From Gammaproteobacteria bacterium (GTDB lineage: Bacteria > Pseudomonadota > Gammaproteobacteria > Steroidobacterales > Steroidobacteraceae): DNA of 64,000 nt. The position numbers were made by a program, and so were the translations under genes. Of the stretch, positions 1 through 64,000 are shown piece by piece. The stretch spans positions 62,001 to 126,000 of the forward strand of contig PLUE01000028.1 in NCBI GenBank assembly GCA_003164785.1. Reading direction: 5' to 3'. Under the pieces are notes generated by a model. That model had not been told where the DNA came from and did not search any database. It worked only from the letters and a program-made list of their open reading frames with translations. The stretch's first letter is position 1, and every line of letters starts with the position of its first letter.

Positions 1-777
1 GTAGAGCTTCAGCTTGCGCTGCGCATCGGGCGGCATGAAGCGCTGCATGTACTCGAGGGCTTTCTGAAAGGCCTCAGGTTGGTCGATCAAGCATTCGCCG
101 ACGTCGTCGGAGAAATAATCGCGCAACCCGCGGGTGACCGCGTCGCTTTCCTGGAATATCAGGAACGGTGCGGGGCGGTCGTCGTTGGCGGCCACGATGG
201 CGTCCCAGGCTGTCTTCAGATTGTTCAAGTCCCACTGCAACTCTTCGGTAGTGCGTCCGACGCCGGCGGTGCGCACGATCGCCCCCATGCCGTCCGGAAT
301 TTGCAGCGCGTTCATGGCTTCACGCATCTGATCGCGGTCTTCGCCTTCGATGCGGCGCGACACGCCGCCGGCACGCGGATTGTTCGGCATGAGCACCAGG
401 AAGCGACCGGCCAGGCTGATGAAAGTGGTGAGCGCCGCACCCTTGTTACCGCGCTCTTCCTTCTCGACCTGAACGATCAGTTCCTGGCCTTCCTGCAGAA
501 GTTCCTTGATGTTCAGCCGACCGCCAGCCGCGGGCTGGGATCGGAAGTATTCCTTGGAAATTTCCTTCAGAGGCAGGAAGCCATGGCGCTGCGCGCCATA
601 TTCCACGAACGCCGCTTCGAGACTGGGCTCGACACGGGTGATTCGCGCTTTATAGATATTGGATTTCTTTTGTTCCCGTGAGGGTATCTCAATCGATAAG
701 TCGTAGAGTTTCTGACCATCGACGAGTGCAACTCGCAGTTCTTCTTCTTGAACCGCGTTGACGAGCATTCTTTTCAT
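1..777 (-). CDS. rne: Ribonuclease E, N-terminal part (gene runs off the left edge)
   Basis: The 259 codons in the window begin [20 protein letters not shown] and continue into an S1-type RNA-binding segment (about residues 35-120, with [21 protein letters not shown]) and the start of the RNase H-like part. This is the N-terminus of the RNase E/G family, the endoribonuclease that starts mRNA decay and processes rRNA and tRNA. The ATG at 777-775 is followed by a second in-frame Met at codon 4; either could initiate. The catalytic DNase I-like domain and scaffold tail lie outside the window, so RNase E is preferred over RNase G mainly because rluC is divergent, as in Escherichia coli. Confidence 0.93.
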
Positions 778-1227
778 TTGCCCCAACTAATTTTGTAGGG
801 GCCGAGGAGGAGAGCTTGAGAATAAAGGCCGGGGCCACGACGTACGGCGCGACGACGAATAGGGATATACCGAACGCGAGCCAAGCGAACGGCATCAGAT
901 CAACCCAATTCTGCAAAAACGTATTCGGCAAGCCCGGGGCCTTTTTCTCGGTTAACCGCTTGTAAACGCCGGAGCTTGAGGCTCTCTTGCGTTAATCTCA
1001 TCGGCCGAGCGATGGTCTGGAATTCCAGAACCAACTAATATGCGGCTCCCCAACGGATGGGGGGCCACTGAAACCGGTATCCACTTGCCTAACCTATGTA
1101 TAGGACAAGAATTAGGCGGTCCCTCAAAATGGTTCAAGCGCCTGACACGGTTTTGCCACATTATCACGGTAGCCCGTCAGGGTCAATGTAATCAATACCT
1201 TAGAATGCACACCGAAGACCTCGAAAT
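778..1227. promoter_or_regulatory. Divergent rne/rluC intergenic region with long rne 5' leader
   Basis: About 450 bases lie between the divergent starts of rne and rluC with no convincing gene. Minus-strand -35/-10-like pairs occur around 1110-1190, far upstream of rne, which would give rne a leader of over 300 nt. In E. coli such a leader carries hairpins through which RNase E represses its own synthesis; C-rich and G-rich blocks near 1050-1070 could pair similarly (inference). On the plus strand a TAGAAT -10-like hexamer at 1201-1206 precedes rluC without a good -35. Confidence 0.4.
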
Positions 1228-2721
1228 ATGAATACTCCCATTGACGAACCGGTTCGACTCCACGTACCGAAAAGTGCCGTCGAATTGCGCACCATCACCG
1301 ATGACGAGGCCGGCCAGCGCGTGGACAACTTCCTCATGCGGCATTTCAAAACCGTGCCGCGGACCCGGGTTTACCGGCTCTTGCGCAAGGGCGAGGTGCG
1401 GGTCAACCGCAAGCGCGTCGATGCCGAGTACCGGTTGGCCGCCGGCGACGAAGTGCGTCTGCCGCCCGTTCGCGTCGATGCCGGGAGCGAGCCTGGCCAG
1501 CCGTCGACCAGCCTCCTCGAATTGATCGAAAAGTCGGTCATTTTCCAGGACAAGCATGTCATGGTGCTCGACAAACCCGCCGGTGTTGCGGTGCATGGCG
1601 GCAGCGGCTTGAGTTTTGGGGTCATCGAGGCGCTGCGCGCCTCGCGTCCGCGTGAAACGCTGGAACTCGTCCACCGCCTCGACCGGGATACCAGCGGCTG
1701 TCTGCTCATCGCGCGCGACCGCTCCACCCTGGTCTCGCTGCACGCCTTGATCCGTGCGGGCGGGATTCACAAGACCTATCTCGCCTTGGTGTCGGGCAGC
1801 TGGCAGCTGGGCACGAAACGTATCGATGCTCCGCTGGCGACGGATGCCCGCGAGCACGGGGAGCGCCACGTCCGGGTCAACCAGTCGGGTAAGGACTCGG
1901 TGAGCATCTTCAAGCCGGTGCAGTTCTTCGGATCGCTTGCGACCCTGATGGAGGTCGACATTCCCACCGGCCGGACCCACCAAATTCGCGTACATGCGTC
2001 GTTCGCCGGTCATCCGCTGTTGGGCGACGACAAGTACGGTGACCGCGATCGAAATGCGGAATTGAAGAGTCACGGATTGAAGCGCACTTTCCTGCACGCC
2101 CAGTCCGTGGCATTCGAATGGCCCGGGTCGGGTGTACCGTTTCACGTGAGCGCGCCGCTGCCGCCCGAATTGTCGGCCGTGATCGATGAGATCACCCCGA
2201 TGAAGCGCAAGGCGACCAAGGGGGCTCCGCGGGGTGCGCCGCGTGGCGTGGCCAAGCCGGCGCGACCCGCCCGCAGGGATGCCCCCAGCGCACCGGCGCC
2301 CGGTTGGGTACCGCGTCCGACCGCTCCGCGTACGTCGCAGAGCCGGGTTCCACCCGCGGGCCCGGGGTCCCAGAGCCGCGCGCCACGAGCGCCGCAGAGC
2401 GGCGCGCCGCGAACGTCGGCCTCGGCGCGGGAGCCGACCAGTGTCGCCCGAGCGCCAGCGACGACCCCTCGTGAGCGGCCCAGCGCACCGCGGGTGAAAA
2501 GCACCGCGCGGCGGGAACGGGGCAACGTGGCGCGAGCGAGGACCGTGGCGACCCGGGAGCAAACCAGGACGCCGCGATCGCAGAGCGCCGCACCGCGGGA
2601 GCGCAGCGGGCCCTCCCGGCCGCCGGGCGCGGCGCCGAGGGCGCGCAGCGCGTCGTGGACCGCCAAAGGACCCGGCCCGGCGGGCCGCGGGCCGCGACCT
2701 GCCAGGAGGCCGGCCCGATAG
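1228..2721 (+). CDS. rluC: 23S rRNA pseudouridine synthase RluC with long basic C-terminal tail
   Basis: Isomerises uridines in 23S rRNA to pseudouridine (family targets U955, U2504, U2580 in E. coli). An S4 RNA-binding domain covers about residues 15-80, and the RluA-type catalytic domain about 105-315, with the signature HRLDRDTSG at 149-157 (catalytic Asp152). The catalytic core ends near residue 324. A further ~173 residues are almost wholly Arg, Pro, Ala, Ser, Gly and Thr (APR-like runs), absent from typical ~320-residue RluC. The tail is likely disordered and RNA-binding (inference). Gene position divergent from rne supports RluC among the paralogues. Confidence 0.9.
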   Translation: MNTPIDEPVRLHVPKSAVELRTITDDEAGQRVDNFLMRHFKTVPRTRVYRLLRKGEVRVNRKRVDAEYRLAAGDEVRLPPVRVDAGSEPGQPSTSLLELIEKSVIFQDKHVMVLDKPAGVAVHGGSGLSFGVIEALRASRPRETLELVHRLDRDTSGCLLIARDRSTLVSLHALIRAGGIHKTYLALVSGSWQLGTKRIDAPLATDAREHGERHVRVNQSGKDSVSIFKPVQFFGSLATLMEVDIPTGRTHQIRVHASFAGHPLLGDDKYGDRDRNAELKSHGLKRTFLHAQSVAFEWPGSGVPFHVSAPLPPELSAVIDEITPMKRKATKGAPRGAPRGVAKPARPARRDAPSAPAPGWVPRPTAPRTSQSRVPPAGPGSQSRAPRAPQSGAPRTSASAREPTSVARAPATTPRERPSAPRVKSTARRERGNVARARTVATREQTRTPRSQSAAPRERSGPSRPPGAAPRARSASWTAKGPGPAGRGPRPARRPAR

Positions 2722-2740
2722 CGGCCGATCGCTGCGAAGT

Positions 2741-3349
2741 CTAGGGCAGTTCGAAGCCGGCCGTCCGCAGCACCGCGCAAAGGCGAATCAGCGGCAATCC
2801 GATCAGCGCCGTGGGATCCGAGCTGTGGATGGCCTCGCACAGGCTGATCCCGAGTCCTTCGCACTTGAAGCCGCCGGCGCAGTCGAGGGGCAACTCCCTG
2901 GCGACGTAACGTTCGACGCATGCGGCGTCCAGTAAACGGAACGTCACGCGGGTGGTGTCGATGAACTCGGATCGGAAGGCGTCGCGGTGCCGTACCACGG
3001 CGACGGCCGTGACGAATTCCAGCGTTTGGCCCGAGCAACTCAAAAGCTGGTGGGTGCAATTGGCGACCGACCCAGGCTTGCCCAAGATACGTTCGGCTCC
3101 CGTCCCGGCCTGCAGGACGGCGACCTGATCGGAACCGATCACCCAAGCGTTCGGATGTTGCAGCGCAACCGAGTGGGCTTTCGCCAGGGCGAGACGCGCG
3201 ACCAGGGAGAGAGCTTGCTCGTCCGCCTGCCGTGTTTCGTCCACCCCCGGGGCGGCGCATTCGAAGGGGATTTGCAGCCGTTGCAGCAGTTCCCGGCGAT
3301 AGATTGAGGTGGAGGCTAAAATGAGCAAAGGCGGTGACTTGAAAAACAA
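2741..3349 (-). CDS. yceF: Maf-like nucleotide pyrophosphatase, YceF subfamily
   Basis: Maf/HAM1-fold nucleoside triphosphate pyrophosphatase; YceF hydrolyses m7GTP and related modified nucleotides. The family N-terminus LILASTS, the FECAAPGVDET segment, IGSDQV and the FKCEGLGISL motif all match the YceF branch closely. The outer start is a TTG at 3349 without a clear ribosome site; a second TTG at codon 8 would give a protein starting just before ILASTS, nearer the ~194-residue family norm. It is divergent from yceD, the E. coli arrangement, and convergent with rluC (19-nt gap). Confidence 0.88.
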   Translation of the reverse strand: MFFKSPPLLILASTSIYRRELLQRLQIPFECAAPGVDETRQADEQALSLVARLALAKAHSVALQHPNAWVIGSDQVAVLQAGTGAERILGKPGSVANCTHQLLSCSGQTLEFVTAVAVVRHRDAFRSEFIDTTRVTFRLLDAACVERYVARELPLDCAGGFKCEGLGISLCEAIHSSDPTALIGLPLIRLCAVLRTAGFELP

Positions 3350-3370
3350 CGACTTGCGGCCGATTGATTT

Positions 3371-3399
3371 TTGACAGGGGTGGGCACGAGCCCTATCAT
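3371..3399 (+). promoter_or_regulatory. Strong sigma70 promoter for the yceD-rpmF-plsX-fabH operon
   Basis: Consensus -35 TTGACA (3371-3376), a 17-nt spacer and TATCAT (3394-3399, five of six matches). The expected transcription start is around 3405-3407, only 2-4 nt before the yceD ATG at 3409, so the transcript would be essentially leaderless. The promoter lies inside the upstream extension of the open frame (TTG at 3364), which argues against that earlier start. Confidence 0.75.
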
Positions 3400-3408
3400 A
3401 CGCGGCCC

Positions 3409-3927
3409 ATGGCGGCCGCCTCGACTGACCTCGTTAATTGCACACGCCTTGCCGAGGATTCGGCAGTGCTCGAGCGCGACTATGAGCTCGGCGAGTTGCC
3501 GCGCCTGAGGGACTTGCTGGCGGAGCCACAGGGAGCCGTGCATGCGACTTTCGCATTTTCGACGTCGGCATCGGGCCGCGCAGGCGCGGAGGTGACGGTC
3601 CGGGCGGTCCCGCTTCTGGTCTGCCAGCGCTGCATGCAGGGTTTCGGCTTCGCGCTCCAGAGCGGCAGCGAAGTCGAGTTTGCGACCGGCGAGTCGGCGG
3701 AAAGTGCCGATGCGGAACGCGAGCTGTTTGGAGTAGTGGATGGGCTGGTGTCGCTGCGCGAGCTGGCCGAGGAAGAATTATTGCTGGCCTTGCCGCGCGC
3801 CTTTATGTGCGATACGCCGCTGACCTGCGGCAGGGCACCGAGTTATGCGAGTGGCGAACAATCCCGTGATGCGGGAGAGATGCGCCAGCCGTTCAGCGCT
3901 CTGCAGGATTTATTGAAGAAAACTTGA
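3409..3927 (+). CDS. yceD: YceD/DUF177 family protein
   Basis: Conserved DUF177 protein encoded directly upstream of rpmF, associated in the literature with 23S rRNA accumulation and coupling of ribosome and lipid synthesis. Visible family features are the CQRCMQGF motif near residue 70 and the later acidic stretch with LAEEELLLALP. From the ATG at 3409 the protein has 172 residues, matching E. coli YceD (173). No Shine-Dalgarno precedes this ATG, which sits 9 nt after a -10 box. First gene of the operon, 15 nt before rpmF. Confidence 0.85.
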   Translation: MAAASTDLVNCTRLAEDSAVLERDYELGELPRLRDLLAEPQGAVHATFAFSTSASGRAGAEVTVRAVPLLVCQRCMQGFGFALQSGSEVEFATGESAESADAERELFGVVDGLVSLRELAEEELLLALPRAFMCDTPLTCGRAPSYASGEQSRDAGEMRQPFSALQDLLKKT

Positions 3928-3942
3928 TAGGACATAGCACCC

Positions 3943-4146
3943 ATGGCAGTTCAGAAAAGCAGAAAGACCCCGTCCAAGCGCGGCATGCACCGCTCTCATT
4001 CCGCGTTACCGCTTCCGGCGGTCTCGATCGACGCGAAGAGCGGGGAGACCCATTCACGGCACCGTATTTCGCGTGACGGGTTTTATCGCGGCAAGAAGGT
4101 GCTGCAGACCAAGGCGGACGTGGCGGCCAGCGAAAGCGACGAATAA
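3943..4146 (+). CDS. rpmF: 50S ribosomal protein L32
   Basis: The 67-residue basic protein starts [19 protein letters not shown], the invariant L32 N-terminus, and has the [14 protein letters not shown] segment. It is a structural protein of the large ribosomal subunit near the peptidyl-transferase region. Zinc-binding cysteines are absent, the usual C-minus form of gammaproteobacteria. It lies between yceD and plsX as in most proteobacteria. The last residues (VAASESDE) are acidic and extend slightly beyond the conserved core. Confidence 0.97.
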
Positions 4147-4198
4147 GCCCTGCATCCCGGGCGGCGAGCGGCTCGCCGTCCAGGTGTCTCCGACGCAC

Positions 4199-5227
4199 GT
4201 GTCTGCGCTGATTCACATCGCGATCGACGCCATGAGCGGCGATCGAGGGCCCTCCACCTGTGTACCCGCGGCCTTGGCTGCGGCGCGTGAGCATTCCGAT
4301 GTCCGTTTCACGTTGATCGGCCGCCAAGGCGATCTGGAGCGCGAAATCGCGGGCGCCACCGGTACCGGTGGGGCGCTGCCCGCCAATGTGTCATGCCTCC
4401 TCGCCGCTGAAGTGGTGGAGATGACGGACCATCCACGGGAAGCCCTGCGGCGGAAGAAAGATTCCTCAATGCGGCGCGCGCTCGATCTGGTCAAAACCGG
4501 CGAGGCAACGGCCTGTGTGAGTGCGGGTAATACCGGCGCCCTGATGGCCATGGCGCACTTCGTCCTGAAGATGCTGCCCGGCGTCGAGCGTCCGGCGATC
4601 GTTTCCTTGATCCCCTCCCGCGGCGGCCACACCTGCATGTTGGACCTCGGCGCGAACGCCTCGTGCACGCCCGCCCAGCTGTGCCAATTCGGCGTCATGG
4701 GTTCCATCCTGGCGACCGGTCTCGCAGGGGCACATGAAAGGCCGCGGGTTGGATTGCTCAACATCGGCGAAGAGGAAATGAAGGGCAACGAGAACGTCCA
4801 GGCCGCGCACAATCTCCTTGCCGCCAGCGGTCTGAATTACGTGGGATTCGTCGAAGGTCACGACATCTTTTCCGACGAGGTCGACGTGGTGGTCACCGAC
4901 GGCTTCACCGGAAACGTGGCCTTGAAGACCATGGAGGGCGCGGCCCGATTCATCATGGCGACGTTGCGCGAGGAATTCACGCGCAGTCCATTGCGCAAAC
5001 TGGGCGCGTTGGCGGCGAGACCGACGCTCAGCGCGGTTCGAACGCGGTTGGATCCCAACCGCTACAATGGCGCGTCCATGGTGGGCCTCAACGGCATCGT
5101 GGTCAAAAGCCACGGCGGTGCCGATCTTTTTGGATTTCAACGAGCCATCGAGGTTGCGATCCTGGAGTCGCGCACCGGCGTGCCTGCGAAAATAGCCGAG
5201 CAGCTGGGTGCTCCGCACCGGGCTTGA
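4199..5227 (+). CDS. plsX: Phosphate acyltransferase PlsX
   Basis: Converts acyl-ACP and phosphate to acyl-phosphate, the acyl donor for PlsY in phosphatidic acid synthesis; peripheral membrane enzyme. The N-terminal IAIDAMSGDRGP, the REALRRKKDSSM segment and VVTDGFTGNVALK are diagnostic. I chose the GTG at 4199 (342 residues, near the family norm); an earlier GTG at 4184 and longer frames reaching into rpmF are possible but add non-conserved residues. It follows rpmF by 52 nt and precedes fabH by 9 nt, forming one lipid-precursor operon. Confidence 0.94.
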   Translation: MSALIHIAIDAMSGDRGPSTCVPAALAAAREHSDVRFTLIGRQGDLEREIAGATGTGGALPANVSCLLAAEVVEMTDHPREALRRKKDSSMRRALDLVKTGEATACVSAGNTGALMAMAHFVLKMLPGVERPAIVSLIPSRGGHTCMLDLGANASCTPAQLCQFGVMGSILATGLAGAHERPRVGLLNIGEEEMKGNENVQAAHNLLAASGLNYVGFVEGHDIFSDEVDVVVTDGFTGNVALKTMEGAARFIMATLREEFTRSPLRKLGALAARPTLSAVRTRLDPNRYNGASMVGLNGIVVKSHGGADLFGFQRAIEVAILESRTGVPAKIAEQLGAPHRA

Positions 5228-5236
5228 AGGATCTTC

Positions 5237-6202
5237 ATGTATTCACGTATCGCGGGCACCGGCAGTTATCTGCCGGAGAAAATACTGACCAATGCCGATC
5301 TCGAGAAGCTCGTCGACACCAGTGACGAGTGGATCCGCTCGCGGACCGGGATCGCGCAACGCCACGTCGCGGCCGAAGGGCAGACCACCACCGATCTCGC
5401 CGAACACGCGGCGCGGCGTGCGATGGAGTCGGCCGGGGTGACGGCGGCGGATGTCGATCTGATCTGTGTCGGCACCACCACGCCCGACCTGGTTTTTCCG
5501 AATGTGGGCACCCTGCTGCAAGATCGGCTCGGGATTCATGGCTGCCCGGCGTTCAGCCTGGAAGCTGCCTGTACGGGTTTCGTCTACGCGCTCAGCGTGG
5601 CGGACAAATTCGTGCGGCTGGGCGAGGCGAAATGCGCGCTCGTGGTCGGCGCCGAAACGTTGACCCGAATCGTCGATTGGAACGATCGGGGCACCTGCGT
5701 GCTGTTCGCGGACGGCGCGGGCGCGGTGATTCTGCAGCCCTCGAGCGAGCCCGGCATCATCAGCACCCGGTTGCATTCCGACGGCAAATACAAGGATTTG
5801 CTGCAATATCCGGATGGCGTGTCGAAAGGCTTCAAACTCGTGCGCGAGGGCCGCGCCGGGGTGCAGATGAAGGGCAACGAGGTCTACAAGGTGGCGGTCA
5901 ATACCTTGGGTGCGCTCGTCACCGAAACGCTCGCCGTCAACGGCATCAGCCGGGATCAACTGGATTGGCTGATCCCGCATCAGGCGAACATTCGCATCAT
6001 CGAGGCCATCGCCAAGCGCCTGGACCTGCCGATGGAGAAGGTCATCGTCACCATCGAGAGCCAAGGCAACACCTCGGCGGCGTCGGTGCCGCTGGCGCTG
6101 GATACCGGCATACGGGACGGGCGCGTGAAGCGCGGCCAGCTGTTGCTGCTCGAGGCGTTCGGGGGGGGGTTTACCTGGGGATCGGCGCTGGTTCGATATT
6201 GA
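5237..6202 (+). CDS. fabH: 3-oxoacyl-ACP synthase III (KAS III)
   Basis: Starts fatty-acid elongation by condensing acetyl-CoA with malonyl-ACP in the cytoplasm. The catalytic triad is visible: Cys112 in EAACTGF, His248 in IPHQAN and Asn278 in GNTSAAS; the C-terminal GGGFTWGS is also canonical. The 321-residue length is typical. An AAGGA ribosome site lies 8 nt before the ATG. Last gene of the operon, ended by the hairpin at 6268-6292. Confidence 0.97.
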   Translation: MYSRIAGTGSYLPEKILTNADLEKLVDTSDEWIRSRTGIAQRHVAAEGQTTTDLAEHAARRAMESAGVTAADVDLICVGTTTPDLVFPNVGTLLQDRLGIHGCPAFSLEAACTGFVYALSVADKFVRLGEAKCALVVGAETLTRIVDWNDRGTCVLFADGAGAVILQPSSEPGIISTRLHSDGKYKDLLQYPDGVSKGFKLVREGRAGVQMKGNEVYKVAVNTLGALVTETLAVNGISRDQLDWLIPHQANIRIIEAIAKRLDLPMEKVIVTIESQGNTSAASVPLALDTGIRDGRVKRGQLLLLEAFGGGFTWGSALVRY

Positions 6203-6267
6203 CGAGCGACGAGTGAGGAGCGCGCGTTCGCGCGGTCCGGCTTTTGAGCATACGCACCCTAAAGAAA

Positions 6268-6292
6268 AACGCCGCGGGATGACCGCGGCGTT
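6268..6292. terminator. Bidirectional intrinsic terminator between fabH and the lipoprotein gene
   Basis: A perfect 10-bp stem (AACGCCGCGG / CCGCGGCGTT) with a GATGA loop. It is followed by TTCTTA on the plus strand and, read on the minus strand, by an A/T-rich run (complement of AAAGAAAA), so it can serve both convergent genes. Confidence 0.75.
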
Positions 6293-6320
6293 CTTACGTT
6301 CAAATCAAATGCGCGAAATA

Positions 6321-6638
6321 TTACTTCGACACTGACTTCTTGAACATGCGATCGATCTTCTCGTTGATCGCTTCGATGGCGGTCGAGTTCGACTGAGCCG
6401 TCGACAAGGCCTGGTTCGCCGTGCTCTGCGCGCCGGAGGCGGCCGAAGAGGCGCTGGCAGCGGCCCTGTTGGCGGCGGCTGCATCGCTGGAGGCTTTCGC
6501 CGTGTCGCTCTGCAGTTTGGTGACCTGGGACTTCAGATCATCGACCTGGGCCTGGATGGGCTTCAAGTCGGTGCAACCCGCAAACGCGATAACGCAAGCG
6601 GCAGCGAAGGAGGCTTTGAGTGTCGTAGAAAGTGTCAT
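6321..6638 (-). CDS. Lpp-like alanine-zipper outer-membrane lipoprotein
   Basis: A 105-residue protein with a lipoprotein signal peptide ending in the lipobox FAGC (Cys21), so the mature protein starts at an acylated Cys. The mature part is a continuous heptad-patterned coiled coil, LKPIQAQVDDLKSQVTKLQS followed by an Ala/Ser-rich alanine-zipper region, ending in a basic KKSVSK tail. This resembles Lpp/OprI murein lipoproteins, which tether outer membrane to peptidoglycan through the C-terminal Lys. It is longer than Lpp (78) and OprI (83). GGGGA ribosome site 9 nt before the ATG. Confidence 0.8.
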   Translation of the reverse strand: MTLSTTLKASFAAACVIAFAGCTDLKPIQAQVDDLKSQVTKLQSDTAKASSDAAAANRAAASASSAASGAQSTANQALSTAQSNSTAIEAINEKIDRMFKKSVSK

Positions 6639-6706
6639 AGCAATATTCCCCTGGGGTTAATTCATTGGTTTCGGAAAGCCCGAAGTGCTGCGGCAAACGA
6701 GTCCTG

Positions 6707-6736
6707 TCTTTAAGGTCGGGCTCACGTGCGTCTCAA
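6707..6736 (-). promoter_or_regulatory. Candidate promoter of the Lpp-like gene
   Basis: On the minus strand TTGAGA (complement of 6731-6736), an 18-nt spacer and TAAAGA (complement of 6707-6712), about 70 nt upstream of the lipoprotein ATG. The match is moderate and untested. Confidence 0.35.
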
Positions 6737-6902
6737 CACAGTCGCACATGAAGCCAAATTCGCGAGGCGAATGCAACTGAAATGCGCCTTTTGTCGGTTA
6801 GCAGCACCTATTTTGCCCTATTTTGCGGCATTGAAATTAAATCGCGATTAAGAATGAGCCGGCCGATGTAATTTTTACAGCGGACGGCGACGCTCGTCGC
6901 CG

Positions 6903-8840
6903 CTAACCGTGAAGCAGTTCCATGACCGCCCGATGCCCTTGATTGATGGCCGAGTCGGTATAGGCGCCGCCGCCCGCGTCCGAGTTGGCGATGGTGATAC
7001 GCCCAAATTGCGCCCGACCCACGACGTGGGGCCTGTCCTTCTCCGGCAGCTCGGGATCGAACAGAGGGTTGTATTCGGGCGCATATCCATGGGGCCAACG
7101 ATTCACGGTGATGGCCGTGATGTCGCGAGCCGGGTCGAAGCCGCCCGCGTTCAGGGTGCGTCCGAGTTGATCTCGAATATTGCGTTCGAACGTTTCGAAC
7201 GAGGTCGTCAGGAGCTCGGCGCGCCCGGCCCGATTCTGGTCATGTTCGGAAAGCCCTGGTTGACAAGGCGTGCGCACCATGTGAACGAGCATGGGGTCAT
7301 GCGGCGAACTCGTGCTCCGGTAGGCGCCCACATTGACGTGGGCATTGAGGTGGAAATACGTGTGATAGCTCCCGGGGGCGTAGACCCGGTGGAGCTTCAA
7401 TTTGTCGAATGCCTGCCAGTTACGCAGCGCGACGCTCGTGTAGACCAGAGGGGTCTTGACGAGCTTGTGCAGGGCTTCCTTCTGCGCTGGCGGCAGTTCG
7501 GGGCATAGATACGGGATCATCACGTTGTAACAGGCAAGCACGGCGCCGCGTCCGCGAACGGTGTAAGGCTGTCCCTCACGCAGATACGTGACTTCGACCT
7601 GGCCGCTCGATGGTGAATCACCGATATTGCGTGCTCGAGTCACGATGCTGTTGAGGCGCAACCGCACGGGCGTTTGGCTGCGATCGAGTTGCGCATAGTT
7701 GACGCGCGCGGTGACGATGTCGGCGCTGCCGCCGGGAATGGCGCGAGGAATGAGGTTTTGCACGAGCAGCCTGGCGATGGTCGCATTGCCGTCGGGAAAG
7801 TGAAGACGGTACGACCCGCCGGTATCCGCATAGCCCGCGGGGGTGAATCCCATGCGCGCGATCGCGCCTTTCTTGAGCTTCATGCCCTGGAAGCCGGGCA
7901 TTTCCAAAGCCCAGCAGTCGAGCGCAGATACGGCGTCGGTGCCGACCCCCCACTCACCCTTGGTGCGCGCGCTGTAGAATTTGAGCACCGCGGGATCCGC
8001 ATGAGCGACATCGCGCAGGAAGGCTTCGTAACTCATGCGCGACAGCCGCTGCTTTTTCTCGTCCGACGACACGCCCGGCATGTAATCGATTTTGGCGGTT
8101 TCGATTTGCGCAATATCCTTGCGTGCGCGCTCGGACAGCGGCGCGTCGGCGAGAAGTTGCTCGAACGGCACGGTGCCGACGCCAACCACGAGTTTGTCGG
8201 CGCCGAAGGTTTCGCGATCGAAGAATGCGCCGGACTGCAGTCCACGCGCGTCGTAGAACTTCAGGTGTTGCGTGCTCTTGGCGAGCGCCGGCACGTCGAG
8301 ACCCAGGGTCTTGAGCAAACCCGCCGCGACCGGCCCGTAGGGACGTGGGCTGTCGATCTCCAATGTGCCGCCATTCAGCAGATTCAAATGGCCGTCCAGG
8401 TTGAACTCGTTGCGCTTCGCGTGGCCCCCGAAATCATCATGGTTGTCGAGGATCAGAATGCGGCTCGCGGAGCCTGCGTGGGCACGGTAGAAATGCGCTG
8501 CGCTAAGTCCGCTGATGCCCCCGCCGACGACGATCAGGTCGTATTCTTCGCTCGTATCGGTGGCCGCCGGCCAGGTGTGGCCGTCGCGCAGGGCGTGTGC
8601 GTTCTCGAACGATCCGGGGTGGCTGCCGCGCATCCCATTGAGCAGCGGAGGGTAGTAGCCGTAGGCGTCCTGGGCGGCCGCCGGCAGTCCGGAGGAGGGA
8701 CCCTGCGGCGCGGCGAACAAAGGCCCCGACGCGGCCGCGGTGGCGCTGATCGCGATGCCGTTCAGGAAGTCGCGTCGCGTGATGGGCCGGTCCATTCCCA
8801 AGGCGATGTCGCGGGATTTGTCGTTGGCGGGGTCGGTCAT
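6903..8840 (-). CDS. Tat-exported FAD-dependent amine oxidase, spermidine dehydrogenase-like
   Basis: A 645-residue flavoprotein with a twin-arginine signal (ITRRDFLNG, Arg22-Arg23, then a hydrophobic Ala-rich segment ending at LFAAP), so it folds before export to the periplasm. A Rossmann FAD-binding motif DLIVVGGGISGLSAAHFYR follows at about 101-119, and the C-terminal FAD motif GRITIANSDAGGGAYTDSA near the end. The N-terminal LGMDRPITRRDFLNG region and the layout resemble the spermidine dehydrogenase SpdH family; substrate is inferred only. An AGGAA site precedes the ATG. It is divergent from lexA. Confidence 0.72.
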   Translation of the reverse strand: MTDPANDKSRDIALGMDRPITRRDFLNGIAISATAAASGPLFAAPQGPSSGLPAAAQDAYGYYPPLLNGMRGSHPGSFENAHALRDGHTWPAATDTSEEYDLIVVGGGISGLSAAHFYRAHAGSASRILILDNHDDFGGHAKRNEFNLDGHLNLLNGGTLEIDSPRPYGPVAAGLLKTLGLDVPALAKSTQHLKFYDARGLQSGAFFDRETFGADKLVVGVGTVPFEQLLADAPLSERARKDIAQIETAKIDYMPGVSSDEKKQRLSRMSYEAFLRDVAHADPAVLKFYSARTKGEWGVGTDAVSALDCWALEMPGFQGMKLKKGAIARMGFTPAGYADTGGSYRLHFPDGNATIARLLVQNLIPRAIPGGSADIVTARVNYAQLDRSQTPVRLRLNSIVTRARNIGDSPSSGQVEVTYLREGQPYTVRGRGAVLACYNVMIPYLCPELPPAQKEALHKLVKTPLVYTSVALRNWQAFDKLKLHRVYAPGSYHTYFHLNAHVNVGAYRSTSSPHDPMLVHMVRTPCQPGLSEHDQNRAGRAELLTTSFETFERNIRDQLGRTLNAGGFDPARDITAITVNRWPHGYAPEYNPLFDPELPEKDRPHVVGRAQFGRITIANSDAGGGAYTDSAINQGHRAVMELLHG

Positions 8841-8896
8841 TGAGTTCCTGAAGCAGTGGGTGGGAGTGACCGCAAGTTACCGCGCCACCCAGCTAC

Positions 8897-8924
8897 TTGC
8901 CAGCGCAGCGATACTGTATATAAT
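8897..8924 (+). promoter_or_regulatory. lexA operon promoter
   Basis: TTGCCA (8897-8902), 16-nt spacer and perfect TATAAT (8919-8924). The -10 box lies inside the first LexA box, so LexA binding would block RNA polymerase. It would drive lexA-imuA-imuB-dnaE2. Confidence 0.75.
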
Positions 8925-8948
8925 GACAGTCACTGGCTACATATACAG
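8914..8948 (+). promoter_or_regulatory. Two tandem LexA (SOS) boxes
   Basis: Box 1 is CTGTATATAATGACAG (8914-8929) and box 2 is CTGGCTACATATACAG (8933-8948); both fit the CTG-N10-CAG LexA consensus of gammaproteobacteria, and are 3 nt apart. E. coli lexA has the same two-box layout. Box 2 ends 7 nt before the lexA ATG at 8956. Confidence 0.88.
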
Positions 8949-8955
8949 GTGATGC

Positions 8956-9579
8956 ATGTCTGACCTCACGCCCCGTCAAACTCAGATCCTCCGGCTCATC
9001 CAAGACGCCATATCCGAAAGCGGCATGCCGCCCACCCGCGCAGAAATCGCGCGCACGCTGGGTTTCAAATCCCCCAATGCGGCCGAAGATCACCTGCGTG
9101 CATTGCAGCGCAAAGGCGTCATCGACCTGATTCCGGGTGCATCGCGCGGCATTCAGCTCAAGGATATTTTGCGCGAGCAGCTGGGTCTGCCGCTCATTGG
9201 TCGAGTCGCTGCCGGCCGCCCCATTTTGGCCGAAGAGCATATCGAAACTCGCTACCAGATCGATCCCCAACTGTTTCAACCGACGCCGCATTACCTGCTG
9301 AAAGTGCAGGGCATGAGCATGAAGAACGCCGGCATCTTGCACGGCGATCTCGTGGCGGTTCATCGCACGCCCGAAGTGCGCAATCGGCAAATCGTGGTGG
9401 CGCGCCTGGACAATGAGGTCACCGTGAAACGCTATCGACAGGAAGGCACGATCGTGTGGCTGCTGCCCGAGAATGCGGACTTCGAACCCATCCGGGTCAA
9501 TCTCAAAGAACAGCCCATGATTATCGAAGGGGTGGTTGTCGGGGTGCTGCGTCGCGGTAAAGACGTGGATGCCGCGTGA
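8956..9579 (+). CDS. lexA: SOS repressor LexA
   Basis: Winged-helix DNA-binding domain (about residues 1-70, with [11 protein letters not shown] and [20 protein letters not shown]) followed by the self-cleaving S24 peptidase domain. The cleavage bond is Ala86-Gly87 in VAAGRP; the catalytic dyad is Ser121 (GMSMKNAG) and Lys158 (EVTVKRY). The two boxes upstream show autoregulation. The gene overlaps imuA by 11 nt, so this LexA heads the mutagenesis operon it represses. Confidence 0.96.
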
Positions 9580-10210
9580 GACATCATCGCTTGCGGATAT
9601 CTTGGCCGATGAGCGTGTCTGGAAGTTAAAAGACGCCTCGGCCAGCCTAGGTCCGTCCCGTCCGGTTTGGTCCACCGGTCGAAGCGCGCTCGATGCGCGT
9701 TTGCCGGGAGGCGGTTGGCCGACGGCGTCGCTCGTCGAAGTATTGCTGGAGACTCATGGCCTCGGCGAGATCCAGCTATTTTTGCCTGCGTTGGTGGAAT
9801 CTCAGAACAGAGCCGGCGAGGCTCCTTGGCTGGTCTGGATTTCTCCACCGCATGAGCCCTATGCGCCGGCTCTGGCGCAGCAGGGAATCGAACTCGGTCG
9901 GTTATTGGTGGTCCGTCCGGCGAGTGCCACGGAAGCCCTATGGGCTGCAGAACAAGCCTTGAGTTCCGGCGTTTGTGCGGCGGTATTGCTCTGGCTGCAG
10001 GGCACCGATGATCGTTGGCTCAGACGTCTGAAGCTCGCGGCAGAGGCGGGTGGCGCACTCGGCGTGTTATTTCGTCCCGACCGGCATCGGTTCGAATCTT
10101 CTCCTGCCAGCTTGCGGTTGTTACTGACGCAAGGTGAACGCGAGACCCATCTCGATATCATCAAGGTGCAAGGCGGCCGTCCCGGTCCCGTCGAATTTCC
10201 CGCGTCATGA
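9569..10210 (+). CDS. imuA: ImuA, RecA-like SOS mutasome protein
   Basis: A 213-residue protein of the ImuA/SulA-like RecA-fold family that works with ImuB and DnaE2 in damage-induced mutagenesis. The early [19 protein letters not shown] segment and the later [20 protein letters not shown] match the family; it lacks a canonical Walker A. The start is the ATG at 9569, inside the end of lexA, giving [12 protein letters not shown]. It overlaps imuB by 4 nt (ATGA). Confidence 0.88.
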
Positions 10211-11685
10211 GCGCGCAGAAACGGCGCATGGGTGGCGTTGCGGCGCGATCAGTCACGGCGGATTTATTCGCTGAGATGCTGCCGGCGATGGCTTCTCAGC
10301 CCGTACCCGTACCCGTACCCGTATCGGCTCCGGTGCCCGCGGCCGCGCCGCATGCGGTGCCCAGCCCGCGGGAACGGACCCGACCGTTGCCCAAACAGTT
10401 GTGGTGCGCCGTCGTATTTCCCGACTTGGGAGACTCGGAGGCGGCGGTCACGTTGCAGCGCCTGAGCCTTCATGCCCTGCAATTCACCTCCTTGGTCAGC
10501 ATCGAAATGCCCAACTCCTTGCTGCTGGAGATCAAAGGCAGCGTGAAGCTGTTCGGTTCACTGGAGCTATTGCACGCGGGCCTCGCAGCGGTCTGGGAGC
10601 GACTCGCCTGGCGAGTCCAACGTGCGACGGCTCCCACCACTCTGGCGGCACTGTGGTTGGCTCGTGCCGGCATACCGTCATGCATCGAGGATCCCCGCTC
10701 GTTGGCGGGGGCGCTCGCGGAGTTGCCGATCGCATGCACCGCGTGGGAACCGGAGCGCTTGCAAACACTGCGCTCCATGGGCATCACCCGGCTGGGCGAG
10801 TTGTTGCGATTGCCCCGGGCCGGCGTGGCGCGACGCTTGAGTCCTGCGGCGGTCTTGGACCTCGACATTGCGTTGGCCCGACAGACCGCGCCGCGCCGTG
10901 CCTTCGTGCCGCGCGAGCGATTTCGCAGACGCTGCGATTTCGAAACGGAAATAGAGACCGTCGCCTATCTGCAAAAGGCGCTCGAGCCGCTCATCGAGCA
11001 TTGCGCGCAATTCTTGCGTGAGCGTCAAGCGGGCGTGCAGGCACTGGAACTCAAGCTGCGGCATCGGGTGCTGTCCGTCACGCGCGTGCGCGTGGGATTG
11101 GCGAGCATCACGAGTGATCGCCGTCGATTGGCGGATGTGCTCGATGAAAAGCTGGGCCGTCTCGAACTGCCGGCGCCGGTTCGAGGCATGGAGCTGTTGT
11201 CGGGATCCTTGCAGCCGCTCTCGGGCAGCTCGCTCGATGCCTTTGCCGGATTGCGCGGCGGTGGCCGCGACACGGCGCCGGAACTGGTCGAGCGCTTGCG
11301 CGCGCGGCTCGGCGAGTCCGCGGTGTATGGAATCGAGTGCATTCCCGAGCACCGGCCCGAGGCGGCATGGCAGAGGGTGCATGAATTGCAACTGACCCCG
11401 GCGGCGCGCACGGGCAGCGTGCGCGATTGGCGACTGCAGGATGACATGCCGCGGCCGGTGTGGTTGCTGGCCGAACCCCTGCTGCTTTCCGCGGCGCAAT
11501 TGGGACAATTGGCGCAGGGAGCCTTGGCGTTGGAGGGAGGTCCCGAACGCATCGAGAGTGGGTGGTGGGACGGCAAGGGCGTTGCCCGGGACTACTACGT
11601 TGCGCGCCAAATGCATGGCGCCCGGTGGTGGATATTCCAAGAGCGCCAGACCAAGCGCTGGTATCTGCATGGCGTGTTCGCTTGA
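10207..11685 (+). CDS. imuB: ImuB, Y-family polymerase-like mutasome protein
   Basis: A 492-residue member of the DNA polymerase Y family that lacks polymerase activity and acts as the beta-clamp-binding hub of the ImuA-ImuB-DnaE2 mutasome. Around residue 65 LWCAVVFPDLGDSEA replaces the usual catalytic DMD-type motif start, and later segments (LRLPRAGVARRL, helix-hairpin-helix-like) match the family. Residues ~32-50 are a Val-Pro repeat encoded by a hexanucleotide tract. ATGA overlap with imuA; 9 nt before dnaE2. Confidence 0.9.
   Translation: MSAQKRRMGGVAARSVTADLFAEMLPAMASQPVPVPVPVSAPVPAAAPHAVPSPRERTRPLPKQLWCAVVFPDLGDSEAAVTLQRLSLHALQFTSLVSIEMPNSLLLEIKGSVKLFGSLELLHAGLAAVWERLAWRVQRATAPTTLAALWLARAGIPSCIEDPRSLAGALAELPIACTAWEPERLQTLRSMGITRLGELLRLPRAGVARRLSPAAVLDLDIALARQTAPRRAFVPRERFRRRCDFETEIETVAYLQKALEPLIEHCAQFLRERQAGVQALELKLRHRVLSVTRVRVGLASITSDRRRLADVLDEKLGRLELPAPVRGMELLSGSLQPLSGSSLDAFAGLRGGGRDTAPELVERLRARLGESAVYGIECIPEHRPEAAWQRVHELQLTPAARTGSVRDWRLQDDMPRPVWLLAEPLLLSAAQLGQLAQGALALEGGPERIESGWWDGKGVARDYYVARQMHGARWWIFQERQTKRWYLHGVFA
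10300..10323 (+). repeat. (CCCGTA)4 hexanucleotide tract in imuB
   Basis: Four perfect tandem copies of CCCGTA encode a Val-Pro repeat near residue 35 of ImuB. Copy-number change would add or remove two residues without a frameshift. Confidence 0.85.
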
Positions 11686-11694
11686 GCCCCCGCC

Positions 11695-14789
<3,095 letters not shown>

Positions 14790-14793
<4 letters not shown>

Positions 14794-16562
14794 ACATCGA
14801 GCCCGATGGCCCGCATCAACTCGATCCCGTTGCTCTTGGTGACCACGCCGTCGCGCAGCTTGAAATCGAAGTGCAGCTTCCCGCCTTCCAGTTCGTCCTG
14901 GAAGTGCACGTTGCGCAGCGCGCTGCGGGGGAACTCGTCTCCCTCGGCCAGGGCAAGGTCGTGCGTGCTGACCAAGCCGATGGCGCCGCGTTCGATGAGT
15001 GCGCGCACCACGCCCTGCGCGCCGATGCGGCGGTCGGTCGAATTGGTGCCTTGGAGCAGCTCGTCCAGCAGAAACAGCAGCGGTAACGTCGACGGCTCGA
15101 ACAGCTGCCGCAACCGGGTGATCTCGGCATAGAATCGTGAGCTTCCCTCGTGCAGCGAATCGTTGACCCGGATGCTGGCGCCCACCTGCAACGGGGTGAG
15201 GGACAGACGGGTGGCGCATACCGGCGCGCCGGCCATCGCGAGCACCGTGTTCATGCCGACCGAGCGCAGCAGGGTGCTCTTGCCGGACATGTTCGAGCCG
15301 CTCACCAGCAAGACCCGCGTGTCACCGCCGACATCCACATCGTTGCGCACGAGCGTCTCCGCGGAAATCAGCGGATGGCCGAGTCCCACCGCGCGGTACG
15401 CGGCCGGCCCGTCCAAGAATTCCGGGAACGTGTCGTCCGGCCGCTCGACGCTGTATCCGGTGATCGACAGCAGGGCTTCGATCTCACCGAGCACCGTGAG
15501 CCACGATGCGACGACGGTCCCATGCCGCGCTCGCCAGCGCTCGGCGGCGAGCGCCGACTGGATGGCGTACATGGACGGCAGCAGCAGCGGCGTCAGGAAG
15601 GGATTGCGGCGGGCCTCGACGAAGTTCACCAGGGTGGCCAGCTTCGACAGCGTCACCGACGCCGTCAGCGAATGCGAGGACAGCCTCTCCTTGAGCACGC
15701 GCAGGGCCGGTGTGTCGAAGGTCTCGGCTTCGATGCGCGCGAGCAGGACGGACAGCAGCTTCAGGTCTTCGTACGCGTGCTCGATGCCGGCGACACAGCG
15801 TTGCACCCGATGGCGCAGCGCATGGTTGAGCGCGGCCTCGATGGCGAGCACGGCGAGGAACGGAAACGCGATGCCCCACACCGCCCACACGACGGCGGTC
15901 ACGCCCGCCGACACGGCGAGGCCCACGGCCGCCGCCGGCAACCATGCGTCGGCGAGTTCGCGGGGGGCGCCAAGCCACCCGGCGATCGCCTCGGAATGCA
16001 GAACGATGCGGGACGGTTCACCGAGGACGGCGAGATCCTCGCGCAGATCCATCCGTCCGCGCAGTTCCCGGATACAGGCCTGTCGATCGCGAATGATGTC
16101 GAGGCCGGCGGGCGTCAACAACCATTGCGCCAGCGTCTGTTCGCCCATCGGCGTGCGTGCCGAACACAGGCGCTCGTAGAGGCCTTGCTTCCCGAACAGG
16201 TCCAAATCGCCGGCATATACATGATGTTCGTCCATGAATTGCTCGCCGGCGACGCCATGCCCGTGCCTCCTTCCCTGCAGGCGTTCGAGTCCGGCACGGT
16301 AGAATTCGACGGCGCGCTGCGCCCGCCCGCGGCGCGTGCGTATCCGCTGGTGCTGGAGCACGACGGCCCCGAACAGGCCGAGCGGAACCAGCAACCACGC
16401 GGGATCGGGGTGTCGACGCACCGCGCAAAACCAAGCCAGCACGACGAAGGCGCCCATGAGCAGAAGTCGTGCGCTGCCGATGCGCTCATGCAGCCGATCG
16501 AGTTCGGCCAGCTCTTTCCCGCGCTTGCCGAGTCGTTCAGCATATTGATCGTTGGGTGTCAT
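14790..16562 (-). CDS. Membrane-anchored MutS-like ATPase
   Basis: About 590 residues from the ATG at 16562. Two hydrophobic segments near residues 30-70 (LLLMGAFVVLAWFCAV and WLLVPLGLFGAVVL) predict membrane anchoring, and another hydrophobic pair follows near 200-240. The C-terminal half is the MutS domain V ATPase: Walker A SGSNMSGKST near residue 420, Walker B LLFLLDELLQGTNS near 490, and the STHDLAL motif. It lacks the mismatch-reading N-terminal domain. Such MutS-like membrane proteins have no established role. An in-frame ATG at 16589 is an alternative start. Tail-to-tail with dnaE2, stops overlapping by 4 nt. Confidence 0.78.
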
Positions 16563-16635
16563 GCGATGGTCAGTATCCCATTGTTTCATTGCGCGAGTCT
16601 TGGACTGACGTTTCCCGACGGGCCACCATCGGCTC

Positions 16636-17186
16636 GTGATCCATGCCCCGACGTCCGCCTCTTCCAAACGCCGCGTCAAGCCGAACGACATCGTCGACTT
16701 CGTGGTGGTGGGATCGGGCGCTGCAGGCGGCATCACCAACGATCCGAAGATCAGCCCGCAGACTTTTCGCGATGATCCGAACGCCACGGCGGTGCGACGC
16801 CCGGGGCGCGCGAGGCACATGCGGTCTACTTCATCGATCGCGTGCTCGCGCCCGTCTTCGCCGCCTGGGGTCCCGACTATCGGACTGGACTGTCGGATTT
16901 CCAAAACGCGTTCCGCGCCGCCCACCCGGGCGGCGGATCGTTTGCATCGGCCGATCCCGCGCTACAACTTGCGTACTTGACGACGGTGGATCGAACGCCG
17001 TTCTTCGAAACGACGCGGATGCTCACCCTGGTGGGAATGTTCTCGGCCCCGAAATACGGTGGAAACGTCAATGGAGCGGGTTGGAAAATGATCCAATTCG
17101 AGGACCGGCACACCTTTGCGCCGCCGTTCGGCCATTACGACGCGCAGTACCAGGGCTTCGAATATTATCCGGTCAAACCGGCCTAG
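16636..17186 (+). pseudogene. Decayed GMC oxidoreductase / gluconate 2-dehydrogenase subunit 3 locus
   Basis: The first ~35 codons (frame starting 16636) encode KPNDIVDFVVVGSGAAGGI, the FAD-binding start of GMC oxidoreductases, but the match ends by about 16735. A different frame from about 16806 to 17186 encodes EAHAVYFIDRVLAPVFAAW through to a PPFGHYDAQYQGFEYYP ending, which resembles the C-terminal half of the gluconate 2-dehydrogenase subunit 3 family. The two genes normally form an operon for a periplasmic sugar or alcohol dehydrogenase. What remains looks like the product of a deletion plus frameshift. Family calls are from pattern memory. Confidence 0.6.
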
Positions 17187-17224
17187 CCGTCCGGGGAGCG
17201 GCGGCTGGCGCCAGGTGCGCGGCC

Positions 17225-17563
17225 TCAGCGCAGCTTCTTCTTCTTCCGTTCCGCCCCGTGGCTCCGCTCTTCATCCTCGTCCGATTGATCGACGGTATCC
17301 GGCTCGTCCACGACTTCTTCGCCCTCATCGTCGACTCCCTCGATCTTGTAGTCGTCGAAGTCGCTCAGCAGCTCGGCGGTACGGCGATCCTCCATCACGC
17401 GCTCGAGGCGCCGCCACGCAGGTTCCGCGCCGCCCTTCGGAGACCGGCGCCGCTGCGACTCGACATCCCGCATGATGTAATCGACGTCGACGTCATCGCT
17501 GCCGGGTGCGACGTCTTCGACGTCGTCCTCCTCAAACTCGTCTGTTTCGGGTTTTTCGCTCAT
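17225..17563 (-). CDS. Small acidic protein, function unknown
   Basis: 112 residues, very acidic at both ends (DEFEEDDVEDVAPGSDDVDV and EGVDDEGEEVVDEPDTVDQS) and closing with a basic cluster ERKKKKLR. The central segment DYIMRDVESQRR ... AWRRLERVMEDRRTAELLSD looks helical and is the part most likely to be conserved. No signal peptide or membrane segment. I do not recognise a function. It lies downstream of gspF with a 123-nt gap, on the same strand. Confidence 0.7.
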   Translation of the reverse strand: MSEKPETDEFEEDDVEDVAPGSDDVDVDYIMRDVESQRRRSPKGGAEPAWRRLERVMEDRRTAELLSDFDDYKIEGVDDEGEEVVDEPDTVDQSDEDEERSHGAERKKKKLR

Positions 17564-17686
17564 GCCACCGAAGCGTACGCTTCACCAGTGAACTGCCACG
17601 CGCGCGTTATAAACGGAAATGTGGCCGGCGCGCAATACCCTGGCGCACAGTTCCGCGTCGCCCGCGTACGGCATCGGCGCTTGCCG

Positions 17687-18907
17687 TTACTTCACCAGGT
17701 CGTTCAACTGGAAGATCGGCAGCAACAGCGCAATGACGATGAACATGACCACGGCGCCCATGAATACCACCATAAACGGTCCGAGCAGGTTGGTCATGGT
17801 CGAGAGGAGGCCGTCCATCTCGCGTTCCTGATTGGATGCCGCCCGTTCCAGCATTTTTTCGAGTTCGCCGCTGCTTTCGCCGCTGCTGATGAGATGAATC
17901 ATCATGGGCGGAAACAATTTGCGCGCGGCCAGGGATTTGCCGATCGGCGCACCCTCGCGCACCCGCAGCGCCGCATCTTCGACCGCGCGTTTCATGGGCA
18001 TGTTGCTGACGACTTCGGCTGAAATGCGCAGCGCCTCGAGCACGGGCACCGCGCTGGCGGTCAGGATACTGAAGGTGCGGGAGAATCTCGCCGTGTTCAC
18101 CCCGCGGATGAGTTTCCCGACCAGCGGCACCCGCAGGAGAAACCGGTCGAAGCGCATTTGCGCCTCGGGCGCCTTCAGCCAGCGCAGGAAGCCCCACGTG
18201 CTCAAAACCAGAACGATGACCGCGTAGAACCAGTAATGGCGCACGAAATCGCTCATGCCGATGAGGATGCGGGTGGCAATGGGGAGTTCCTGGTGTCCGG
18301 ATTCGAACACCGCGACCACCTGGGGCACCACGTAGGCCAGCAGGAACGAGACGATGGCAAAGGACAGCACCATGAGCACGATGGGATACACGAGCGCGTT
18401 GCTGACCTGCTGGCCCATCACCTGGCGCGATTCGGTGTAGTCGGACAGCCGCTCGAGGACCGAATCGAGTTTGCCCGACTGCTCACCGGCGGATACGGTG
18501 GCCCGATAAATTTCCGGGAAGGCCTGCGGGAAGTCCTTAAGTCCATCGGCGAGCGGGTGGCCTTCGACGACCTTGCCGCGCACGCCCAGGATGATTCTTT
18601 GCACCCGGGGCTTTTCGGTTTGTTCGGCGACGGCCTGCAGGGATTCCTCCAGGGGCAGGCCGGAACGCAACAAGGTCGCCAACTGACGCGTGAGCAGCGC
18701 CAGGTCCAGCGTCGAGAGGCCGCGGCGCATAAAGCCGCGGCGCCGGCTCTGCTTCAGCTCCCGCTCGGCCGTCTCCTGGATTTCCATCGGCAGCAATTGC
18801 TTGTCGCGGAGCAATTGCCGGACATGCTTCGGGGTGTCGCCCTCGATCAGACCCTTGCGTTCGCGCCCTTGGGCGTCGAGCGCGGTGTATTCGAACGCGC
18901 CCATCAA
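17687..18907 (-). CDS. gspF: Type II secretion inner-membrane platform protein GspF
   Basis: 406 residues of the GspF/PilC family, the inner-membrane platform of the type II secretion system that contacts GspE. Two repeated cytoplasmic domains are visible (LTRQLATLLRSGLPLEESLQ near 70 and the FSRTFSILTASAVPVLEALR copy near 275), with membrane segments near 170-190, 220-240 and 375-400 (FMVVFMGAVVMFIVIALLLP). The start overlaps gspE by 4 nt. Confidence 0.93.
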   Translation of the reverse strand: MMGAFEYTALDAQGRERKGLIEGDTPKHVRQLLRDKQLLPMEIQETAERELKQSRRRGFMRRGLSTLDLALLTRQLATLLRSGLPLEESLQAVAEQTEKPRVQRIILGVRGKVVEGHPLADGLKDFPQAFPEIYRATVSAGEQSGKLDSVLERLSDYTESRQVMGQQVSNALVYPIVLMVLSFAIVSFLLAYVVPQVVAVFESGHQELPIATRILIGMSDFVRHYWFYAVIVLVLSTWGFLRWLKAPEAQMRFDRFLLRVPLVGKLIRGVNTARFSRTFSILTASAVPVLEALRISAEVVSNMPMKRAVEDAALRVREGAPIGKSLAARKLFPPMMIHLISSGESSGELEKMLERAASNQEREMDGLLSTMTNLLGPFMVVFMGAVVMFIVIALLLPIFQLNDLVK

Positions 18908-20391
18908 TCCTCGCGCGTCACGCGGAGGACTTCTTCGAGCGTGGTGTCGCCCTCCATGACCTTGCGGCGACCGTCGTCGCGAATGCCGGGGCTCGCCGTG
19001 CGGGCATAGCGCTCCAGATCCTGTTCGGATGAGCCATCATGAATCATGGTCCGCATGTGATCGTCGACTGCGATGAGTTCATAGATGCCGGTGCGACCGC
19101 GATAGCCCACGCCCGGTTCGCTGCTCGGGCGGTAGAGCTGGACCGGCGCTCCCTTGGGGTCGAGATTGAGCAGCCGCCGCTCGTATTCGCCGGCTTGGAA
19201 GGGCACCCGGGTGGCCGGATTGAGCACCCGCACCAGGCGCTGCGCCATCACCCCGATCAAGCTCGAGGACAGCAGAAACGGCTCGATGCCCATGTCGCGC
19301 AGGCGGGTGACGGCGCCCACCGCGGTGTTGGTGTGCAGCGTCGAGAGCACGAGGTGGCCCGTCAAGCTGGCCTGGACCGCGATCTGGGCGGTCTCGAGAT
19401 CGCGGATTTCGCCGACCATGACCACGTCGGGATCCTGCCGCAAGATCGCGCGCAGCCCGCGCGCGAAGGTCATTTCCACCTTGGTGTTGACCTGGGTCTG
19501 GCCGATGCCGTCGATGTAGTACTCGATGGGATCCTCGACCGTCATCACGTTGCGCGTATTATCGTTGATCCGCTCGAGCGCCGCGTAGAGGGTCGTCGTC
19601 TTGCCCGATCCTGTGGGACCCGTGACCAGGATGATGCCGTGGGGCTTGTGGATGATCTCATCCATCATGGTCTGAGTGCGCGGATCCATGCCGAGGGAGG
19701 TGAGTTCGATACGGCCGGCCTGCTTGTCGAGCAGACGCAGCACCACCCGCTCGCCGTGCCCGGAGGGCAGGGTGGAAACGCGAACATCGACGGCGCGTCC
19801 GGCGATGCGCAACGAAATGCGTCCGTCCTGCGGCAGGCGTCGTTCCGCAATGTCGAGCTTGGACATGACCTTGATGCGCGAGACGACCAGCGGCGCCACG
19901 GCACGCTTGGTTTGCAGCACCTCGCGCAACACCCCATCGACCCGGAAGCGGATGACCAGTCGGTTCTCGTAGGGTTCGACGTGGATGTCCGACGCGTTTT
20001 CCTTCACCGCCTGGGTCAACAACGCGTTGATCAAGCGAATGATGGGCGCTTCGTCGTCGCTTTCGAGCAGATCCGAGGATTCGGGGATGTCCTCTGCCAG
20101 ATGTGCCAGGTCGGTATTGTCGTCCAGCCCTTCCAGCATCTGCATCGCGGCGCCGGAACCCGCCTCGTAGGCGATGCGCAGCATGGAATCGAATTTTTCG
20201 ACCGACACCCGCTCGAGCTTCAGCGGTACGCCCACGAAGCGCCTGACCTCGGCCAGCGCTTGAGGCGTCACGCCGGGGCGGCAGACGGTGTCGGCCACAT
20301 CGTTCTCGATGGCGCGCACCAGCACGCCATGGCGCTTGGCGAAGGGAAACGACAGCTTGCGCTGATTCGCTTCCTGTAGCTCGGCGCTCAT
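18904..20391 (-). CDS. gspE: Type II secretion ATPase GspE lacking the zinc-binding cysteines
   Basis: 495-residue hexameric ATPase that powers the type II secretion pseudopilus. Walker A GPTGSGKTT (258-266), Asp-box VEDPIEY, Walker B-type QDPDVVMVGEIRD (319-331) and the His-box LSTLHTNTA (349-357) are intact. The C-terminal tetracysteine zinc loop usual in GspE is absent: residues 390-395 read LNPATR and 421-433 read RPSSEPGVGYRGR, and the protein has a single Cys (Cys37). Overlaps gspD and gspF by 4 nt each. Confidence 0.93.
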   Translation of the reverse strand: MSAELQEANQRKLSFPFAKRHGVLVRAIENDVADTVCRPGVTPQALAEVRRFVGVPLKLERVSVEKFDSMLRIAYEAGSGAAMQMLEGLDDNTDLAHLAEDIPESSDLLESDDEAPIIRLINALLTQAVKENASDIHVEPYENRLVIRFRVDGVLREVLQTKRAVAPLVVSRIKVMSKLDIAERRLPQDGRISLRIAGRAVDVRVSTLPSGHGERVVLRLLDKQAGRIELTSLGMDPRTQTMMDEIIHKPHGIILVTGPTGSGKTTTLYAALERINDNTRNVMTVEDPIEYYIDGIGQTQVNTKVEMTFARGLRAILRQDPDVVMVGEIRDLETAQIAVQASLTGHLVLSTLHTNTAVGAVTRLRDMGIEPFLLSSSLIGVMAQRLVRVLNPATRVPFQAGEYERRLLNLDPKGAPVQLYRPSSEPGVGYRGRTGIYELIAVDDHMRTMIHDGSSEQDLERYARTASPGIRDDGRRKVMEGDTTLEEVLRVTRED

Positions 20392-22595
20392 GGCGGTGTC
20401 GCGCCGGCCTGCGGTTCGCCCGGCGGAGCCGCCCTGGGCGCGGACGGCGGCAGCGTGCCATCCATATTGGGCGTCCGCGGCGGAGGCACCGCCCCGTTCG
20501 GTGTCGCACCGCCCGGGTTGGTGATGTTCGGCGGCGGTGGCGGCGGCAGCACGGCGCCTTGAGGAATCTGCGGAATGACCGGCTGCTTCTCGCCAGGCAA
20601 CAAGGTGATGTGGCCCTTGCTCAGGTGCTTCTCTTCGACGCGCATTTCCTCGTACTTGCTCTCGCTGGTGCCTTCGGTGGCCGTCGCGTCGCGCAGGATC
20701 TTCGGTTTGATGAACACCATCAGGTTCTTCTTCTGGCGCGAACCGCTGCGTGACTTGAACAGGTTGCCGAGCAGCGGTATCGCGCCGAGCACGGGCACCC
20801 GGTCCTCGCTCTGCGTCACCGTATCGGACATCAAGCCGCCGAGCACGATGATGCCGCCGTCCTCGATCAGGACCGTGGTCTTGATCGAGCGCTTATTCGT
20901 GGAGATGTCGGCCGAATCAGTGAGTTTCGCACCGGGCGAGGAGTCTTCCTGCTCGATCTTCAGCTGCACGGAATTCCCTTCGTTGATGTGCGGCGTCACC
21001 TTCAGGATGGTGCCCACTTCCTCGCGCTGGATCGTCTCGAAGGGGCTGGTGGTCCCTGCGACGCTCTGGGTGCTGTTCGTGTACGAACCGGTGATCAAGG
21101 GGATCTCCTGGGTCACTTTGACCTCGGCTTCCTCGTTGTTCATGGTGATGAGCGACGGCGTCGAGATGATGTTACTCGAACCGTCGCTGCGCAAGGCCGA
21201 GATGATGGCCGCAAAGTTGGTGCCGGAGGAGCCGTACCGTCCCACGGCGACCGTGGCGCCGGTGCCGATGGCGGATGCCAGGGCCGAGGCTCCGGTGGTC
21301 GCGGTGGTTGTGGCGGCGGTGCTGGCGGTGCTGGCCACACCGCCCAGCGCCGCGGCCGCCAGATCGACGATGCCGGTGCCTGACGCGCCCGGGAAATTCG
21401 TGATGGCCGCGGGAACCGTGCTGCCCTGGCCGTAGAGAATCCACTGCACGCCCAGGTTCGAACTCTTGTTGACGTCCACCTCGACGATGATGGCCTCGAC
21501 CTGGACCTGCGCGCGGCGAATGTCGAGCTTGTCGATGACCGCCATGAGGGATTTCATGATCTTGGGGGGGGCCGTCATGATGAGCGCGTTGGTGGCCACG
21601 TCCGCCCAGATGGTGACGCTGGCGTCCACGTTGGCGCTGCCGGTCGCGCCGGCGGTGGCGCCGGCCTGGGGGCCGCCCTGGGCTTTGGCCGAGGCGGTGG
21701 CCTGGCCCTTCAGCTTGTCGGCGATCTTCTCGGCGTCGGCATAGCGCAGGTATCTGACCTGGGTGTCACCGCCAGTCATCATGGGCGTGTCGAGGTTGAC
21801 GATCAGCGCCTTGACCTTGAGCCGCGATGATTTCTCGCCGCTGATCAGCACGCTGTTGGTGCGTTCGTCGGCGACCACCTTGACCGCCGTTCCGGCACCT
21901 TCGGCCGCCGCTCCCTGGCTCAACTGATTGACCGTGCGCACCAGTTCAGTGGCGCTCGCATTGTGCAGGGGAATGACCTCGATGGGTTCGTCGCCGCTCT
22001 CGTCCATGCGGCTGACGATCTTCATGATGCGGCTGACGTTGCTGGCGCGATCCGAGATGATCAGCATGTTGCCGTTCGGATAGGCGGCGAGATGTCCCTG
22101 CTGCGGAATCAAGGGTCGCAGCAGCGGCACCAGTTGCGCCGCGCTGATGTTCTTCATGGTGATGATCTGGGTGACGATTTCGTCCGAGGTCGAACTCACG
22201 TCATTCGGCAAATCGATCGAGGGCAGCTGCCGGGCATCCGTGTTCGGGATGATCTTGATGACCTTCCCGGCCGGCACGGCCACATAGCCGTACACCTGCA
22301 GCACCGAAAGAAACGCCTCGTAGAAGGCCGCGGGCGACATCGGGGTCGCCGACAGCATGGTGACCTTTGCATTGACCCGCGGGTCGATGATGAAGTTCTT
22401 GCCGGTGACCTCGCTGACCGCCTGGATGATCTGGCTCAGGTCGGCGTCTTTATAGTTCGGGGTGATGGTCGGCCCATCCGGCGGACGGCGCGCCTGCGCC
22501 GCCACCTGGAAGGACATCGCCAGCAGCAGGATCGCAATACCGCCGACCGACGCCGTTCGGACGCGTGCAGATCGTTCAGTCGTCTTCGGCATCAT
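20388..22595 (-). CDS. gspD: Type II secretion secretin GspD
   Basis: Outer-membrane secretin of about 735 residues. A signal peptide (RTASVGGIAILLLAMSFQVAAQA) precedes the N0 domain (KDADLSQIIQAVSEVTGKNF), repeated N1-N3 domains, and the secretin core with VPVLGAIPLLGNLF and an IKPKILRD close. A Gly/Ala/Thr-rich insert and a Pro-rich tail of about 60 residues are present. Start uncertain: tandem ATGs at 22595/22592, or ATG 22619, which would overlap gspC by 11 nt and lengthen the signal n-region. Confidence 0.9.
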   Translation of the reverse strand: MMPKTTERSARVRTASVGGIAILLLAMSFQVAAQARRPPDGPTITPNYKDADLSQIIQAVSEVTGKNFIIDPRVNAKVTMLSATPMSPAAFYEAFLSVLQVYGYVAVPAGKVIKIIPNTDARQLPSIDLPNDVSSTSDEIVTQIITMKNISAAQLVPLLRPLIPQQGHLAAYPNGNMLIISDRASNVSRIMKIVSRMDESGDEPIEVIPLHNASATELVRTVNQLSQGAAAEGAGTAVKVVADERTNSVLISGEKSSRLKVKALIVNLDTPMMTGGDTQVRYLRYADAEKIADKLKGQATASAKAQGGPQAGATAGATGSANVDASVTIWADVATNALIMTAPPKIMKSLMAVIDKLDIRRAQVQVEAIIVEVDVNKSSNLGVQWILYGQGSTVPAAITNFPGASGTGIVDLAAAALGGVASTASTAATTTATTGASALASAIGTGATVAVGRYGSSGTNFAAIISALRSDGSSNIISTPSLITMNNEEAEVKVTQEIPLITGSYTNSTQSVAGTTSPFETIQREEVGTILKVTPHINEGNSVQLKIEQEDSSPGAKLTDSADISTNKRSIKTTVLIEDGGIIVLGGLMSDTVTQSEDRVPVLGAIPLLGNLFKSRSGSRQKKNLMVFIKPKILRDATATEGTSESKYEEMRVEEKHLSKGHITLLPGEKQPVIPQIPQGAVLPPPPPPNITNPGGATPNGAVPPPRTPNMDGTLPPSAPRAAPPGEPQAGATPP

Positions 22596-22608
22596 AGAGT
22601 TCCGGGCG

Positions 22609-23592
22609 CTACTGGTCATTTTGATTCTCGTTCGTGCTCGGCTGGCCATTTGGCGCCGCGGCAGGGGATACACCATTCGGAGACGCCGGCGATCCGCCGT
22701 CTCCCTCCAGGTCCTTGGTCGCCTGAGCGGCCACTTGCGCGATGTTGAGGGAAAGGTCCTGTTTCTGACCTCCACGCTCGATCGTCACCGTCACGTGATC
22801 CGAGGTTTGGATCGTGTTGAACGCTTCCTGGCTGTGCTGCGGATCGTCCAATAGGGTGCCGTTGATTGCCGTGACCAAATCGCCGGGTTTCAACCCCAGC
22901 TTGTTAAAAATAGCCCGATTGCGTCCCGGGTAGGCCCGAAATCCCCGCAGCTTGCCCGCCGTATTGTCGTAGGAGGCGACGGTGCGCATGACCTGGTCTA
23001 AAATGCCGGGGTCCTGCTGCACCATTCGGCGGATGTTGTCCACTGCCGCCACGGTACGCGGATCCCCGTGCTGGCCGGCCCGGCGCGTCACCGGCGGTTC
23101 TGGAGTGCCGGCCAGGATGCGCGGCAGCAGCAAGGTTTCCAGAATTCCGGCGCGATCCAAGATCACGTGGTCGAGGTATACCGAATGCAATGTGGCGCCG
23201 TTGACGTTCTCGCCCACGGCAAAGACCTTGGCAGGCCCACCGTCGCTGATGATGGCGATGCCGTGCTTCGGGTCCTGGCTTGCAATCGTGCCCGCCAGCA
23301 GCAAATTGGCGGCGCTCAAGGGTGCGTTGGCCGGATCCTGCACAGTCGGATCCGCCACCGCCACGCCGAACAGATGCGCCGAGACGACGTTCTGGATATC
23401 CACCCCGGCTCTTTGCTGGGGTGCGGAGGCCCGGACTGCCACGGGTTGCGGAGACTTGACGTGACCGCCGACCATCGATATGGCGACGCTCGCCAGCTGC
23501 GCGACGATGAGCGTTGCCAAGGCCAACGACACCAGGTGCGGGCCATTCTCCTGCAGGCGGGAGAGCCACTGATTTGTGCGCGAATCTAGCAT
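22609..23592 (-). CDS. gspC: Type II secretion protein GspC with PDZ domain
   Basis: 327-residue bitopic inner-membrane protein linking the secretin to the inner-membrane platform. One membrane helix (LVSLALATLIVAQLASVAIS, about 20-40), the homology-region domain with HLFGVAV ... LLLAGTIAS ... GVGENV-like turns (about 70-150), and a C-terminal PDZ domain (GFRAYPGRNRAIFNKLGLKP onward, ~215-290). It is the first gene of gspC-D-E-F; the pseudopilin genes gspG-K are not in this window. Confidence 0.88.
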   Translation of the reverse strand: MLDSRTNQWLSRLQENGPHLVSLALATLIVAQLASVAISMVGGHVKSPQPVAVRASAPQQRAGVDIQNVVSAHLFGVAVADPTVQDPANAPLSAANLLLAGTIASQDPKHGIAIISDGGPAKVFAVGENVNGATLHSVYLDHVILDRAGILETLLLPRILAGTPEPPVTRRAGQHGDPRTVAAVDNIRRMVQQDPGILDQVMRTVASYDNTAGKLRGFRAYPGRNRAIFNKLGLKPGDLVTAINGTLLDDPQHSQEAFNTIQTSDHVTVTIERGGQKQDLSLNIAQVAAQATKDLEGDGGSPASPNGVSPAAAPNGQPSTNENQNDQ

Positions 23593-23773
23593 AGACAGGG
23601 GGTGCGCGTTCCAGCTAAAGGTTTAAGCGGCGGCCATGCCGCGCGCCGGATTGCCGAGTAGGCTCATCATACGGAGCGGCGCTTGACGCCTCAAGCATTT
23701 GTTTTTGCTTGTGAAAATAATGTGACACCGTTTTGCGACATTGGCTTTTCTGTGCGGGTTTTGCTTACACGTC

Positions 23774-23802
23774 TTGTAAAGCGCAAGAACGCACCCTATA
23801 AA
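23774..23802 (+). promoter_or_regulatory. clpS-clpA promoter
   Basis: TTGTAA (23774-23779), 17-nt spacer, TATAAA (23797-23802). The expected transcription start (about 23808-23810) is only 3-5 nt before the clpS ATG at 23813, so no Shine-Dalgarno can be present in the leader. Confidence 0.65.
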
Positions 23803-23812
23803 CTAATCATTC

Positions 23813-24133
23813 ATGAGCGATATCGAACGTGGTCGGGATGGAACGGGGCTGGTTGTCGAGGAAGCGGCGCCAAAGCTCAAGCGCCCTCCTTTATATACCG
23901 TTCTCCTCATCAATGACGACTATACCCCCATGGAATTCGTCGTCGATATCCTGCAGCGCTTCTTTGCGATGGACCGCACCAAGGCAACTCGCGTTATGCT
24001 CGAGGTTCATACCAAGGGCAAAGGGGTGTGCGGGGTCTTTACTTATGAAATCGCAGAGACCAAGGTGGCTCAGGTGATCGCGTATGCGCGACAACATCAA
24101 CATCCGCTGATGGCAACGCTAGAAGAGGCTTAA
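23813..24133 (+). CDS. clpS: ATP-dependent Clp protease adaptor ClpS
   Basis: 106-residue N-end-rule adaptor that delivers substrates with bulky N-terminal residues to ClpAP. The core carries YTVLLINDDYTPMEFVVDIL, with the substrate-pocket DD, and VHTKGKGVCGVFTYEIAETK. The N-terminal ~25 residues form the flexible extension that enters ClpA. It is followed after 3 nt by clpA. Confidence 0.96.
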   Translation: MSDIERGRDGTGLVVEEAAPKLKRPPLYTVLLINDDYTPMEFVVDILQRFFAMDRTKATRVMLEVHTKGKGVCGVFTYEIAETKVAQVIAYARQHQHPLMATLEEA

Positions 24134-24136
24134 CCA

Positions 24137-26431
<2,295 letters not shown>

Positions 26432-26438
26432 AACGGAC

Positions 26439-26466
26439 GCTCGGGCCGGCGAAAGCCGGCCCGAGC
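26439..26466. repeat. Perfect GC-rich hairpin after clpA
   Basis: 12-bp perfect stem GCTCGGGCCGGC / GCCGGCCCGAGC closed by a GAAA tetraloop, just after the clpA stop. No U-tract follows on either strand, so it may protect the mRNA 3' end rather than terminate. Confidence 0.7.
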
Positions 26467-26477
26467 GGGCAACCAAG

Positions 26478-26516
26478 GTCCTCGTCGCAATACCGAGCGA
26501 CGGGGACTTTTTTTTT
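26478..26516 (+). terminator. Intrinsic terminator of clpS-clpA
   Basis: Stem GTCCTCGTCG / CGACGGGGAC with one T-G wobble, a 10-nt loop and a run of nine T (26508-26516). Classic rho-independent terminator downstream of clpA. Confidence 0.88.
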
Positions 26517-26563
26517 GGTGCGATGCGGATTCAGTGCGGCGCCCGTGCGGCCCGCCCGACGCT

Positions 26564-26782
26564 TTATCGACCGCGGTAAACGATGCGGCCCTTCGTCAGA
26601 TCGTAGGGGGTCATTTCAACGGTGACCTGGTCTCCCGTCAAAATTCGGATGTAATTCTTGCGCATCTTGCCCGAGATGTGCGCAGTCACGAGGTGACCGG
26701 TCTTGAGTTTGACGCGAAACGTCGTATTGGGCAGGGTCTCGACGACCTCGCCCTCGAATTGAATTGCCTCTTCTTTTGACAT
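26564..26782 (-). CDS. infA: Translation initiation factor IF-1
   Basis: 72-residue S1/OB-fold protein beginning [19 protein letters not shown] and ending [11 protein letters not shown], an almost invariant IF-1. It binds the ribosomal A site during initiation. The ATG at 26782 has an AAGGA site; the longer frame upstream adds unrelated residues. Convergent with clpA and downstream of aat, as in E. coli. Confidence 0.97.
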
Positions 26783-26883
26783 GCGTCCTTGTGGTGCGTA
26801 GGGATGGATAAGCCGGGCGCATTGTGCATAAAGCACCCTGTTAAAGCAATTTTACCGGCAAACATCCCGCAGGACACGCGAAC

Positions 26884-27575
26884 TTAAGGGCTTGCCCAGT
26901 TGACGCTGGGCTCCCGCCGGGCGTGGCGGCGAAGCAGTCCGAGGAATTCGTTGCGCGATACCTCGCGCGCTCCGAGGCTCGCCAGATGAGTGCTGGCCAC
27001 CTGGCAATCGATCACCTGGATCGCGCGGTTGCGGCACTCGTCGACCAATCGAGCCATTGCAACCTTGGAAGCGTCGCTTTGGCGGCTGAACATTGATTCG
27101 CCAAAGAAAATTCCGCCCAGGTGGATGCCATAGAGGCCGCCCACGAGTTCATCGCCGAGGTAAGTCTCGATGGAGTGGCCGAACCCGAGGGCGAACATCA
27201 GTTCATAGGCGCCGATCATCTCGGCATTCAACCAGGTCTCGGGTCCGGAGCGCCGGGGCGCCCCGCATTCGCGGATCGTCGTGGCGAAGGCGTGATCGAC
27301 CCGGGTGGTGTAGCGTCCGCTGCGCAAGGTCTTACGAAGGCTCCGGGAGACATTGAATTCATTGGGAAACAGCACCATGCGCGGGTCGGGCGACCACCAT
27401 AAAATGGGCTGCTGTGCGGAATACCACGGAAACACGCCGCGCTCATAGGCGGCGAGCAAGCGTATCGGGTTCAGATCGCCGCCGGCTGCCAGCAGGCCGG
27501 GCGGGTCGCGCAGCGCTTGGTCGACGGGCGGAAACCAGTCGGGCTCCACGTGCTCGCCGAGCCAGACCAGCCGGC

Positions 27576-27579
<4 letters not shown>
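26884..27579 (-). CDS. aat: Leucyl/phenylalanyl-tRNA-protein transferase, probable CTG start
   Basis: Attaches Leu or Phe to N-terminal Arg/Lys of proteins, creating N-degrons read by ClpS, so it is functionally linked to the nearby clpS-clpA. Family motifs: GLLAAGGDLNPIRLLAAYERGVFPWYS, WWSPDPRMVLFP, GFGHSIETY, FGESMFSR and DCQVASTHLASLGA. No ATG/GTG/TTG gives a normal N-terminus; a CTG at 27579 overlaps the preceding stop as CTGA and has GAGGAG 8 nt upstream, giving 231 residues (E. coli Aat 234). The alternative GTG at 27549 gives 221. Confidence 0.9.
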
Positions 27580-29746
<2,167 letters not shown>

Positions 29747-29849
29747 CTAGAATAGTCGCTGCGGCGAGTGTCGTCGCTTGACCCTCATGGTATGTGTGGG
29801 CGCCCGCCAGTTCAAACAAGGTCGCCGCACCAACAATCCCCGAGGGCCG

Positions 29850-29877
29850 TTGCGCGGCCATGGTCCTGGATTATATT
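29850..29877 (+). promoter_or_regulatory. Candidate ftsK promoter
   Basis: TTGCGC (29850-29855), 16-nt spacer and TATATT (29872-29877) in the trxB/ftsK intergenic region; a second -10-like TAGAAT is at 29879-29884. AT-rich sequence follows up to the TTG start of ftsK. Confidence 0.4.
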
Positions 29878-29925
29878 GTAGAATATTCAGTGAGTTAAGA
29901 GGATAAATTAATTAAGGGTCTAGAA

Positions 29926-32280
29926 TTGACTGAAGCAACCGCAATCAAGAAATCGAAGTCGTCGCTCGACCCCGGCGGAAAAGTCTCCGCAGCGGTGGTG
30001 CGGGCATTGCGCGAGGGCACCTTGTTGGTGTTCGGCGCGGTGGCGTTCGTGCTGTTGTTGGCTCTCCTGTCGTTCCACACCCAGGATCGGGGGCCATTCG
30101 ACACAGGAGCCGATGGCGCGGCGGTGGCGAATTGGATCGGCCCGGTAGGCGCTTGGGTGGCCAATCTCTTCGTCAACCTATTCGGCCGGCCGGCTTACTT
30201 GTTTCCTTTCATGCTCGCGTACTGCGGATGGCTGATCCATAAAGAAAAATTCATGCCCGATCCGCGAATGCGCGTCAACACCGCGTTGCGGGCCGTGGGT
30301 TTCATTTTGACGTTATCGACCAGTTGCGGCCTCGCGACCCTCAATTGGCCGCCTTACGGCGTGCAGAAGGGCGCTCTGACGGCCGGGGGCTTGCTCGGCG
30401 ACTTCGTGGGCGGTGGCGGTAGTCTTGCGTTGCACTGGATCGGCGCCACGCTGCTGCTCTTGGGCCTGTGGTTCGCCGGCGTCGCCCTGTTTCTCAGCGT
30501 CTCCTGGTTCAACGTCATGGACAAGCTGGGCGCCTGGGTTCTCGAGGGCATCGATTGGACCATCAGCTACTTCGAGCAGCGGCGCGAACTCGCCTCGGGG
30601 CAGCAGCGCAAGCAGGTGCGGCAGGTGGTGGTGCGCGAGGAGCAGAAAAAAGTCGCCGCGCGGCCGCCGCCGCGGATCGAGGCGCCGCCGCCCGTGATCG
30701 AGAAAAGCGAGCGCATCGAACGCGAGCGTCAGGTGCCTTTGTTCGAGGCCTCCCACTCGAGCGAGTTGCCGGCTCTGTCGCTGCTGGATGAGCCGCGTCC
30801 GCGGGAACAGTCCTATTCGGACGAGGCGCTCGAGGCGATGTCGCGCCTGGTGGAAATCAAGCTGCGCGACTTCGGAGTGGAAGCGGAAGTCGTCGCCGTG
30901 CTCCCGGGTCCGGTCATCACCCGCTTCGAGCTGCGTCCGGCGGCCGGGGTCAAGGTCAGCCAGATCAGCAACTTGTCGAAGGATCTGGCGCGCGCCCTGT
31001 CGACCATCAGCGTGCGCATCGTGGAGATCATTCCGGGCAAGTCCGTGATCGGCATGGAAATCCCGAACGAGAAACGCGAAATCGTCACACTGGGCGAAAT
31101 CATCAAGTCCAAGCCCTACGACGACGTGGCCTCGCCGTTGGCGTTGGCTCTCGGCAAGGATATCGGCGGCATCCCGGTGGTGGCCGACCTCGCCCGCATG
31201 CCGCATCTGTTGATCGCCGGCACCACGGGCTCGGGCAAGTCGGTGGGCATCAACGCGATGGTGCTGAGCCTGCTCTACAAGGCCTCGCCCGAACACGTGC
31301 GAATGATCATGATCGATCCGAAGATGTTGGAACTGTCGGTGTACGAAGGGATCCCGCACCTCTTGTCGCCCGTGGTCACGGACATGAAGCAGGCCGCCAA
31401 CGCGCTGCGCTGGTGCGTCGCCGAGATGGAGCGGCGCTATCAACTCATGTCCATGCTGGGCGTGCGCAATATCGGTGGGTTCAATCGCAAGGTGAAGGAC
31501 GCCGCCGATGCCGGCACTCCCATCAAAGACCCGATCCGCATGGCCAAGATCATGCAGGGCGTACCGGGTGTCGTGGCGGAAGACGTGCCGTTCCTGACCA
31601 CCATCCCGTTCATCGTGGTCGTGATCGACGAACTCGCCGATCTCATGATGATCGTCGGCAAGAAGGTCGAGGAATTGATCGCCCGCCTGGCTCAGAAAGC
31701 CCGCGCCGCCGGCATTCACCTGATCCTGGCGACGCAGCGGCCGTCGGTGGACGTCATCACGGGTCTCATCAAGGCGAACATCCCGACGCGCATCGCGTTC
31801 CAGGTGTCCGCGAAGGTCGACTCGCGCACGATTCTCGACCAGAGCGGCGCCGAGTCGCTCCTGGGACACGGCGACATGTTGTATCTGCCGCCAGGCACGT
31901 CCATCCCGACGCGCGTGCATGGCGCCTTCGTATCCGATCAGGAAGTGCATCGCGTCGTGGCGGCGCTCAAGGCGGCTTCGCCGCCCGTCTACATCGACGA
32001 GATCCTGGAAGGTCCGCGCAATGCCATTCCGGGCTTTCCGGACGACGAGGACGGCGAGGGCAGCACGGCCGATGCCGAGGCGGACCCGCTCTACGACGAG
32101 GCGGTGCGCATCGTGACCGAGACCCGCAAGGCATCGATCTCGGGTGTGCAGCGGCGCCTGAAGATCGGTTACAACCGCGCGGCGCGTCTGGTCGAGGCCA
32201 TGGAGGCCGCCGGCTTGGTGGGTCCTTTGCAATCCAATGGCGCCCGCGAAATCTTTGGCGCACCGCCGCCCCAGGAGTAA
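29926..32280 (+). CDS. ftsK: DNA translocase FtsK (short-linker form)
   Basis: 784-residue septal DNA pump that coordinates chromosome dimer resolution and division. Four hydrophobic helices in the first ~210 residues, a short basic linker (~225-280), the alpha/beta translocase with Walker A GTTGSGKS near 431-438 and Walker [11 protein letters not shown], and the C-terminal winged-helix gamma domain ([20 protein letters not shown] ... [14 protein letters not shown]). The linker is much shorter than in E. coli FtsK. Starts at TTG 29926 with AAGGG upstream. Confidence 0.95.
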
Positions 32281-32285
32281 ATGCT

Positions 32286-32918
32286 TTGTTGAACCCATCT
32301 CTGAAGACGGCGGCGCTCGTCGTCCTCGGTTTGTTTGCCGGATTCGCGCACGCCACGGCCGCCGACGAGGTCGAAAAGAATTTGGCCGGCCTGGCGTCCT
32401 GGTCCGCCGACTTCACGCAGACCATCGACGATGGCCACGGCAAGGTGGTGCGCAGCGCGGCCGGCAAGCTGTATCTGCAACGGCCGGGGAAGTTTCGCTG
32501 GGACTACATCGAGCCGTCGGAGCAGCTCGTCCTGGCCGACGGCAAACAAATCTGGTTCTATGACAAGGATCTTGCCCAAGCCAATGTCCGAGACATGGAC
32601 AGCACGCTGGCCAATACGCCGGCGAGTTTGTTGTCGGGCGGCGGATCGGTCAGCACCCAGTTCGACATCAAGGCGTTGCCCGCGAAGGGCGGTTTGGAAT
32701 GGTTTCAGCTGATCCCGAAGCGGGCGAACACCGACTTCCAGCTGGTTCGCATCGGCTTCGACCACGGCGAATTGGCGTCGATGTTTCTCGCCGATAAATT
32801 GAATCAAGTGACTCAGCTCACCTTCACTCATCCGTCGCGCAATGCGACGTTTGCTCCCGGCTTGTTTTCGTTCACGCCCCCGCCGGGTGTCGACGTGATC
32901 GGGCGCGACGCGAAGTGA
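32286..32918 (+). CDS. lolA: Outer-membrane lipoprotein carrier LolA
   Basis: Periplasmic chaperone carrying lipoproteins from LolCDE to LolB. A signal peptide (about LKTAALVVLGLFAGFAHATA) precedes LASWSADFTQTI, the GKLYLQRPGKFRWDYIEP segment and ADGKQIWFYDKDL, all typical. The ATG directly after ftsK (32281) is out of frame; the start is TTG at 32286, with AGGAG 8 nt upstream overlapping the ftsK stop. 210 residues. It overlaps rarA by 4 nt (GTGA). Confidence 0.92.
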   Translation: MLNPSLKTAALVVLGLFAGFAHATAADEVEKNLAGLASWSADFTQTIDDGHGKVVRSAAGKLYLQRPGKFRWDYIEPSEQLVLADGKQIWFYDKDLAQANVRDMDSTLANTPASLLSGGGSVSTQFDIKALPAKGGLEWFQLIPKRANTDFQLVRIGFDHGELASMFLADKLNQVTQLTFTHPSRNATFAPGLFSFTPPPGVDVIGRDAK

Positions 32919-34240
32919 GCGGGGGCGGCGACGGTACGTATCGCCCGTTGGCGGATCGATTGCGGCCCCAATCGCTGGACGAGTATGTCGGGCAGCCGCA
33001 CCTGTTGGGGCCCGGTGCACCGCTGCGCAGGGCGCTGGAATCGGGTCGGCCGCATTCGATGATACTGTGGGGGCCGCCCGGCACGGGCAAGACCACGCTG
33101 GCGCGCTTGGTGGCGCGCGGCGCGCGGGCCGAATTCATCGCACTGTCTGCGGTGCTTGCCGGCATCAAGGATATTCGAGCCGTGGTCGAGCAAGCCCGGG
33201 CGCTGCGCGGCACCCGTGATACCGTCCTGTTCCTCGACGAGGTCCACCGGTTCAACAAATCGCAGCAGGACACCTTTCTACCCTACGTCGAGGATGGCAC
33301 GCTCATTTTCGTGGGCGCCACGACCGAGAATCCATCCTTCGAGGTGAACAACGCGCTGCTATCGCGCGCACGGGTGTACGTGCTCAAGTCGCTGACCGCG
33401 GACGACCTGGAAAAACTGCTCGATCGCGCCTTGGCGGATGAAGAGCGCGGCCTCGGCAGATTGAAGCTGCGGATCGATGCGGGCGCGCGTGAATTGCTGC
33501 TCGCGGCCGCCGATGGCGATGCGCGCCGCATGCTCAACTTGCTCGAGACCGCGGCGGACTTGAGCGTGCCGGACGGCGAGGGCGGCCAGCGCCTCGACGT
33601 CGACACCGCGCGGGCGGTGATCGGCAGCACGTATGTGCGTTTCGACAAGGGCGGCGAGAACTTCTACGACCAGATCTCGGCCCTGCACAAATCGGTGCGC
33701 GGCAGTGACCCCGACGCGTCCCTGTATTGGCTGTGCCGCATGCTGGCGGGCGGCTGCGATCCGTTGTACATCGCTCGACGCGCACTGCGCATGGCCAGCG
33801 AGGACATCGGTAATGCCGATCCGCGGGCATTGACCATGGCGCTCGAGGCGTGCGCCGTCTACGAACGGCTGGGCAGTCCCGAGGGCGAACTCGCTATCGC
33901 CCAGGCCATCGTGTTCATGGCGTGCGCGGCGAAGAGCAATGCCGTGTATACGGCGTACAACGCCGCGACGGCCGATGCGACCAGCCTGGGGTCGCTCGAG
34001 GTGCCGCTCCATTTGAGGAATGCGCCCACGCGCCTGATGAAGGAAATCGGCTACGGCAAGGGGTATCGCTACGCCCACGACGAGCCCGGCGGCTACGCGG
34101 CCGGCGAGCGCTACTTTCCGGACGACATGCCCGACCGCCGCTATTACGTGCCGGCGCCGCGGGGGCTCGAGATCAAGATCGGCGAGGCGCTGGAGGCGCG
34201 CCGGGCCCGGGACCGGTCGGCGCGATCGAGCGGGTCGTGA
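32915..34240 (+). CDS. rarA: Replication-associated recombination protein A (RarA/MgsA)
   Basis: 441-residue AAA+ ATPase of the RarA/WRNIP1 family acting at stalled forks. N-terminal PLADRLRPQSLDEYVGQPHL, Walker A GPPGTGKT near residue 53, Walker B LFLDEVHRFNKSQQD, sensor GATTENPSFEVN and the C-terminal tetramerisation part with YGKGYRYAHDEPGGYAAGE. GTG start overlapping lolA. Standard place between lolA and serS. Confidence 0.95.
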   Translation: MSGGGDGTYRPLADRLRPQSLDEYVGQPHLLGPGAPLRRALESGRPHSMILWGPPGTGKTTLARLVARGARAEFIALSAVLAGIKDIRAVVEQARALRGTRDTVLFLDEVHRFNKSQQDTFLPYVEDGTLIFVGATTENPSFEVNNALLSRARVYVLKSLTADDLEKLLDRALADEERGLGRLKLRIDAGARELLLAAADGDARRMLNLLETAADLSVPDGEGGQRLDVDTARAVIGSTYVRFDKGGENFYDQISALHKSVRGSDPDASLYWLCRMLAGGCDPLYIARRALRMASEDIGNADPRALTMALEACAVYERLGSPEGELAIAQAIVFMACAAKSNAVYTAYNAATADATSLGSLEVPLHLRNAPTRLMKEIGYGKGYRYAHDEPGGYAAGERYFPDDMPDRRYYVPAPRGLEIKIGEALEARRARDRSARSSGS

Positions 34241-34266
34241 TCCGGCGGCCGGTTGGCCTACAATAG

Positions 34267-35568
<1,302 letters not shown>

Positions 35569-35650
35569 CTCGGGGATTTGGGAGGTCGCCGCGAGGAGGG
35601 CGGCCGACCCGGACTGCGCGAAAAGGCCCGTGAGGACGGCCCGTTCGCGA

Positions 35651-35678
35651 GAGGACCGGGTCGGACGACCCGGTCCTC
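35651..35678. repeat. GC-rich inverted repeat between serS and the BI-1 gene
   Basis: A 12-bp perfect stem GAGGACCGGGTC / GACCCGGTCCTC around a GGAC loop in the convergent gap. Only TTT follows, so it is a weak terminator or an mRNA 3'-end structure. Confidence 0.6.
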
Positions 35679-35697
35679 CGACCTTTAACGGTTTCGC

Positions 35698-36390
35698 CTA
35701 GTTACGGTTGCCCATCAGCAGGCGCAACACGTACCAGAACATCAGCGCGATCGACGCGAATAGCTGCATCGCCGCCGACACGTACCGATCTTCCGGGTAG
35801 TAGTTGATGATGTTCGAGGTGTCATAGAGTACCGCGGCGCCCGCGAACCCGATCATCGCCACCGAGAACCAAGTGCCCAGCTGGAAGCCGAAAATCGCAC
35901 CACCGATCATCGCGATGATGGCCAGGATGCCACCCCACATCAGGATGCCGCGCAGGAACGAGAAGTCCTTGCGGGTGCGATGGGCGACGACCATCAGCCC
36001 GCCGGCGCCCAAGGCCGTGATGAGAACCGCGCTGTCGATAGTTCCCGGCGCCTTGGCGTCCGCTAAGTAGAGCAGCGGTACGAAGATGAGGGCTTCCGCG
36101 ACCACGTAGACGCCGTACGCGAAGTACTGCATCGGAACCGAGGTGCTGGTTTGAGCGGTGCGCGTTGCCAGCCAGCCGGTCAGCATGAAGGCGCCGAGGA
36201 TCAGCATCCAGTTGAAGCTGAACATGAACCGGGCGATCTGTTCGGCCAGTCCGGACTCGAACAAGCCCAGCTCCACCAGGATGAAGCCCAAGATGCCGGC
36301 CACCAAGTGTGTGTAGGTGCGGGTGATGAAGACGCTGCGGCTATCGACGCCGCCCCGCGGAAATGCAGCGTTACTCGAAAAATTAGCCAT
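35698..36390 (-). CDS. Bax inhibitor-1/YccA family membrane protein
   Basis: 230-residue integral membrane protein with seven predicted hydrophobic segments starting near 27 (THLVAGILGFILVELGLF) and ending LFASIALMFWYVLRLLMGNR. The second-last part, VAMIGFAGAAVLYDTSNIIN, carries the family's LYDTS-type signature with pore aspartates. Members include YccA, which modulates FtsH, and calcium-leak channels; the exact role here is unknown. AGAGGA site before the ATG. Confidence 0.88.
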   Translation of the reverse strand: MANFSSNAAFPRGGVDSRSVFITRTYTHLVAGILGFILVELGLFESGLAEQIARFMFSFNWMLILGAFMLTGWLATRTAQTSTSVPMQYFAYGVYVVAEALIFVPLLYLADAKAPGTIDSAVLITALGAGGLMVVAHRTRKDFSFLRGILMWGGILAIIAMIGGAIFGFQLGTWFSVAMIGFAGAAVLYDTSNIINYYPEDRYVSAAMQLFASIALMFWYVLRLLMGNRN

Positions 36391-36565
36391 GATCGCAAGT
36401 CCTCTTAAGGTCAGGTGAACGCATTAGGTCTGGTCGGTATATTTTAGCACCCCAGGCGGTCGTGTGCCGAAGGCCCTGGGTCCGGGCTGAATTGGGGCAC
36501 TTTTGGCGCTATCAATGGGGTGTTCGACGCCGTCATGGGGTTTTGTCAGCGTCGCCCGTCGAGCG

Positions 36566-36594
36566 TTCAACCCGCCGGGCGAAGCGGATATACT
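36566..36594 (+). promoter_or_regulatory. Probable tRNA-Ser promoter
   Basis: TTCAAC (36566-36571), 17-nt spacer and TATACT (36589-36594, five of six). Transcription would start near 36601, 30 nt before the tRNA. Confidence 0.55.
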
Positions 36595-36630
36595 GGCGCC
36601 GGCGCGACGCTGTCCCGCCGTCGATGGTGC

Positions 36631-36720
36631 GGAAGTGTGGCCGAGCGGTTTAAGGCTCCAGTCTTGAAAACTGGCGTAGGGGCGACCCTACCGTGAGTTC
36701 GAATCTCACCGCTTCCGCCA
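36631..36720 (+). tRNA. tRNA-Ser(UGA)
   Basis: 90-nt tRNA with encoded CCA. Acceptor GGAAGTG pairs with CGCTTCC (36710-36716), discriminator G, then CCA 36718-36720. The anticodon stem CCAGT/ACTGG holds loop CTTGAAA with anticodon TGA at 36665-36667 (reads UCA). A long variable arm GTAGGGGCGACCCTAC and the T-arm GTGAGTTCGAATCTCAC fit tRNA-Ser. The 3' part is the attachment site of the adjacent element, which restores the gene after insertion. Confidence 0.97.
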
Positions 36721-36726
36721 AACCAT
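36663..36726 (+). repeat. attL: 64-bp direct repeat in tRNA-Ser
   Basis: From the anticodon loop (CTTGAAAACTGG...) to ...CCAAACCAT, identical over 64 bp to 54046-54109. It includes the 3' 58 nt of the tRNA plus 6 nt beyond CCA. Confidence 0.95.
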
Positions 36727-36764
36727 AGGGGTTTTCGCGTTTTCACCGAGTGCAAAACGTGCTG

Positions 36765-36785
36765 AGTTGCACTCCAAGTTGCACT
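36765..36785 (+). repeat. Arm-type repeats near attL
   Basis: Two copies of AGTTGCACT (36765-36773 and 36777-36785), starts 12 bp apart, between attL and the integrase gene. The same motif pair recurs near attR and once internally. Spacing and placement fit integrase arm-binding sites (inference). Confidence 0.55.
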
Positions 36786-36947
36786 TTGTTTCGAAATGGC
36801 GTAGGTTTTGCCACATACGCGCGACTGCGCGTGCAAACGAAACGGCCCCGAACGGTGGTGGTACACCGAGCGAGGCCTGGCCACACAAGCAAATGAGGTG
36901 CTCACATGGTTGACCGAAATTCTATCTCGGCGCGGGAGTCATAGCCC

Positions 36948-38000
36948 ATGCCGTCAATTCAAAAGCGAAAGAACGGCGACGGCTCGACCAGTTTCTTGGC
37001 GTGGGTACGCATCAAGCCGTTCAAGCCCGCCAGCCGGTCATTCCCAACCCAGACCGCGGCCCGCGATTGGGCGGAGGCGCTGGAGTCGGAGTTGCGGAAG
37101 CAGCGCAAGACCGGCGAGGCGCGCAAGGATCTGACCAGCCTCACGCTCAAGGGCCTCATCGAGGCTTTTCTGGCGGACCCCGAAAACATCCAACTCAAGT
37201 ACTTCCCCAACCTTGAGCAACTCCTGGCGTGGTGGGTCAACCATTGCGGCGGCGAGAAGGTCATGGAATTCGGGACGGTCAAGCTGCGCGACGCTCGCGA
37301 ACTGCTCAGCAACGGCCGTGCACCGGCCACGGTCAACCGGTATCTGAGCGCGCTGCGCTCTTGTTGGAACTGGGGAAGGGCGGCGCAATACGTGCCGGCC
37401 GAGAAGGTTTGGCCGACTCGGCTATTTCGGACGGAGCCACGCGAGCGGGTGCGGTTCCTAAACGACGCCGAGTTGAAAGCCGTGATGGACGCCGCCGAGG
37501 CCTATGCGCCCTGGATGCACGCCGCGGTGGTGACATCACTGGCGACCGGCCTCCGTCAGGGCGAACTTTTGCGCCTCGAATGGAAGGACGTCGATTTCGA
37601 GCGCCAAACGGTGGTGGTGCTGATCTCGAAAAATACCAAGCGACGCATCGTCCACTTGCCGGCGCCCGCCATAACGGCTCTCAAGGTGCTACGGCGCAAC
37701 GGCATGGTGGGGCCGAAGCCAATTTTCGTGGACGGCGAGGGCGAACGAGCGACGAAAGACTATCTGGCGGTTCATTGGAAGCGGGTTCGAAAGACCGCGG
37801 GCCTCGTCGACTTCCGCTGGCACGATCTGCGTCATAGCTGCGCCTCGTTTCTGGCGCAGAACGGTGCGAGCCTCGTGGAGATCGGCAGTGTCTTGGGCCA
37901 TAGCTCGCCGTCGATCACGGCGAAGTACGCGCACCTTGTCGCGGGGCGGCCTGTGACAGGTGCGGACAAGCTCGCGGAGAAATTACTCGGCGGCGCTTGA
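36948..38000 (+). CDS. int: Tyrosine recombinase / phage integrase
   Basis: 350-residue site-specific recombinase for integration at tRNA-Ser. The catalytic set is complete: Arg203 (ATGLRQGELL), Lys228 (SKNTKRR), His292 and Arg295 (HDLRH), His318 (LGHSS) and Tyr327 (AKYAHL). The N-terminal ~65 residues form an arm-binding-like domain (KRKNGDGSTSFLAWVR), followed by the core-binding domain. It lies 221 nt from attL and is oriented away from it, the usual layout. Stop overlaps the next gene's ATG by 1 nt. Confidence 0.95.
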   Translation: MPSIQKRKNGDGSTSFLAWVRIKPFKPASRSFPTQTAARDWAEALESELRKQRKTGEARKDLTSLTLKGLIEAFLADPENIQLKYFPNLEQLLAWWVNHCGGEKVMEFGTVKLRDARELLSNGRAPATVNRYLSALRSCWNWGRAAQYVPAEKVWPTRLFRTEPRERVRFLNDAELKAVMDAAEAYAPWMHAAVVTSLATGLRQGELLRLEWKDVDFERQTVVVLISKNTKRRIVHLPAPAITALKVLRRNGMVGPKPIFVDGEGERATKDYLAVHWKRVRKTAGLVDFRWHDLRHSCASFLAQNGASLVEIGSVLGHSSPSITAKYAHLVAGRPVTGADKLAEKLLGGA

Positions 38001-38527
38001 TGGAATTTTCCATCAAGCGCTCGGGCAGGAACACCTTCGTTATTTGGGATAGCGAAGGTTCCAGCCGCACCGAGCCGCTGACACGAGAGGACGCAACCAA
38101 ACGGCTCGATGCTTTCAGGGCGGCAGAGCGCGCCCGACTCATCAACGACCCCACCGCGCAAGAGCATCGCGATGTAATGCGAGTGTATCGCCAAGCTAAT
38201 GGAAACCCCTGGATACAGGCACTGCTCATGCCCCCCGAGCGGCAAACCTATCTGCGCCGAATAAATGACAAGGGGCGCAAGGCCGCCGATGAAGCCTTGG
38301 CGTGGTGGGCGCGAAAGCCACCAGGGATGAAGCCGTCGCAATGGGTCTTGATTCAGAATACAGAGGCGGCATCGGCGGTGCGTGGCCGTCTTGGCGATGC
38401 CGCTCGGCAGCAAGTAAGCACTCTCTGGAACGCACTATCGAACATTCCATCGCGCAAGCGATCCGGTCAGATTGCAATCATGTTGAATATCGACATAAGG
38501 CACGTCCGGCGATTGCGTCCACGCTGA
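38000..38527 (+). CDS. Hypothetical protein coupled to integrase
   Basis: 175 residues starting at the ATG that overlaps the integrase stop (TGATG). Mixed-charge soluble protein without signal or membrane segment. The C-terminal SRKRSGQIAIMLNIDIRHVRRLRPR looks like a helix-turn-helix ending, so a DNA-binding role (for example directionality or regulation) is possible. No family recognised. Amino-acid composition and uninterrupted frame support a real gene. Confidence 0.7.
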   Translation: MEFSIKRSGRNTFVIWDSEGSSRTEPLTREDATKRLDAFRAAERARLINDPTAQEHRDVMRVYRQANGNPWIQALLMPPERQTYLRRINDKGRKAADEALAWWARKPPGMKPSQWVLIQNTEAASAVRGRLGDAARQQVSTLWNALSNIPSRKRSGQIAIMLNIDIRHVRRLRPR

Positions 38528-38615
38528 AACTGCAAACGGACATTTCGTTGGCCCAGAGATTCCGCTGGCGCCATTTTGTGAAACTCGCGCAACTGGATTC
38601 ACAGGAGCGCGCAAC

Positions 38616-38882
38616 ATGGTTAGTAAAGTTTCAATGGTCCCCCACTCATGGGCGGTTGACGAGTGGCCGACAACCGTTTACCCCCATCGCCCGAACCGTG
38701 GGAAATATATTGTGCGGGCGTTTCGCACTCAGTTGATCGCCGCAGGTGCGTTGACCCGCATCGGTAGGGATCTGGTGGTGCTGGGCACGGGGTATTCCTC
38801 GTGGCTCTCCAAGCAGTCGGACAAAGTGGAAGGTTTCGAGATCGCGCCGAATCGCGGAGCGCGTGAAGAGAACGCCGCCTGA
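38616..38882 (+). CDS. Small phage-type protein, possibly DNA-binding
   Basis: 88 residues with a central PHRPNRGKYIVRAFRTQLIAAGALTRIGRDLVVLG region, a type of small protein common just upstream of phage primase genes. The helical RAFRTQLIAAGALTRIG part may be a helix-turn-helix. First of four genes joined by 1-4 nt overlaps (38882, 39103, 39291), pointing to a coupled early operon. Function unknown. Confidence 0.65.
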   Translation: MVSKVSMVPHSWAVDEWPTTVYPHRPNRGKYIVRAFRTQLIAAGALTRIGRDLVVLGTGYSSWLSKQSDKVEGFEIAPNRGAREENAA

Positions 38883-39106
38883 TGCGCTCCCAGAGCGCCG
38901 CGGCCGAGGTGGCGATCTCGACTCGCGGCAGGATCATCGACGGGGACACGTCGAATAATGCTCGCGTAACTCAAGCGGCGCAAGAGCAGTGTGACGCGCT
39001 CGCAAGCTTCAATGCCGGGCGCTCCGGATCTGATCGGTATCGCCCGCCCGGCGCCACGCATCGCGACTGGTCGTACAGGCCCGAGCGCAAGCGGGCGAAA
39101 TCGTGA
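38882..39106 (+). CDS. Small hypothetical protein in early operon
   Basis: 74 residues, ATG overlapping the previous stop as TGATG and its own stop overlapping the next gene's GTG as GTGA. Polar and basic, with no recognisable domain. Evidence for coding is mainly the exact fit between neighbours. Confidence 0.5.
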   Translation: MRSQSAAAEVAISTRGRIIDGDTSNNARVTQAAQEQCDALASFNAGRSGSDRYRPPGATHRDWSYRPERKRAKS

Positions 39107-39294
39107 GTTCGCTCAAATCTCGGCAAATGCACCATTGGCATCTATTGACCGAATCGGAACAGCGGGTCGCCATTGTTCGCCTGGCAAGATCCGGCATGAC
39201 GGTGCATGGAATTTCTTCAATCACTGGTGTTGCCGTCAAGGCGATTCAGAAGATTCTCGGGGAAGGCGCAATACCGGACAGCAAAACACCATGA
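39103..39294 (+). CDS. Small helix-turn-helix protein
   Basis: 63 residues: LTESEQRVAIVRLARSGMTVHGISSITGVAVKAIQKIL is a clear homeodomain-like helix-turn-helix of the transposase/sigma-like type (residues 15-52). Probably a regulator of the element's early genes (inference). GTG start at 39103, ATGA overlap with the primase-helicase. Confidence 0.72.
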   Translation: MSSLKSRQMHHWHLLTESEQRVAIVRLARSGMTVHGISSITGVAVKAIQKILGEGAIPDSKTP

Positions 39295-41510
39295 TCGCGG
39301 GGTCGAAACTCAACGGCACCGCGCCTGTGCCGAACGGTCAAGAAATTGCGAGGGCAATATCGACGTTACACCCAGATGGCGGAATCATAGAACTTCGCGC
39401 TATCTATAAAGGCGGCCGAAAACGAATCGATGCGGGATGCTTTGATTTTGACCACCGCGAACTCGCCGCGAATGAAGCGATTCGGCTCAATCGCGCTGGC
39501 GCCGCTGTCTATTTCAATTTAAATCAGCTGGATAAGCAGCTACAGGCTCGCTATTCGAATCGGGTCGAGGAATACGCGTCATCCACCGCGACAGACAACA
39601 ATGTCACACGGCGGTGCTGGGTCCTGATCGACCTCGACGCGCAAAGGCCCAAAGACACGAGCTCCACGCCGGAACAACTCGCGCAAGCAATTAAGCGCGG
39701 ATGTGCCGTAATGGAGTATCTCTCGGTGCAGGGCTGGCCTAAGCCGGTATCCGCCGAAAGCGGTAACGGATACCACCTTTTATATCCGATAAACCTTCCG
39801 AACGACGATGCAAGTCGAACCTTGATAAGCGGATGCCTCAAAGCGCTTGCAGGTCGATTCGACGATGCGGTGGTTAATGTCGATCAGTCTGTTTTCAACG
39901 CAGCGCGGATCATAAAGCTACATGGAACGATTGCGAACAAGGGCGACAACATTCCGGCCGCACCGTGGCGGCTGTCGAAACTGACCGAGATACCTGAGAG
40001 GGTCACGCCTGTTGCCATTGAACACTTGGAGGCGCTTGCTGCTGAAAGCGGCAGTTCCACGAGCGAGCGGGGCAAGCGTGATACACGACCCGAAATTTAC
40101 AGCGGGACCTCCTGGACCGATGGCGACTTGCAGGCTTTCCTTACCAAGGGTGGCATCGAGGCAGTAGGACCCGAGCCCCACGAAGGCGGCCAACGGTGGA
40201 AACTCACTCGCTGCCCGTTCAACGCGGATCACGGCTTCGGAGAGTCGGCTGTGTTTCTGCAACCGAACGGTCGCCTCGGCTTCAAGTGCCAACACAACGG
40301 CTGCAAGGACAAGCATTGGATTGACTTGCGAATCCTCGTAGACGGCCCTCGAGAACAGCGCGCCCTCGCTAATCGACCGAGGAATGAGGCGGCCCAATCC
40401 CCCGAGGCGCAATCTGCTGCCGAAATGAACGCGCTTGATATTCCCGCGGCTTCGTCATGGGCAGATCGAGACCCGCCACCGGATAGAGATTGGATCTGCG
40501 AGGGTTTAGGCTTACCTGCGGCACGGGTGATATCGATGATCGGCAATGGCGGTTTCGGCAAGACCACGATCGCCGCTCAGATCATGGTGGCGGTAGCAAC
40601 AAGCCAGCCGCTATGGGGAAATGCCGTCGCTGGCGGATGTGTGGTCGGGTTCTTCTGCGAGGACGAACAACCGGAGATCGAACGCAAGATCCGCACTATT
40701 TCCGACGTCGAAGCCATCGCGCTTGAGTCGCTCGACAATCTCCACGCACTCAGTCGTGACGGGGACGACAATGTGCTGGCCTCCTTCGACCACGATCGTA
40801 TTGTTCTCAGCGAGTTCTATCACCAACTCGATGCCACGCTTGCGCGCTACCGTCCGCGCCTCACCATCATTGATACCGCGGCCGACGTCTTTGCCGGCGA
40901 CTTTATGTCCACGCCCCATGTACGGCAATTTATCAAAACGGCACTCGGAGGGTTATGTAAGCGGCACGAAACGGCCGTTCTCCTACTGGCTCACCCATCG
41001 GCCTCGGCTATGGCAACCGGCGACGGCGGCGGATTTTCGACGGCATGGAACAACTCGGTGCGCAGCCGCCTTTACCTGCGTCGGCCGAAATCCGACGACG
41101 CTGATGCGATCGTCGACCGGCGCGTTATTGAGATCAAAAAGAGCAACTACGGCCCATCCGGCGGAACGATCCCACTCATATATCAGCGCGGCCGATTCAT
41201 TCTTGACTCAGATCCGATCGACGAGGGGCACACTGGAGGCCGGAAGAGCGCCAAAGCCGACACCCGTCTCTCCATGGCGGTAATGACCTACTTCGAGAAA
41301 AACGCAGCGAGCGGCCAAGTGGTTGCGTCTGGATCGATTTTGAAGGCGCTACAGACGACCGGCGACTTGGAGCATACCAAAGATCCAAAGGGCGCCGAGA
41401 AGGTGCGCAAGCGGCTACAGCGGGCTCTTAAGGTGCTGGTGGTCGAGGGGATTCTGCGCTCGTGTGACGTACCGCGGGGCTATCGAATGGTGTCGGAGTC
41501 GGCCGTATGA
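39291..41510 (+). CDS. Phage-type primase-helicase (prim-pol-like plus RepA-like ATPase)
   Basis: 739 residues. The N-terminal half resembles a primase-polymerase-like domain, with acidic WVLIDLDAQRP (Asp114, Asp116), SGNGYHLLYPI (157-167) and the FNAARIIKLHGT motif (202-213). A zinc-finger follows (Cys308, His314, Cys333, Cys338). The C-terminal half is a RecA-fold, RepA/DnaB-like ATPase: Walker A GNGGFGKTT (418-426), Walker B-type LTIIDTAADVF, and VLLLAHPSAS. It likely initiates replication of the excised element at the iteron cluster starting directly at its stop codon (inference). Confidence 0.85.
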   Translation: MIAGSKLNGTAPVPNGQEIARAISTLHPDGGIIELRAIYKGGRKRIDAGCFDFDHRELAANEAIRLNRAGAAVYFNLNQLDKQLQARYSNRVEEYASSTATDNNVTRRCWVLIDLDAQRPKDTSSTPEQLAQAIKRGCAVMEYLSVQGWPKPVSAESGNGYHLLYPINLPNDDASRTLISGCLKALAGRFDDAVVNVDQSVFNAARIIKLHGTIANKGDNIPAAPWRLSKLTEIPERVTPVAIEHLEALAAESGSSTSERGKRDTRPEIYSGTSWTDGDLQAFLTKGGIEAVGPEPHEGGQRWKLTRCPFNADHGFGESAVFLQPNGRLGFKCQHNGCKDKHWIDLRILVDGPREQRALANRPRNEAAQSPEAQSAAEMNALDIPAASSWADRDPPPDRDWICEGLGLPAARVISMIGNGGFGKTTIAAQIMVAVATSQPLWGNAVAGGCVVGFFCEDEQPEIERKIRTISDVEAIALESLDNLHALSRDGDDNVLASFDHDRIVLSEFYHQLDATLARYRPRLTIIDTAADVFAGDFMSTPHVRQFIKTALGGLCKRHETAVLLLAHPSASAMATGDGGGFSTAWNNSVRSRLYLRRPKSDDADAIVDRRVIEIKKSNYGPSGGTIPLIYQRGRFILDSDPIDEGHTGGRKSAKADTRLSMAVMTYFEKNAASGQVVASGSILKALQTTGDLEHTKDPKGAEKVRKRLQRALKVLVVEGILRSCDVPRGYRMVSESAV

Positions 41511-41971
41511 GCCGGGACAACTTGGGACAAATGCTGGGACATATTCGGGACATTCTGGGACAAAACCATGTCCCGGACTCGGGACAACGGGACAAGCCCC
41601 TATATAAGGGGCTGTCCCTGTCCCGGGGACGGAGGGCAATCGAATCGAGAGAGAGCGCAGCCACGGATTGCAGGTGGAAGGCTCATACACCGACGCAACC
41701 GCCATCCTCGCCTGCGCCAACGTCCCGGCCGCGTCGCGCCAAAATCGACCGTCTCCTTTTGCGCTCGCCGCCGCGCATTGCTCATGGCTTTTCGTCGAGA
41801 TTCTTCGGTGAAGTGCAACTCAAAGTGCAACTTGGCATCGATTCCGATCCAGCGATTTGCACGGATAACCTATTTTTCTCGGCTAGCGGTTCGCGCACGC
41901 CGTCGATGTTCCTTCATTTCTACAGACCGGAGAGCGGCATTTCTATCACCCACGGGGTGACTAATGTCTGA
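41507..41971 (+). CDS. Open frame across the iterons, doubtful gene
   Basis: 154 codons whose ATG overlaps the primase-helicase stop as ATGA. The first ~45 residues are encoded by the iterons (MSRDNLGQMLGHIRDILGQ) and the rest is low-information, Ser/Arg/Pro-rich, with a second frame open over the same span. It also crosses the internal arm-like repeats at 41812-41832. Translation is possible by coupling, but the DNA repeats explain the region better. If not coding, 41511-41963 is a 450-bp non-coding origin region. Confidence 0.25.
   Translation: MSRDNLGQMLGHIRDILGQNHVPDSGQRDKPLYKGLSLSRGRRAIESRESAATDCRWKAHTPTQPPSSPAPTSRPRRAKIDRLLLRSPPRIAHGFSSRFFGEVQLKVQLGIDSDPAICTDNLFFSASGSRTPSMFLHFYRPESGISITHGVTNV
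41514..41624 (+). repeat. GGGACA iteron cluster with AT-centred palindrome: candidate replication origin
   Basis: Seven direct GGGACA copies start at 41514, 41524, 41536, 41547, 41557, 41581 and 41589, and three inverted TGTCCC copies start at 41569, 41613 and 41619. The first five are spaced 10-12 bp, one per helical turn. The last direct and inverted copies flank AGCCCC-TATATA-AGGGGCT (41595-41613), a palindrome with an AT-rich centre. Placement at the 3' end of the primase-helicase matches iteron origins of phages and pathogenicity-island satellites. Confidence 0.75.
41812..41832 (-). repeat. Internal copy of the arm-type repeats
   Basis: AGTGCAACT at 41812-41820 and 41824-41832, i.e. AGTTGCACT on the minus strand, starts 12 bp apart, the same pair as near attL but inverted. 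Confidence 0.55.
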
Positions 41972-42050
41972 CCTCGCCGCCGCCGCAATGGCCGTGCATT
42001 ACCTCATTGCCTGGCTTCGCTCAGGCGCCGCTCGCGGGGTGGCGGCATGA
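41964..42050 (+). CDS. Tiny 28-codon open frame before the resolvase
   Basis: MSDLAAAAMAVHYLIAWLRS... 28 residues, preceded by GGGGTGA and ending in an ATGA overlap with the next gene. Mildly hydrophobic. It may be a leader that couples translation to the resolvase. Confidence 0.4.
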   Translation: MSDLAAAAMAVHYLIAWLRSGAARGVAA

Positions 42051-42526
42051 TCTACATCGCCATCGACCCCGGGCTCACAGGCGCCATCGCGGCCATCGAC
42101 GACCAGGCGCAACTCATTCTCTGCGCCGACCTCCCCGTCATCCATAACAACAAACTAGCCTGGATCGACGCCAACCGGCTGACAGAACTCCTCATGCAGT
42201 GCCGTGATGGTCGCCTCGCACGTATCACGGTGGAACGATCGCAGGCCATGCCCAAGCAAGGATCGGTCAGCACCTTCACCGGAGGCGTTGTCCTGGGCTC
42301 GATCCTGGCAGCCTGCCAACGTATCGCCATACCGCTCGAACTCGTCTCTGCGGCCACCTGGAAGCGAACCATGGGCCTCGACGCAGACAAGGCTAAGTCC
42401 CTGGACCGTGCGCGGCTGCTGTTCCCCGGCGCCGACCTTGCGCGCAAGCGAGACCACGGACGGGCCGAGGCGCTTCTACTGGCCGAGTACAGCCGCCGCA
42501 CGTTCGTCGGCAAGGCGGCAGCATGA
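42047..42526 (+). CDS. RuvC-like Holliday junction resolvase (phage type)
   Basis: 159 residues with RNase H-fold nuclease signatures: IAIDPGLTGAIA (Asp7 region, first catalytic Asp), TVERSQAMPKQG (Glu near 64) and a C-terminal DHGRAEALLLAEY (catalytic Asp/Glu). These match phage RuvC-like enzymes that resolve branched DNA before packaging. It lies between the candidate origin and the terminase genes, fitting a role in trimming replication intermediates. ATGA overlap with the next gene. Confidence 0.82.
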   Translation: MIYIAIDPGLTGAIAAIDDQAQLILCADLPVIHNNKLAWIDANRLTELLMQCRDGRLARITVERSQAMPKQGSVSTFTGGVVLGSILAACQRIAIPLELVSAATWKRTMGLDADKAKSLDRARLLFPGADLARKRDHGRAEALLLAEYSRRTFVGKAAA

Positions 42527-42828
42527 CCGCCGCTCCACCCGCACCAAGTCGCGCGACAGCCCGCAACGTCAAAGCATTCGAGCGCGGGCAGCGACTGCGC
42601 TCCGACATCGAAGCGACCTACCTACGTCTCGCTGTTGCCGCCGGACCGCTTGCACGGTCGCCCACCGGCCTGGAGGTGTGGGAGGAACTCACGTGCTGGC
42701 CGGTGCCATCGCGGCGAACCGTGCGCTGGCATATGAAGCAGATACGTTGCCATCGTGGCAATTCATCGCCCAACGAAAGTCATCCAGAATCAAGCGCGCC
42801 ATGTCGCAACGATTTATTGCGTTTGTAG
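42523..42828 (+). CDS. Hypothetical protein between resolvase and terminase
   Basis: 101 residues starting at the ATGA overlap. The middle part RSDIEATYLRLAVAAGPLARSPTGLEVWEELT...SRRTVRWHMKQIR could be a winged helix-turn-helix, typical of small phage regulators near terminases. The last ~25 residues cross the TTGCCA-N3-TGGCAA palindrome and are less protein-like. Function unknown. Confidence 0.55.
   Translation: MTAAPPAPSRATARNVKAFERGQRLRSDIEATYLRLAVAAGPLARSPTGLEVWEELTCWPVPSRRTVRWHMKQIRCHRGNSSPNESHPESSAPCRNDLLRL
42747..42761. promoter_or_regulatory. Palindromic operator candidate, copy 1
   Basis: TTGCCA-TCG-TGGCAA, a perfect 6-bp inverted repeat, 93 bp upstream of the terminase small-subunit-like gene. 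The same palindrome with CCG centre lies upstream of the ribbon-helix-helix gene at 45339-45353. Confidence 0.5.
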
Positions 42829-42839
42829 CGGAGACCACG

Positions 42840-43445
42840 ATGGCGACCCCTCGCCGAAAAGCCAGCAAGCAATGCACCATCTGCACGAACGAAAAGCGGT
42901 ACGAGATCGAACTCGCCCTCGTTTCGGGCGTCTCGACGCGGGCGATTGCCAAGAAGTTCACCGTCAGCCGCGATGCTGTGTGGCGCCACGGCGCAAATCA
43001 CGTCCCGCCTGAGCGCCGCGCCCAACTGGTGGCCGGCCCACTCACCTCGATGGAGCTTGCCGAACGGGCGGCCGACGAAGGGATGTCTTTGCTCGACCAC
43101 TGCATCATGGTGCGCTCGACGCTTATGAAGCGCTTCCTGGCGGCATCCGAGGCCGATGACCGCAATGGCACGGCCAACGTCGCCGGTCGGCTCCTAGACT
43201 GCTTGCGACTGATGGCGGCCTTGACGGGCGAACTGACCCGGGCCACGGCCGGAACCACAAACAACATCGCGATCATCAACTCGCCGTTCGTGTCGGACCT
43301 TCAGGTCATGCTTCTGCGGACGCTCTCGCCGTTCCCAGACGCTCGAAGGGCTGTGCTTGAGGGGTTGGAGGAGCTATCCCGCCGCACCGTGCCTGACGCC
43401 GCACCGTTGCTTGGGCGCGTGATCGAGCACTCCGATGTCCACTGA
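42840..43445 (+). CDS. Terminase small subunit-like DNA-binding protein
   Basis: 201 residues from the ATG at 42840 (GGAG 6 nt upstream); an ATG at 42801 is also in frame. The N-terminus has a short zinc-like CTIC motif and a helix-turn-helix (YEIELALVSGVSTRAIAKKFTVSRDAVWRH), the architecture of small terminase subunits that recognise packaging sites. It overlaps the large terminase gene by 11 nt, which is the main support for the role; no specific family is claimed. Confidence 0.62.
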   Translation: MATPRRKASKQCTICTNEKRYEIELALVSGVSTRAIAKKFTVSRDAVWRHGANHVPPERRAQLVAGPLTSMELAERAADEGMSLLDHCIMVRSTLMKRFLAASEADDRNGTANVAGRLLDCLRLMAALTGELTRATAGTTNNIAIINSPFVSDLQVMLLRTLSPFPDARRAVLEGLEELSRRTVPDAAPLLGRVIEHSDVH

Positions 43446-45333
43446 CTTTTACCGCAGTCTCGCCGACGCGCTGCGCGAGTCCGAGCAATTCAATTGGTCA
43501 GCCATGGCCCGGCCCAATCAGTTGCCGCCCCCCGGTGATTGGCTTATCTGGCTTTTGCTCAGTGGTCGCGGATTCGGGAAAACGAGAACCATCTGTGAAT
43601 GGGTGCGCATGCAGGTCGAAGGTAACCTCGCGGGCCGGATTGCATTGGTGGCCGCTACCGCAGCCGACGCACGCGACGTCTTAATCGAAGGTCCCGCTGG
43701 GCTTCTTGCGATCGCACCCCCGTGGAATCGGCCGGAATATGAACCAAGCAAAAGACGCGTGACTTGGAAAAACGGCGCCATTGCAACGGCCTATTCGGCA
43801 GAGGAGGGGGACCGCCTCCGAGGCCCTCAATTCGACGCAGCGGCCTGCGATGAGTTGGCCGCGTGGACCGATTTAGACGCATGGGACAACCTGCAATTCG
43901 GCCTGCGACTCGGAAAGAATCCCCGCTGCGTTGTCGCGACCACGCCGAGGCCCGTCAAGATTCTCCGCGACTTGATCGCAAGAGAGGGCGGCGACGTTGT
44001 TATCACCCGCGGCAGCACATTCGAGAATCGAGACAATCTGGCGCCATCCTTCATCCAGCAGATCACCGCACGGTATGGGGGCACCAGGTTAGGCCGGCAG
44101 GAATTGAATGGTGAGATGCTTGAGGACGTTCCGGGTGCGCTTTGGACTCGCGAAGTAATCGAAGCATCGCGCGTTACCTCCGCACCCGCCCACCAGCAGC
44201 GCGTTGTGATTGCCGTCGATCCCGCAGGATCTAACGCGGAGGGAAGCGACGAAACCGGAATTATCGCCGCAGCGCTTGGAGCCGATGGCGAGGGCTATGT
44301 GATTGCCGACCTGTCAGGCCGCTACGCCCCGACTGATTGGGCACGGCGGGCAATCGCTGCATATCACTCGCTCAAAGCGGACAAGATTGTAGTTGAGCGG
44401 AACTACGGCGGAGACATGGCAAAGGCGACGCTGTCGAGCATTGACGCGGGAGTGCCGATCAAGGACGTGTCGAGTTCACGCGGCAAAGTTCTTCGCGCCG
44501 AGCCGATTTCCAGCCTATTCGAGCAAAAGCGCGCGCACCTGGTTGGGGGGTATCCCGAGCTGGAGGATCAAATGGCGGCGTTCACGTCGGATTGGGACCG
44601 CTCTCGCGATGGGTCGCCGGATCGCGTTGATGCCATGGTGTTTGCGCTGACCGAACTGCTTTGCGGCTTGCCGGTTGGCGGATTCTTCCGCGAGCGCAGC
44701 TTGCTAGTGAATGGCGAGTCGGTCGATATGCCCTCGGTTTGCACGGGCTGCATGGCCGTGATCGGGACGCCCTTGAAGACAGGCCCCGGTCGCGATTCGA
44801 TAGGCGTCGTCTATCTCGCCCGCACATTTGAAGAGCCGTCTTTGATCGTACTCGATTGGGACATTCATCAGATCGATGGCGATTCGCTCGAGGGATGGCT
44901 ACCGGCCGTGTCGGATCGTCTCGCCGCCTTGCGGACAGAGACCCGTGCAAGAACGCACCGCGGCGGTATGTGGATCGAAGAGAGTCCCATCGGCTCCGCA
45001 CTTCTCGCTCAAGCGACGGAGCGACGTTTGGATGCGCACATCGTTGGCAAGTACGTCAAATTGGCACCCGACATCGTTACGCGAGCGAATGCTGCCGGCC
45101 GGTTTATCTCGCCTGGCAAGCGGTGCAAGCTGTCGCGGTTCGCGCATGAGAAAGTCTCGTTATTCCGCGGCGTGACAAGAAACCATTTGTTGGCGCAGTT
45201 TCTCGGATTCGGAGCAAGTGAAACACCGGATGATTCATCAGAGCTATTGAGCGCGCTCTGTGTTGCGACTGTTCTCGCATTCGGCGGCGCCGACGATGTG
45301 CAGAAAAACAAAGCGGAAGGCGAAGAGCGATGA
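43435..45333 (+). CDS. Terminase large subunit with long extra C-terminal region
   Basis: 632 residues. The ATPase motor has Walker A SGRGFGKTR (43-51), Walker B AACDE (Glu140) and coupling motif VVATTPRP (166-173). The RNase H-like nuclease has VVIAVDPAGSN (Asp262), IVVERNYGG (Glu321) and PDRVDAMVFAL (Asp396/Asp399). Typical large terminases end here (~410-450 residues); this one continues for ~220 residues (411-632) with RDSIGVVYLA ... GGMWIEES ... DDSSELLSALCVATVLAFGG, laid out like a second, divergent nuclease domain. Packages DNA into capsids, which here must come from elsewhere. Confidence 0.88.
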   Translation: MSTDFYRSLADALRESEQFNWSAMARPNQLPPPGDWLIWLLLSGRGFGKTRTICEWVRMQVEGNLAGRIALVAATAADARDVLIEGPAGLLAIAPPWNRPEYEPSKRRVTWKNGAIATAYSAEEGDRLRGPQFDAAACDELAAWTDLDAWDNLQFGLRLGKNPRCVVATTPRPVKILRDLIAREGGDVVITRGSTFENRDNLAPSFIQQITARYGGTRLGRQELNGEMLEDVPGALWTREVIEASRVTSAPAHQQRVVIAVDPAGSNAEGSDETGIIAAALGADGEGYVIADLSGRYAPTDWARRAIAAYHSLKADKIVVERNYGGDMAKATLSSIDAGVPIKDVSSSRGKVLRAEPISSLFEQKRAHLVGGYPELEDQMAAFTSDWDRSRDGSPDRVDAMVFALTELLCGLPVGGFFRERSLLVNGESVDMPSVCTGCMAVIGTPLKTGPGRDSIGVVYLARTFEEPSLIVLDWDIHQIDGDSLEGWLPAVSDRLAALRTETRARTHRGGMWIEESPIGSALLAQATERRLDAHIVGKYVKLAPDIVTRANAAGRFISPGKRCKLSRFAHEKVSLFRGVTRNHLLAQFLGFGASETPDDSSELLSALCVATVLAFGGADDVQKNKAEGEER

Positions 45334-45338
45334 ATATG

Positions 45339-45353
45339 TTGCCACCGTGGCAA
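45339..45353. promoter_or_regulatory. Palindromic operator candidate, copy 2
   Basis: TTGCCA-CCG-TGGCAA, 6 nt after the terminase stop and 37 nt before the ribbon-helix-helix gene; near-identical to 42747-42761, with the flanking bases GTTGCCA and GGCAATT also shared. Confidence 0.5.
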
Positions 45354-45389
45354 TTTATTAATCACAAGTATGCTGGTTGAATACCCAAC

Positions 45390-45575
45390 ATGAAATCGAA
45401 ATTGAAGTCCGAGTTCTCCCGAGTCTGCGTAACCGTACCGTCCGACGTGATCGCGCTGATCGATTCGAAAGCGCGGCAAGAGTCGCGCAGCCGCAGCGCG
45501 CAGATCGCCCACGTTCTCAAGGGAGTGGTCTGCAGTTCCACCAAGACGAAACCAGCCAATGAGGTAACACGATGA
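45390..45575 (+). CDS. Ribbon-helix-helix regulator
   Basis: 61 residues: a strand FSRVCVTVPSDVIALID followed by helices SKARQESRSRSAQIAHVLKG, the MetJ/Arc/CopG-type fold. A palindrome in its upstream region and the same one near the terminase genes suggest an autoregulator controlling packaging genes (inference). ATGA overlap with the next gene. Confidence 0.7.
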   Translation: MKSKLKSEFSRVCVTVPSDVIALIDSKARQESRSRSAQIAHVLKGVVCSSTKTKPANEVTR

Positions 45576-46012
45576 GCAGTAATGAAATGCAGCGGGCGCA
45601 AATCGCCGCCGATGAGATGAATCAAGAATTTCTCGGAGTGGGCGGGCCACGACCGTTTGCCGGGGAGACTCCGGCCGCTTACGTGGCCCGGGCTCTTGAA
45701 CCTTTCCAGCGTCATAGCGACCGGTGGAAGAATGTGAAGCTTGCCGGTCAGACGCTCGATGTCCTGTCGATCGCTCAGGCGCAAATACGTGCAGACACCG
45801 CGGCATATTCGGCAAGCCCCGCGTCCGTCCCGCGAGGCACGTTGAGAGAAGTCATCTCGACCGATCGCACCGGCCGGCGCATCAGCAATTTCATCGGCGA
45901 TCGGAATGCGTGCTGGGCCGAGTTCACAAATCCTCCGCTACGGATCACTGGTTGGAATCGAATTGAGCCGCGGCACCCGGCCGAGCCGTCTCGGGGGGGG
46001 CGTTCACGGTGA
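45572..46012 (+). CDS. Phage hypothetical protein
   Basis: 146 residues. The pattern ETPAAYVARALEPFQRHSDRWKNVKL followed by TLREVISTDRTGRRISNFIGD and a Trp-containing end resembles uncharacterised proteins found near head genes of tailed phages, so it may be a leftover of a structural module. Function unknown. Coupled to both neighbours (ATGA, GTGA). Confidence 0.65.
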   Translation: MSSNEMQRAQIAADEMNQEFLGVGGPRPFAGETPAAYVARALEPFQRHSDRWKNVKLAGQTLDVLSIAQAQIRADTAAYSASPASVPRGTLREVISTDRTGRRISNFIGDRNACWAEFTNPPLRITGWNRIEPRHPAEPSRGGRSR

Positions 46013-46668
46013 TTGCCACGTTGCGAAAAGTGCTACGCCTCGTCGATCAGGCGAGTGAACCCGCCGGCCCACCCACATTGCGCGCGCAACTGCAGGCCGC
46101 GATCGGGGAACGTGGCCTGGCGGCTCAGGCGCTTGAGGCCGCACGCGCCCACATTGAGCGGGTCCGCAGTGTCATTGCTGCCGCAGAGCCGGCCGCGAAG
46201 GAGGCGGCACTGGTGGAGAAGGCGGCCGAGGATCGAGCCCGCGAGTGGGCACTGTCCGGCGCGCTCTCCGCGCCGGCAGATTTGGCTCAATTGAATGCTG
46301 CTGCGGATTCGCAGCGCACCGCCTACGCAGCCCAGCGCCGCGCGGCAGGGGCCGAGGAGGCACTACCCACGCTTCGCGAGGCTGAGGAAGATGCACGGGT
46401 AGCACTCGAAAACGTCAACGACCGTATTCGCGAACTAATCGCACAAGTCATGATCGAAGAACTGGCGCCGGAGATTGCCGAGGTAGCCGCGCTGCGCAGC
46501 CGCCTTGTCGAAGTTGCAGAAAACGTAGTCTCGCTCCAAACCGTGTTCCGCTCTATCTGGGGAGAGGCGCACCCGTACCACAAGCTCGGAAGCAGATCGG
46601 CATTCGAGGAATTGCATCGACAGCTCGGTCAGCTTCTTGTTGAACCGCCGAATTATGGCGACCTCTAA
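46009..46668 (+). CDS. Coiled-coil protein
   Basis: 219 residues, Ala/Glu/Arg-rich with heptads through about residues 20-190 (AALVEKAAEDRAREWAL, LPTLREAEEDARVALENV). No signal or membrane segment. The GTG start overlaps the previous stop. Possibly a scaffold-like or tape-like phage protein; no family recognised. Confidence 0.65.
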   Translation: MIATLRKVLRLVDQASEPAGPPTLRAQLQAAIGERGLAAQALEAARAHIERVRSVIAAAEPAAKEAALVEKAAEDRAREWALSGALSAPADLAQLNAAADSQRTAYAAQRRAAGAEEALPTLREAEEDARVALENVNDRIRELIAQVMIEELAPEIAEVAALRSRLVEVAENVVSLQTVFRSIWGEAHPYHKLGSRSAFEELHRQLGQLLVEPPNYGDL

Positions 46669-46875
46669 GAACATTCAAATCGTTGGGCCGCGCTCGGCGC
46701 GCGTCTTGCGAACGATCCCGACGCAACCATGGAATTAGCTTGATTGGTGCATCGTGCCAAAGCGGGGATCAGACGGACAGTGCCCCGCGATCAGCCAAGA
46801 AAACCCCGTCAACCGGCGGTGGCAACTTCCTTTATCTCGATGCCGCGCGGCCGGTAACTATTAGAAGGCGCGAAG

Positions 46876-47010
46876 ATGGTGGCGAAATCGATCATGGAAA
46901 AATCCGACCGCGCGCAGTGGTGTATGGCACTCATTGCCGTCGTCGCAATGGTCGGCCGGGTGTTGATGCCGTCGGGATTCGCAAATATGGTGTTTCAAAT
47001 GGGTGCGTGA
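46876..47010 (+). CDS. Small single-pass membrane protein, possible
   Basis: 44 residues, MVAKSIMEKSDRAQWCMALI then VVAMVGRVLMPSGFANMVFQ, predicting one membrane helix. The composition resembles the N-termini of small DUF2946-like proteins (R..W.. helix ..LMPSGF), and a continuation in another frame (to 47090) suggests a frameshifted longer gene. Weak AAGG site upstream. The surrounding 46669-47185 holds no other convincing gene. Confidence 0.4.
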   Translation: MVAKSIMEKSDRAQWCMALIAVVAMVGRVLMPSGFANMVFQMGA

Positions 47011-47185
47011 CCTTTCTGCCGCCTGCCAGCAGCGTCCGGGACGGCGCTGCGCAGTCTTGTCAATGTACCGCAATCAACCCTTGGGAGTGACGCATGAGTG
47101 ATCGAGGAAGTCTCAGCGCGGGCGCGGAGGTCATATGATCTTGGTCAATATCAAACTAGCCAAGCCTATTTTGGTGACAGCCAAT

Positions 47186-47458
47186 TTAGTGTTTCCCAGT
47201 ATTCGGAACTTCGATGCCAATGACGGAAGCTACGGCGATCTGTCCGTGGGGATCTCCCATAAAACTACGCAAGAACCGCGCGGTATTCTCGGCGGCCCCG
47301 CCGAGGGCCAGTTGGATGGAACTGACGAACTTACATCGCTCGACGGCTAACAGTCCGCCAGCATAGCAAATCGTGCAATCCACAAAAGTGCAGTCAATAT
47401 ATTCATTGCCTTCGATCATGATTCGCTCCGCAGTAAAAGGCTTATTCTCGTAACGCAT
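47186..47458 (-). CDS. Small pentapeptide-repeat-like protein
   Basis: 90 residues with YIDCTFVDCTICYAGG ... VERCKFVSSIQLALGGAAEN, a short run of pentapeptide-like repeats that form a right-handed beta turn, then a helical end. Similar short proteins are scattered in genomes as orphan genes with unknown role. Preferred over the opposite-strand frame because of this pattern. Last gene of the minus-strand cargo group. Confidence 0.62.
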   Translation of the reverse strand: MRYENKPFTAERIMIEGNEYIDCTFVDCTICYAGGLLAVERCKFVSSIQLALGGAAENTARFLRSFMGDPHGQIAVASVIGIEVPNTGKH

Positions 47459-47552
47459 ACGATCGGTCCTTGCCAGTTCAATGAAAAATCCGACATACGC
47501 CCTGGATATTCAGCTTGAATCGGACGATACGCTCGCGATGCTGCATGAACTA

Positions 47553-47747
47553 TCAGCTATGCTCATCGAAAAATCGCTCGATTTCCGCAATCTTTCGCCT
47601 GAACTCATCCGTCTTGAGCTCGATACGCGCGCTACATCCGCAGATGTAATGGTCATGCGTCTTGAGCCAACCGATCGTCTCACGGAACTCCTTTCCGCAG
47701 GCTGGGCAGGGGATATCGATAGGCTCTTGGTCGAGAAGGCCTGGCAT
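47553..47747 (-). CDS. Zinc-ribbon protein
   Basis: 64 residues with IPCPACGKEFRETIGWLKTHDHYICGC, i.e. CxxC and CxC pairs about 20 residues apart, a zinc-ribbon, then a helical C-terminus. The same GWLK...H pattern occurs in small orphan zinc-ribbon proteins. Function unknown. On the plus strand an overlapping frame exists but is less protein-like. Confidence 0.62.
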   Translation of the reverse strand: MPGLLDQEPIDIPCPACGKEFRETIGWLKTHDHYICGCSARIELKTDEFRRKIAEIERFFDEHS

Positions 47748-47786
47748 GTTAGGCAGGCGAATGGAGGGTGAGTGGCAATGCGTTCA

Positions 47787-49034
47787 TCACTTGACGTCAG
47801 CGCCAGTCTCATACTTTGCGCACGCCTCTAGCGCCACGTATGTGGCGGGAAATGGCGGGTGCTGACACTTGTCGATAATAGCTTGGGTGATGTTTGGGAA
47901 TTCGTGGCCGGGTACCAGCCGTTGCCATGCATGCAATTCCTGACTTCGGCAGAGGGTTTCGCGTCGCGAGTCGCCCCGCGCATACTGTTTGCAAGAATTA
48001 TCGATATGGTCAGCGGCTGCGGGATTGATGCTGCGCATGGGCGTTAGGTCATCGACCGTTTTGATCGTGGACGGAGGTTGCGTGTCTTCGATCGGCGCTG
48101 CCCCAGAAATAGCGGTAATTTGTGCCTGTGTGGCCTGAGCGGAGGCCGGATCTGAGTCTTGTGCTGGCGGAGACGATTCAGCATCTTCCGGCGCGGGAGA
48201 AATTTCAGGTGCTGCGTCGGCAACAGGTTCATTCGTAGCATCATGAGCTACATCGGGCATCGGGGCAGTTGAATCCATGAGACGAGAGAACCTAAATATA
48301 AATTCCGGCTCGCGTAGTTTGCCGCGCAGGGTGAGGCTCGTTTCATCGATACATCCCGCCTCTTCATCTCGCAGAAACTCGCCAGAGAATTGGACGGGTT
48401 GGCCTACGGTCATTGCGGACGCGGCAACAAACACGGCACTGCCGGGATCGAGCAGCGTATTGCTTGAGAAATCGGATAGCGCATTGTTGTATGTTCGCAC
48501 GTAAATGTTATCGGCTATTCGGATCTCTAAGACGCCTTTGCCATCACTATTGGAATTGATGTCTTTCATTGTACCGATCCAGTTTGTGACCGAGAGTGAC
48601 GCCAGCAGCTTGCATAGCGCGTGATCCCTCTTGGCTTTGATGCCGCCGCGCTGCATGTCATTGCTGGCGGTGCGCGATTGGTCTTGGGCGTCGCTGACAA
48701 TGCGGACAAAATTCGCCTCATCGCGCGGCAACGGATGGGGAGGCGCCATGTCGTTAAGGTTCGGAAGGCCCGCATTCCCCTCTAACGTGGCGAGGTTATC
48801 GTTTGGGGTTTCGGAATTCGTGCGCACGACATTCGAAGGGGATGCCAGGAACCCAACGAACTTCACGAGTCCCACAAACATTGCGATGCCGATAAAGAGC
48901 GACGCCACGGGCCCGAACCTTCTCCGCCAGAAATACACATGCGGCATTTCCAATGCCGAACCGCAGTGCTTGCACTTGATCGCCGCAGCAAGGATTTCTT
49001 CGGCGCAGTAGGGGCATCGTTTCACTTGGTCCAT
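47787..49034 (-). CDS. Membrane protein with N-terminal zinc ribbon
   Basis: 415 residues. An N-terminal UPF0547-type zinc ribbon KRCPYCAEEILAAAIKCKHCGSAL (5-28) is followed by one membrane helix (PVASLFIGIAMFVGLVKFVGFL, about 42-63). The outside part has a beta-rich region (~130-240), an acidic Pro/Ala-rich linker (~245-320), and a C-terminal part with paired Cys. The layout suggests a sensor or cell-surface protein; role unknown. 16 nt downstream of the secreted-protein gene. Confidence 0.7.
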   Translation of the reverse strand: MDQVKRCPYCAEEILAAAIKCKHCGSALEMPHVYFWRRRFGPVASLFIGIAMFVGLVKFVGFLASPSNVVRTNSETPNDNLATLEGNAGLPNLNDMAPPHPLPRDEANFVRIVSDAQDQSRTASNDMQRGGIKAKRDHALCKLLASLSVTNWIGTMKDINSNSDGKGVLEIRIADNIYVRTYNNALSDFSSNTLLDPGSAVFVAASAMTVGQPVQFSGEFLRDEEAGCIDETSLTLRGKLREPEFIFRFSRLMDSTAPMPDVAHDATNEPVADAAPEISPAPEDAESSPPAQDSDPASAQATQAQITAISGAAPIEDTQPPSTIKTVDDLTPMRSINPAAADHIDNSCKQYARGDSRRETLCRSQELHAWQRLVPGHEFPNITQAIIDKCQHPPFPATYVALEACAKYETGADVK

Positions 49035-49050
49035 GTGATTAGTGTCCTTG

Positions 49051-49701
49051 TTATCGCCCGGATTCCCAAGTATCTACGTGCTTGCCGCGGCACTCGGACC
49101 ACATGTCTTGGCTTAGCATGAATCGGCCCTGGGCATCGGGCATCCTGCCGCCTCCAGTCCTCTTAATGTCGTCCTGGTAGTCGGATAAGCTTGGATAGGT
49201 GATAGCCGGCATAAATTGGCCGAGTGCGACGCGGGCTGGGGCCGTCATTTGGCAGGAGCCGGCTATTCGCGAGCAGATGAAAACCATATAGATGCGAGTA
49301 TCGGGTCTAGCCTCGCGTTGGGGCTCTTGTTCTTGTTGGGCTTCTGCGTTGCGCGCGGCGAACCATCTATTCGCCAAAGCCACGGGCCCCGTGATTGAGA
49401 TTTCACTACCGGAAATCCCCTTCTTATTGAACATTGCTCGATTGCGACCAAGGAACTTGGCTTCGCAAGCCATCTCTATGGTCGTGAGCATCTGAATTTT
49501 GAGCAGGCCGGGCGGGAGATCCGGCGACGCGGCCACGGCCTGATTGATGGCCGCGAGCATCGCATCGAAATTGCTTTGCGCGTCGCCATACGGGGGCGCC
49601 TTGCATAGCGCGTCGTTGGCGTGAGCGTTTACCGCTACGAAAAGCGTCGAAGCGATCAATAACAACGGAACCGCGTTCCTCGCCACGTCAATATGCTTCA
49701 T
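49051..49701 (-). CDS. Secreted/periplasmic hypothetical protein
   Basis: 216 residues with a Sec signal peptide (NAVPLLLIASTLFVAVNAHA, cleavage near residue 28). The mature protein has several Cys (CKAPPYGD, EMACEAKF, ICSRIAGSC, WSECRGK) likely in disulfides. No family recognised. First gene of the minus-strand cargo operon, followed closely by the zinc-ribbon membrane protein. Confidence 0.7.
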   Translation of the reverse strand: MKHIDVARNAVPLLLIASTLFVAVNAHANDALCKAPPYGDAQSNFDAMLAAINQAVAASPDLPPGLLKIQMLTTIEMACEAKFLGRNRAMFNKKGISGSEISITGPVALANRWFAARNAEAQQEQEPQREARPDTRIYMVFICSRIAGSCQMTAPARVALGQFMPAITYPSLSDYQDDIKRTGGGRMPDAQGRFMLSQDMWSECRGKHVDTWESGR

Positions 49702-49733
49702 CTATCTGCGCCTCCATTCGCTGCATCCCATTC

Positions 49734-49772
49734 TATACAGTGTTGGCGCCCTCGCGGTACTGGATGGACGAC
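49734..49772 (+). repeat. Bipartite 39-bp element, copy A
   Basis: TATACAGT-N16-TACTGGATGGACGAC, 30 bp upstream of the zinc-ribbon gene at 49802. Copy B (51392-51430) has the same two blocks at identical spacing, with a partly similar centre. Confidence 0.65.
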
Positions 49773-49801
49773 AGCACCCGGTGCTCGCGACAATCGCCGG
49801 C

Positions 49802-50041
49802 ATGATGCCCCCTCGCCAACTGTTGACCGTGGTCAAGCTTTCCGACCATGGCGGGCAGTATGTGCTGATGCTCAAATGCTCGCATTGCGGCCATACGCGC
49901 GAGGCACGGCCCGAACTGTTCGCCCGGCTCGCCGGCTGGGAAACACCTCTTGCTATCGTCCTTGAACGCCTACGGTGCTCCCAGTGCGGCGCACGCCGAG
50001 CGACCGCGACCGTTCGCCGGCAGACGAAGCGCGACGGCTGA
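49802..50041 (+). CDS. Zinc-ribbon protein, paralogue A
   Basis: 79 residues: LTVVKLSDHGGQYVLMLKCS followed by CSHCGHTREARPELFARLAGW and RLRCSQCGARRATATVRR, two CxxC knuckles ~36 residues apart forming a zinc ribbon. The ATGATG start at 49802 is chosen because paralogue B at 52605 starts identically (ATGATGCCCC). Function unknown. csrA follows 43 nt downstream. Confidence 0.75.
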   Translation: MMPPRQLLTVVKLSDHGGQYVLMLKCSHCGHTREARPELFARLAGWETPLAIVLERLRCSQCGARRATATVRRQTKRDG

Positions 50042-50084
50042 TACGACCTGTGGGAACATAGATTTCCATAGCAAGGAGGCGCCC

Positions 50085-50492
50085 ATGCTTGTTCTAACGC
50101 GAAACATCGGCCAGGTCATCAAGATAGCCCCGGACATTACCGTCACAACACTAGGGATCAATGGGGCGCAGATCCGCATCGGAATCGATGCACCCAAGGC
50201 CATTGAGGTACACCGGGAAGAAACCTATCAGCGGAAGAAAGAATCAGACCGCGTCAGCGTGTTTACGGGTCGAGCACATCCCGCTGACAGGGAAATGCCC
50301 GCTCGATTAGCTCATGATCCCGCTGCGCGATCAATTTTGACCCCGCCGCCGCGATACCTATCAACTCGGGCAGCGATTCATGGACGGCGCCTAGCCGCTC
50401 AACGCTTCCATCGCAGAGACCGGTCACTAGTTGACTCATGGCGCCGACGCTCACGGTATCGTGGCATGCGATATGCGAATCGTGTTGCATGA
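50085..50492 (+). CDS. csrA: CsrA/RsmA RNA-binding regulator with extended C-terminus
   Basis: The first ~56 residues are a full CsrA: MLVLTRNIGQVIKIAPDITV ... GINGAQIRIGIDAPKAIEVHREETY. CsrA binds GGA motifs in mRNA leaders to control translation and stability. A perfect AAGGAGG (50073-50079) lies 5 nt before the ATG. The frame continues to 135 residues, twice the usual length; the extra part is Arg-rich and overlaps antiparallel with the toxin-like gene, so the native stop may have been lost. Phage- and element-borne CsrA copies are known and may reprogramme host mRNAs. Confidence 0.85.
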   Translation: MLVLTRNIGQVIKIAPDITVTTLGINGAQIRIGIDAPKAIEVHREETYQRKKESDRVSVFTGRAHPADREMPARLAHDPAARSILTPPPRYLSTRAAIHGRRLAAQRFHRRDRSLVDSWRRRSRYRGMRYANRVA

Positions 50493-50727
50493 ACGGGTGG
50501 AGAGATTGTGGCATTAGAACCTGACGACGTAGCAAATCGGCCTGCGCGCAAATGAACCTGCTAGGTTGAGTGTTGATGTAGAATGCGAGTGAGCGCTCAG
50601 CGGTCGCGACGATTAACACGAGCCGTTTTGTTTTTTCTGCAACGTGATCGTAGCGCCGAAGCACGACACCGGCACGCAAGGTGAGTGCGTGGGCGCGCAG
50701 CGCGGCGGGGTCCGGCCTGCGCGTCAT
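50263..50727 (-). CDS. Putative PanT toxin (PemK-like pattern)
   Basis: 154 residues, downstream of the Panacea gene by 9 nt. The pattern LRAGVVLRRYDHVAEKTKRLVLI, then AFYINTQPSRFI and HDSHIACHDTVS, resembles the small beta-barrel PemK/MazF group (G-x-V near the start, KxR, buried I-N-S/T strand) but divergently. Being the second gene with a Panacea partner makes it the likely toxin. Its 3' third is antisense to the csrA extension. Confidence 0.6.
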   Translation of the reverse strand: MTRRPDPAALRAHALTLRAGVVLRRYDHVAEKTKRLVLIVATAERSLAFYINTQPSRFICAQADLLRRQVLMPQSLHPFMQHDSHIACHDTVSVGAMSQLVTGLCDGSVERLGAVHESLPELIGIAAAGSKLIAQRDHELIERAFPCQRDVLDP

Positions 50728-50736
50728 CGATTCGGG

Positions 50737-51300
50737 CTACGTACCGTCTTGCGCGAAGTGTTCGCGCAACTCATCGCGGTTATCGATCTCAAGCAACAGG
50801 CTCTCCAGGCCAATTACATCGTTCTCATCGGCTGCGAGCCATGCGGGGCCGTGACTCTCGGCCGTACGCTGTTTGAACGACTTGGCGCCGTGCGCATGCG
50901 CGGATTCGGCGAGACATTCCATTTCAGACGCGCTCAGTACCCGCTCATCGGCCGGTCGCAGTGCTCGCACCGCGTAGCCGTCAACGCTCAGGGAGTTGCG
51001 CGCCCGATCGGTAAGCGGAAACTCTGAATCGCCCTTCAGCGTCTTGAGAATGTCATAGGTGGCGCTCGGAACCGGCCCATGCTTCATCGCAATATATCGA
51101 TCACCCGATATGGGGCGGCCATAGCGGCTCAGATGCGCCTTGTCCGCGTGGAACAGCACCTTGGCAATCGAATGGAGGGTCGGATTTGGAACACGGCCTG
51201 CAATGTAGAGGACAGATTCGACGGCCTTGTCGGTATCGAGCCGGAACGGCCAGCGGGGCAAACGTCGGCTGTCAGTGTTTTCCGTCATGTTGCCTAGCAT
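50737..51300 (-). CDS. Panacea-domain (DUF4065/SocA-like) antitoxin
   Basis: 187 residues from ATG 51300 (alternatives: ATG 51288, GTG 51348). The Panacea core is clear: KAVESVLYIAGRVPNPTLHSIAKVLFHADKAHLSRYGRPISGDRYIAMKHGPVPSATYDILK (residues ~25-85). Panacea antitoxins (PanA) neutralise many unrelated toxins, usually encoded next to them and often on prophages. First gene of the pair; repeat copy B lies about 90 bp upstream in the divergent gap with yedK. Confidence 0.75.
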   Translation of the reverse strand: MLGNMTENTDSRRLPRWPFRLDTDKAVESVLYIAGRVPNPTLHSIAKVLFHADKAHLSRYGRPISGDRYIAMKHGPVPSATYDILKTLKGDSEFPLTDRARNSLSVDGYAVRALRPADERVLSASEMECLAESAHAHGAKSFKQRTAESHGPAWLAADENDVIGLESLLLEIDNRDELREHFAQDGT

Positions 51301-51391
51301 ACTGTGAACGACCCTGGCAAACCATGAAGAATTCTTGCGTTTGATCACGGATCAGCCTTCCCCTTGAGGCCACACGAGCACGGGCGACGCT

Positions 51392-51430
51392 TATACAGTA
51401 TGCGAGCCTCCGAGATACTGGATGGACGAC
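51392..51430 (+). repeat. Bipartite 39-bp element, copy B
   Basis: TATACAGT-N16-TACTGGATGGACGAC, identical blocks and spacing to copy A, 62 bp upstream of the yedK pseudogene and in the divergent gap with the Panacea gene. Confidence 0.65.
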
Positions 51431-51492
51431 CGCCCAAGTATGGTGCAATGACCTACTTTGACCGTATTGCTGCTGCCGGATAGCCTATTACC

Positions 51493-52172
51493 ATGTGCGG
51501 CAGATATGTATTCCCCGACGACGCCTCGATCGAGCGCGAATTCAACATCATTCGCTCCCCGGGGTTGGAAATCCGTCCGAGTTACAACGTTGCGCCTACT
51601 CAGAAGGTGCCCGTAATTCGCCAAGCCGAAGACGCCCGCCGTCTCGATCTACTGCGCTGGGGCCTGATTCCGTTTTTCGCCAAAGGCGAGCCCACCAAGT
51701 ATTCCACCATCAATGCTCGAATCGAGACCGTAGAGACGGCGGCGACCTACCGTGGCCCATGGAAGCGCGGCCAGCGGTGCCTACAGGTCGCAACCGGATT
51801 TTACGAGTGGCACATGAACGAGGAAGGCCGCAAGGCGCCGTTCTATATCATGGTGGTCCGATCCCGGTGTTCGCCTTCGCGGGCCTCTGGGACCGTTCTG
51901 TGAAGGCTGATGGCACTTCCGTTGATAGCTGCGTGCACATCACCATGCCGGCGAACGATCTCATGCGCCACATCCACAACACTGGGAACAACCCCCATCG
52001 CATGCCGGCGATCCTGAGGTGCGAGGATCATGACACGTGGCTGAACGGCGCTGCGGATGAAGCTCGGGCTGTTCTCGCGCAATACGATTCCGGGCTGATG
52101 GTCGCGCACGAAGTCACGACGCGCGTCAATACGCCGAAGAACAATGACGCCGCTCTGGTCGAGGCGGTCTAG
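51493..52172 (+). pseudogene. yedK: Frameshifted SRAP/YedK (HMCES-type) gene
   Basis: SOS-response-associated peptidase family, which crosslinks abasic sites in single-stranded DNA through Cys2. The first frame gives MCGRYVFPDD (Cys2), PSYNVAPTQ, GLIPFFAK and GFYEWH to about 51855, then runs to an early stop at 51903. From about 51857 another frame resumes the family sequence (PVFAFAGLWDRS, then HITMPAND and HRMPAIL) to 52172. A one-base deletion or a sequencing error explains this. All catalytic residues (Cys2, Asn, Glu, His) survive in the joined frames. Confidence 0.82.
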
Positions 52173-52231
52173 CGGTAGCCTAATTTTTTGATAAAGTCTA
52201 CAGTCGTGAGGCGAATCCCGCGGATAATCAG

Positions 52232-52465
52232 GTGCCGCAATTGACTAGAAGAAACGATGAGCTACGGCCTCGGTCCTATGACCAACTCATGGCAGCATGC
52301 GACAGAGGAGACCCCGATGCGCTAAGCGCCTTGGGGAAGTATCAGGCAATTAGGAGTGAGACAGGCACCACCCCAGACATGTTTTACAGCGTCGACCACG
52401 GTTGGGTCCTTAAGCGCCAGAAGTTTGGTGGGTCGCGCAGTAATAACGGGCCACCCGAAGGCTGA
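52232..52465 (+). CDS. Small hypothetical protein
   Basis: 77 residues from a GTG without a clear ribosome site; polar, with RPRSYDQLMAACDRGDPDALSALGKY possibly helical. No family recognised. Low certainty that it is translated. Confidence 0.4.
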   Translation: MPQLTRRNDELRPRSYDQLMAACDRGDPDALSALGKYQAIRSETGTTPDMFYSVDHGWVLKRQKFGGSRSNNGPPEG

Positions 52466-52579
52466 CATCAGCGCAGTGCCGCAACTCCGTCTCCCGGGAT
52501 CGAGTCCGGATTGAGTCTATCGCACGCCAACAAGCGGACGAAGCCGAAGGCAGCCACCTAGAATCGCTTGGCTCTGATA

Positions 52580-52595
52580 CTGTAGTTATATACAG
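52580..52595 (+). promoter_or_regulatory. LexA box upstream of zinc-ribbon paralogue B
   Basis: CTGTAGTTATATACAG, a CTG-N10-CAG match with the TATA-rich centre seen in the lexA operators of this genome, 9 nt before the ATG at 52605. It implies SOS control of the following gene. Confidence 0.7.
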
Positions 52596-52604
52596 TTTCT
52601 TGCT

Positions 52605-52847
52605 ATGATGCCCCGAGACCAAACTCCGCTCACCGTGGTCAAGCTGTCAGACCACGGTGGCCAATACATTCTGATGCTCAAGTGCGCCCATTGCGGCCAC
52701 GCCCGGGAGGCTCACCCGGACGTCTTCGCCAGGATGGTAGGCTGGGAAGCACCCTTCGCGGCGATCCTGGAGCGTCTCCGGTGCTCTCAGTGCGGGGCGC
52801 ATCGGTGTCTGGCCACGGCACGGCGGCCGATGAAGCGGGATCGCTAA
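52605..52847 (+). CDS. Zinc-ribbon protein, paralogue B, probable SOS gene
   Basis: 80 residues, about two-thirds identical to paralogue A: LTVVKLSDHGGQYILMLKCA, CAHCGHAREAHPDVFARMVG and RLRCSQCGAHRCLATARRP. Two CxxC pairs form a zinc ribbon. A LexA box ends 9 nt before the ATG, so expression is likely induced by DNA damage. Function unknown. Confidence 0.75.
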   Translation: MMPRDQTPLTVVKLSDHGGQYILMLKCAHCGHAREAHPDVFARMVGWEAPFAAILERLRCSQCGAHRCLATARRPMKRDR

Positions 52848-52905
52848 TGCTCTTTCCTGTGGAAGTTGATGCGGCCCGTGTTCGCATGACCGGCCAGGTA
52901 ACAGA

Positions 52906-53280
52906 TCAACGAAGTGCCTTTATCTGGGCGGATAGTTGTCGAGCACGCTTGCCGTATAGGTCATCGTGCCGGCAAATGTACAACATGTCGACTACATCAT
53001 CTTTATGCGTGTACAGAAGCAAAACATCTGGCGCTAGGTGACATTCCCGAATCCCGGCAAGGACACCTTGAAGAACGTGATCTTTCATGTTCTTCGGAAG
53101 CTGCCGTGGAGGAATCTTTCTTTTGTACGTATTGAACAGCGTTACGCTATCGAGAATTTCCGGGAACTCTATTTTATATTCGTCGTACTGCGGTCGAATA
53201 TTTGGTGTGGCAATAACCTCGACGATCCGCGGGGCTTGCTTTTTCTTTGGCTGAGCGCCGCTTTTTACCCGGTTAGCCAA
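52906..53280 (-). CDS. Hypothetical protein, third gene of a minus-strand operon
   Basis: 124 residues from a TTG that overlaps the previous gene by 16 nt. Soluble, basic N-terminus (KSGAQPKKKQAPR), then a mixed alpha/beta region with PQYDEYKIEFPEILDSVTLF and LLLYTHKDDVVDMLYICRHD. No family recognised. The overlap series with the next two entries supports a coupled operon. Confidence 0.6.
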   Translation of the reverse strand: MANRVKSGAQPKKKQAPRIVEVIATPNIRPQYDEYKIEFPEILDSVTLFNTYKRKIPPRQLPKNMKDHVLQGVLAGIRECHLAPDVLLLYTHKDDVVDMLYICRHDDLYGKRARQLSAQIKALR

Positions 53281-53471
53281 GCGAGAAACTTGTCTTGATC
53301 CGCAGGCGCCTTAGCTCGAGGGCCTCGCTGAGCAGCCAATATTCTCGCTGCCGTACCTACTTCATAGGTTTCGGAGCTGTTTACAGTAATTACTGGCGTG
53401 ATCGGGGTTATGGCGTAAGGTTGCTGCTGAGTGAAGCGGCCAACAGAACTGCTTTGAAACAGGTATGTCAT
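53265..53471 (-). CDS. Hypothetical protein, second gene of the operon
   Basis: 68 residues, MTYLFQSSSVGRFTQQQPYA with a Ser/Thr/Pro-rich front and a basic end. ATGA overlap with the upstream gene and 16-nt overlap with the downstream gene. No recognisable domain. Confidence 0.5.
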   Translation of the reverse strand: MTYLFQSSSVGRFTQQQPYAITPITPVITVNSSETYEVGTAARILAAQRGPRAKAPADQDKFLAWLTG

Positions 53472-53767
53472 GGCGTTTTTTTCTTCAGTTTCTTTGGAAC
53501 TTCGGTTTGCATAAAAATACCTGTCTGGATCTGGTACAGGGGGTCGCCAACAGGCGTGAATACGTTCAGCGACCGCTCGATGCTAACCAAGATTGGTTTC
53601 AGCTTCAATTTGGTTCCATCGGAGAGGGTATAGACGATCTCTTCAGCCGACTGCTTCTTAACAGTTAGCGCAATTTTGCGACCCATGTCGAGAAGCCCGG
53701 CCTGTAGCGGAATAGGCATGCCCACCGCCGGAGCGGTGGCGCTTTTGCGCTTGGCCTTTTTTGCCAA
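53468..53767 (-). CDS. Hypothetical protein, first gene of the operon
   Basis: 99 residues from a TTG with a strong GGAGG 6 nt upstream (complement of 53774-53778). Lys/Ala-rich N-terminus, then a beta-rich part EEIVYTLSDGTKLKLKPILV and FTPVGDPLYQIQTGIFMQT that recalls small beta-barrel domains. No family claimed. It heads the three-gene operon next to attR. Confidence 0.62.
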   Translation of the reverse strand: MAKKAKRKSATAPAVGMPIPLQAGLLDMGRKIALTVKKQSAEEIVYTLSDGTKLKLKPILVSIERSLNVFTPVGDPLYQIQTGIFMQTEVPKKLKKKTP

Positions 53768-54045
53768 AGAAAACCTCCGGTCGAATCGGTTGTGTGATCC
53801 AAGCTAGGTTAACGCATTATGTCGGCCAACCCTATACCTGTGTCGCATCTCGGAAAGTCAATCCGCTTGCCAATGCCGTCAGACTTTACCATATTGCATT
53901 TCGGCTCGCTTTTGCGTTTGCCAGTTGCAATTGAGTTGCACTGAAGCAGAAATCCGGGCAATTCAGTCAGCTCTAAAGAAAAAATACATTTGGCGATTCA
54001 AGCGTTTACGTGCGTGAGCGTGTGGTCATCGTGCGAGTCGTGCGA
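53768..54045. other. Non-coding right end of the element
   Basis: Between the minus-strand operon and attR there is no convincing gene. It holds the operon's upstream region and the arm-type repeats. Confidence 0.6.
53923..53942 (+). repeat. Arm-type repeats near attR
   Basis: AGTTGCAAT (53923-53931) and AGTTGCACT (53934-53942), starts 11 bp apart, about 105 bp inside attR; match the pair near attL. Confidence 0.55.
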
Positions 54046-54109
54046 CTTGAAAACTGGCGTAGGGGCGACCCTACCGTGAGTTCGAATCTCACCGCTTCCG
54101 CCAAACCAT
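54046..54109 (+). repeat. attR: 64-bp direct repeat, 3' tRNA-Ser fragment
   Basis: Identical to 36663-36726: the tRNA-Ser 3' portion from the anticodon loop through CCA (54101-54103) plus 6 nt. Not a functional tRNA here because the 5' part is missing. Confidence 0.95.
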
Positions 54110-54180
54110 GCGGCCGAGGCCAGGGCCTGCGACGGCCGTGCGAGTTCTGCCCGGCAGCCCCGTAAGGCCTACAATGCGGG

Positions 54181-55590
54181 ATGAGCACCCCCGCCAGCCC
54201 TCTCGTGTCGTTCGACACACTCCCACTGCCGCCGGCCGTGGTCGCCAATCTGACGCAACTCGGCTACGTCGAGATGACCCCCATTCAAGCCGCCGCGCTG
54301 CCGATCGCCTTGGCCGGCGGCGACCTGGTTGCCCAGGCGAATACCGGCAGCGGCAAGACCGTGGCATTCGCGCTGCCGATGCTCGCCACGCTGAGCCAGC
54401 GCGACTTCAAGATCCAGGCCATGGTGCTGTGCCCCACGCGCGAGCTCGCGGAACAGGTTGCGGTCGAGACGCGGCGTCTTGCGCGGGCGGAGGAGAACAT
54501 CAAAGTGCTGACGATCGTCGGCGGCGTGCCGGCGCGCAACCAGCTCGCGAGCTTGGAGCGCGGGGCCCATGTCATCGTGGGCACGCCGGGGCGTGTGCTG
54601 GATTTGCTCAACCGCGGCGCGCTCGATCTGTCCGGGCTGAAGACGCTGGTGCTGGACGAGGCCGATCGCATGCTGGCCATGGGGTTCGTCGACGACATCA
54701 CGACCATCGCGCAGGCCTGTCCGCCGGCGCGCCAGACGCTGTTGTTCTCGGCGACCTATCCCGACGGCATCGCGGAGCTGAGCCGGCAATTCCTGCGCAA
54801 CCCGCAACGGGTCACCATCGAGAGCGAATCCGCCGCGAACCTTACGCAGCAGTACTGGTACGAGGTCATGCCACGTGACCGCTTGCACGCGGTTGGCCAG
54901 TTGTTGCGCCACTTCCAACCTGCCAGGACGCTGGCGTTTTGCAATACGCGTCAGCAATGCCGCGACCTGGTCGAGGCGCTGACGGCCGAAGGCATTCAGG
55001 CCAGCGCATTGCACGGCGAGCTCGAGCAGCGCGATCGCGACCAGGTGCTGATCCGGTTCGCGAATCGAAGTTGTTCCGTGCTGGTCGCGACGGATGTCGC
55101 CGCGCGCGGTCTCGACATCGCTCAGCTCGAGGCGGTCATCAACGTCGACGTGAGCTACGAACCGGAGGTGCACATCCACCGCATCGGCCGCACCGGCCGC
55201 GCGGGCGAGGAAGGCTTGGTGATGAACCTCGCGAGCCGGGAAGAGATGGCCCGCGTCGCCCAGATCGAGGCGCTCACGCACGCGCCCGCGCAATGGCGGA
55301 CCTTGAGGGAGCTCGACACGGGTTCCGACAAACCGCTCATCGCCCCCATGGTCACCCTGCAGATTGTCGGCGGCCGCAAGGAAAAAATCCGCGCCGGCGA
55401 CGTGCTGGGCGCCCTCACCAAGGATCATGGCTTTGCGGGAACGCTGATCGGCAAGATCAACGTGACGGACATGTCGACCTACGTCGCGGTCGATCGATCG
55501 ATCGCGGACCGGGCGCTGGCCAAACTCAACGCAGGGATGGTCAAGGGCAGGCGGGTTCGGGCGCGTCGCGTCGATGCGGCGGCCCCGTGA
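54181..55590 (+). CDS. dbpA: ATP-dependent RNA helicase DbpA
   Basis: 469-residue DEAD-box helicase acting in 50S ribosome assembly through 23S rRNA helix 92. Motifs: Q-motif with MTPIQAAALP, Walker A ANTGSGKT, PTRELA, DEAD (VLDEADRML), SAT, and HRIGRTGRAG. The C-terminal RNA-binding domain (VTLQIVGGRKEKIRAGDVLG onward, ~395-465) is the DbpA-specific RRM-like domain. A TACAAT box (54170-54175) ends 5 nt before the ATG, suggesting a leaderless message. First chromosomal gene after attR. Confidence 0.95.
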   Translation: MSTPASPLVSFDTLPLPPAVVANLTQLGYVEMTPIQAAALPIALAGGDLVAQANTGSGKTVAFALPMLATLSQRDFKIQAMVLCPTRELAEQVAVETRRLARAEENIKVLTIVGGVPARNQLASLERGAHVIVGTPGRVLDLLNRGALDLSGLKTLVLDEADRMLAMGFVDDITTIAQACPPARQTLLFSATYPDGIAELSRQFLRNPQRVTIESESAANLTQQYWYEVMPRDRLHAVGQLLRHFQPARTLAFCNTRQQCRDLVEALTAEGIQASALHGELEQRDRDQVLIRFANRSCSVLVATDVAARGLDIAQLEAVINVDVSYEPEVHIHRIGRTGRAGEEGLVMNLASREEMARVAQIEALTHAPAQWRTLRELDTGSDKPLIAPMVTLQIVGGRKEKIRAGDVLGALTKDHGFAGTLIGKINVTDMSTYVAVDRSIADRALAKLNAGMVKGRRVRARRVDAAAP

Positions 55591-55614
55591 GTCGTGGCGT
55601 ATGCTGAGGCTCCC

Positions 55615-55875
55615 ATGAAAAAGCTCAAGCACGAAGCGGAACTGTTCAAGGCGGGCCTGCTGGCCGGCATCCAATACGCCGAAGGACGCGGGGCGGTCGA
55701 ATTCGAGGCAACGGACTCCGCCGCCGACAAGGCTCTATACGTGTATCGCTTGTTGGTGCACGACAAACTCATCGCGCCGATGCCGGAAGACCAGGTGGCC
55801 GAGAAAACGGTTCGACACCGGCTGGCCACGTGGTACGCGCATCAGCTCCCGGCGGGTGATCCGCTTTTGCAGTGA
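55615..55875 (+). CDS. Small conserved-looking hypothetical protein
   Basis: 86 residues from the ATG at 55615 (GAGG upstream). Helical and charged: KKLKHEAELFKAGLLAGIQY, then DKALYVYRLLVHDKLIAPMP. Soluble. No family recognised. Its stop overlaps the next ATG by 1 nt, so the two are co-expressed. Confidence 0.65.
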   Translation: MKKLKHEAELFKAGLLAGIQYAEGRGAVEFEATDSAADKALYVYRLLVHDKLIAPMPEDQVAEKTVRHRLATWYAHQLPAGDPLLQ

Positions 55876-56198
55876 TGGCTCGCTCGCCATCCGAGATCGG
55901 CGCGCTGCTCGACGCACACGATGGCTTGGTCTGCGCGTGCCTCGAGGGCGGGCTCTCGTTGAGGGAGTTCGTTGCCGCGTACGGAGATTTTCCGCGCAAT
56001 GCCGGACTCGCTCCCGACCATGCGATGTTCGGCCGACGCATCGCATTCCATCAGGAAGTGGCGAAGATCGTCTCGAGCGTGAGCGCGGGGCCCGAGGAGG
56101 TTCTGTGGCCGCTGGATGAAACCGGCGGCTTCTTGGCGAAGGCGGTGATCCTTCGCTTGCGGCAGCTGATCGCCCGCCATCCGGATTTCAAGGAATGA
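55875..56198 (+). CDS. Hypothetical protein
   Basis: 107 residues, starting at the ATG in TGATGG (a GTG one codon earlier is possible). Helical, with EIGALLDAHDGLVCACLEGGLSLREFVAAYG near the start. No signal or membrane segment and no recognised family. Coupled to the preceding gene. Confidence 0.65.
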   Translation: MARSPSEIGALLDAHDGLVCACLEGGLSLREFVAAYGDFPRNAGLAPDHAMFGRRIAFHQEVAKIVSSVSAGPEEVLWPLDETGGFLAKAVILRLRQLIARHPDFKE

Positions 56199-56287
56199 CC
56201 GACACCAACTGGTGAATCCGTCCTACACGAAGCGCCCGGAAAGCGAGGCAATCTGCCCACTTTCCAACATGTCAGGACGCAAGAAAA

Positions 56288-56533
56288 ATGAACAGGCTGA
56301 CCAAGCTTCTAGGGATCGCGCCGTTGTTGCTGGTGGTTTCCGGCATGGCCCACGCGGACAACTACTCGGATACCATCGCGCTGTTCAAGAATGCCGGCGA
56401 CAGCGCCGCGTTTTTTCCGAACAGCTATGCGTACGCGGTGTTTCCGACGGTCGGCGAAGCCGGTTTCAGCGTGGGTGGCGCGCTCGGCAAGGGGCAGGTG
56501 TACGTGCGTGGCAAGCTATACCCCCAAAGGTGA
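56288..56533 (+). pseudogene. Truncated SYLF-domain (YSC84-like) lipid-binding protein
   Basis: A signal peptide (LLGIAPLLLVVSGMAHA) followed by the start of a SYLF domain: YSDTIALFKNAGDSAAFFPN, SYAYAVFPTVGEAGFSVGGA, LGKGQVYVRGKL. Full members run to ~180-200 residues, continuing into a beta-rich lipid-binding core; this frame stops at 81 and no continuation is seen downstream in any frame. Likely a 3' deletion; the product could still be secreted as a fragment. Confidence 0.75.
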
Positions 56534-56661
56534 AGGTTAAATCCGAACCGGTGTGCTGACCATCCCCGACGGAGTCGGACTCGCGGTGCTCGGCGCATTG
56601 CGATGTGGCCGGGTAATGATGCGGGCGGGGCGGGCGGGCGTTCTATGGTATAGAAGATCTC

Positions 56662-57018
56662 ATGAGCACCACAGTTTGGATGACTTCCGCGCTTCTTGCC
56701 GAACCCGCCTCGATGGCGGCGTTTCTGTCCGCGATCCCGAACGGCGATCGCCTGGCCACCGTGCTGTTCCAAGGTGGACCGATTTCGTCGCGGGCGTACG
56801 ACGATGATACCTGGACGGCGCGATTCGTCGCGAGCGACGGAACTATCGTGAAGTGTTTCGCGGTGAGCGACATCACGATCGACCAAGCTGAGATGATCGC
56901 GTTCGTCGGTGCGGACCTCATCGCGATGGACGAACCAGCATTTCGCGAGCTCGTGGCGAAGGCCTTGGGGCCGACATTGGACTCATCCGCGGACCCGAGT
57001 CACATCCTGAGCGAATAA
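56662..57018 (+). CDS. Hypothetical protein
   Basis: 118 residues, soluble and acidic, with MAAFLSAIPNGDRLATVLFQ and DDTWTARFVASDGTIVKCFAVSD predicting a small beta-rich fold. No family recognised. TATAGA near 56650 may be its -10 box. Gaps of ~120 nt on both sides. Confidence 0.6.
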   Translation: MSTTVWMTSALLAEPASMAAFLSAIPNGDRLATVLFQGGPISSRAYDDDTWTARFVASDGTIVKCFAVSDITIDQAEMIAFVGADLIAMDEPAFRELVAKALGPTLDSSADPSHILSE

Positions 57019-57136
57019 ATTTACCGGATCCCGCCCCGAACCTCCGGGAGATGACATCCGTCACGCCAATCCGACCGGCGGATGTGACAAAAATGGCACA
57101 TTCGCAGTGCTGCACTGCAGTTATTTATCACCGGGT

Positions 57137-59083
57137 ATGCGGCCGTCCAAGAAAAGCGCACGGGTATGGGTCATGGGGGTTCTCGTTGCGGCCGCGGCTG
57201 CGGCCGATCCGACCGTGGCCGATCGCATCGAGATGCTTGACTGGTCGGATCCCGAACGCGCGGTGCAATTGATCGGGGCGCTGACCCTGGCCGAAAGGCA
57301 GATGCCGGACCCGCAAACGCTCGAAATCCTGGGGATGGTGTACGCCGACGTGCACCGGGACGCGGACGTCGAGGCGACCCTGGCCAGGTTGCGCCTGGCC
57401 GCCGAACGGGGGGAGAAGTCCGCGTTCGTCGCGGAACATTATGTCCGCGCCTATTCGCTGTATCAGCGGGACCAGTATGCGGCGGCCAATGCGGAACTTT
57501 CCCACGTGGACATCGATTCGCTCGCGACCCGCAGCGAGCGCTATCGGCTCGCGATCCTCCGCGGAAATACGTTGCGCATGCTGAGCCAGGCCGAAGCCGC
57601 ACTGCCGTTCCTCGAACAGGGTCTGGATCTTGCGCATGAAATGCATGACGACCTGCGCGGCTTGCACGCCATGCTGTGGCTGGCCAGGATCTACACGAAC
57701 ACCGGCAATTTCGACCGAGCTTCCGAGCGTTTGGAGGCCGCTCGAGTGCTCGCCACGGCGCTCGGCGACGAGGCGGCACTCGTGGAAATCGAAGGTTGTC
57801 TATCCGACGTGGCCGACCGGCGAGGGGATCATGCGGCCGAGCGCCGTTCCAGTCTCGCGGCGCTCGAGCATGCCAGGCGGTCGGGCAGCAACAAATGGCT
57901 GGCGCACGCCCTCATCAATTTGGGCGATTCGTATCTGAAGACCCACGATTACGGCGAATCGCTCCGATATTCGAAGCAGGCATTGCCCATGGTCATGAGG
58001 CTGCGGGAAAGCGGCGATGAGCCGATCGTGCTCTTCAACGAAGGTCTGGCGTATATCGGTCTCGGCAACATCAAGGAGGGTGAGAGGTTGGCCGAAGGCG
58101 CGATCGGCGAATCGCTTGCGGGCGCCAGTCTGCTGAATGCCAAGGAGTTGCTGCGCGAGTACGCGGATGCGCTCGAGCGGGCCGGCTACTTGATGATGGC
58201 AATCCAGGTCTATCATCGCTATGACGAGGCCAGCGAGAAGTCCATGTCGGTCACCCGGCAGAAGACATTTCTCGAGCTGTCGGCGAAATTCGATGACGAG
58301 CGACGCGCCCGCGAACTCGAACTCCTGCGGCGCGACAACGCCTTGAAGGTATCGGAGATGCGCGGGCAGCGGTTGCAGTTGCAGCTCATCCTGGCGGGAA
58401 CCTTGTTCGTCACGTGCATCTGTGCGGCTCTGGGCTGGGGCGTCGCGCGGGTGCGAAGGGCCAACAATCGTCTGCGCTTCAACAGCGAACGTGATGCGCT
58501 CACCGGCCTGCGCAACCGGCGATACTTCAACGAACACGTATTGACCGTGGATGGCGCCCGGCCGGTCTGCGGTTGCGTTCTGCTGGCGGATCTCGATTAT
58601 TTCAAGAAGATCAACGACACCTGGGGTCACCCTGCAGGGGATGCGGTTCTCGCGACGGTCAGCCACCGGCTGTCGGCCGCGCTTCGAGAAAGCGACAAGC
58701 TCGTGCGCTGGGGCGGGGAGGAGTTTCTCGCCGTGCTAGATCCGATCACCCCGGAACAGGCGGACATCACGGTGGACCGGCTGCTGCAGGCCGTGCGCCG
58801 GGATCCGGTGTTATGGAACGGCGAGTCGATTGCGTGCACGATATCCATCGGGTATGGGTGTTTTCCGATGGCAGGCGCGACCATGGGCATCAGCCTCGAC
58901 AGCGCCATCAGCCTGGTCGACAAGGCACTGTACGAGGCGAAGCGTCGCGGCCGGGATCGCGCCTGCCTCATCAGTTCTGTGTGCGTGGACGATGAACGTG
59001 AACTCACCGTGATCAGCGCGCAATTCGAGTCGGCCGCCGCGGATCGGCGCATCAGTCTGGTCGAGATGGGATCCGCGGCGTAG
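57137..59083 (+). CDS. TPR-containing membrane diguanylate cyclase (GGDEF)
   Basis: About 648 residues from ATG 57137; the upstream in-frame codon at 57107 would spoil the signal sequence. A signal peptide ([17 protein letters not shown]), then a long periplasmic helical region with TPR-like repeats (~40-390), one membrane helix ([24 protein letters not shown], ~415-437), and a cytoplasmic GGDEF domain with [26 protein letters not shown] and the active-site [11 protein letters not shown] near 524-534. The active site is intact, so it should make cyclic di-GMP in response to an extracytoplasmic cue. No I-site RxxD is evident before GGEEF. Confidence 0.9.
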
Positions 59084-59124
59084 AAGCCGTAAACTGGTGG
59101 GATGAACACCAGTGGAGGAATGCG

Positions 59125-59616
59125 ATGAGTGAGGAACGTGCGGTTCTTGCCGGCGGCTGCTTCTGGGGCATGCAGGACCTGATTCGCCGCTATGACGGCG
59201 TCATTTCGACACGGGTGGGTTACACGGGCGGAGAAGTGCCCCATGCGACCTATCGCAATCACGGCAACCATGCCGAGGCGATCGAGGTCATTTTCGATCC
59301 GGCGAAGCTCAGCTATCGCCAGATTCTGGAGTTCTTTTTCCAGATCCACGACCCCAGCACCAAGAATCGCCAGGGAAACGACGCTGGGCCGAGTTACCGA
59401 TCAGCCATCTTCTACACGAGCGAGGAGCAGCGGCGCGTCGCCGAGAAGACCATCGCCGATGTCGATGCATCGGGGCTCTGGCCAGGCAAGGTGGTGACCG
59501 AGGTCGCCCCGGTGGGCGATTTTTGGGAAGCCGAGCCCGAGCATCAGGACTACCTGGAGCGCTACCCCACGGGCTACACCTGTCATTTCGTGCGGCCGGC
59601 GTGGAAGCTACGTTAG
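59125..59616 (+). CDS. msrA: Peptide methionine sulfoxide reductase A
   Basis: 163 residues. The catalytic GGCFWG (Cys12) near the N-terminus, [25 protein letters not shown] and [15 protein letters not shown] are diagnostic. It reduces methionine-S-sulfoxide in proteins. A shorter, cytoplasmic form without the extra C-terminal Cys-containing tail of E. coli MsrA, so it probably resolves differently. GGAGGAATGCG precedes the ATG. Confidence 0.95.
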
Positions 59617-59678
59617 ATTCCCATATCGCTGGGCTTGCCGCAGCCGCCCGCTGACCATCGAGTATCGACCAGGTCGGA

Positions 59679-59915
59679 TCACGCCACGAGATAAAGGATC
59701 GCCACGATCGCCGCGGCAAAGCCAGAGGCGGCGCCGATCCCGAGCGCCCAGCGCGGGCCGAACTCATCGGCGACCCAGCCGACGATGGGCGCACCGATCG
59801 GCGTTCCGCCCAATGCGATGGCGAGACGGATGGCCATCACTCGCCCACGCATGCTGGGCTCGGTCGATAGTTGCAGCAGGCTGTTGGTCGAGTTGGTAAA
59901 CGTCAGCGATGGCAA
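59679..59915 (-). pseudogene. C-terminal fragment of an MFS transporter
   Basis: 78 codons encoding TNSLLQLSTEPSMRGRVMAI and two membrane segments (ALGGTPIGAPIVGWVADEFG region and GIGAASGFAAAIVAILYLVA), matching the last ~75 residues of enterobactin-exporter-like MFS proteins (~400 residues). The rest is missing upstream; 59916-60150 shows no transporter sequence. A remnant of a deleted gene. Confidence 0.75.
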
Positions 59916-60150
59916 ACCAGGTTCGCGTCACCCTGTTCGTTTTTGATCCATCCACGCGCTCTCCGAACGAGACCAATATGGGCCGATCCACAGCGCTCGC
60001 GGATTCGGAACCCCGATGGTGTTCATCTAGATGCTCGCGGCGGTGAAAGTCAATGCCCCGTTCCCGTGTCGCGCCGTGCGTAGTGCGAAACCGCGTCCGA
60101 CCGACTAGACTCGGGCCATAAGAATCAAACAGGCTTTCCCGGGGGAACAT

Positions 60151-61410
60151 GTGGGCAGCGCGCGACGAATTCGGCATTTCTGGCCTGGCTGTGCAGCGGC
60201 TCTCGCCCTGTGCTCGGGCATCGACAGCGAGGCCTTGGCCTCGCCCGGGCCCGCAACGGAAGCCGCCACGCCTGCGCCCGGCGACGCGGCCGTCCCGGCC
60301 CCCCAGGAAAGCCTCTTTTCGTCCGTAAAACAGGCGTTCAAGGAAGACTTCGATCGCGAAGTGGTGCGTGGGCACTTCGACGTGGGCCCGCAGCCCGACG
60401 TGCACCGGTACTACTGCCTGGTGGACGAGAAGAAAGGCAAGCGGCAGCCCAATGCGGTGTCCGGGCAACCCGTACCACGGCGCGACGGCATGACGGGCAT
60501 CAAAGCCACTGCGGTCTCGGTCTACAGCTGTGCCAGCGCGGAACAAGAGGGGCTCCTGGTGACCGATGGATACGTACTCACCGGAGGCGCCGCGTCGGGT
60601 GCCGCTTCTACCGGGGCCGCCGCGGCAGCCCCACCGGCGAAACGGGAGCTCGTCGCAATTCCGGAGCCGCCCGGAAAAACGGATGTTGCGGGCGTCAAGC
60701 TCGGCATGTCCGCCGATGAGGTGCGCGGCATCCTCAAATCCAAGAAACTGCGCGACTTTTATGAATCGACCGACACGTTGAGCCATGGAGGCGCCACCCA
60801 GGCGGGTCAGGGGTCGACGACGGGTGGACGTTACGTGAATGTCATTGCCAGCTGGACGCCTGGTCCGGCCGGCGATGTCGCGGGCGATGCGGAGTCTTAC
60901 GAGGTCATGTTCACGCCGGTGCCGGGCAAGGAGCGGGCGATGCTGATCGTGCACTCGGTCGCGTATTCATCCGTGAACGCTGTTCGCGAATCGGCGCTTG
61001 CCGCGGGACTCGTCAATAAATACGGAGGCTATGCCGGACCCGCCGACGTTCCGGCGTCGCCCACCTGGCGTACTCAAGCGGGTGGCGCAGTTCAGGTGGG
61101 CGATCCGTGCAATCGACGCGCCGTCATCGCCGGGCGGGGTCAATTCAATCCGGGAAGTACCACCCCCAATCTGGCGCTCCAGACCACGTCCGACGAGTTC
61201 CAGTTCCAGATCGACCATTGCGGGGTCACGATCGTGACGGAAGATCACTCGATCGCGAGCGCAGCGTCTACCCGCGACGAGCGCACGGTCGCGCGCTTCA
61301 CCGTGGCGGCTTATAGCCCGTCCTTGGCCCTGGACGGCGCCAAAACCGCGGCCCAGTTGATCCAGGCCAACGCGTCCCGACCCAAGGATCAACCCGCGCC
61401 GAACCTTTGA
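60151..61410 (+). CDS. Secreted hypothetical protein
   Basis: 419 residues from a GTG. An N-terminal signal-like segment (HFWPGCAAALALCSGI), an Ala/Pro-rich stretch (~30-55), a Cys-containing region (YYCLVDEKKGKR, AVSVYSCASAE), a Gly/Ala linker (~145-165) and then GVKLGMSADEVRGILKSK, a motif seen in small periplasmic domains, repeated-type beta structure to the end. Cys in PCNRRAVI and DHCGVTI may pair. Function unknown. Confidence 0.65.
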   Translation: MGSARRIRHFWPGCAAALALCSGIDSEALASPGPATEAATPAPGDAAVPAPQESLFSSVKQAFKEDFDREVVRGHFDVGPQPDVHRYYCLVDEKKGKRQPNAVSGQPVPRRDGMTGIKATAVSVYSCASAEQEGLLVTDGYVLTGGAASGAASTGAAAAAPPAKRELVAIPEPPGKTDVAGVKLGMSADEVRGILKSKKLRDFYESTDTLSHGGATQAGQGSTTGGRYVNVIASWTPGPAGDVAGDAESYEVMFTPVPGKERAMLIVHSVAYSSVNAVRESALAAGLVNKYGGYAGPADVPASPTWRTQAGGAVQVGDPCNRRAVIAGRGQFNPGSTTPNLALQTTSDEFQFQIDHCGVTIVTEDHSIASAASTRDERTVARFTVAAYSPSLALDGAKTAAQLIQANASRPKDQPAPNL

Positions 61411-61439
61411 GGAGATCGAGCGCCGAGTGCGCGGGAGAC

Positions 61440-61564
61440 CCTGCACTCAGCGCTCGTTCGGCCCGTTCGAGCGCCTGTGCGCAGTTGATGTTGACCAAGA
61501 CCACGGTGAATTGCTCCCCGCCATAACGGGCGGCGGTGCCGCTTAAACGCCCGCCGTCACGCCG
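61440..61564 (-). pseudogene. Remnant of a GGDEF domain
   Basis: On the minus strand the frame reads GTAARYGGEQFTVVL and continues VNINCAQALERAERAL, the active-site strand and following helix of a diguanylate cyclase, with GGEQF in place of GGDEF. No start codon or N-terminal part is present, and the surrounding sequence is not GGDEF. A short decayed fragment. Confidence 0.5.
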
Positions 61565-61987
61565 TCATGTTCGGCGTCCCGCGGCGACGCCGAAATGCCC
61601 ACGTACCTTGGCGATGATCTGCTTGTCGGTCATTTTGTCTTCCGTCTCGACGGCGAGGATCGATATGGACGGTTTGGTCTTGGCGATGCGCTTGTGAATT
61701 TCGCCCTTGGCTTCGCCGGGACCGAACAGCAGCACGCCGCCATCGCCCGGTAATGCTGCGATCACCGCGTCGTAATAGTGATTCAAGTCACCCGTGAGCG
61801 CCCGCTGCCGGCTGTCGTCGGCCGGTATCTGGCGGGCTTCGTAGCTCCCTTTCATCGGCGAATCGCCGCCGCGTTCCGCGTGCTTCTCCACCTGCGATTC
61901 GATCGTCGTCAACGTTTCGCCATCGGCGGTGAGTACGACGATCGTCGCCTTGCGGTGGTCGATCCAAATGCCAACTCGATGAGTCAT
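61565..61987 (-). CDS. eRF1-like / translational-machinery-type small protein
   Basis: 140 residues from ATG 61987 (AGAGGA 8 nt upstream; ATG 61993 also possible). THRVGIWIDHRKATIVVLTA, LNHYYDAVIAALPGDGGVLLFGPGEAKGEI and KMTDKQIIAKVRGHFGVA match a small family related to the eRF1 central domain, often annotated translational machinery protein or host attachment-like. Role unknown. Downstream of the cytochrome genes on the same strand, 16 nt apart. Confidence 0.75.
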   Translation of the reverse strand: MTHRVGIWIDHRKATIVVLTADGETLTTIESQVEKHAERGGDSPMKGSYEARQIPADDSRQRALTGDLNHYYDAVIAALPGDGGVLLFGPGEAKGEIHKRIAKTKPSISILAVETEDKMTDKQIIAKVRGHFGVAAGRRT

Positions 61988-62003
61988 GTCCATGTCCTCT
62001 TTG

Positions 62004-63272
62004 CTAATCCAACAGGGGGGCGACGCGCATTGCATTGGCTTCGCGCGGCGTGACGGGAGATCCGTGGTTGCCCCACGAAACCCGGATATATGTGACCACC
62101 GCCGCCACTTCCTCGTCGGACATGATCTGCGCGAACGGCGGCATTCCGTAGGGACGCGGATTCTCGGCGGTCTGCGGCGGATAGCCCCCATTCAACACCA
62201 TGCGCAGCGGATTGACGGACAACTCCATCTCGATCGAGGGATTGCCGGCGAGCGGCGGATAGGCCGGCGGCATTCCTTGCCCGTCGCTGCGATGACATGC
62301 GGCGCAGCGCGCTTCGTAGATCGTCTTGCCCGCCGCGAGTGCCGTCGCCGACGGCAGGTTGGCGGCAGCCGGATGGGATGCCGGAGGTTTCAGTTCGAGC
62401 AGCGACTTCAAATAGACCGACATCGCGGTCGCGTCGTCGTCGGACAAATACTGCAAGCTGTTGTGCGTGACTTCGGCCATCGGGCCGTAGACCGCTCCGC
62501 GCATCGAGGCGCCGCCTTTCAGCAGGGCGGCGATATCGGCGACGGACCAGCTGCCGAGCCCGGATTCGAGATTGGATGTCAGCGACGGTGCGTACCAATT
62601 CTGCAGCGGGATCAGACCTCCGGCGAACGCGCTGTCGTCCGAGCTTCCTCCCAGGGCGTTGATGGTCGAGTGGCAGGACGCGCAGTGTCCCAGCCCTTCC
62701 ACCAGATAGGCGCCACGGTTGAACTGAGCGGAGCGCTCCGCCGCGGGCTTGAAGGTGCCCTCGGTGAAATACAGCGCCCGCCACCCGAACATGAGGCTGC
62801 GGTTGTTGTAGGGAAATCGCAATTCGTTGTCGCGGTTGGGCTGGCTGACGGGCTTCAAGGAGCGCAGGTACTTGAACAGCGCATCGGCATCCTCGCGGGG
62901 GATCTTGGTGTACGCGGGAAACGGCATCGCGGGATAGAGCAGCGTGCCGTCACGCGAGCGACCCGTGTGCAACATCTGATAAAACTCCGTCGCGGTCCAG
63001 TTGCCGATGCCGGTTTTCTTGTCGGGGGTTATGTTCGGAGAATACAATGTGCCGAACGGGGTGGGCATGGCAAAGCCGCCGGCGAATGGCACGCCGCCAT
63101 GCTTGGTGTGGCATGCCACGCAATCGCCCAGATGAGCGAGATATTCACCCCGCGACATCGGGCTGTCGACGGCGTGAATTGCCGGGGCGGGCGTTGCCAC
63201 GTTGGCTGCGCGGGCCCCTGCGGCCGACAGGCCGAGGCAAACGATCGCGACAAACGCGAGATTCGATTTCAT
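62004..63272 (-). CDS. Triheme cytochrome c, alcohol/aldehyde dehydrogenase subunit type
   Basis: 422 residues with a signal peptide (LAFVAIVCLGLSAAGARA) and three CxxCH heme sites: CVACH 51-55, CASCH 197-201 and CAACH 323-327, each followed by a distal Met-containing region. This is the three-domain architecture of cytochrome subunits that accept electrons from membrane-bound alcohol, aldehyde or gluconate dehydrogenases. No catalytic partner lies next to it in the window. Overlaps the diheme gene by 4 nt. Confidence 0.88.
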   Translation of the reverse strand: MKSNLAFVAIVCLGLSAAGARAANVATPAPAIHAVDSPMSRGEYLAHLGDCVACHTKHGGVPFAGGFAMPTPFGTLYSPNITPDKKTGIGNWTATEFYQMLHTGRSRDGTLLYPAMPFPAYTKIPREDADALFKYLRSLKPVSQPNRDNELRFPYNNRSLMFGWRALYFTEGTFKPAAERSAQFNRGAYLVEGLGHCASCHSTINALGGSSDDSAFAGGLIPLQNWYAPSLTSNLESGLGSWSVADIAALLKGGASMRGAVYGPMAEVTHNSLQYLSDDDATAMSVYLKSLLELKPPASHPAAANLPSATALAAGKTIYEARCAACHRSDGQGMPPAYPPLAGNPSIEMELSVNPLRMVLNGGYPPQTAENPRPYGMPPFAQIMSDEEVAAVVTYIRVSWGNHGSPVTPREANAMRVAPLLD

Positions 63273-63973
63273 GGTTGGCTGCCGCAGGTGAGTGGAGTCG
63301 TCCAGGCGCCGGCTGGGGCCGGTGAAGTGGGGTCCACCGCCGGTCGGGACGCCAGCCATCCAGCCACTTGCCGGACCTGGGTTTCGCTCAAGCGCGACGC
63401 GATATCGTGCATGCAATCGGGCTTTTTAGCATGGCGGGTACCGACCCGCCAGGAAACGAGTTGGGCGGCGATATATTTGCCGTTCAAACCGATGAGGCCG
63501 GGGATACCCGGCTCGATTCCCGTCAGGCGCGCGCCATGACACTGCACGCACGCGGGTATGCCGTGCACGACGTCGCCCTTGGTCACCAACAATCGGGTTG
63601 CCGCGTCGCCCGCCGACGCGGTCTCTCCCATGCTCTGCAGCTTGGCCGGTTGCGCGGCAAAGTAGCCTGCGATCTCCGCCAGATAGTCGTCATGCATGTA
63701 GGCGACGAGATAATTCATGGGCGGATAGCTGCGCTGGCCGTCGCGGAAATTCTGCAGCTGGTTGAGCAGGTAGCCTGCGGGTTTGCCGGCGATGCGGGGG
63801 AAGTTCGTGTCCGCCGTCCCCTCACCGTGCGCTCCATGACAAGTCTGGCAGCCCTGGACGCGCGCCGCGATGGTATCCGGCGCCGCGCTCGGTTCGGCGG
63901 TCCACGCGGACGAGCTGAGCACCAAACTCAAGCAGATCAGCCCCAGCTGACGCACGCGTTTGCCTCGTTTCAT
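63269..63973 (-). CDS. Diheme cytochrome c (c4-like)
   Basis: 234 residues with a signal peptide (LGLICLSLVLSSSAWTA) and two heme motifs, CQTCH (42-46, followed by GAHGEG) and CVQCH (142-146), with FPRIAGKPAGYLLNQLQNFRDGQR between, typical of two-domain cytochrome c4/c553 proteins. It likely passes electrons from the adjacent triheme cytochrome to a terminal oxidase (inference). Start ATG 63973; 27 bases remain to the window edge. Confidence 0.88.
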   Translation of the reverse strand: MKRGKRVRQLGLICLSLVLSSSAWTAEPSAAPDTIAARVQGCQTCHGAHGEGTADTNFPRIAGKPAGYLLNQLQNFRDGQRSYPPMNYLVAYMHDDYLAEIAGYFAAQPAKLQSMGETASAGDAATRLLVTKGDVVHGIPACVQCHGARLTGIEPGIPGLIGLNGKYIAAQLVSWRVGTRHAKKPDCMHDIASRLSETQVRQVAGWLASRPAVDPTSPAPAGAWTTPLTCGSQP

Positions 63974-64000
63974 TGGGACGCACCCGCGTAATGATCGGCC

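Follow-up and report, generated by a model that had tools for sequence, protein, structure and literature searches.

A 17.4-kb element integrated in a tRNA-Ser(UGA) gene carries replication and packaging genes without a recognisable set of head and tail genes. It lies in a 64,000-nucleotide stretch of DNA, analysed here as a whole and called the window. Is the element a phage satellite, as a preliminary description proposed, or what is left of a prophage?

Results

Integration site and left half of the element

The element is bounded by a perfect direct repeat of 64 bp (36663-36726 = 54046-54109; 17,383 bp from start to start), located in a tRNA gene and too long to have arisen by chance. These repeats and the gene content uphold the earlier delimitation of an integrated element at 36663-54109. 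The G+C content is 0.585 in the element vs 0.635 outside. Comparing the tRNA-Ser site across the genus revealed no empty site or attB, the sequences on either side being too diverged. The features of the ends and the left half are as follows.

36631-36720, plus strand: tRNA-Ser(UGA), integration target, left copy remaining complete (ARAGORN)
36663-36726, no strand: attL, 64-bp repeat (repeat search)
36948-38000, plus strand: tyrosine integrase (PF00589, E 7e-30; 46% identity to its counterpart in the related element L026)
37997-38527, plus strand: small protein adjoining the integrase (28% identity, 82 residues, to the integrase-adjacent gene of L030)
39103-39294, plus strand: HTH protein (weak matches in Pfam and PHROGs; weak small-terminase match, E 0.0015)
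39291-41510, plus strand: primase-helicase (PF13481, E 3e-24; PHROG DNA polymerase/primase)
41501-41640, no strand: candidate iteron origin, cluster of 10 GGGACA/TGTCCC words
42047-42526, plus strand: RuvC-like resolvase (phrog_1770, E 3e-28)
54046-54109, no strand: attR, 64-bp repeat (repeat search)

The integrase, primase-helicase, resolvase and large terminase subunit (TerL) named previously are all open frames with family matches in Pfam or PHROGs. The element thus has the integration genes and att repeats of a satellite and, with the primase-helicase, a replication module of its own as in phage-inducible chromosomal islands (PICIs). The iteron candidate corresponds to a real word cluster, since 10 of the 24 GGGACA/TGTCCC words of the window fall within 41501-41640, the densest such stretch; its role as an origin is putative. 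In several relatives, the place of the RuvC-like resolvase upstream of the small terminase subunit (TerS) is taken by a serine recombinase.

A fused terminase with a second nuclease domain

The terminase genes are listed below; "helper" denotes the phage group proposed as helper in the next section.

42523-42828, plus strand: small protein of the A5 family, directly upstream of TerS
42840-43445, plus strand: TerS, satellite family, conserved immediately upstream of TerL in relatives
43435-45333, plus strand: TerL, whole (PF03237 and PF17289)
43435-44682, plus strand: TerL motor module, ATPase and first nuclease (with Walker motifs and the D-E-D residues of the nuclease)
44683-45333, plus strand: second nuclease domain of TerL, a homologue, without the catalytic aspartates, of the nuclease domain in the helper TerL; proposed to serve in docking

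The terminase pair was confirmed, TerL by Pfam and TerS by its family position upstream of TerL, its matches in Pfam and PHROGs being weak HTH matches only. Our analysis revealed that TerL is a fusion. Residues 1-410 form a packaging motor of ordinary type whose active-site motifs are conserved, and this part has relatives in ordinary phages (identity up to 54%). Residues 417-624 constitute a second terminase nuclease domain of the type found in Felixviridae and relatives, without the catalytic aspartates. The best PDB matches of the predicted structure of this domain (pLDDT 89) are terminase nuclease domains. The second domain and the head-protein-like gene at 45572-46012 had been overlooked in the preliminary description.

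Kinship with Felixviridae-like phages

Residues 417-632 of the window TerL, searched alone, matched 14 of 50,697 phage records. The gene at 45572-46012 matched 14 records of the same database, and the helper TerL reached at least 80% self-coverage in 14 of its 27 matching phage records; by accession, the three sets of 14 are identical. The fused TerL was covered to at least 80% in none of the 391 phage and none of the 80 plasmid records having a TerL match.

The group comprises Felixviridae, a family name given together with Chronis, RothC/D and PdC23 in PMC12451628, and relatives that are counted as such by our searches only (Yersinia YenM, Shewanella QDWS, Actinobacillus pPE4 and E. coli Rac-SA53). 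Two parts of the satellite have homologues in these phages, one in the nuclease domain of TerL and one at the end of the NUDIX protein encoded in the head operon. However, their TerL has a single nuclease domain and is followed by portal and capsid genes (PdC23 examined), whereas the window TerL is fused to a second domain lacking the aspartates, and the portal is absent. We propose these phages as the helper group, distinct from the element itself.

A prophage of the helper type, with a portal, a capsid-like protein and a tail sheath, lies on another contig (C19) of the same assembly; its co-residence with the element is uncertain, since the two contigs share an assembly with 6.45% estimated contamination. 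Among 200 genomes of the family, a helper-type portal was found in G000 and G178 only. Most carriers of the fused TerL thus seem to be without a resident helper, in a draw of 200 genomes that may not hold all carriers.

Recurrence of the fused terminase

We found 14 distinct fused terminases. The motif I Asp is present in 16 of 16 helper domains vs 0 of 14 satellite domains, and the motif III Asp in 15 of 15 vs 0 of 13 readable ones; the motif II Glu is retained in 11 of 14 satellite domains. W59, R134 and A154 of the domain are shared by both classes in all 24 aligned rows, and G163, N167 and H168 are kept in at least 90% of them. In the front module of the Terminase_6-type fusions, the Walker B Asp-Glu and the nuclease D-E-D residues are conserved in 11 of 11, and Walker A ends in GKT in 9 of 11 (GKN in L078 and L079).

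These properties bear on the possibility that the dead domain is a decoy, which would bind the portal of the helper or some other partner in packaging and block helper packaging, packaging of the element itself being secondary. A dead homologue of a helper part, with the motif I Asp lost throughout, has the classic dominant-negative form. However, a decoy need not be fused behind a motor that retains its nuclease residues, nor need it follow TerS, as it does in 14 of the 15 fused loci (TerS is absent in L027). We regard interference as the chief function of the domain as unlikely.

The A5 small protein accompanies the fused TerL in all 15 loci; the occurrence of TerS is not independent in 7 of the 15, because those loci were found through TerS. 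TerS alone was dropped as a satellite marker, as L075 has such a TerS followed by TerL and a portal. Five loci with a related TerS, in which no second nuclease domain was seen, stand outside the counts of fused TerL (L064, L066, L070, L075, and L030, whose TerL is cut by the contig end). The head-protein-like gene was found in 8 of the 11 fused loci with more than 1.1 kb after TerL and is missing in L076, L077 and L122.

Genome searches with the domain profile, scoring 7-8 candidates per genome, gave no new fusion. Among 396 genomes of the order, 5 matched, with no carriers beyond those already known; among 369 of the class, 2 matched (the genome of the window and one weak match); and among 398 of the phylum, 5 matched (the same genome, two weak matches, and G818 and G819, judged single-nuclease by their frame length of 430-475 residues).

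Could the element be a decayed prophage, now immobile, whose head and tail genes were deleted just after the terminase? The left half does resemble a phage replication and packaging region, the motor has the ordinary phage relatives noted above, and the SRAP gene of the cargo is split over two frames. The preliminary description had stated that such a deletion would be indicated by relatives in which head genes come after the same left half. We looked for this arrangement: none of the 11 informative fused loci, those with more than 1.1 kb after TerL, has a helper-type portal downstream, whereas 26 of 26 single-nuclease relatives have one, starting within 1.6 kb of TerL in 25 and at 4.0 kb in the 26th. 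The headless order also recurs beside different sites, namely tRNA-Ser (window), tRNA-Lys and tRNA-Cys near the integrases of L026 and L030, respectively, and, in L027, a 25-bp repeat that encloses 9.1 kb. No att repeats were found for L026 (which runs to the contig end), L028, L066, L070, L076, L077 and L079. Furthermore, the domain occurs behind motors of three types, namely Terminase_6, Terminase_3 (in L028) and one further type (in L027), while one branch of the tree splits satellite from helper domains (support 97/98; 98% of 200 bootstrap trees). This clustering of dead domains despite three motor types argues against decay. The fused domain is old, and its frame has stayed open across deep divergence. 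A decayed prophage is therefore quite improbable.

Genes right of the terminase and missing structural genes

The genes right of the terminase are the following.

45390-45575, plus strand: ribbon-helix-helix protein (Pfam)
45572-46012, plus strand: homologous to the NUDIX protein of the helper head operon, over its C-terminal domain (phrog_6216, positions 419-544 of 545)
46009-46668, plus strand: helical-hairpin protein, also conserved among relatives; may be a capsid-assembly factor
47189-53767, no strand: cargo, comprising zinc-ribbon proteins, a CsrA-like regulator, a Panacea (SocA-like) protein, SRAP in two frames, a YafQ/RelE-like toxin and proteins of unknown type

Only accessory cargo had been described after the terminase. 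This holds for 47189-53767 but not quite for 45572-46668, which recurs in relatives and belongs to the core. PADLOC assigned none of the 10 scanned cargo proteins to a defence family. The helper NUDIX protein from which 45572-46012 derives may be a protease-scaffold; its DUF2213 match (E 0.002) is below the Pfam cut-off. A scaffold role is also conceivable for the helical protein at 46009-46668, which gave no match at E <= 0.001 in a viral fold search. Its candidate homology to the helper phrog_6268 protein was dropped, at 21% identity over a poor alignment.

The reported absence of recognisable portal, capsid, tail and lysis genes was borne out: no window ORF matched such families (20 ORFs against Pfam, 30 against PHROGs), and head-and-packaging matches were limited to TerL and the weak small-terminase match of 39103-39294. 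Among the fused loci, no ORF matched helper portal, MuF or capsid proteins except in L079. There, a helper-type portal gene lies upstream in opposite orientation, and the NUDIX-family head gene is longer; some members may thus be more phage-like, and the portal weakens the generality of the headless pattern. L076 has a baseplate-hub-like gene.

L079 and the several cargo proteins without a family match would also suit a small autonomous phage, or a capsid-forming satellite, with head genes too diverged to recognise. Against this, none of the 30 scanned window ORFs has a match to structural families, and the 25 families listed, of 56 matched by 59 ORFs from five relatives, include none for portal, capsid or tail. 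Moreover, the two elements whose ends are both visible measure 17.4 kb (window) and 9.1 kb (L027). We consider this explanation very unlikely.

Discussion

Our results support the satellite reading proposed earlier, since the headless gene set recurs and a helper-type portal follows the fused TerL in none of the 11 informative loci. We estimate at roughly two in three the probability that the element is a phage satellite which uses a TerS and a motor of its own to package its DNA into the procapsids of a myovirus resembling Felixviridae, the dead TerL domain serving for docking. The evidence consists of the integration anatomy, the gene content, the fusion, its homology, the loss of catalytic residues and the recurrence without helper-type head genes.

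The element would integrate in a tRNA gene, equipped with its own primase-helicase, and may be induced by the helper and transferred. Its TerS and motor would fill helper procapsids, the catalytically dead helper-type domain letting this foreign motor dock at the portal of the helper. The NUDIX-derived protein at 45572-46012, if its parent is a protease-scaffold, and the helical protein may act on the helper shell by recruiting or resizing it. For lambda, PMC9026076 places the portal-binding tether behind the nuclease; docking through the nuclease fold itself is thus an analogy.

PICIs and SaPIs share the size range of the element, as well as an integrase and att site, their own replication genes, their own TerS and the lack of capsid and tail genes. 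As outlined in PMC10690885, PICIs use the helper's terminase, redirected by an own TerS or by Rpp; capsid-forming PICIs also encode capsid, protease, portal and connectors. The former differ, by description, from the window element, which encodes a complete TerL (43435-45333) with a helper-like extra domain. The latter resemble it in encoding both terminase subunits, but their four kinds of head gene were not found in the window. PLE and P4 remodel hijacked helper capsids by their own scaffolds, TcaP and Sid, described as external scaffolds in PMC10945586. The element may likewise redirect capsids by its own protein, but its candidate differs by description from TcaP and Sid, being copied from the C-terminal domain of a protein of the helper head operon, with a helical protein in addition. 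No satellite with a fused two-nuclease TerL, and thus not this family, turned up in our paper searches, which covered titles and abstract beginnings in open-licence PubMed Central.

It is an evenly balanced possibility that a satellite lineage captured the helper nuclease domain once, inactivated it and retained it as an adapter letting different motors dock on the helper portal, the motors since having been swapped among three types.

Portal recognition by packaging motors is an old question that has been approached, for example, with lambda/21 hybrids. The fused TerL seems to be a natural domain-swap experiment, and one dead domain behind three motor types points to the portions of the fold that docking requires; the residues conserved in both classes are candidates. 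Felixviridae and relatives are suggested as the helper group, and the fused TerL provides a sequence signature for finding further members of the satellite family. If the reading is true, the adapter and the borrowed head-protein domain would build chimeric packaging machines on a foreign shell, and the docking specificity of TerL would be a portable module.

Anatomy and cargo of the element

The element proved to lie where the preliminary description had placed it: the tRNA-Ser(UGA) gene occupies 36631-36720, and a perfect 64-bp repeat stands at both ends of 36663-54109. The integrase, primase-helicase, RuvC-like protein, TerS and TerL claimed for it are all present as open frames, and the claimed absence of head, tail and lysis genes was borne out, since portal, capsid, tail and lysis families gave no match among 30 window ORFs compared with PHROGs and 20 compared with Pfam. 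The G+C content is 0.585 within the element versus 0.635 around it; L031, a helper-type prophage, also has 0.585. Two public viral contigs, one 100% identical to 41658-46792 and the other to 43762-48981, cross the terminase-cargo junction, which argues against an assembly accident there.

Two cargo genes lie on the minus strand:
50740-51348, minus strand, Panacea (SocA-like) protein
52909-53280, minus strand, YafQ/RelE-like toxin

On the plus strand, 50085-50399 encodes a CsrA-like regulator that has a long extension at its C terminus (phrog_9500, E 3e-21), and 49781-50041 and 52605-52847 encode paralogous small cysteine-rich proteins (DNA 74% identical across 167 bp). The SRAP (HMCES-like) gene at 51493-52172 (plus strand) consists of two overlapping frames, 51493-51903 and 51867-52172, matching the two halves of phrog_1599; it is either broken or affected by a sequencing error.

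The second domain of TerL

TerL of the terminase pair is an open frame as described, but a second nuclease domain behind its motor had been overlooked. Pfam motor and nuclease matches stop near residue 410 of 632, and an own-genome search matched residues 416-612 (39%) to the C-terminal half of a 443-residue TerL on contig C19. Alignment to a profile revealed the motif I Asp in 16/16 distinct helper domains versus 0/14 satellite domains, the motif III Asp in 15/15 versus 0/13 readable domains, and the motif II Glu in 16/16 versus 11/14. These losses mark the second domain as a dead nuclease. The front module was checked in 11 Terminase_6-type fusions, leaving aside L027, L028 and L074, which have other motors; each of the 11 kept the Walker B Asp-Glu as well as the nuclease residues D-E-D, and Walker A ended in GKT in nine and in GKN in L078 and L079. 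The AlphaFold model of the second domain (24-row alignment) had a mean pLDDT of 89, and its best PDB matches were terminase nuclease domains, including those of RB49, herpes simplex virus and cytomegalovirus, at moderate similarity (query TM 0.48-0.62 for the first ten).

Recurrence and history of the fusion

Relatives came from 200 family genomes (seven with any TerL match, own genome included), from genome contigs searched with a TerS alignment (10 loci, partly overlapping the other sources) and from viral contigs; the wide genome searches scored only 7-8 candidates per genome. Fifteen loci carried a fused TerL (the window, L024-L028, L068, L073, L074, L076-L079, L122 and L123), representing 14 distinct terminases, since L025 and L026 differ at 2/629 residues. 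The whole fusion was covered to 80% in 0/391 phage and 0/80 plasmid records with a TerL match. The A5 small protein occurred in 15/15 loci and the satellite-family TerS in 14/15 (missing in L027); seven of the 15 loci (L068, L073, L074 and L076-L079) had been discovered through TerS. A tRNA-Lys lies near the integrase of L026 and a tRNA-Cys near that of L030, a contig that stops within TerL. Copies of a 25-bp repeat 9.1 kb apart flank L027, which has no recognisable integrase.

L024, L025, L074 and L123, whose contigs end within 0.6 kb after TerL, were left out of downstream counts. A helper-type portal followed the fused TerL in 0/11 remaining loci, of which L068 (1.2 kb after TerL) and L079 (1.6 kb) were least informative; for L068, L077, L079 and L122 the downstream ORFs were compared with the head proteins of the helper rather than with every portal family. 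In the PHROG scan of five relatives (59 ORFs), the 25 of 56 families listed included no portal, capsid or tail family. A helper-type portal was present in 26/26 single-nuclease loci (L031 and L039-L063; 16 distinct C-termini); in 25 of them it starts at most 1.6 kb from TerL, and in L049 the distance is 4.0 kb.

The unrooted tree, built from 13 satellite domains and 16 helper domains without the partial L074 and the near-copy L025, separated the two groups by one branch (support 97/98), a split recovered in 98% of 200 bootstrap trees; L028 and L078 had long branches. The L027 domain clusters with those of L068, L073 and L024 despite a different motor type; it seems, then, that the dead domain persisted when the motor was replaced. 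If the element were a decayed prophage, retention of a dead domain through such a change would not be expected.

Several loci vary. L079 carries a helper-type portal (110-1555, minus strand) upstream of its fused TerL, on the opposite strand, and is possibly a satellite bringing its own portal; its head gene matches residues 125-324 and 498-632 of the helper protein and lacks the stretch in between, a pattern that would fit a shortened scaffold. In L076, a baseplate-hub-like gene (12320-13339, plus strand; phrog_196, E 1e-68) lies downstream of the fused TerL. L066 (Bradyrhizobium sp. SRL28) and L070 (Methylocella silvestris TVC) have a related TerS and a single-nuclease TerL with no helper-type portal after it; they are perhaps satellites of other helpers.

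Kinship with the helper head operon

The C19 TerL gene sits in a prophage with a portal (PF06381), a MuF-like head protein with an intein, topoisomerase IB, a tail sheath, a 649-residue NUDIX protein (phrog_6216) and a capsid-like protein that matches phrog_6671 and, at E 1.5e-7, the major head protein family phrog_264. The source assembly is fragmented, with 6.45% estimated contamination, and this helper-type prophage is on a different contig from the element. In L031 (5267-8109), the topoisomerase IB gene, of eukaryotic type, lies within the head operon, and the MuF-like head protein contains an intein-like stretch (weak Pfam match).

The region after the terminase had been described as accessory cargo only; it also contains an overlooked head-protein-like gene, 45572-46012, which aligns to positions 419-544 of phrog_6216 (length 545; E 1e-23). 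Relatives of this gene occurred in 8/11 informative fused loci and of the helical protein (46009-46668) in 6/11, with a weak match in L122 (E 0.08) and with L068 and L079 stopping too early to show it. PHROGs lists phrog_6216 as of unknown function; we read the helper NUDIX protein as a putative protease-scaffold because of its place in the head operon, its DUF2213 match (E 0.002, below the Pfam cut-off) and the weak similarity of its L079 relative to a head maturation protease (E 2.5e-4).

A search of 50,697 phage records gave 27 matches to the helper TerL, with at least 80% of its length covered in 14; window domain 417-632 and gene 45572-46012 each matched 14, and the three sets of 14 were identical by accession. 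Passages of PMC12451628 assign four of these phages, Chronis, RothC, RothD and PdC23, to Felixviridae or mention them alongside that family. The gene order of PdC23 is TerL, portal, hypothetical, NUDIX protein, endosialidase-named gene and capsid. In the helper-type phages L061, L062 and L063, TerL resembles that of L031 in the nuclease domain only; since the ATPase part differs, TerL domains may be swapped in such phages too.

Proposed mechanism

The anatomy of these loci points to the following as the most likely mechanism. Upon entry or induction of the helper, the element would excise and replicate, and the satellite TerS would mark its DNA for the element's own motor. That motor alone would not fit the helper portal; the dead domain, resembling the helper's own in shape, would dock it there. 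The borrowed head-protein domain (45572-46012), together with the helical hairpin protein, would recruit coat to shells of the satellite, on the model of TcaP of PLE as outlined in PMC10945586.
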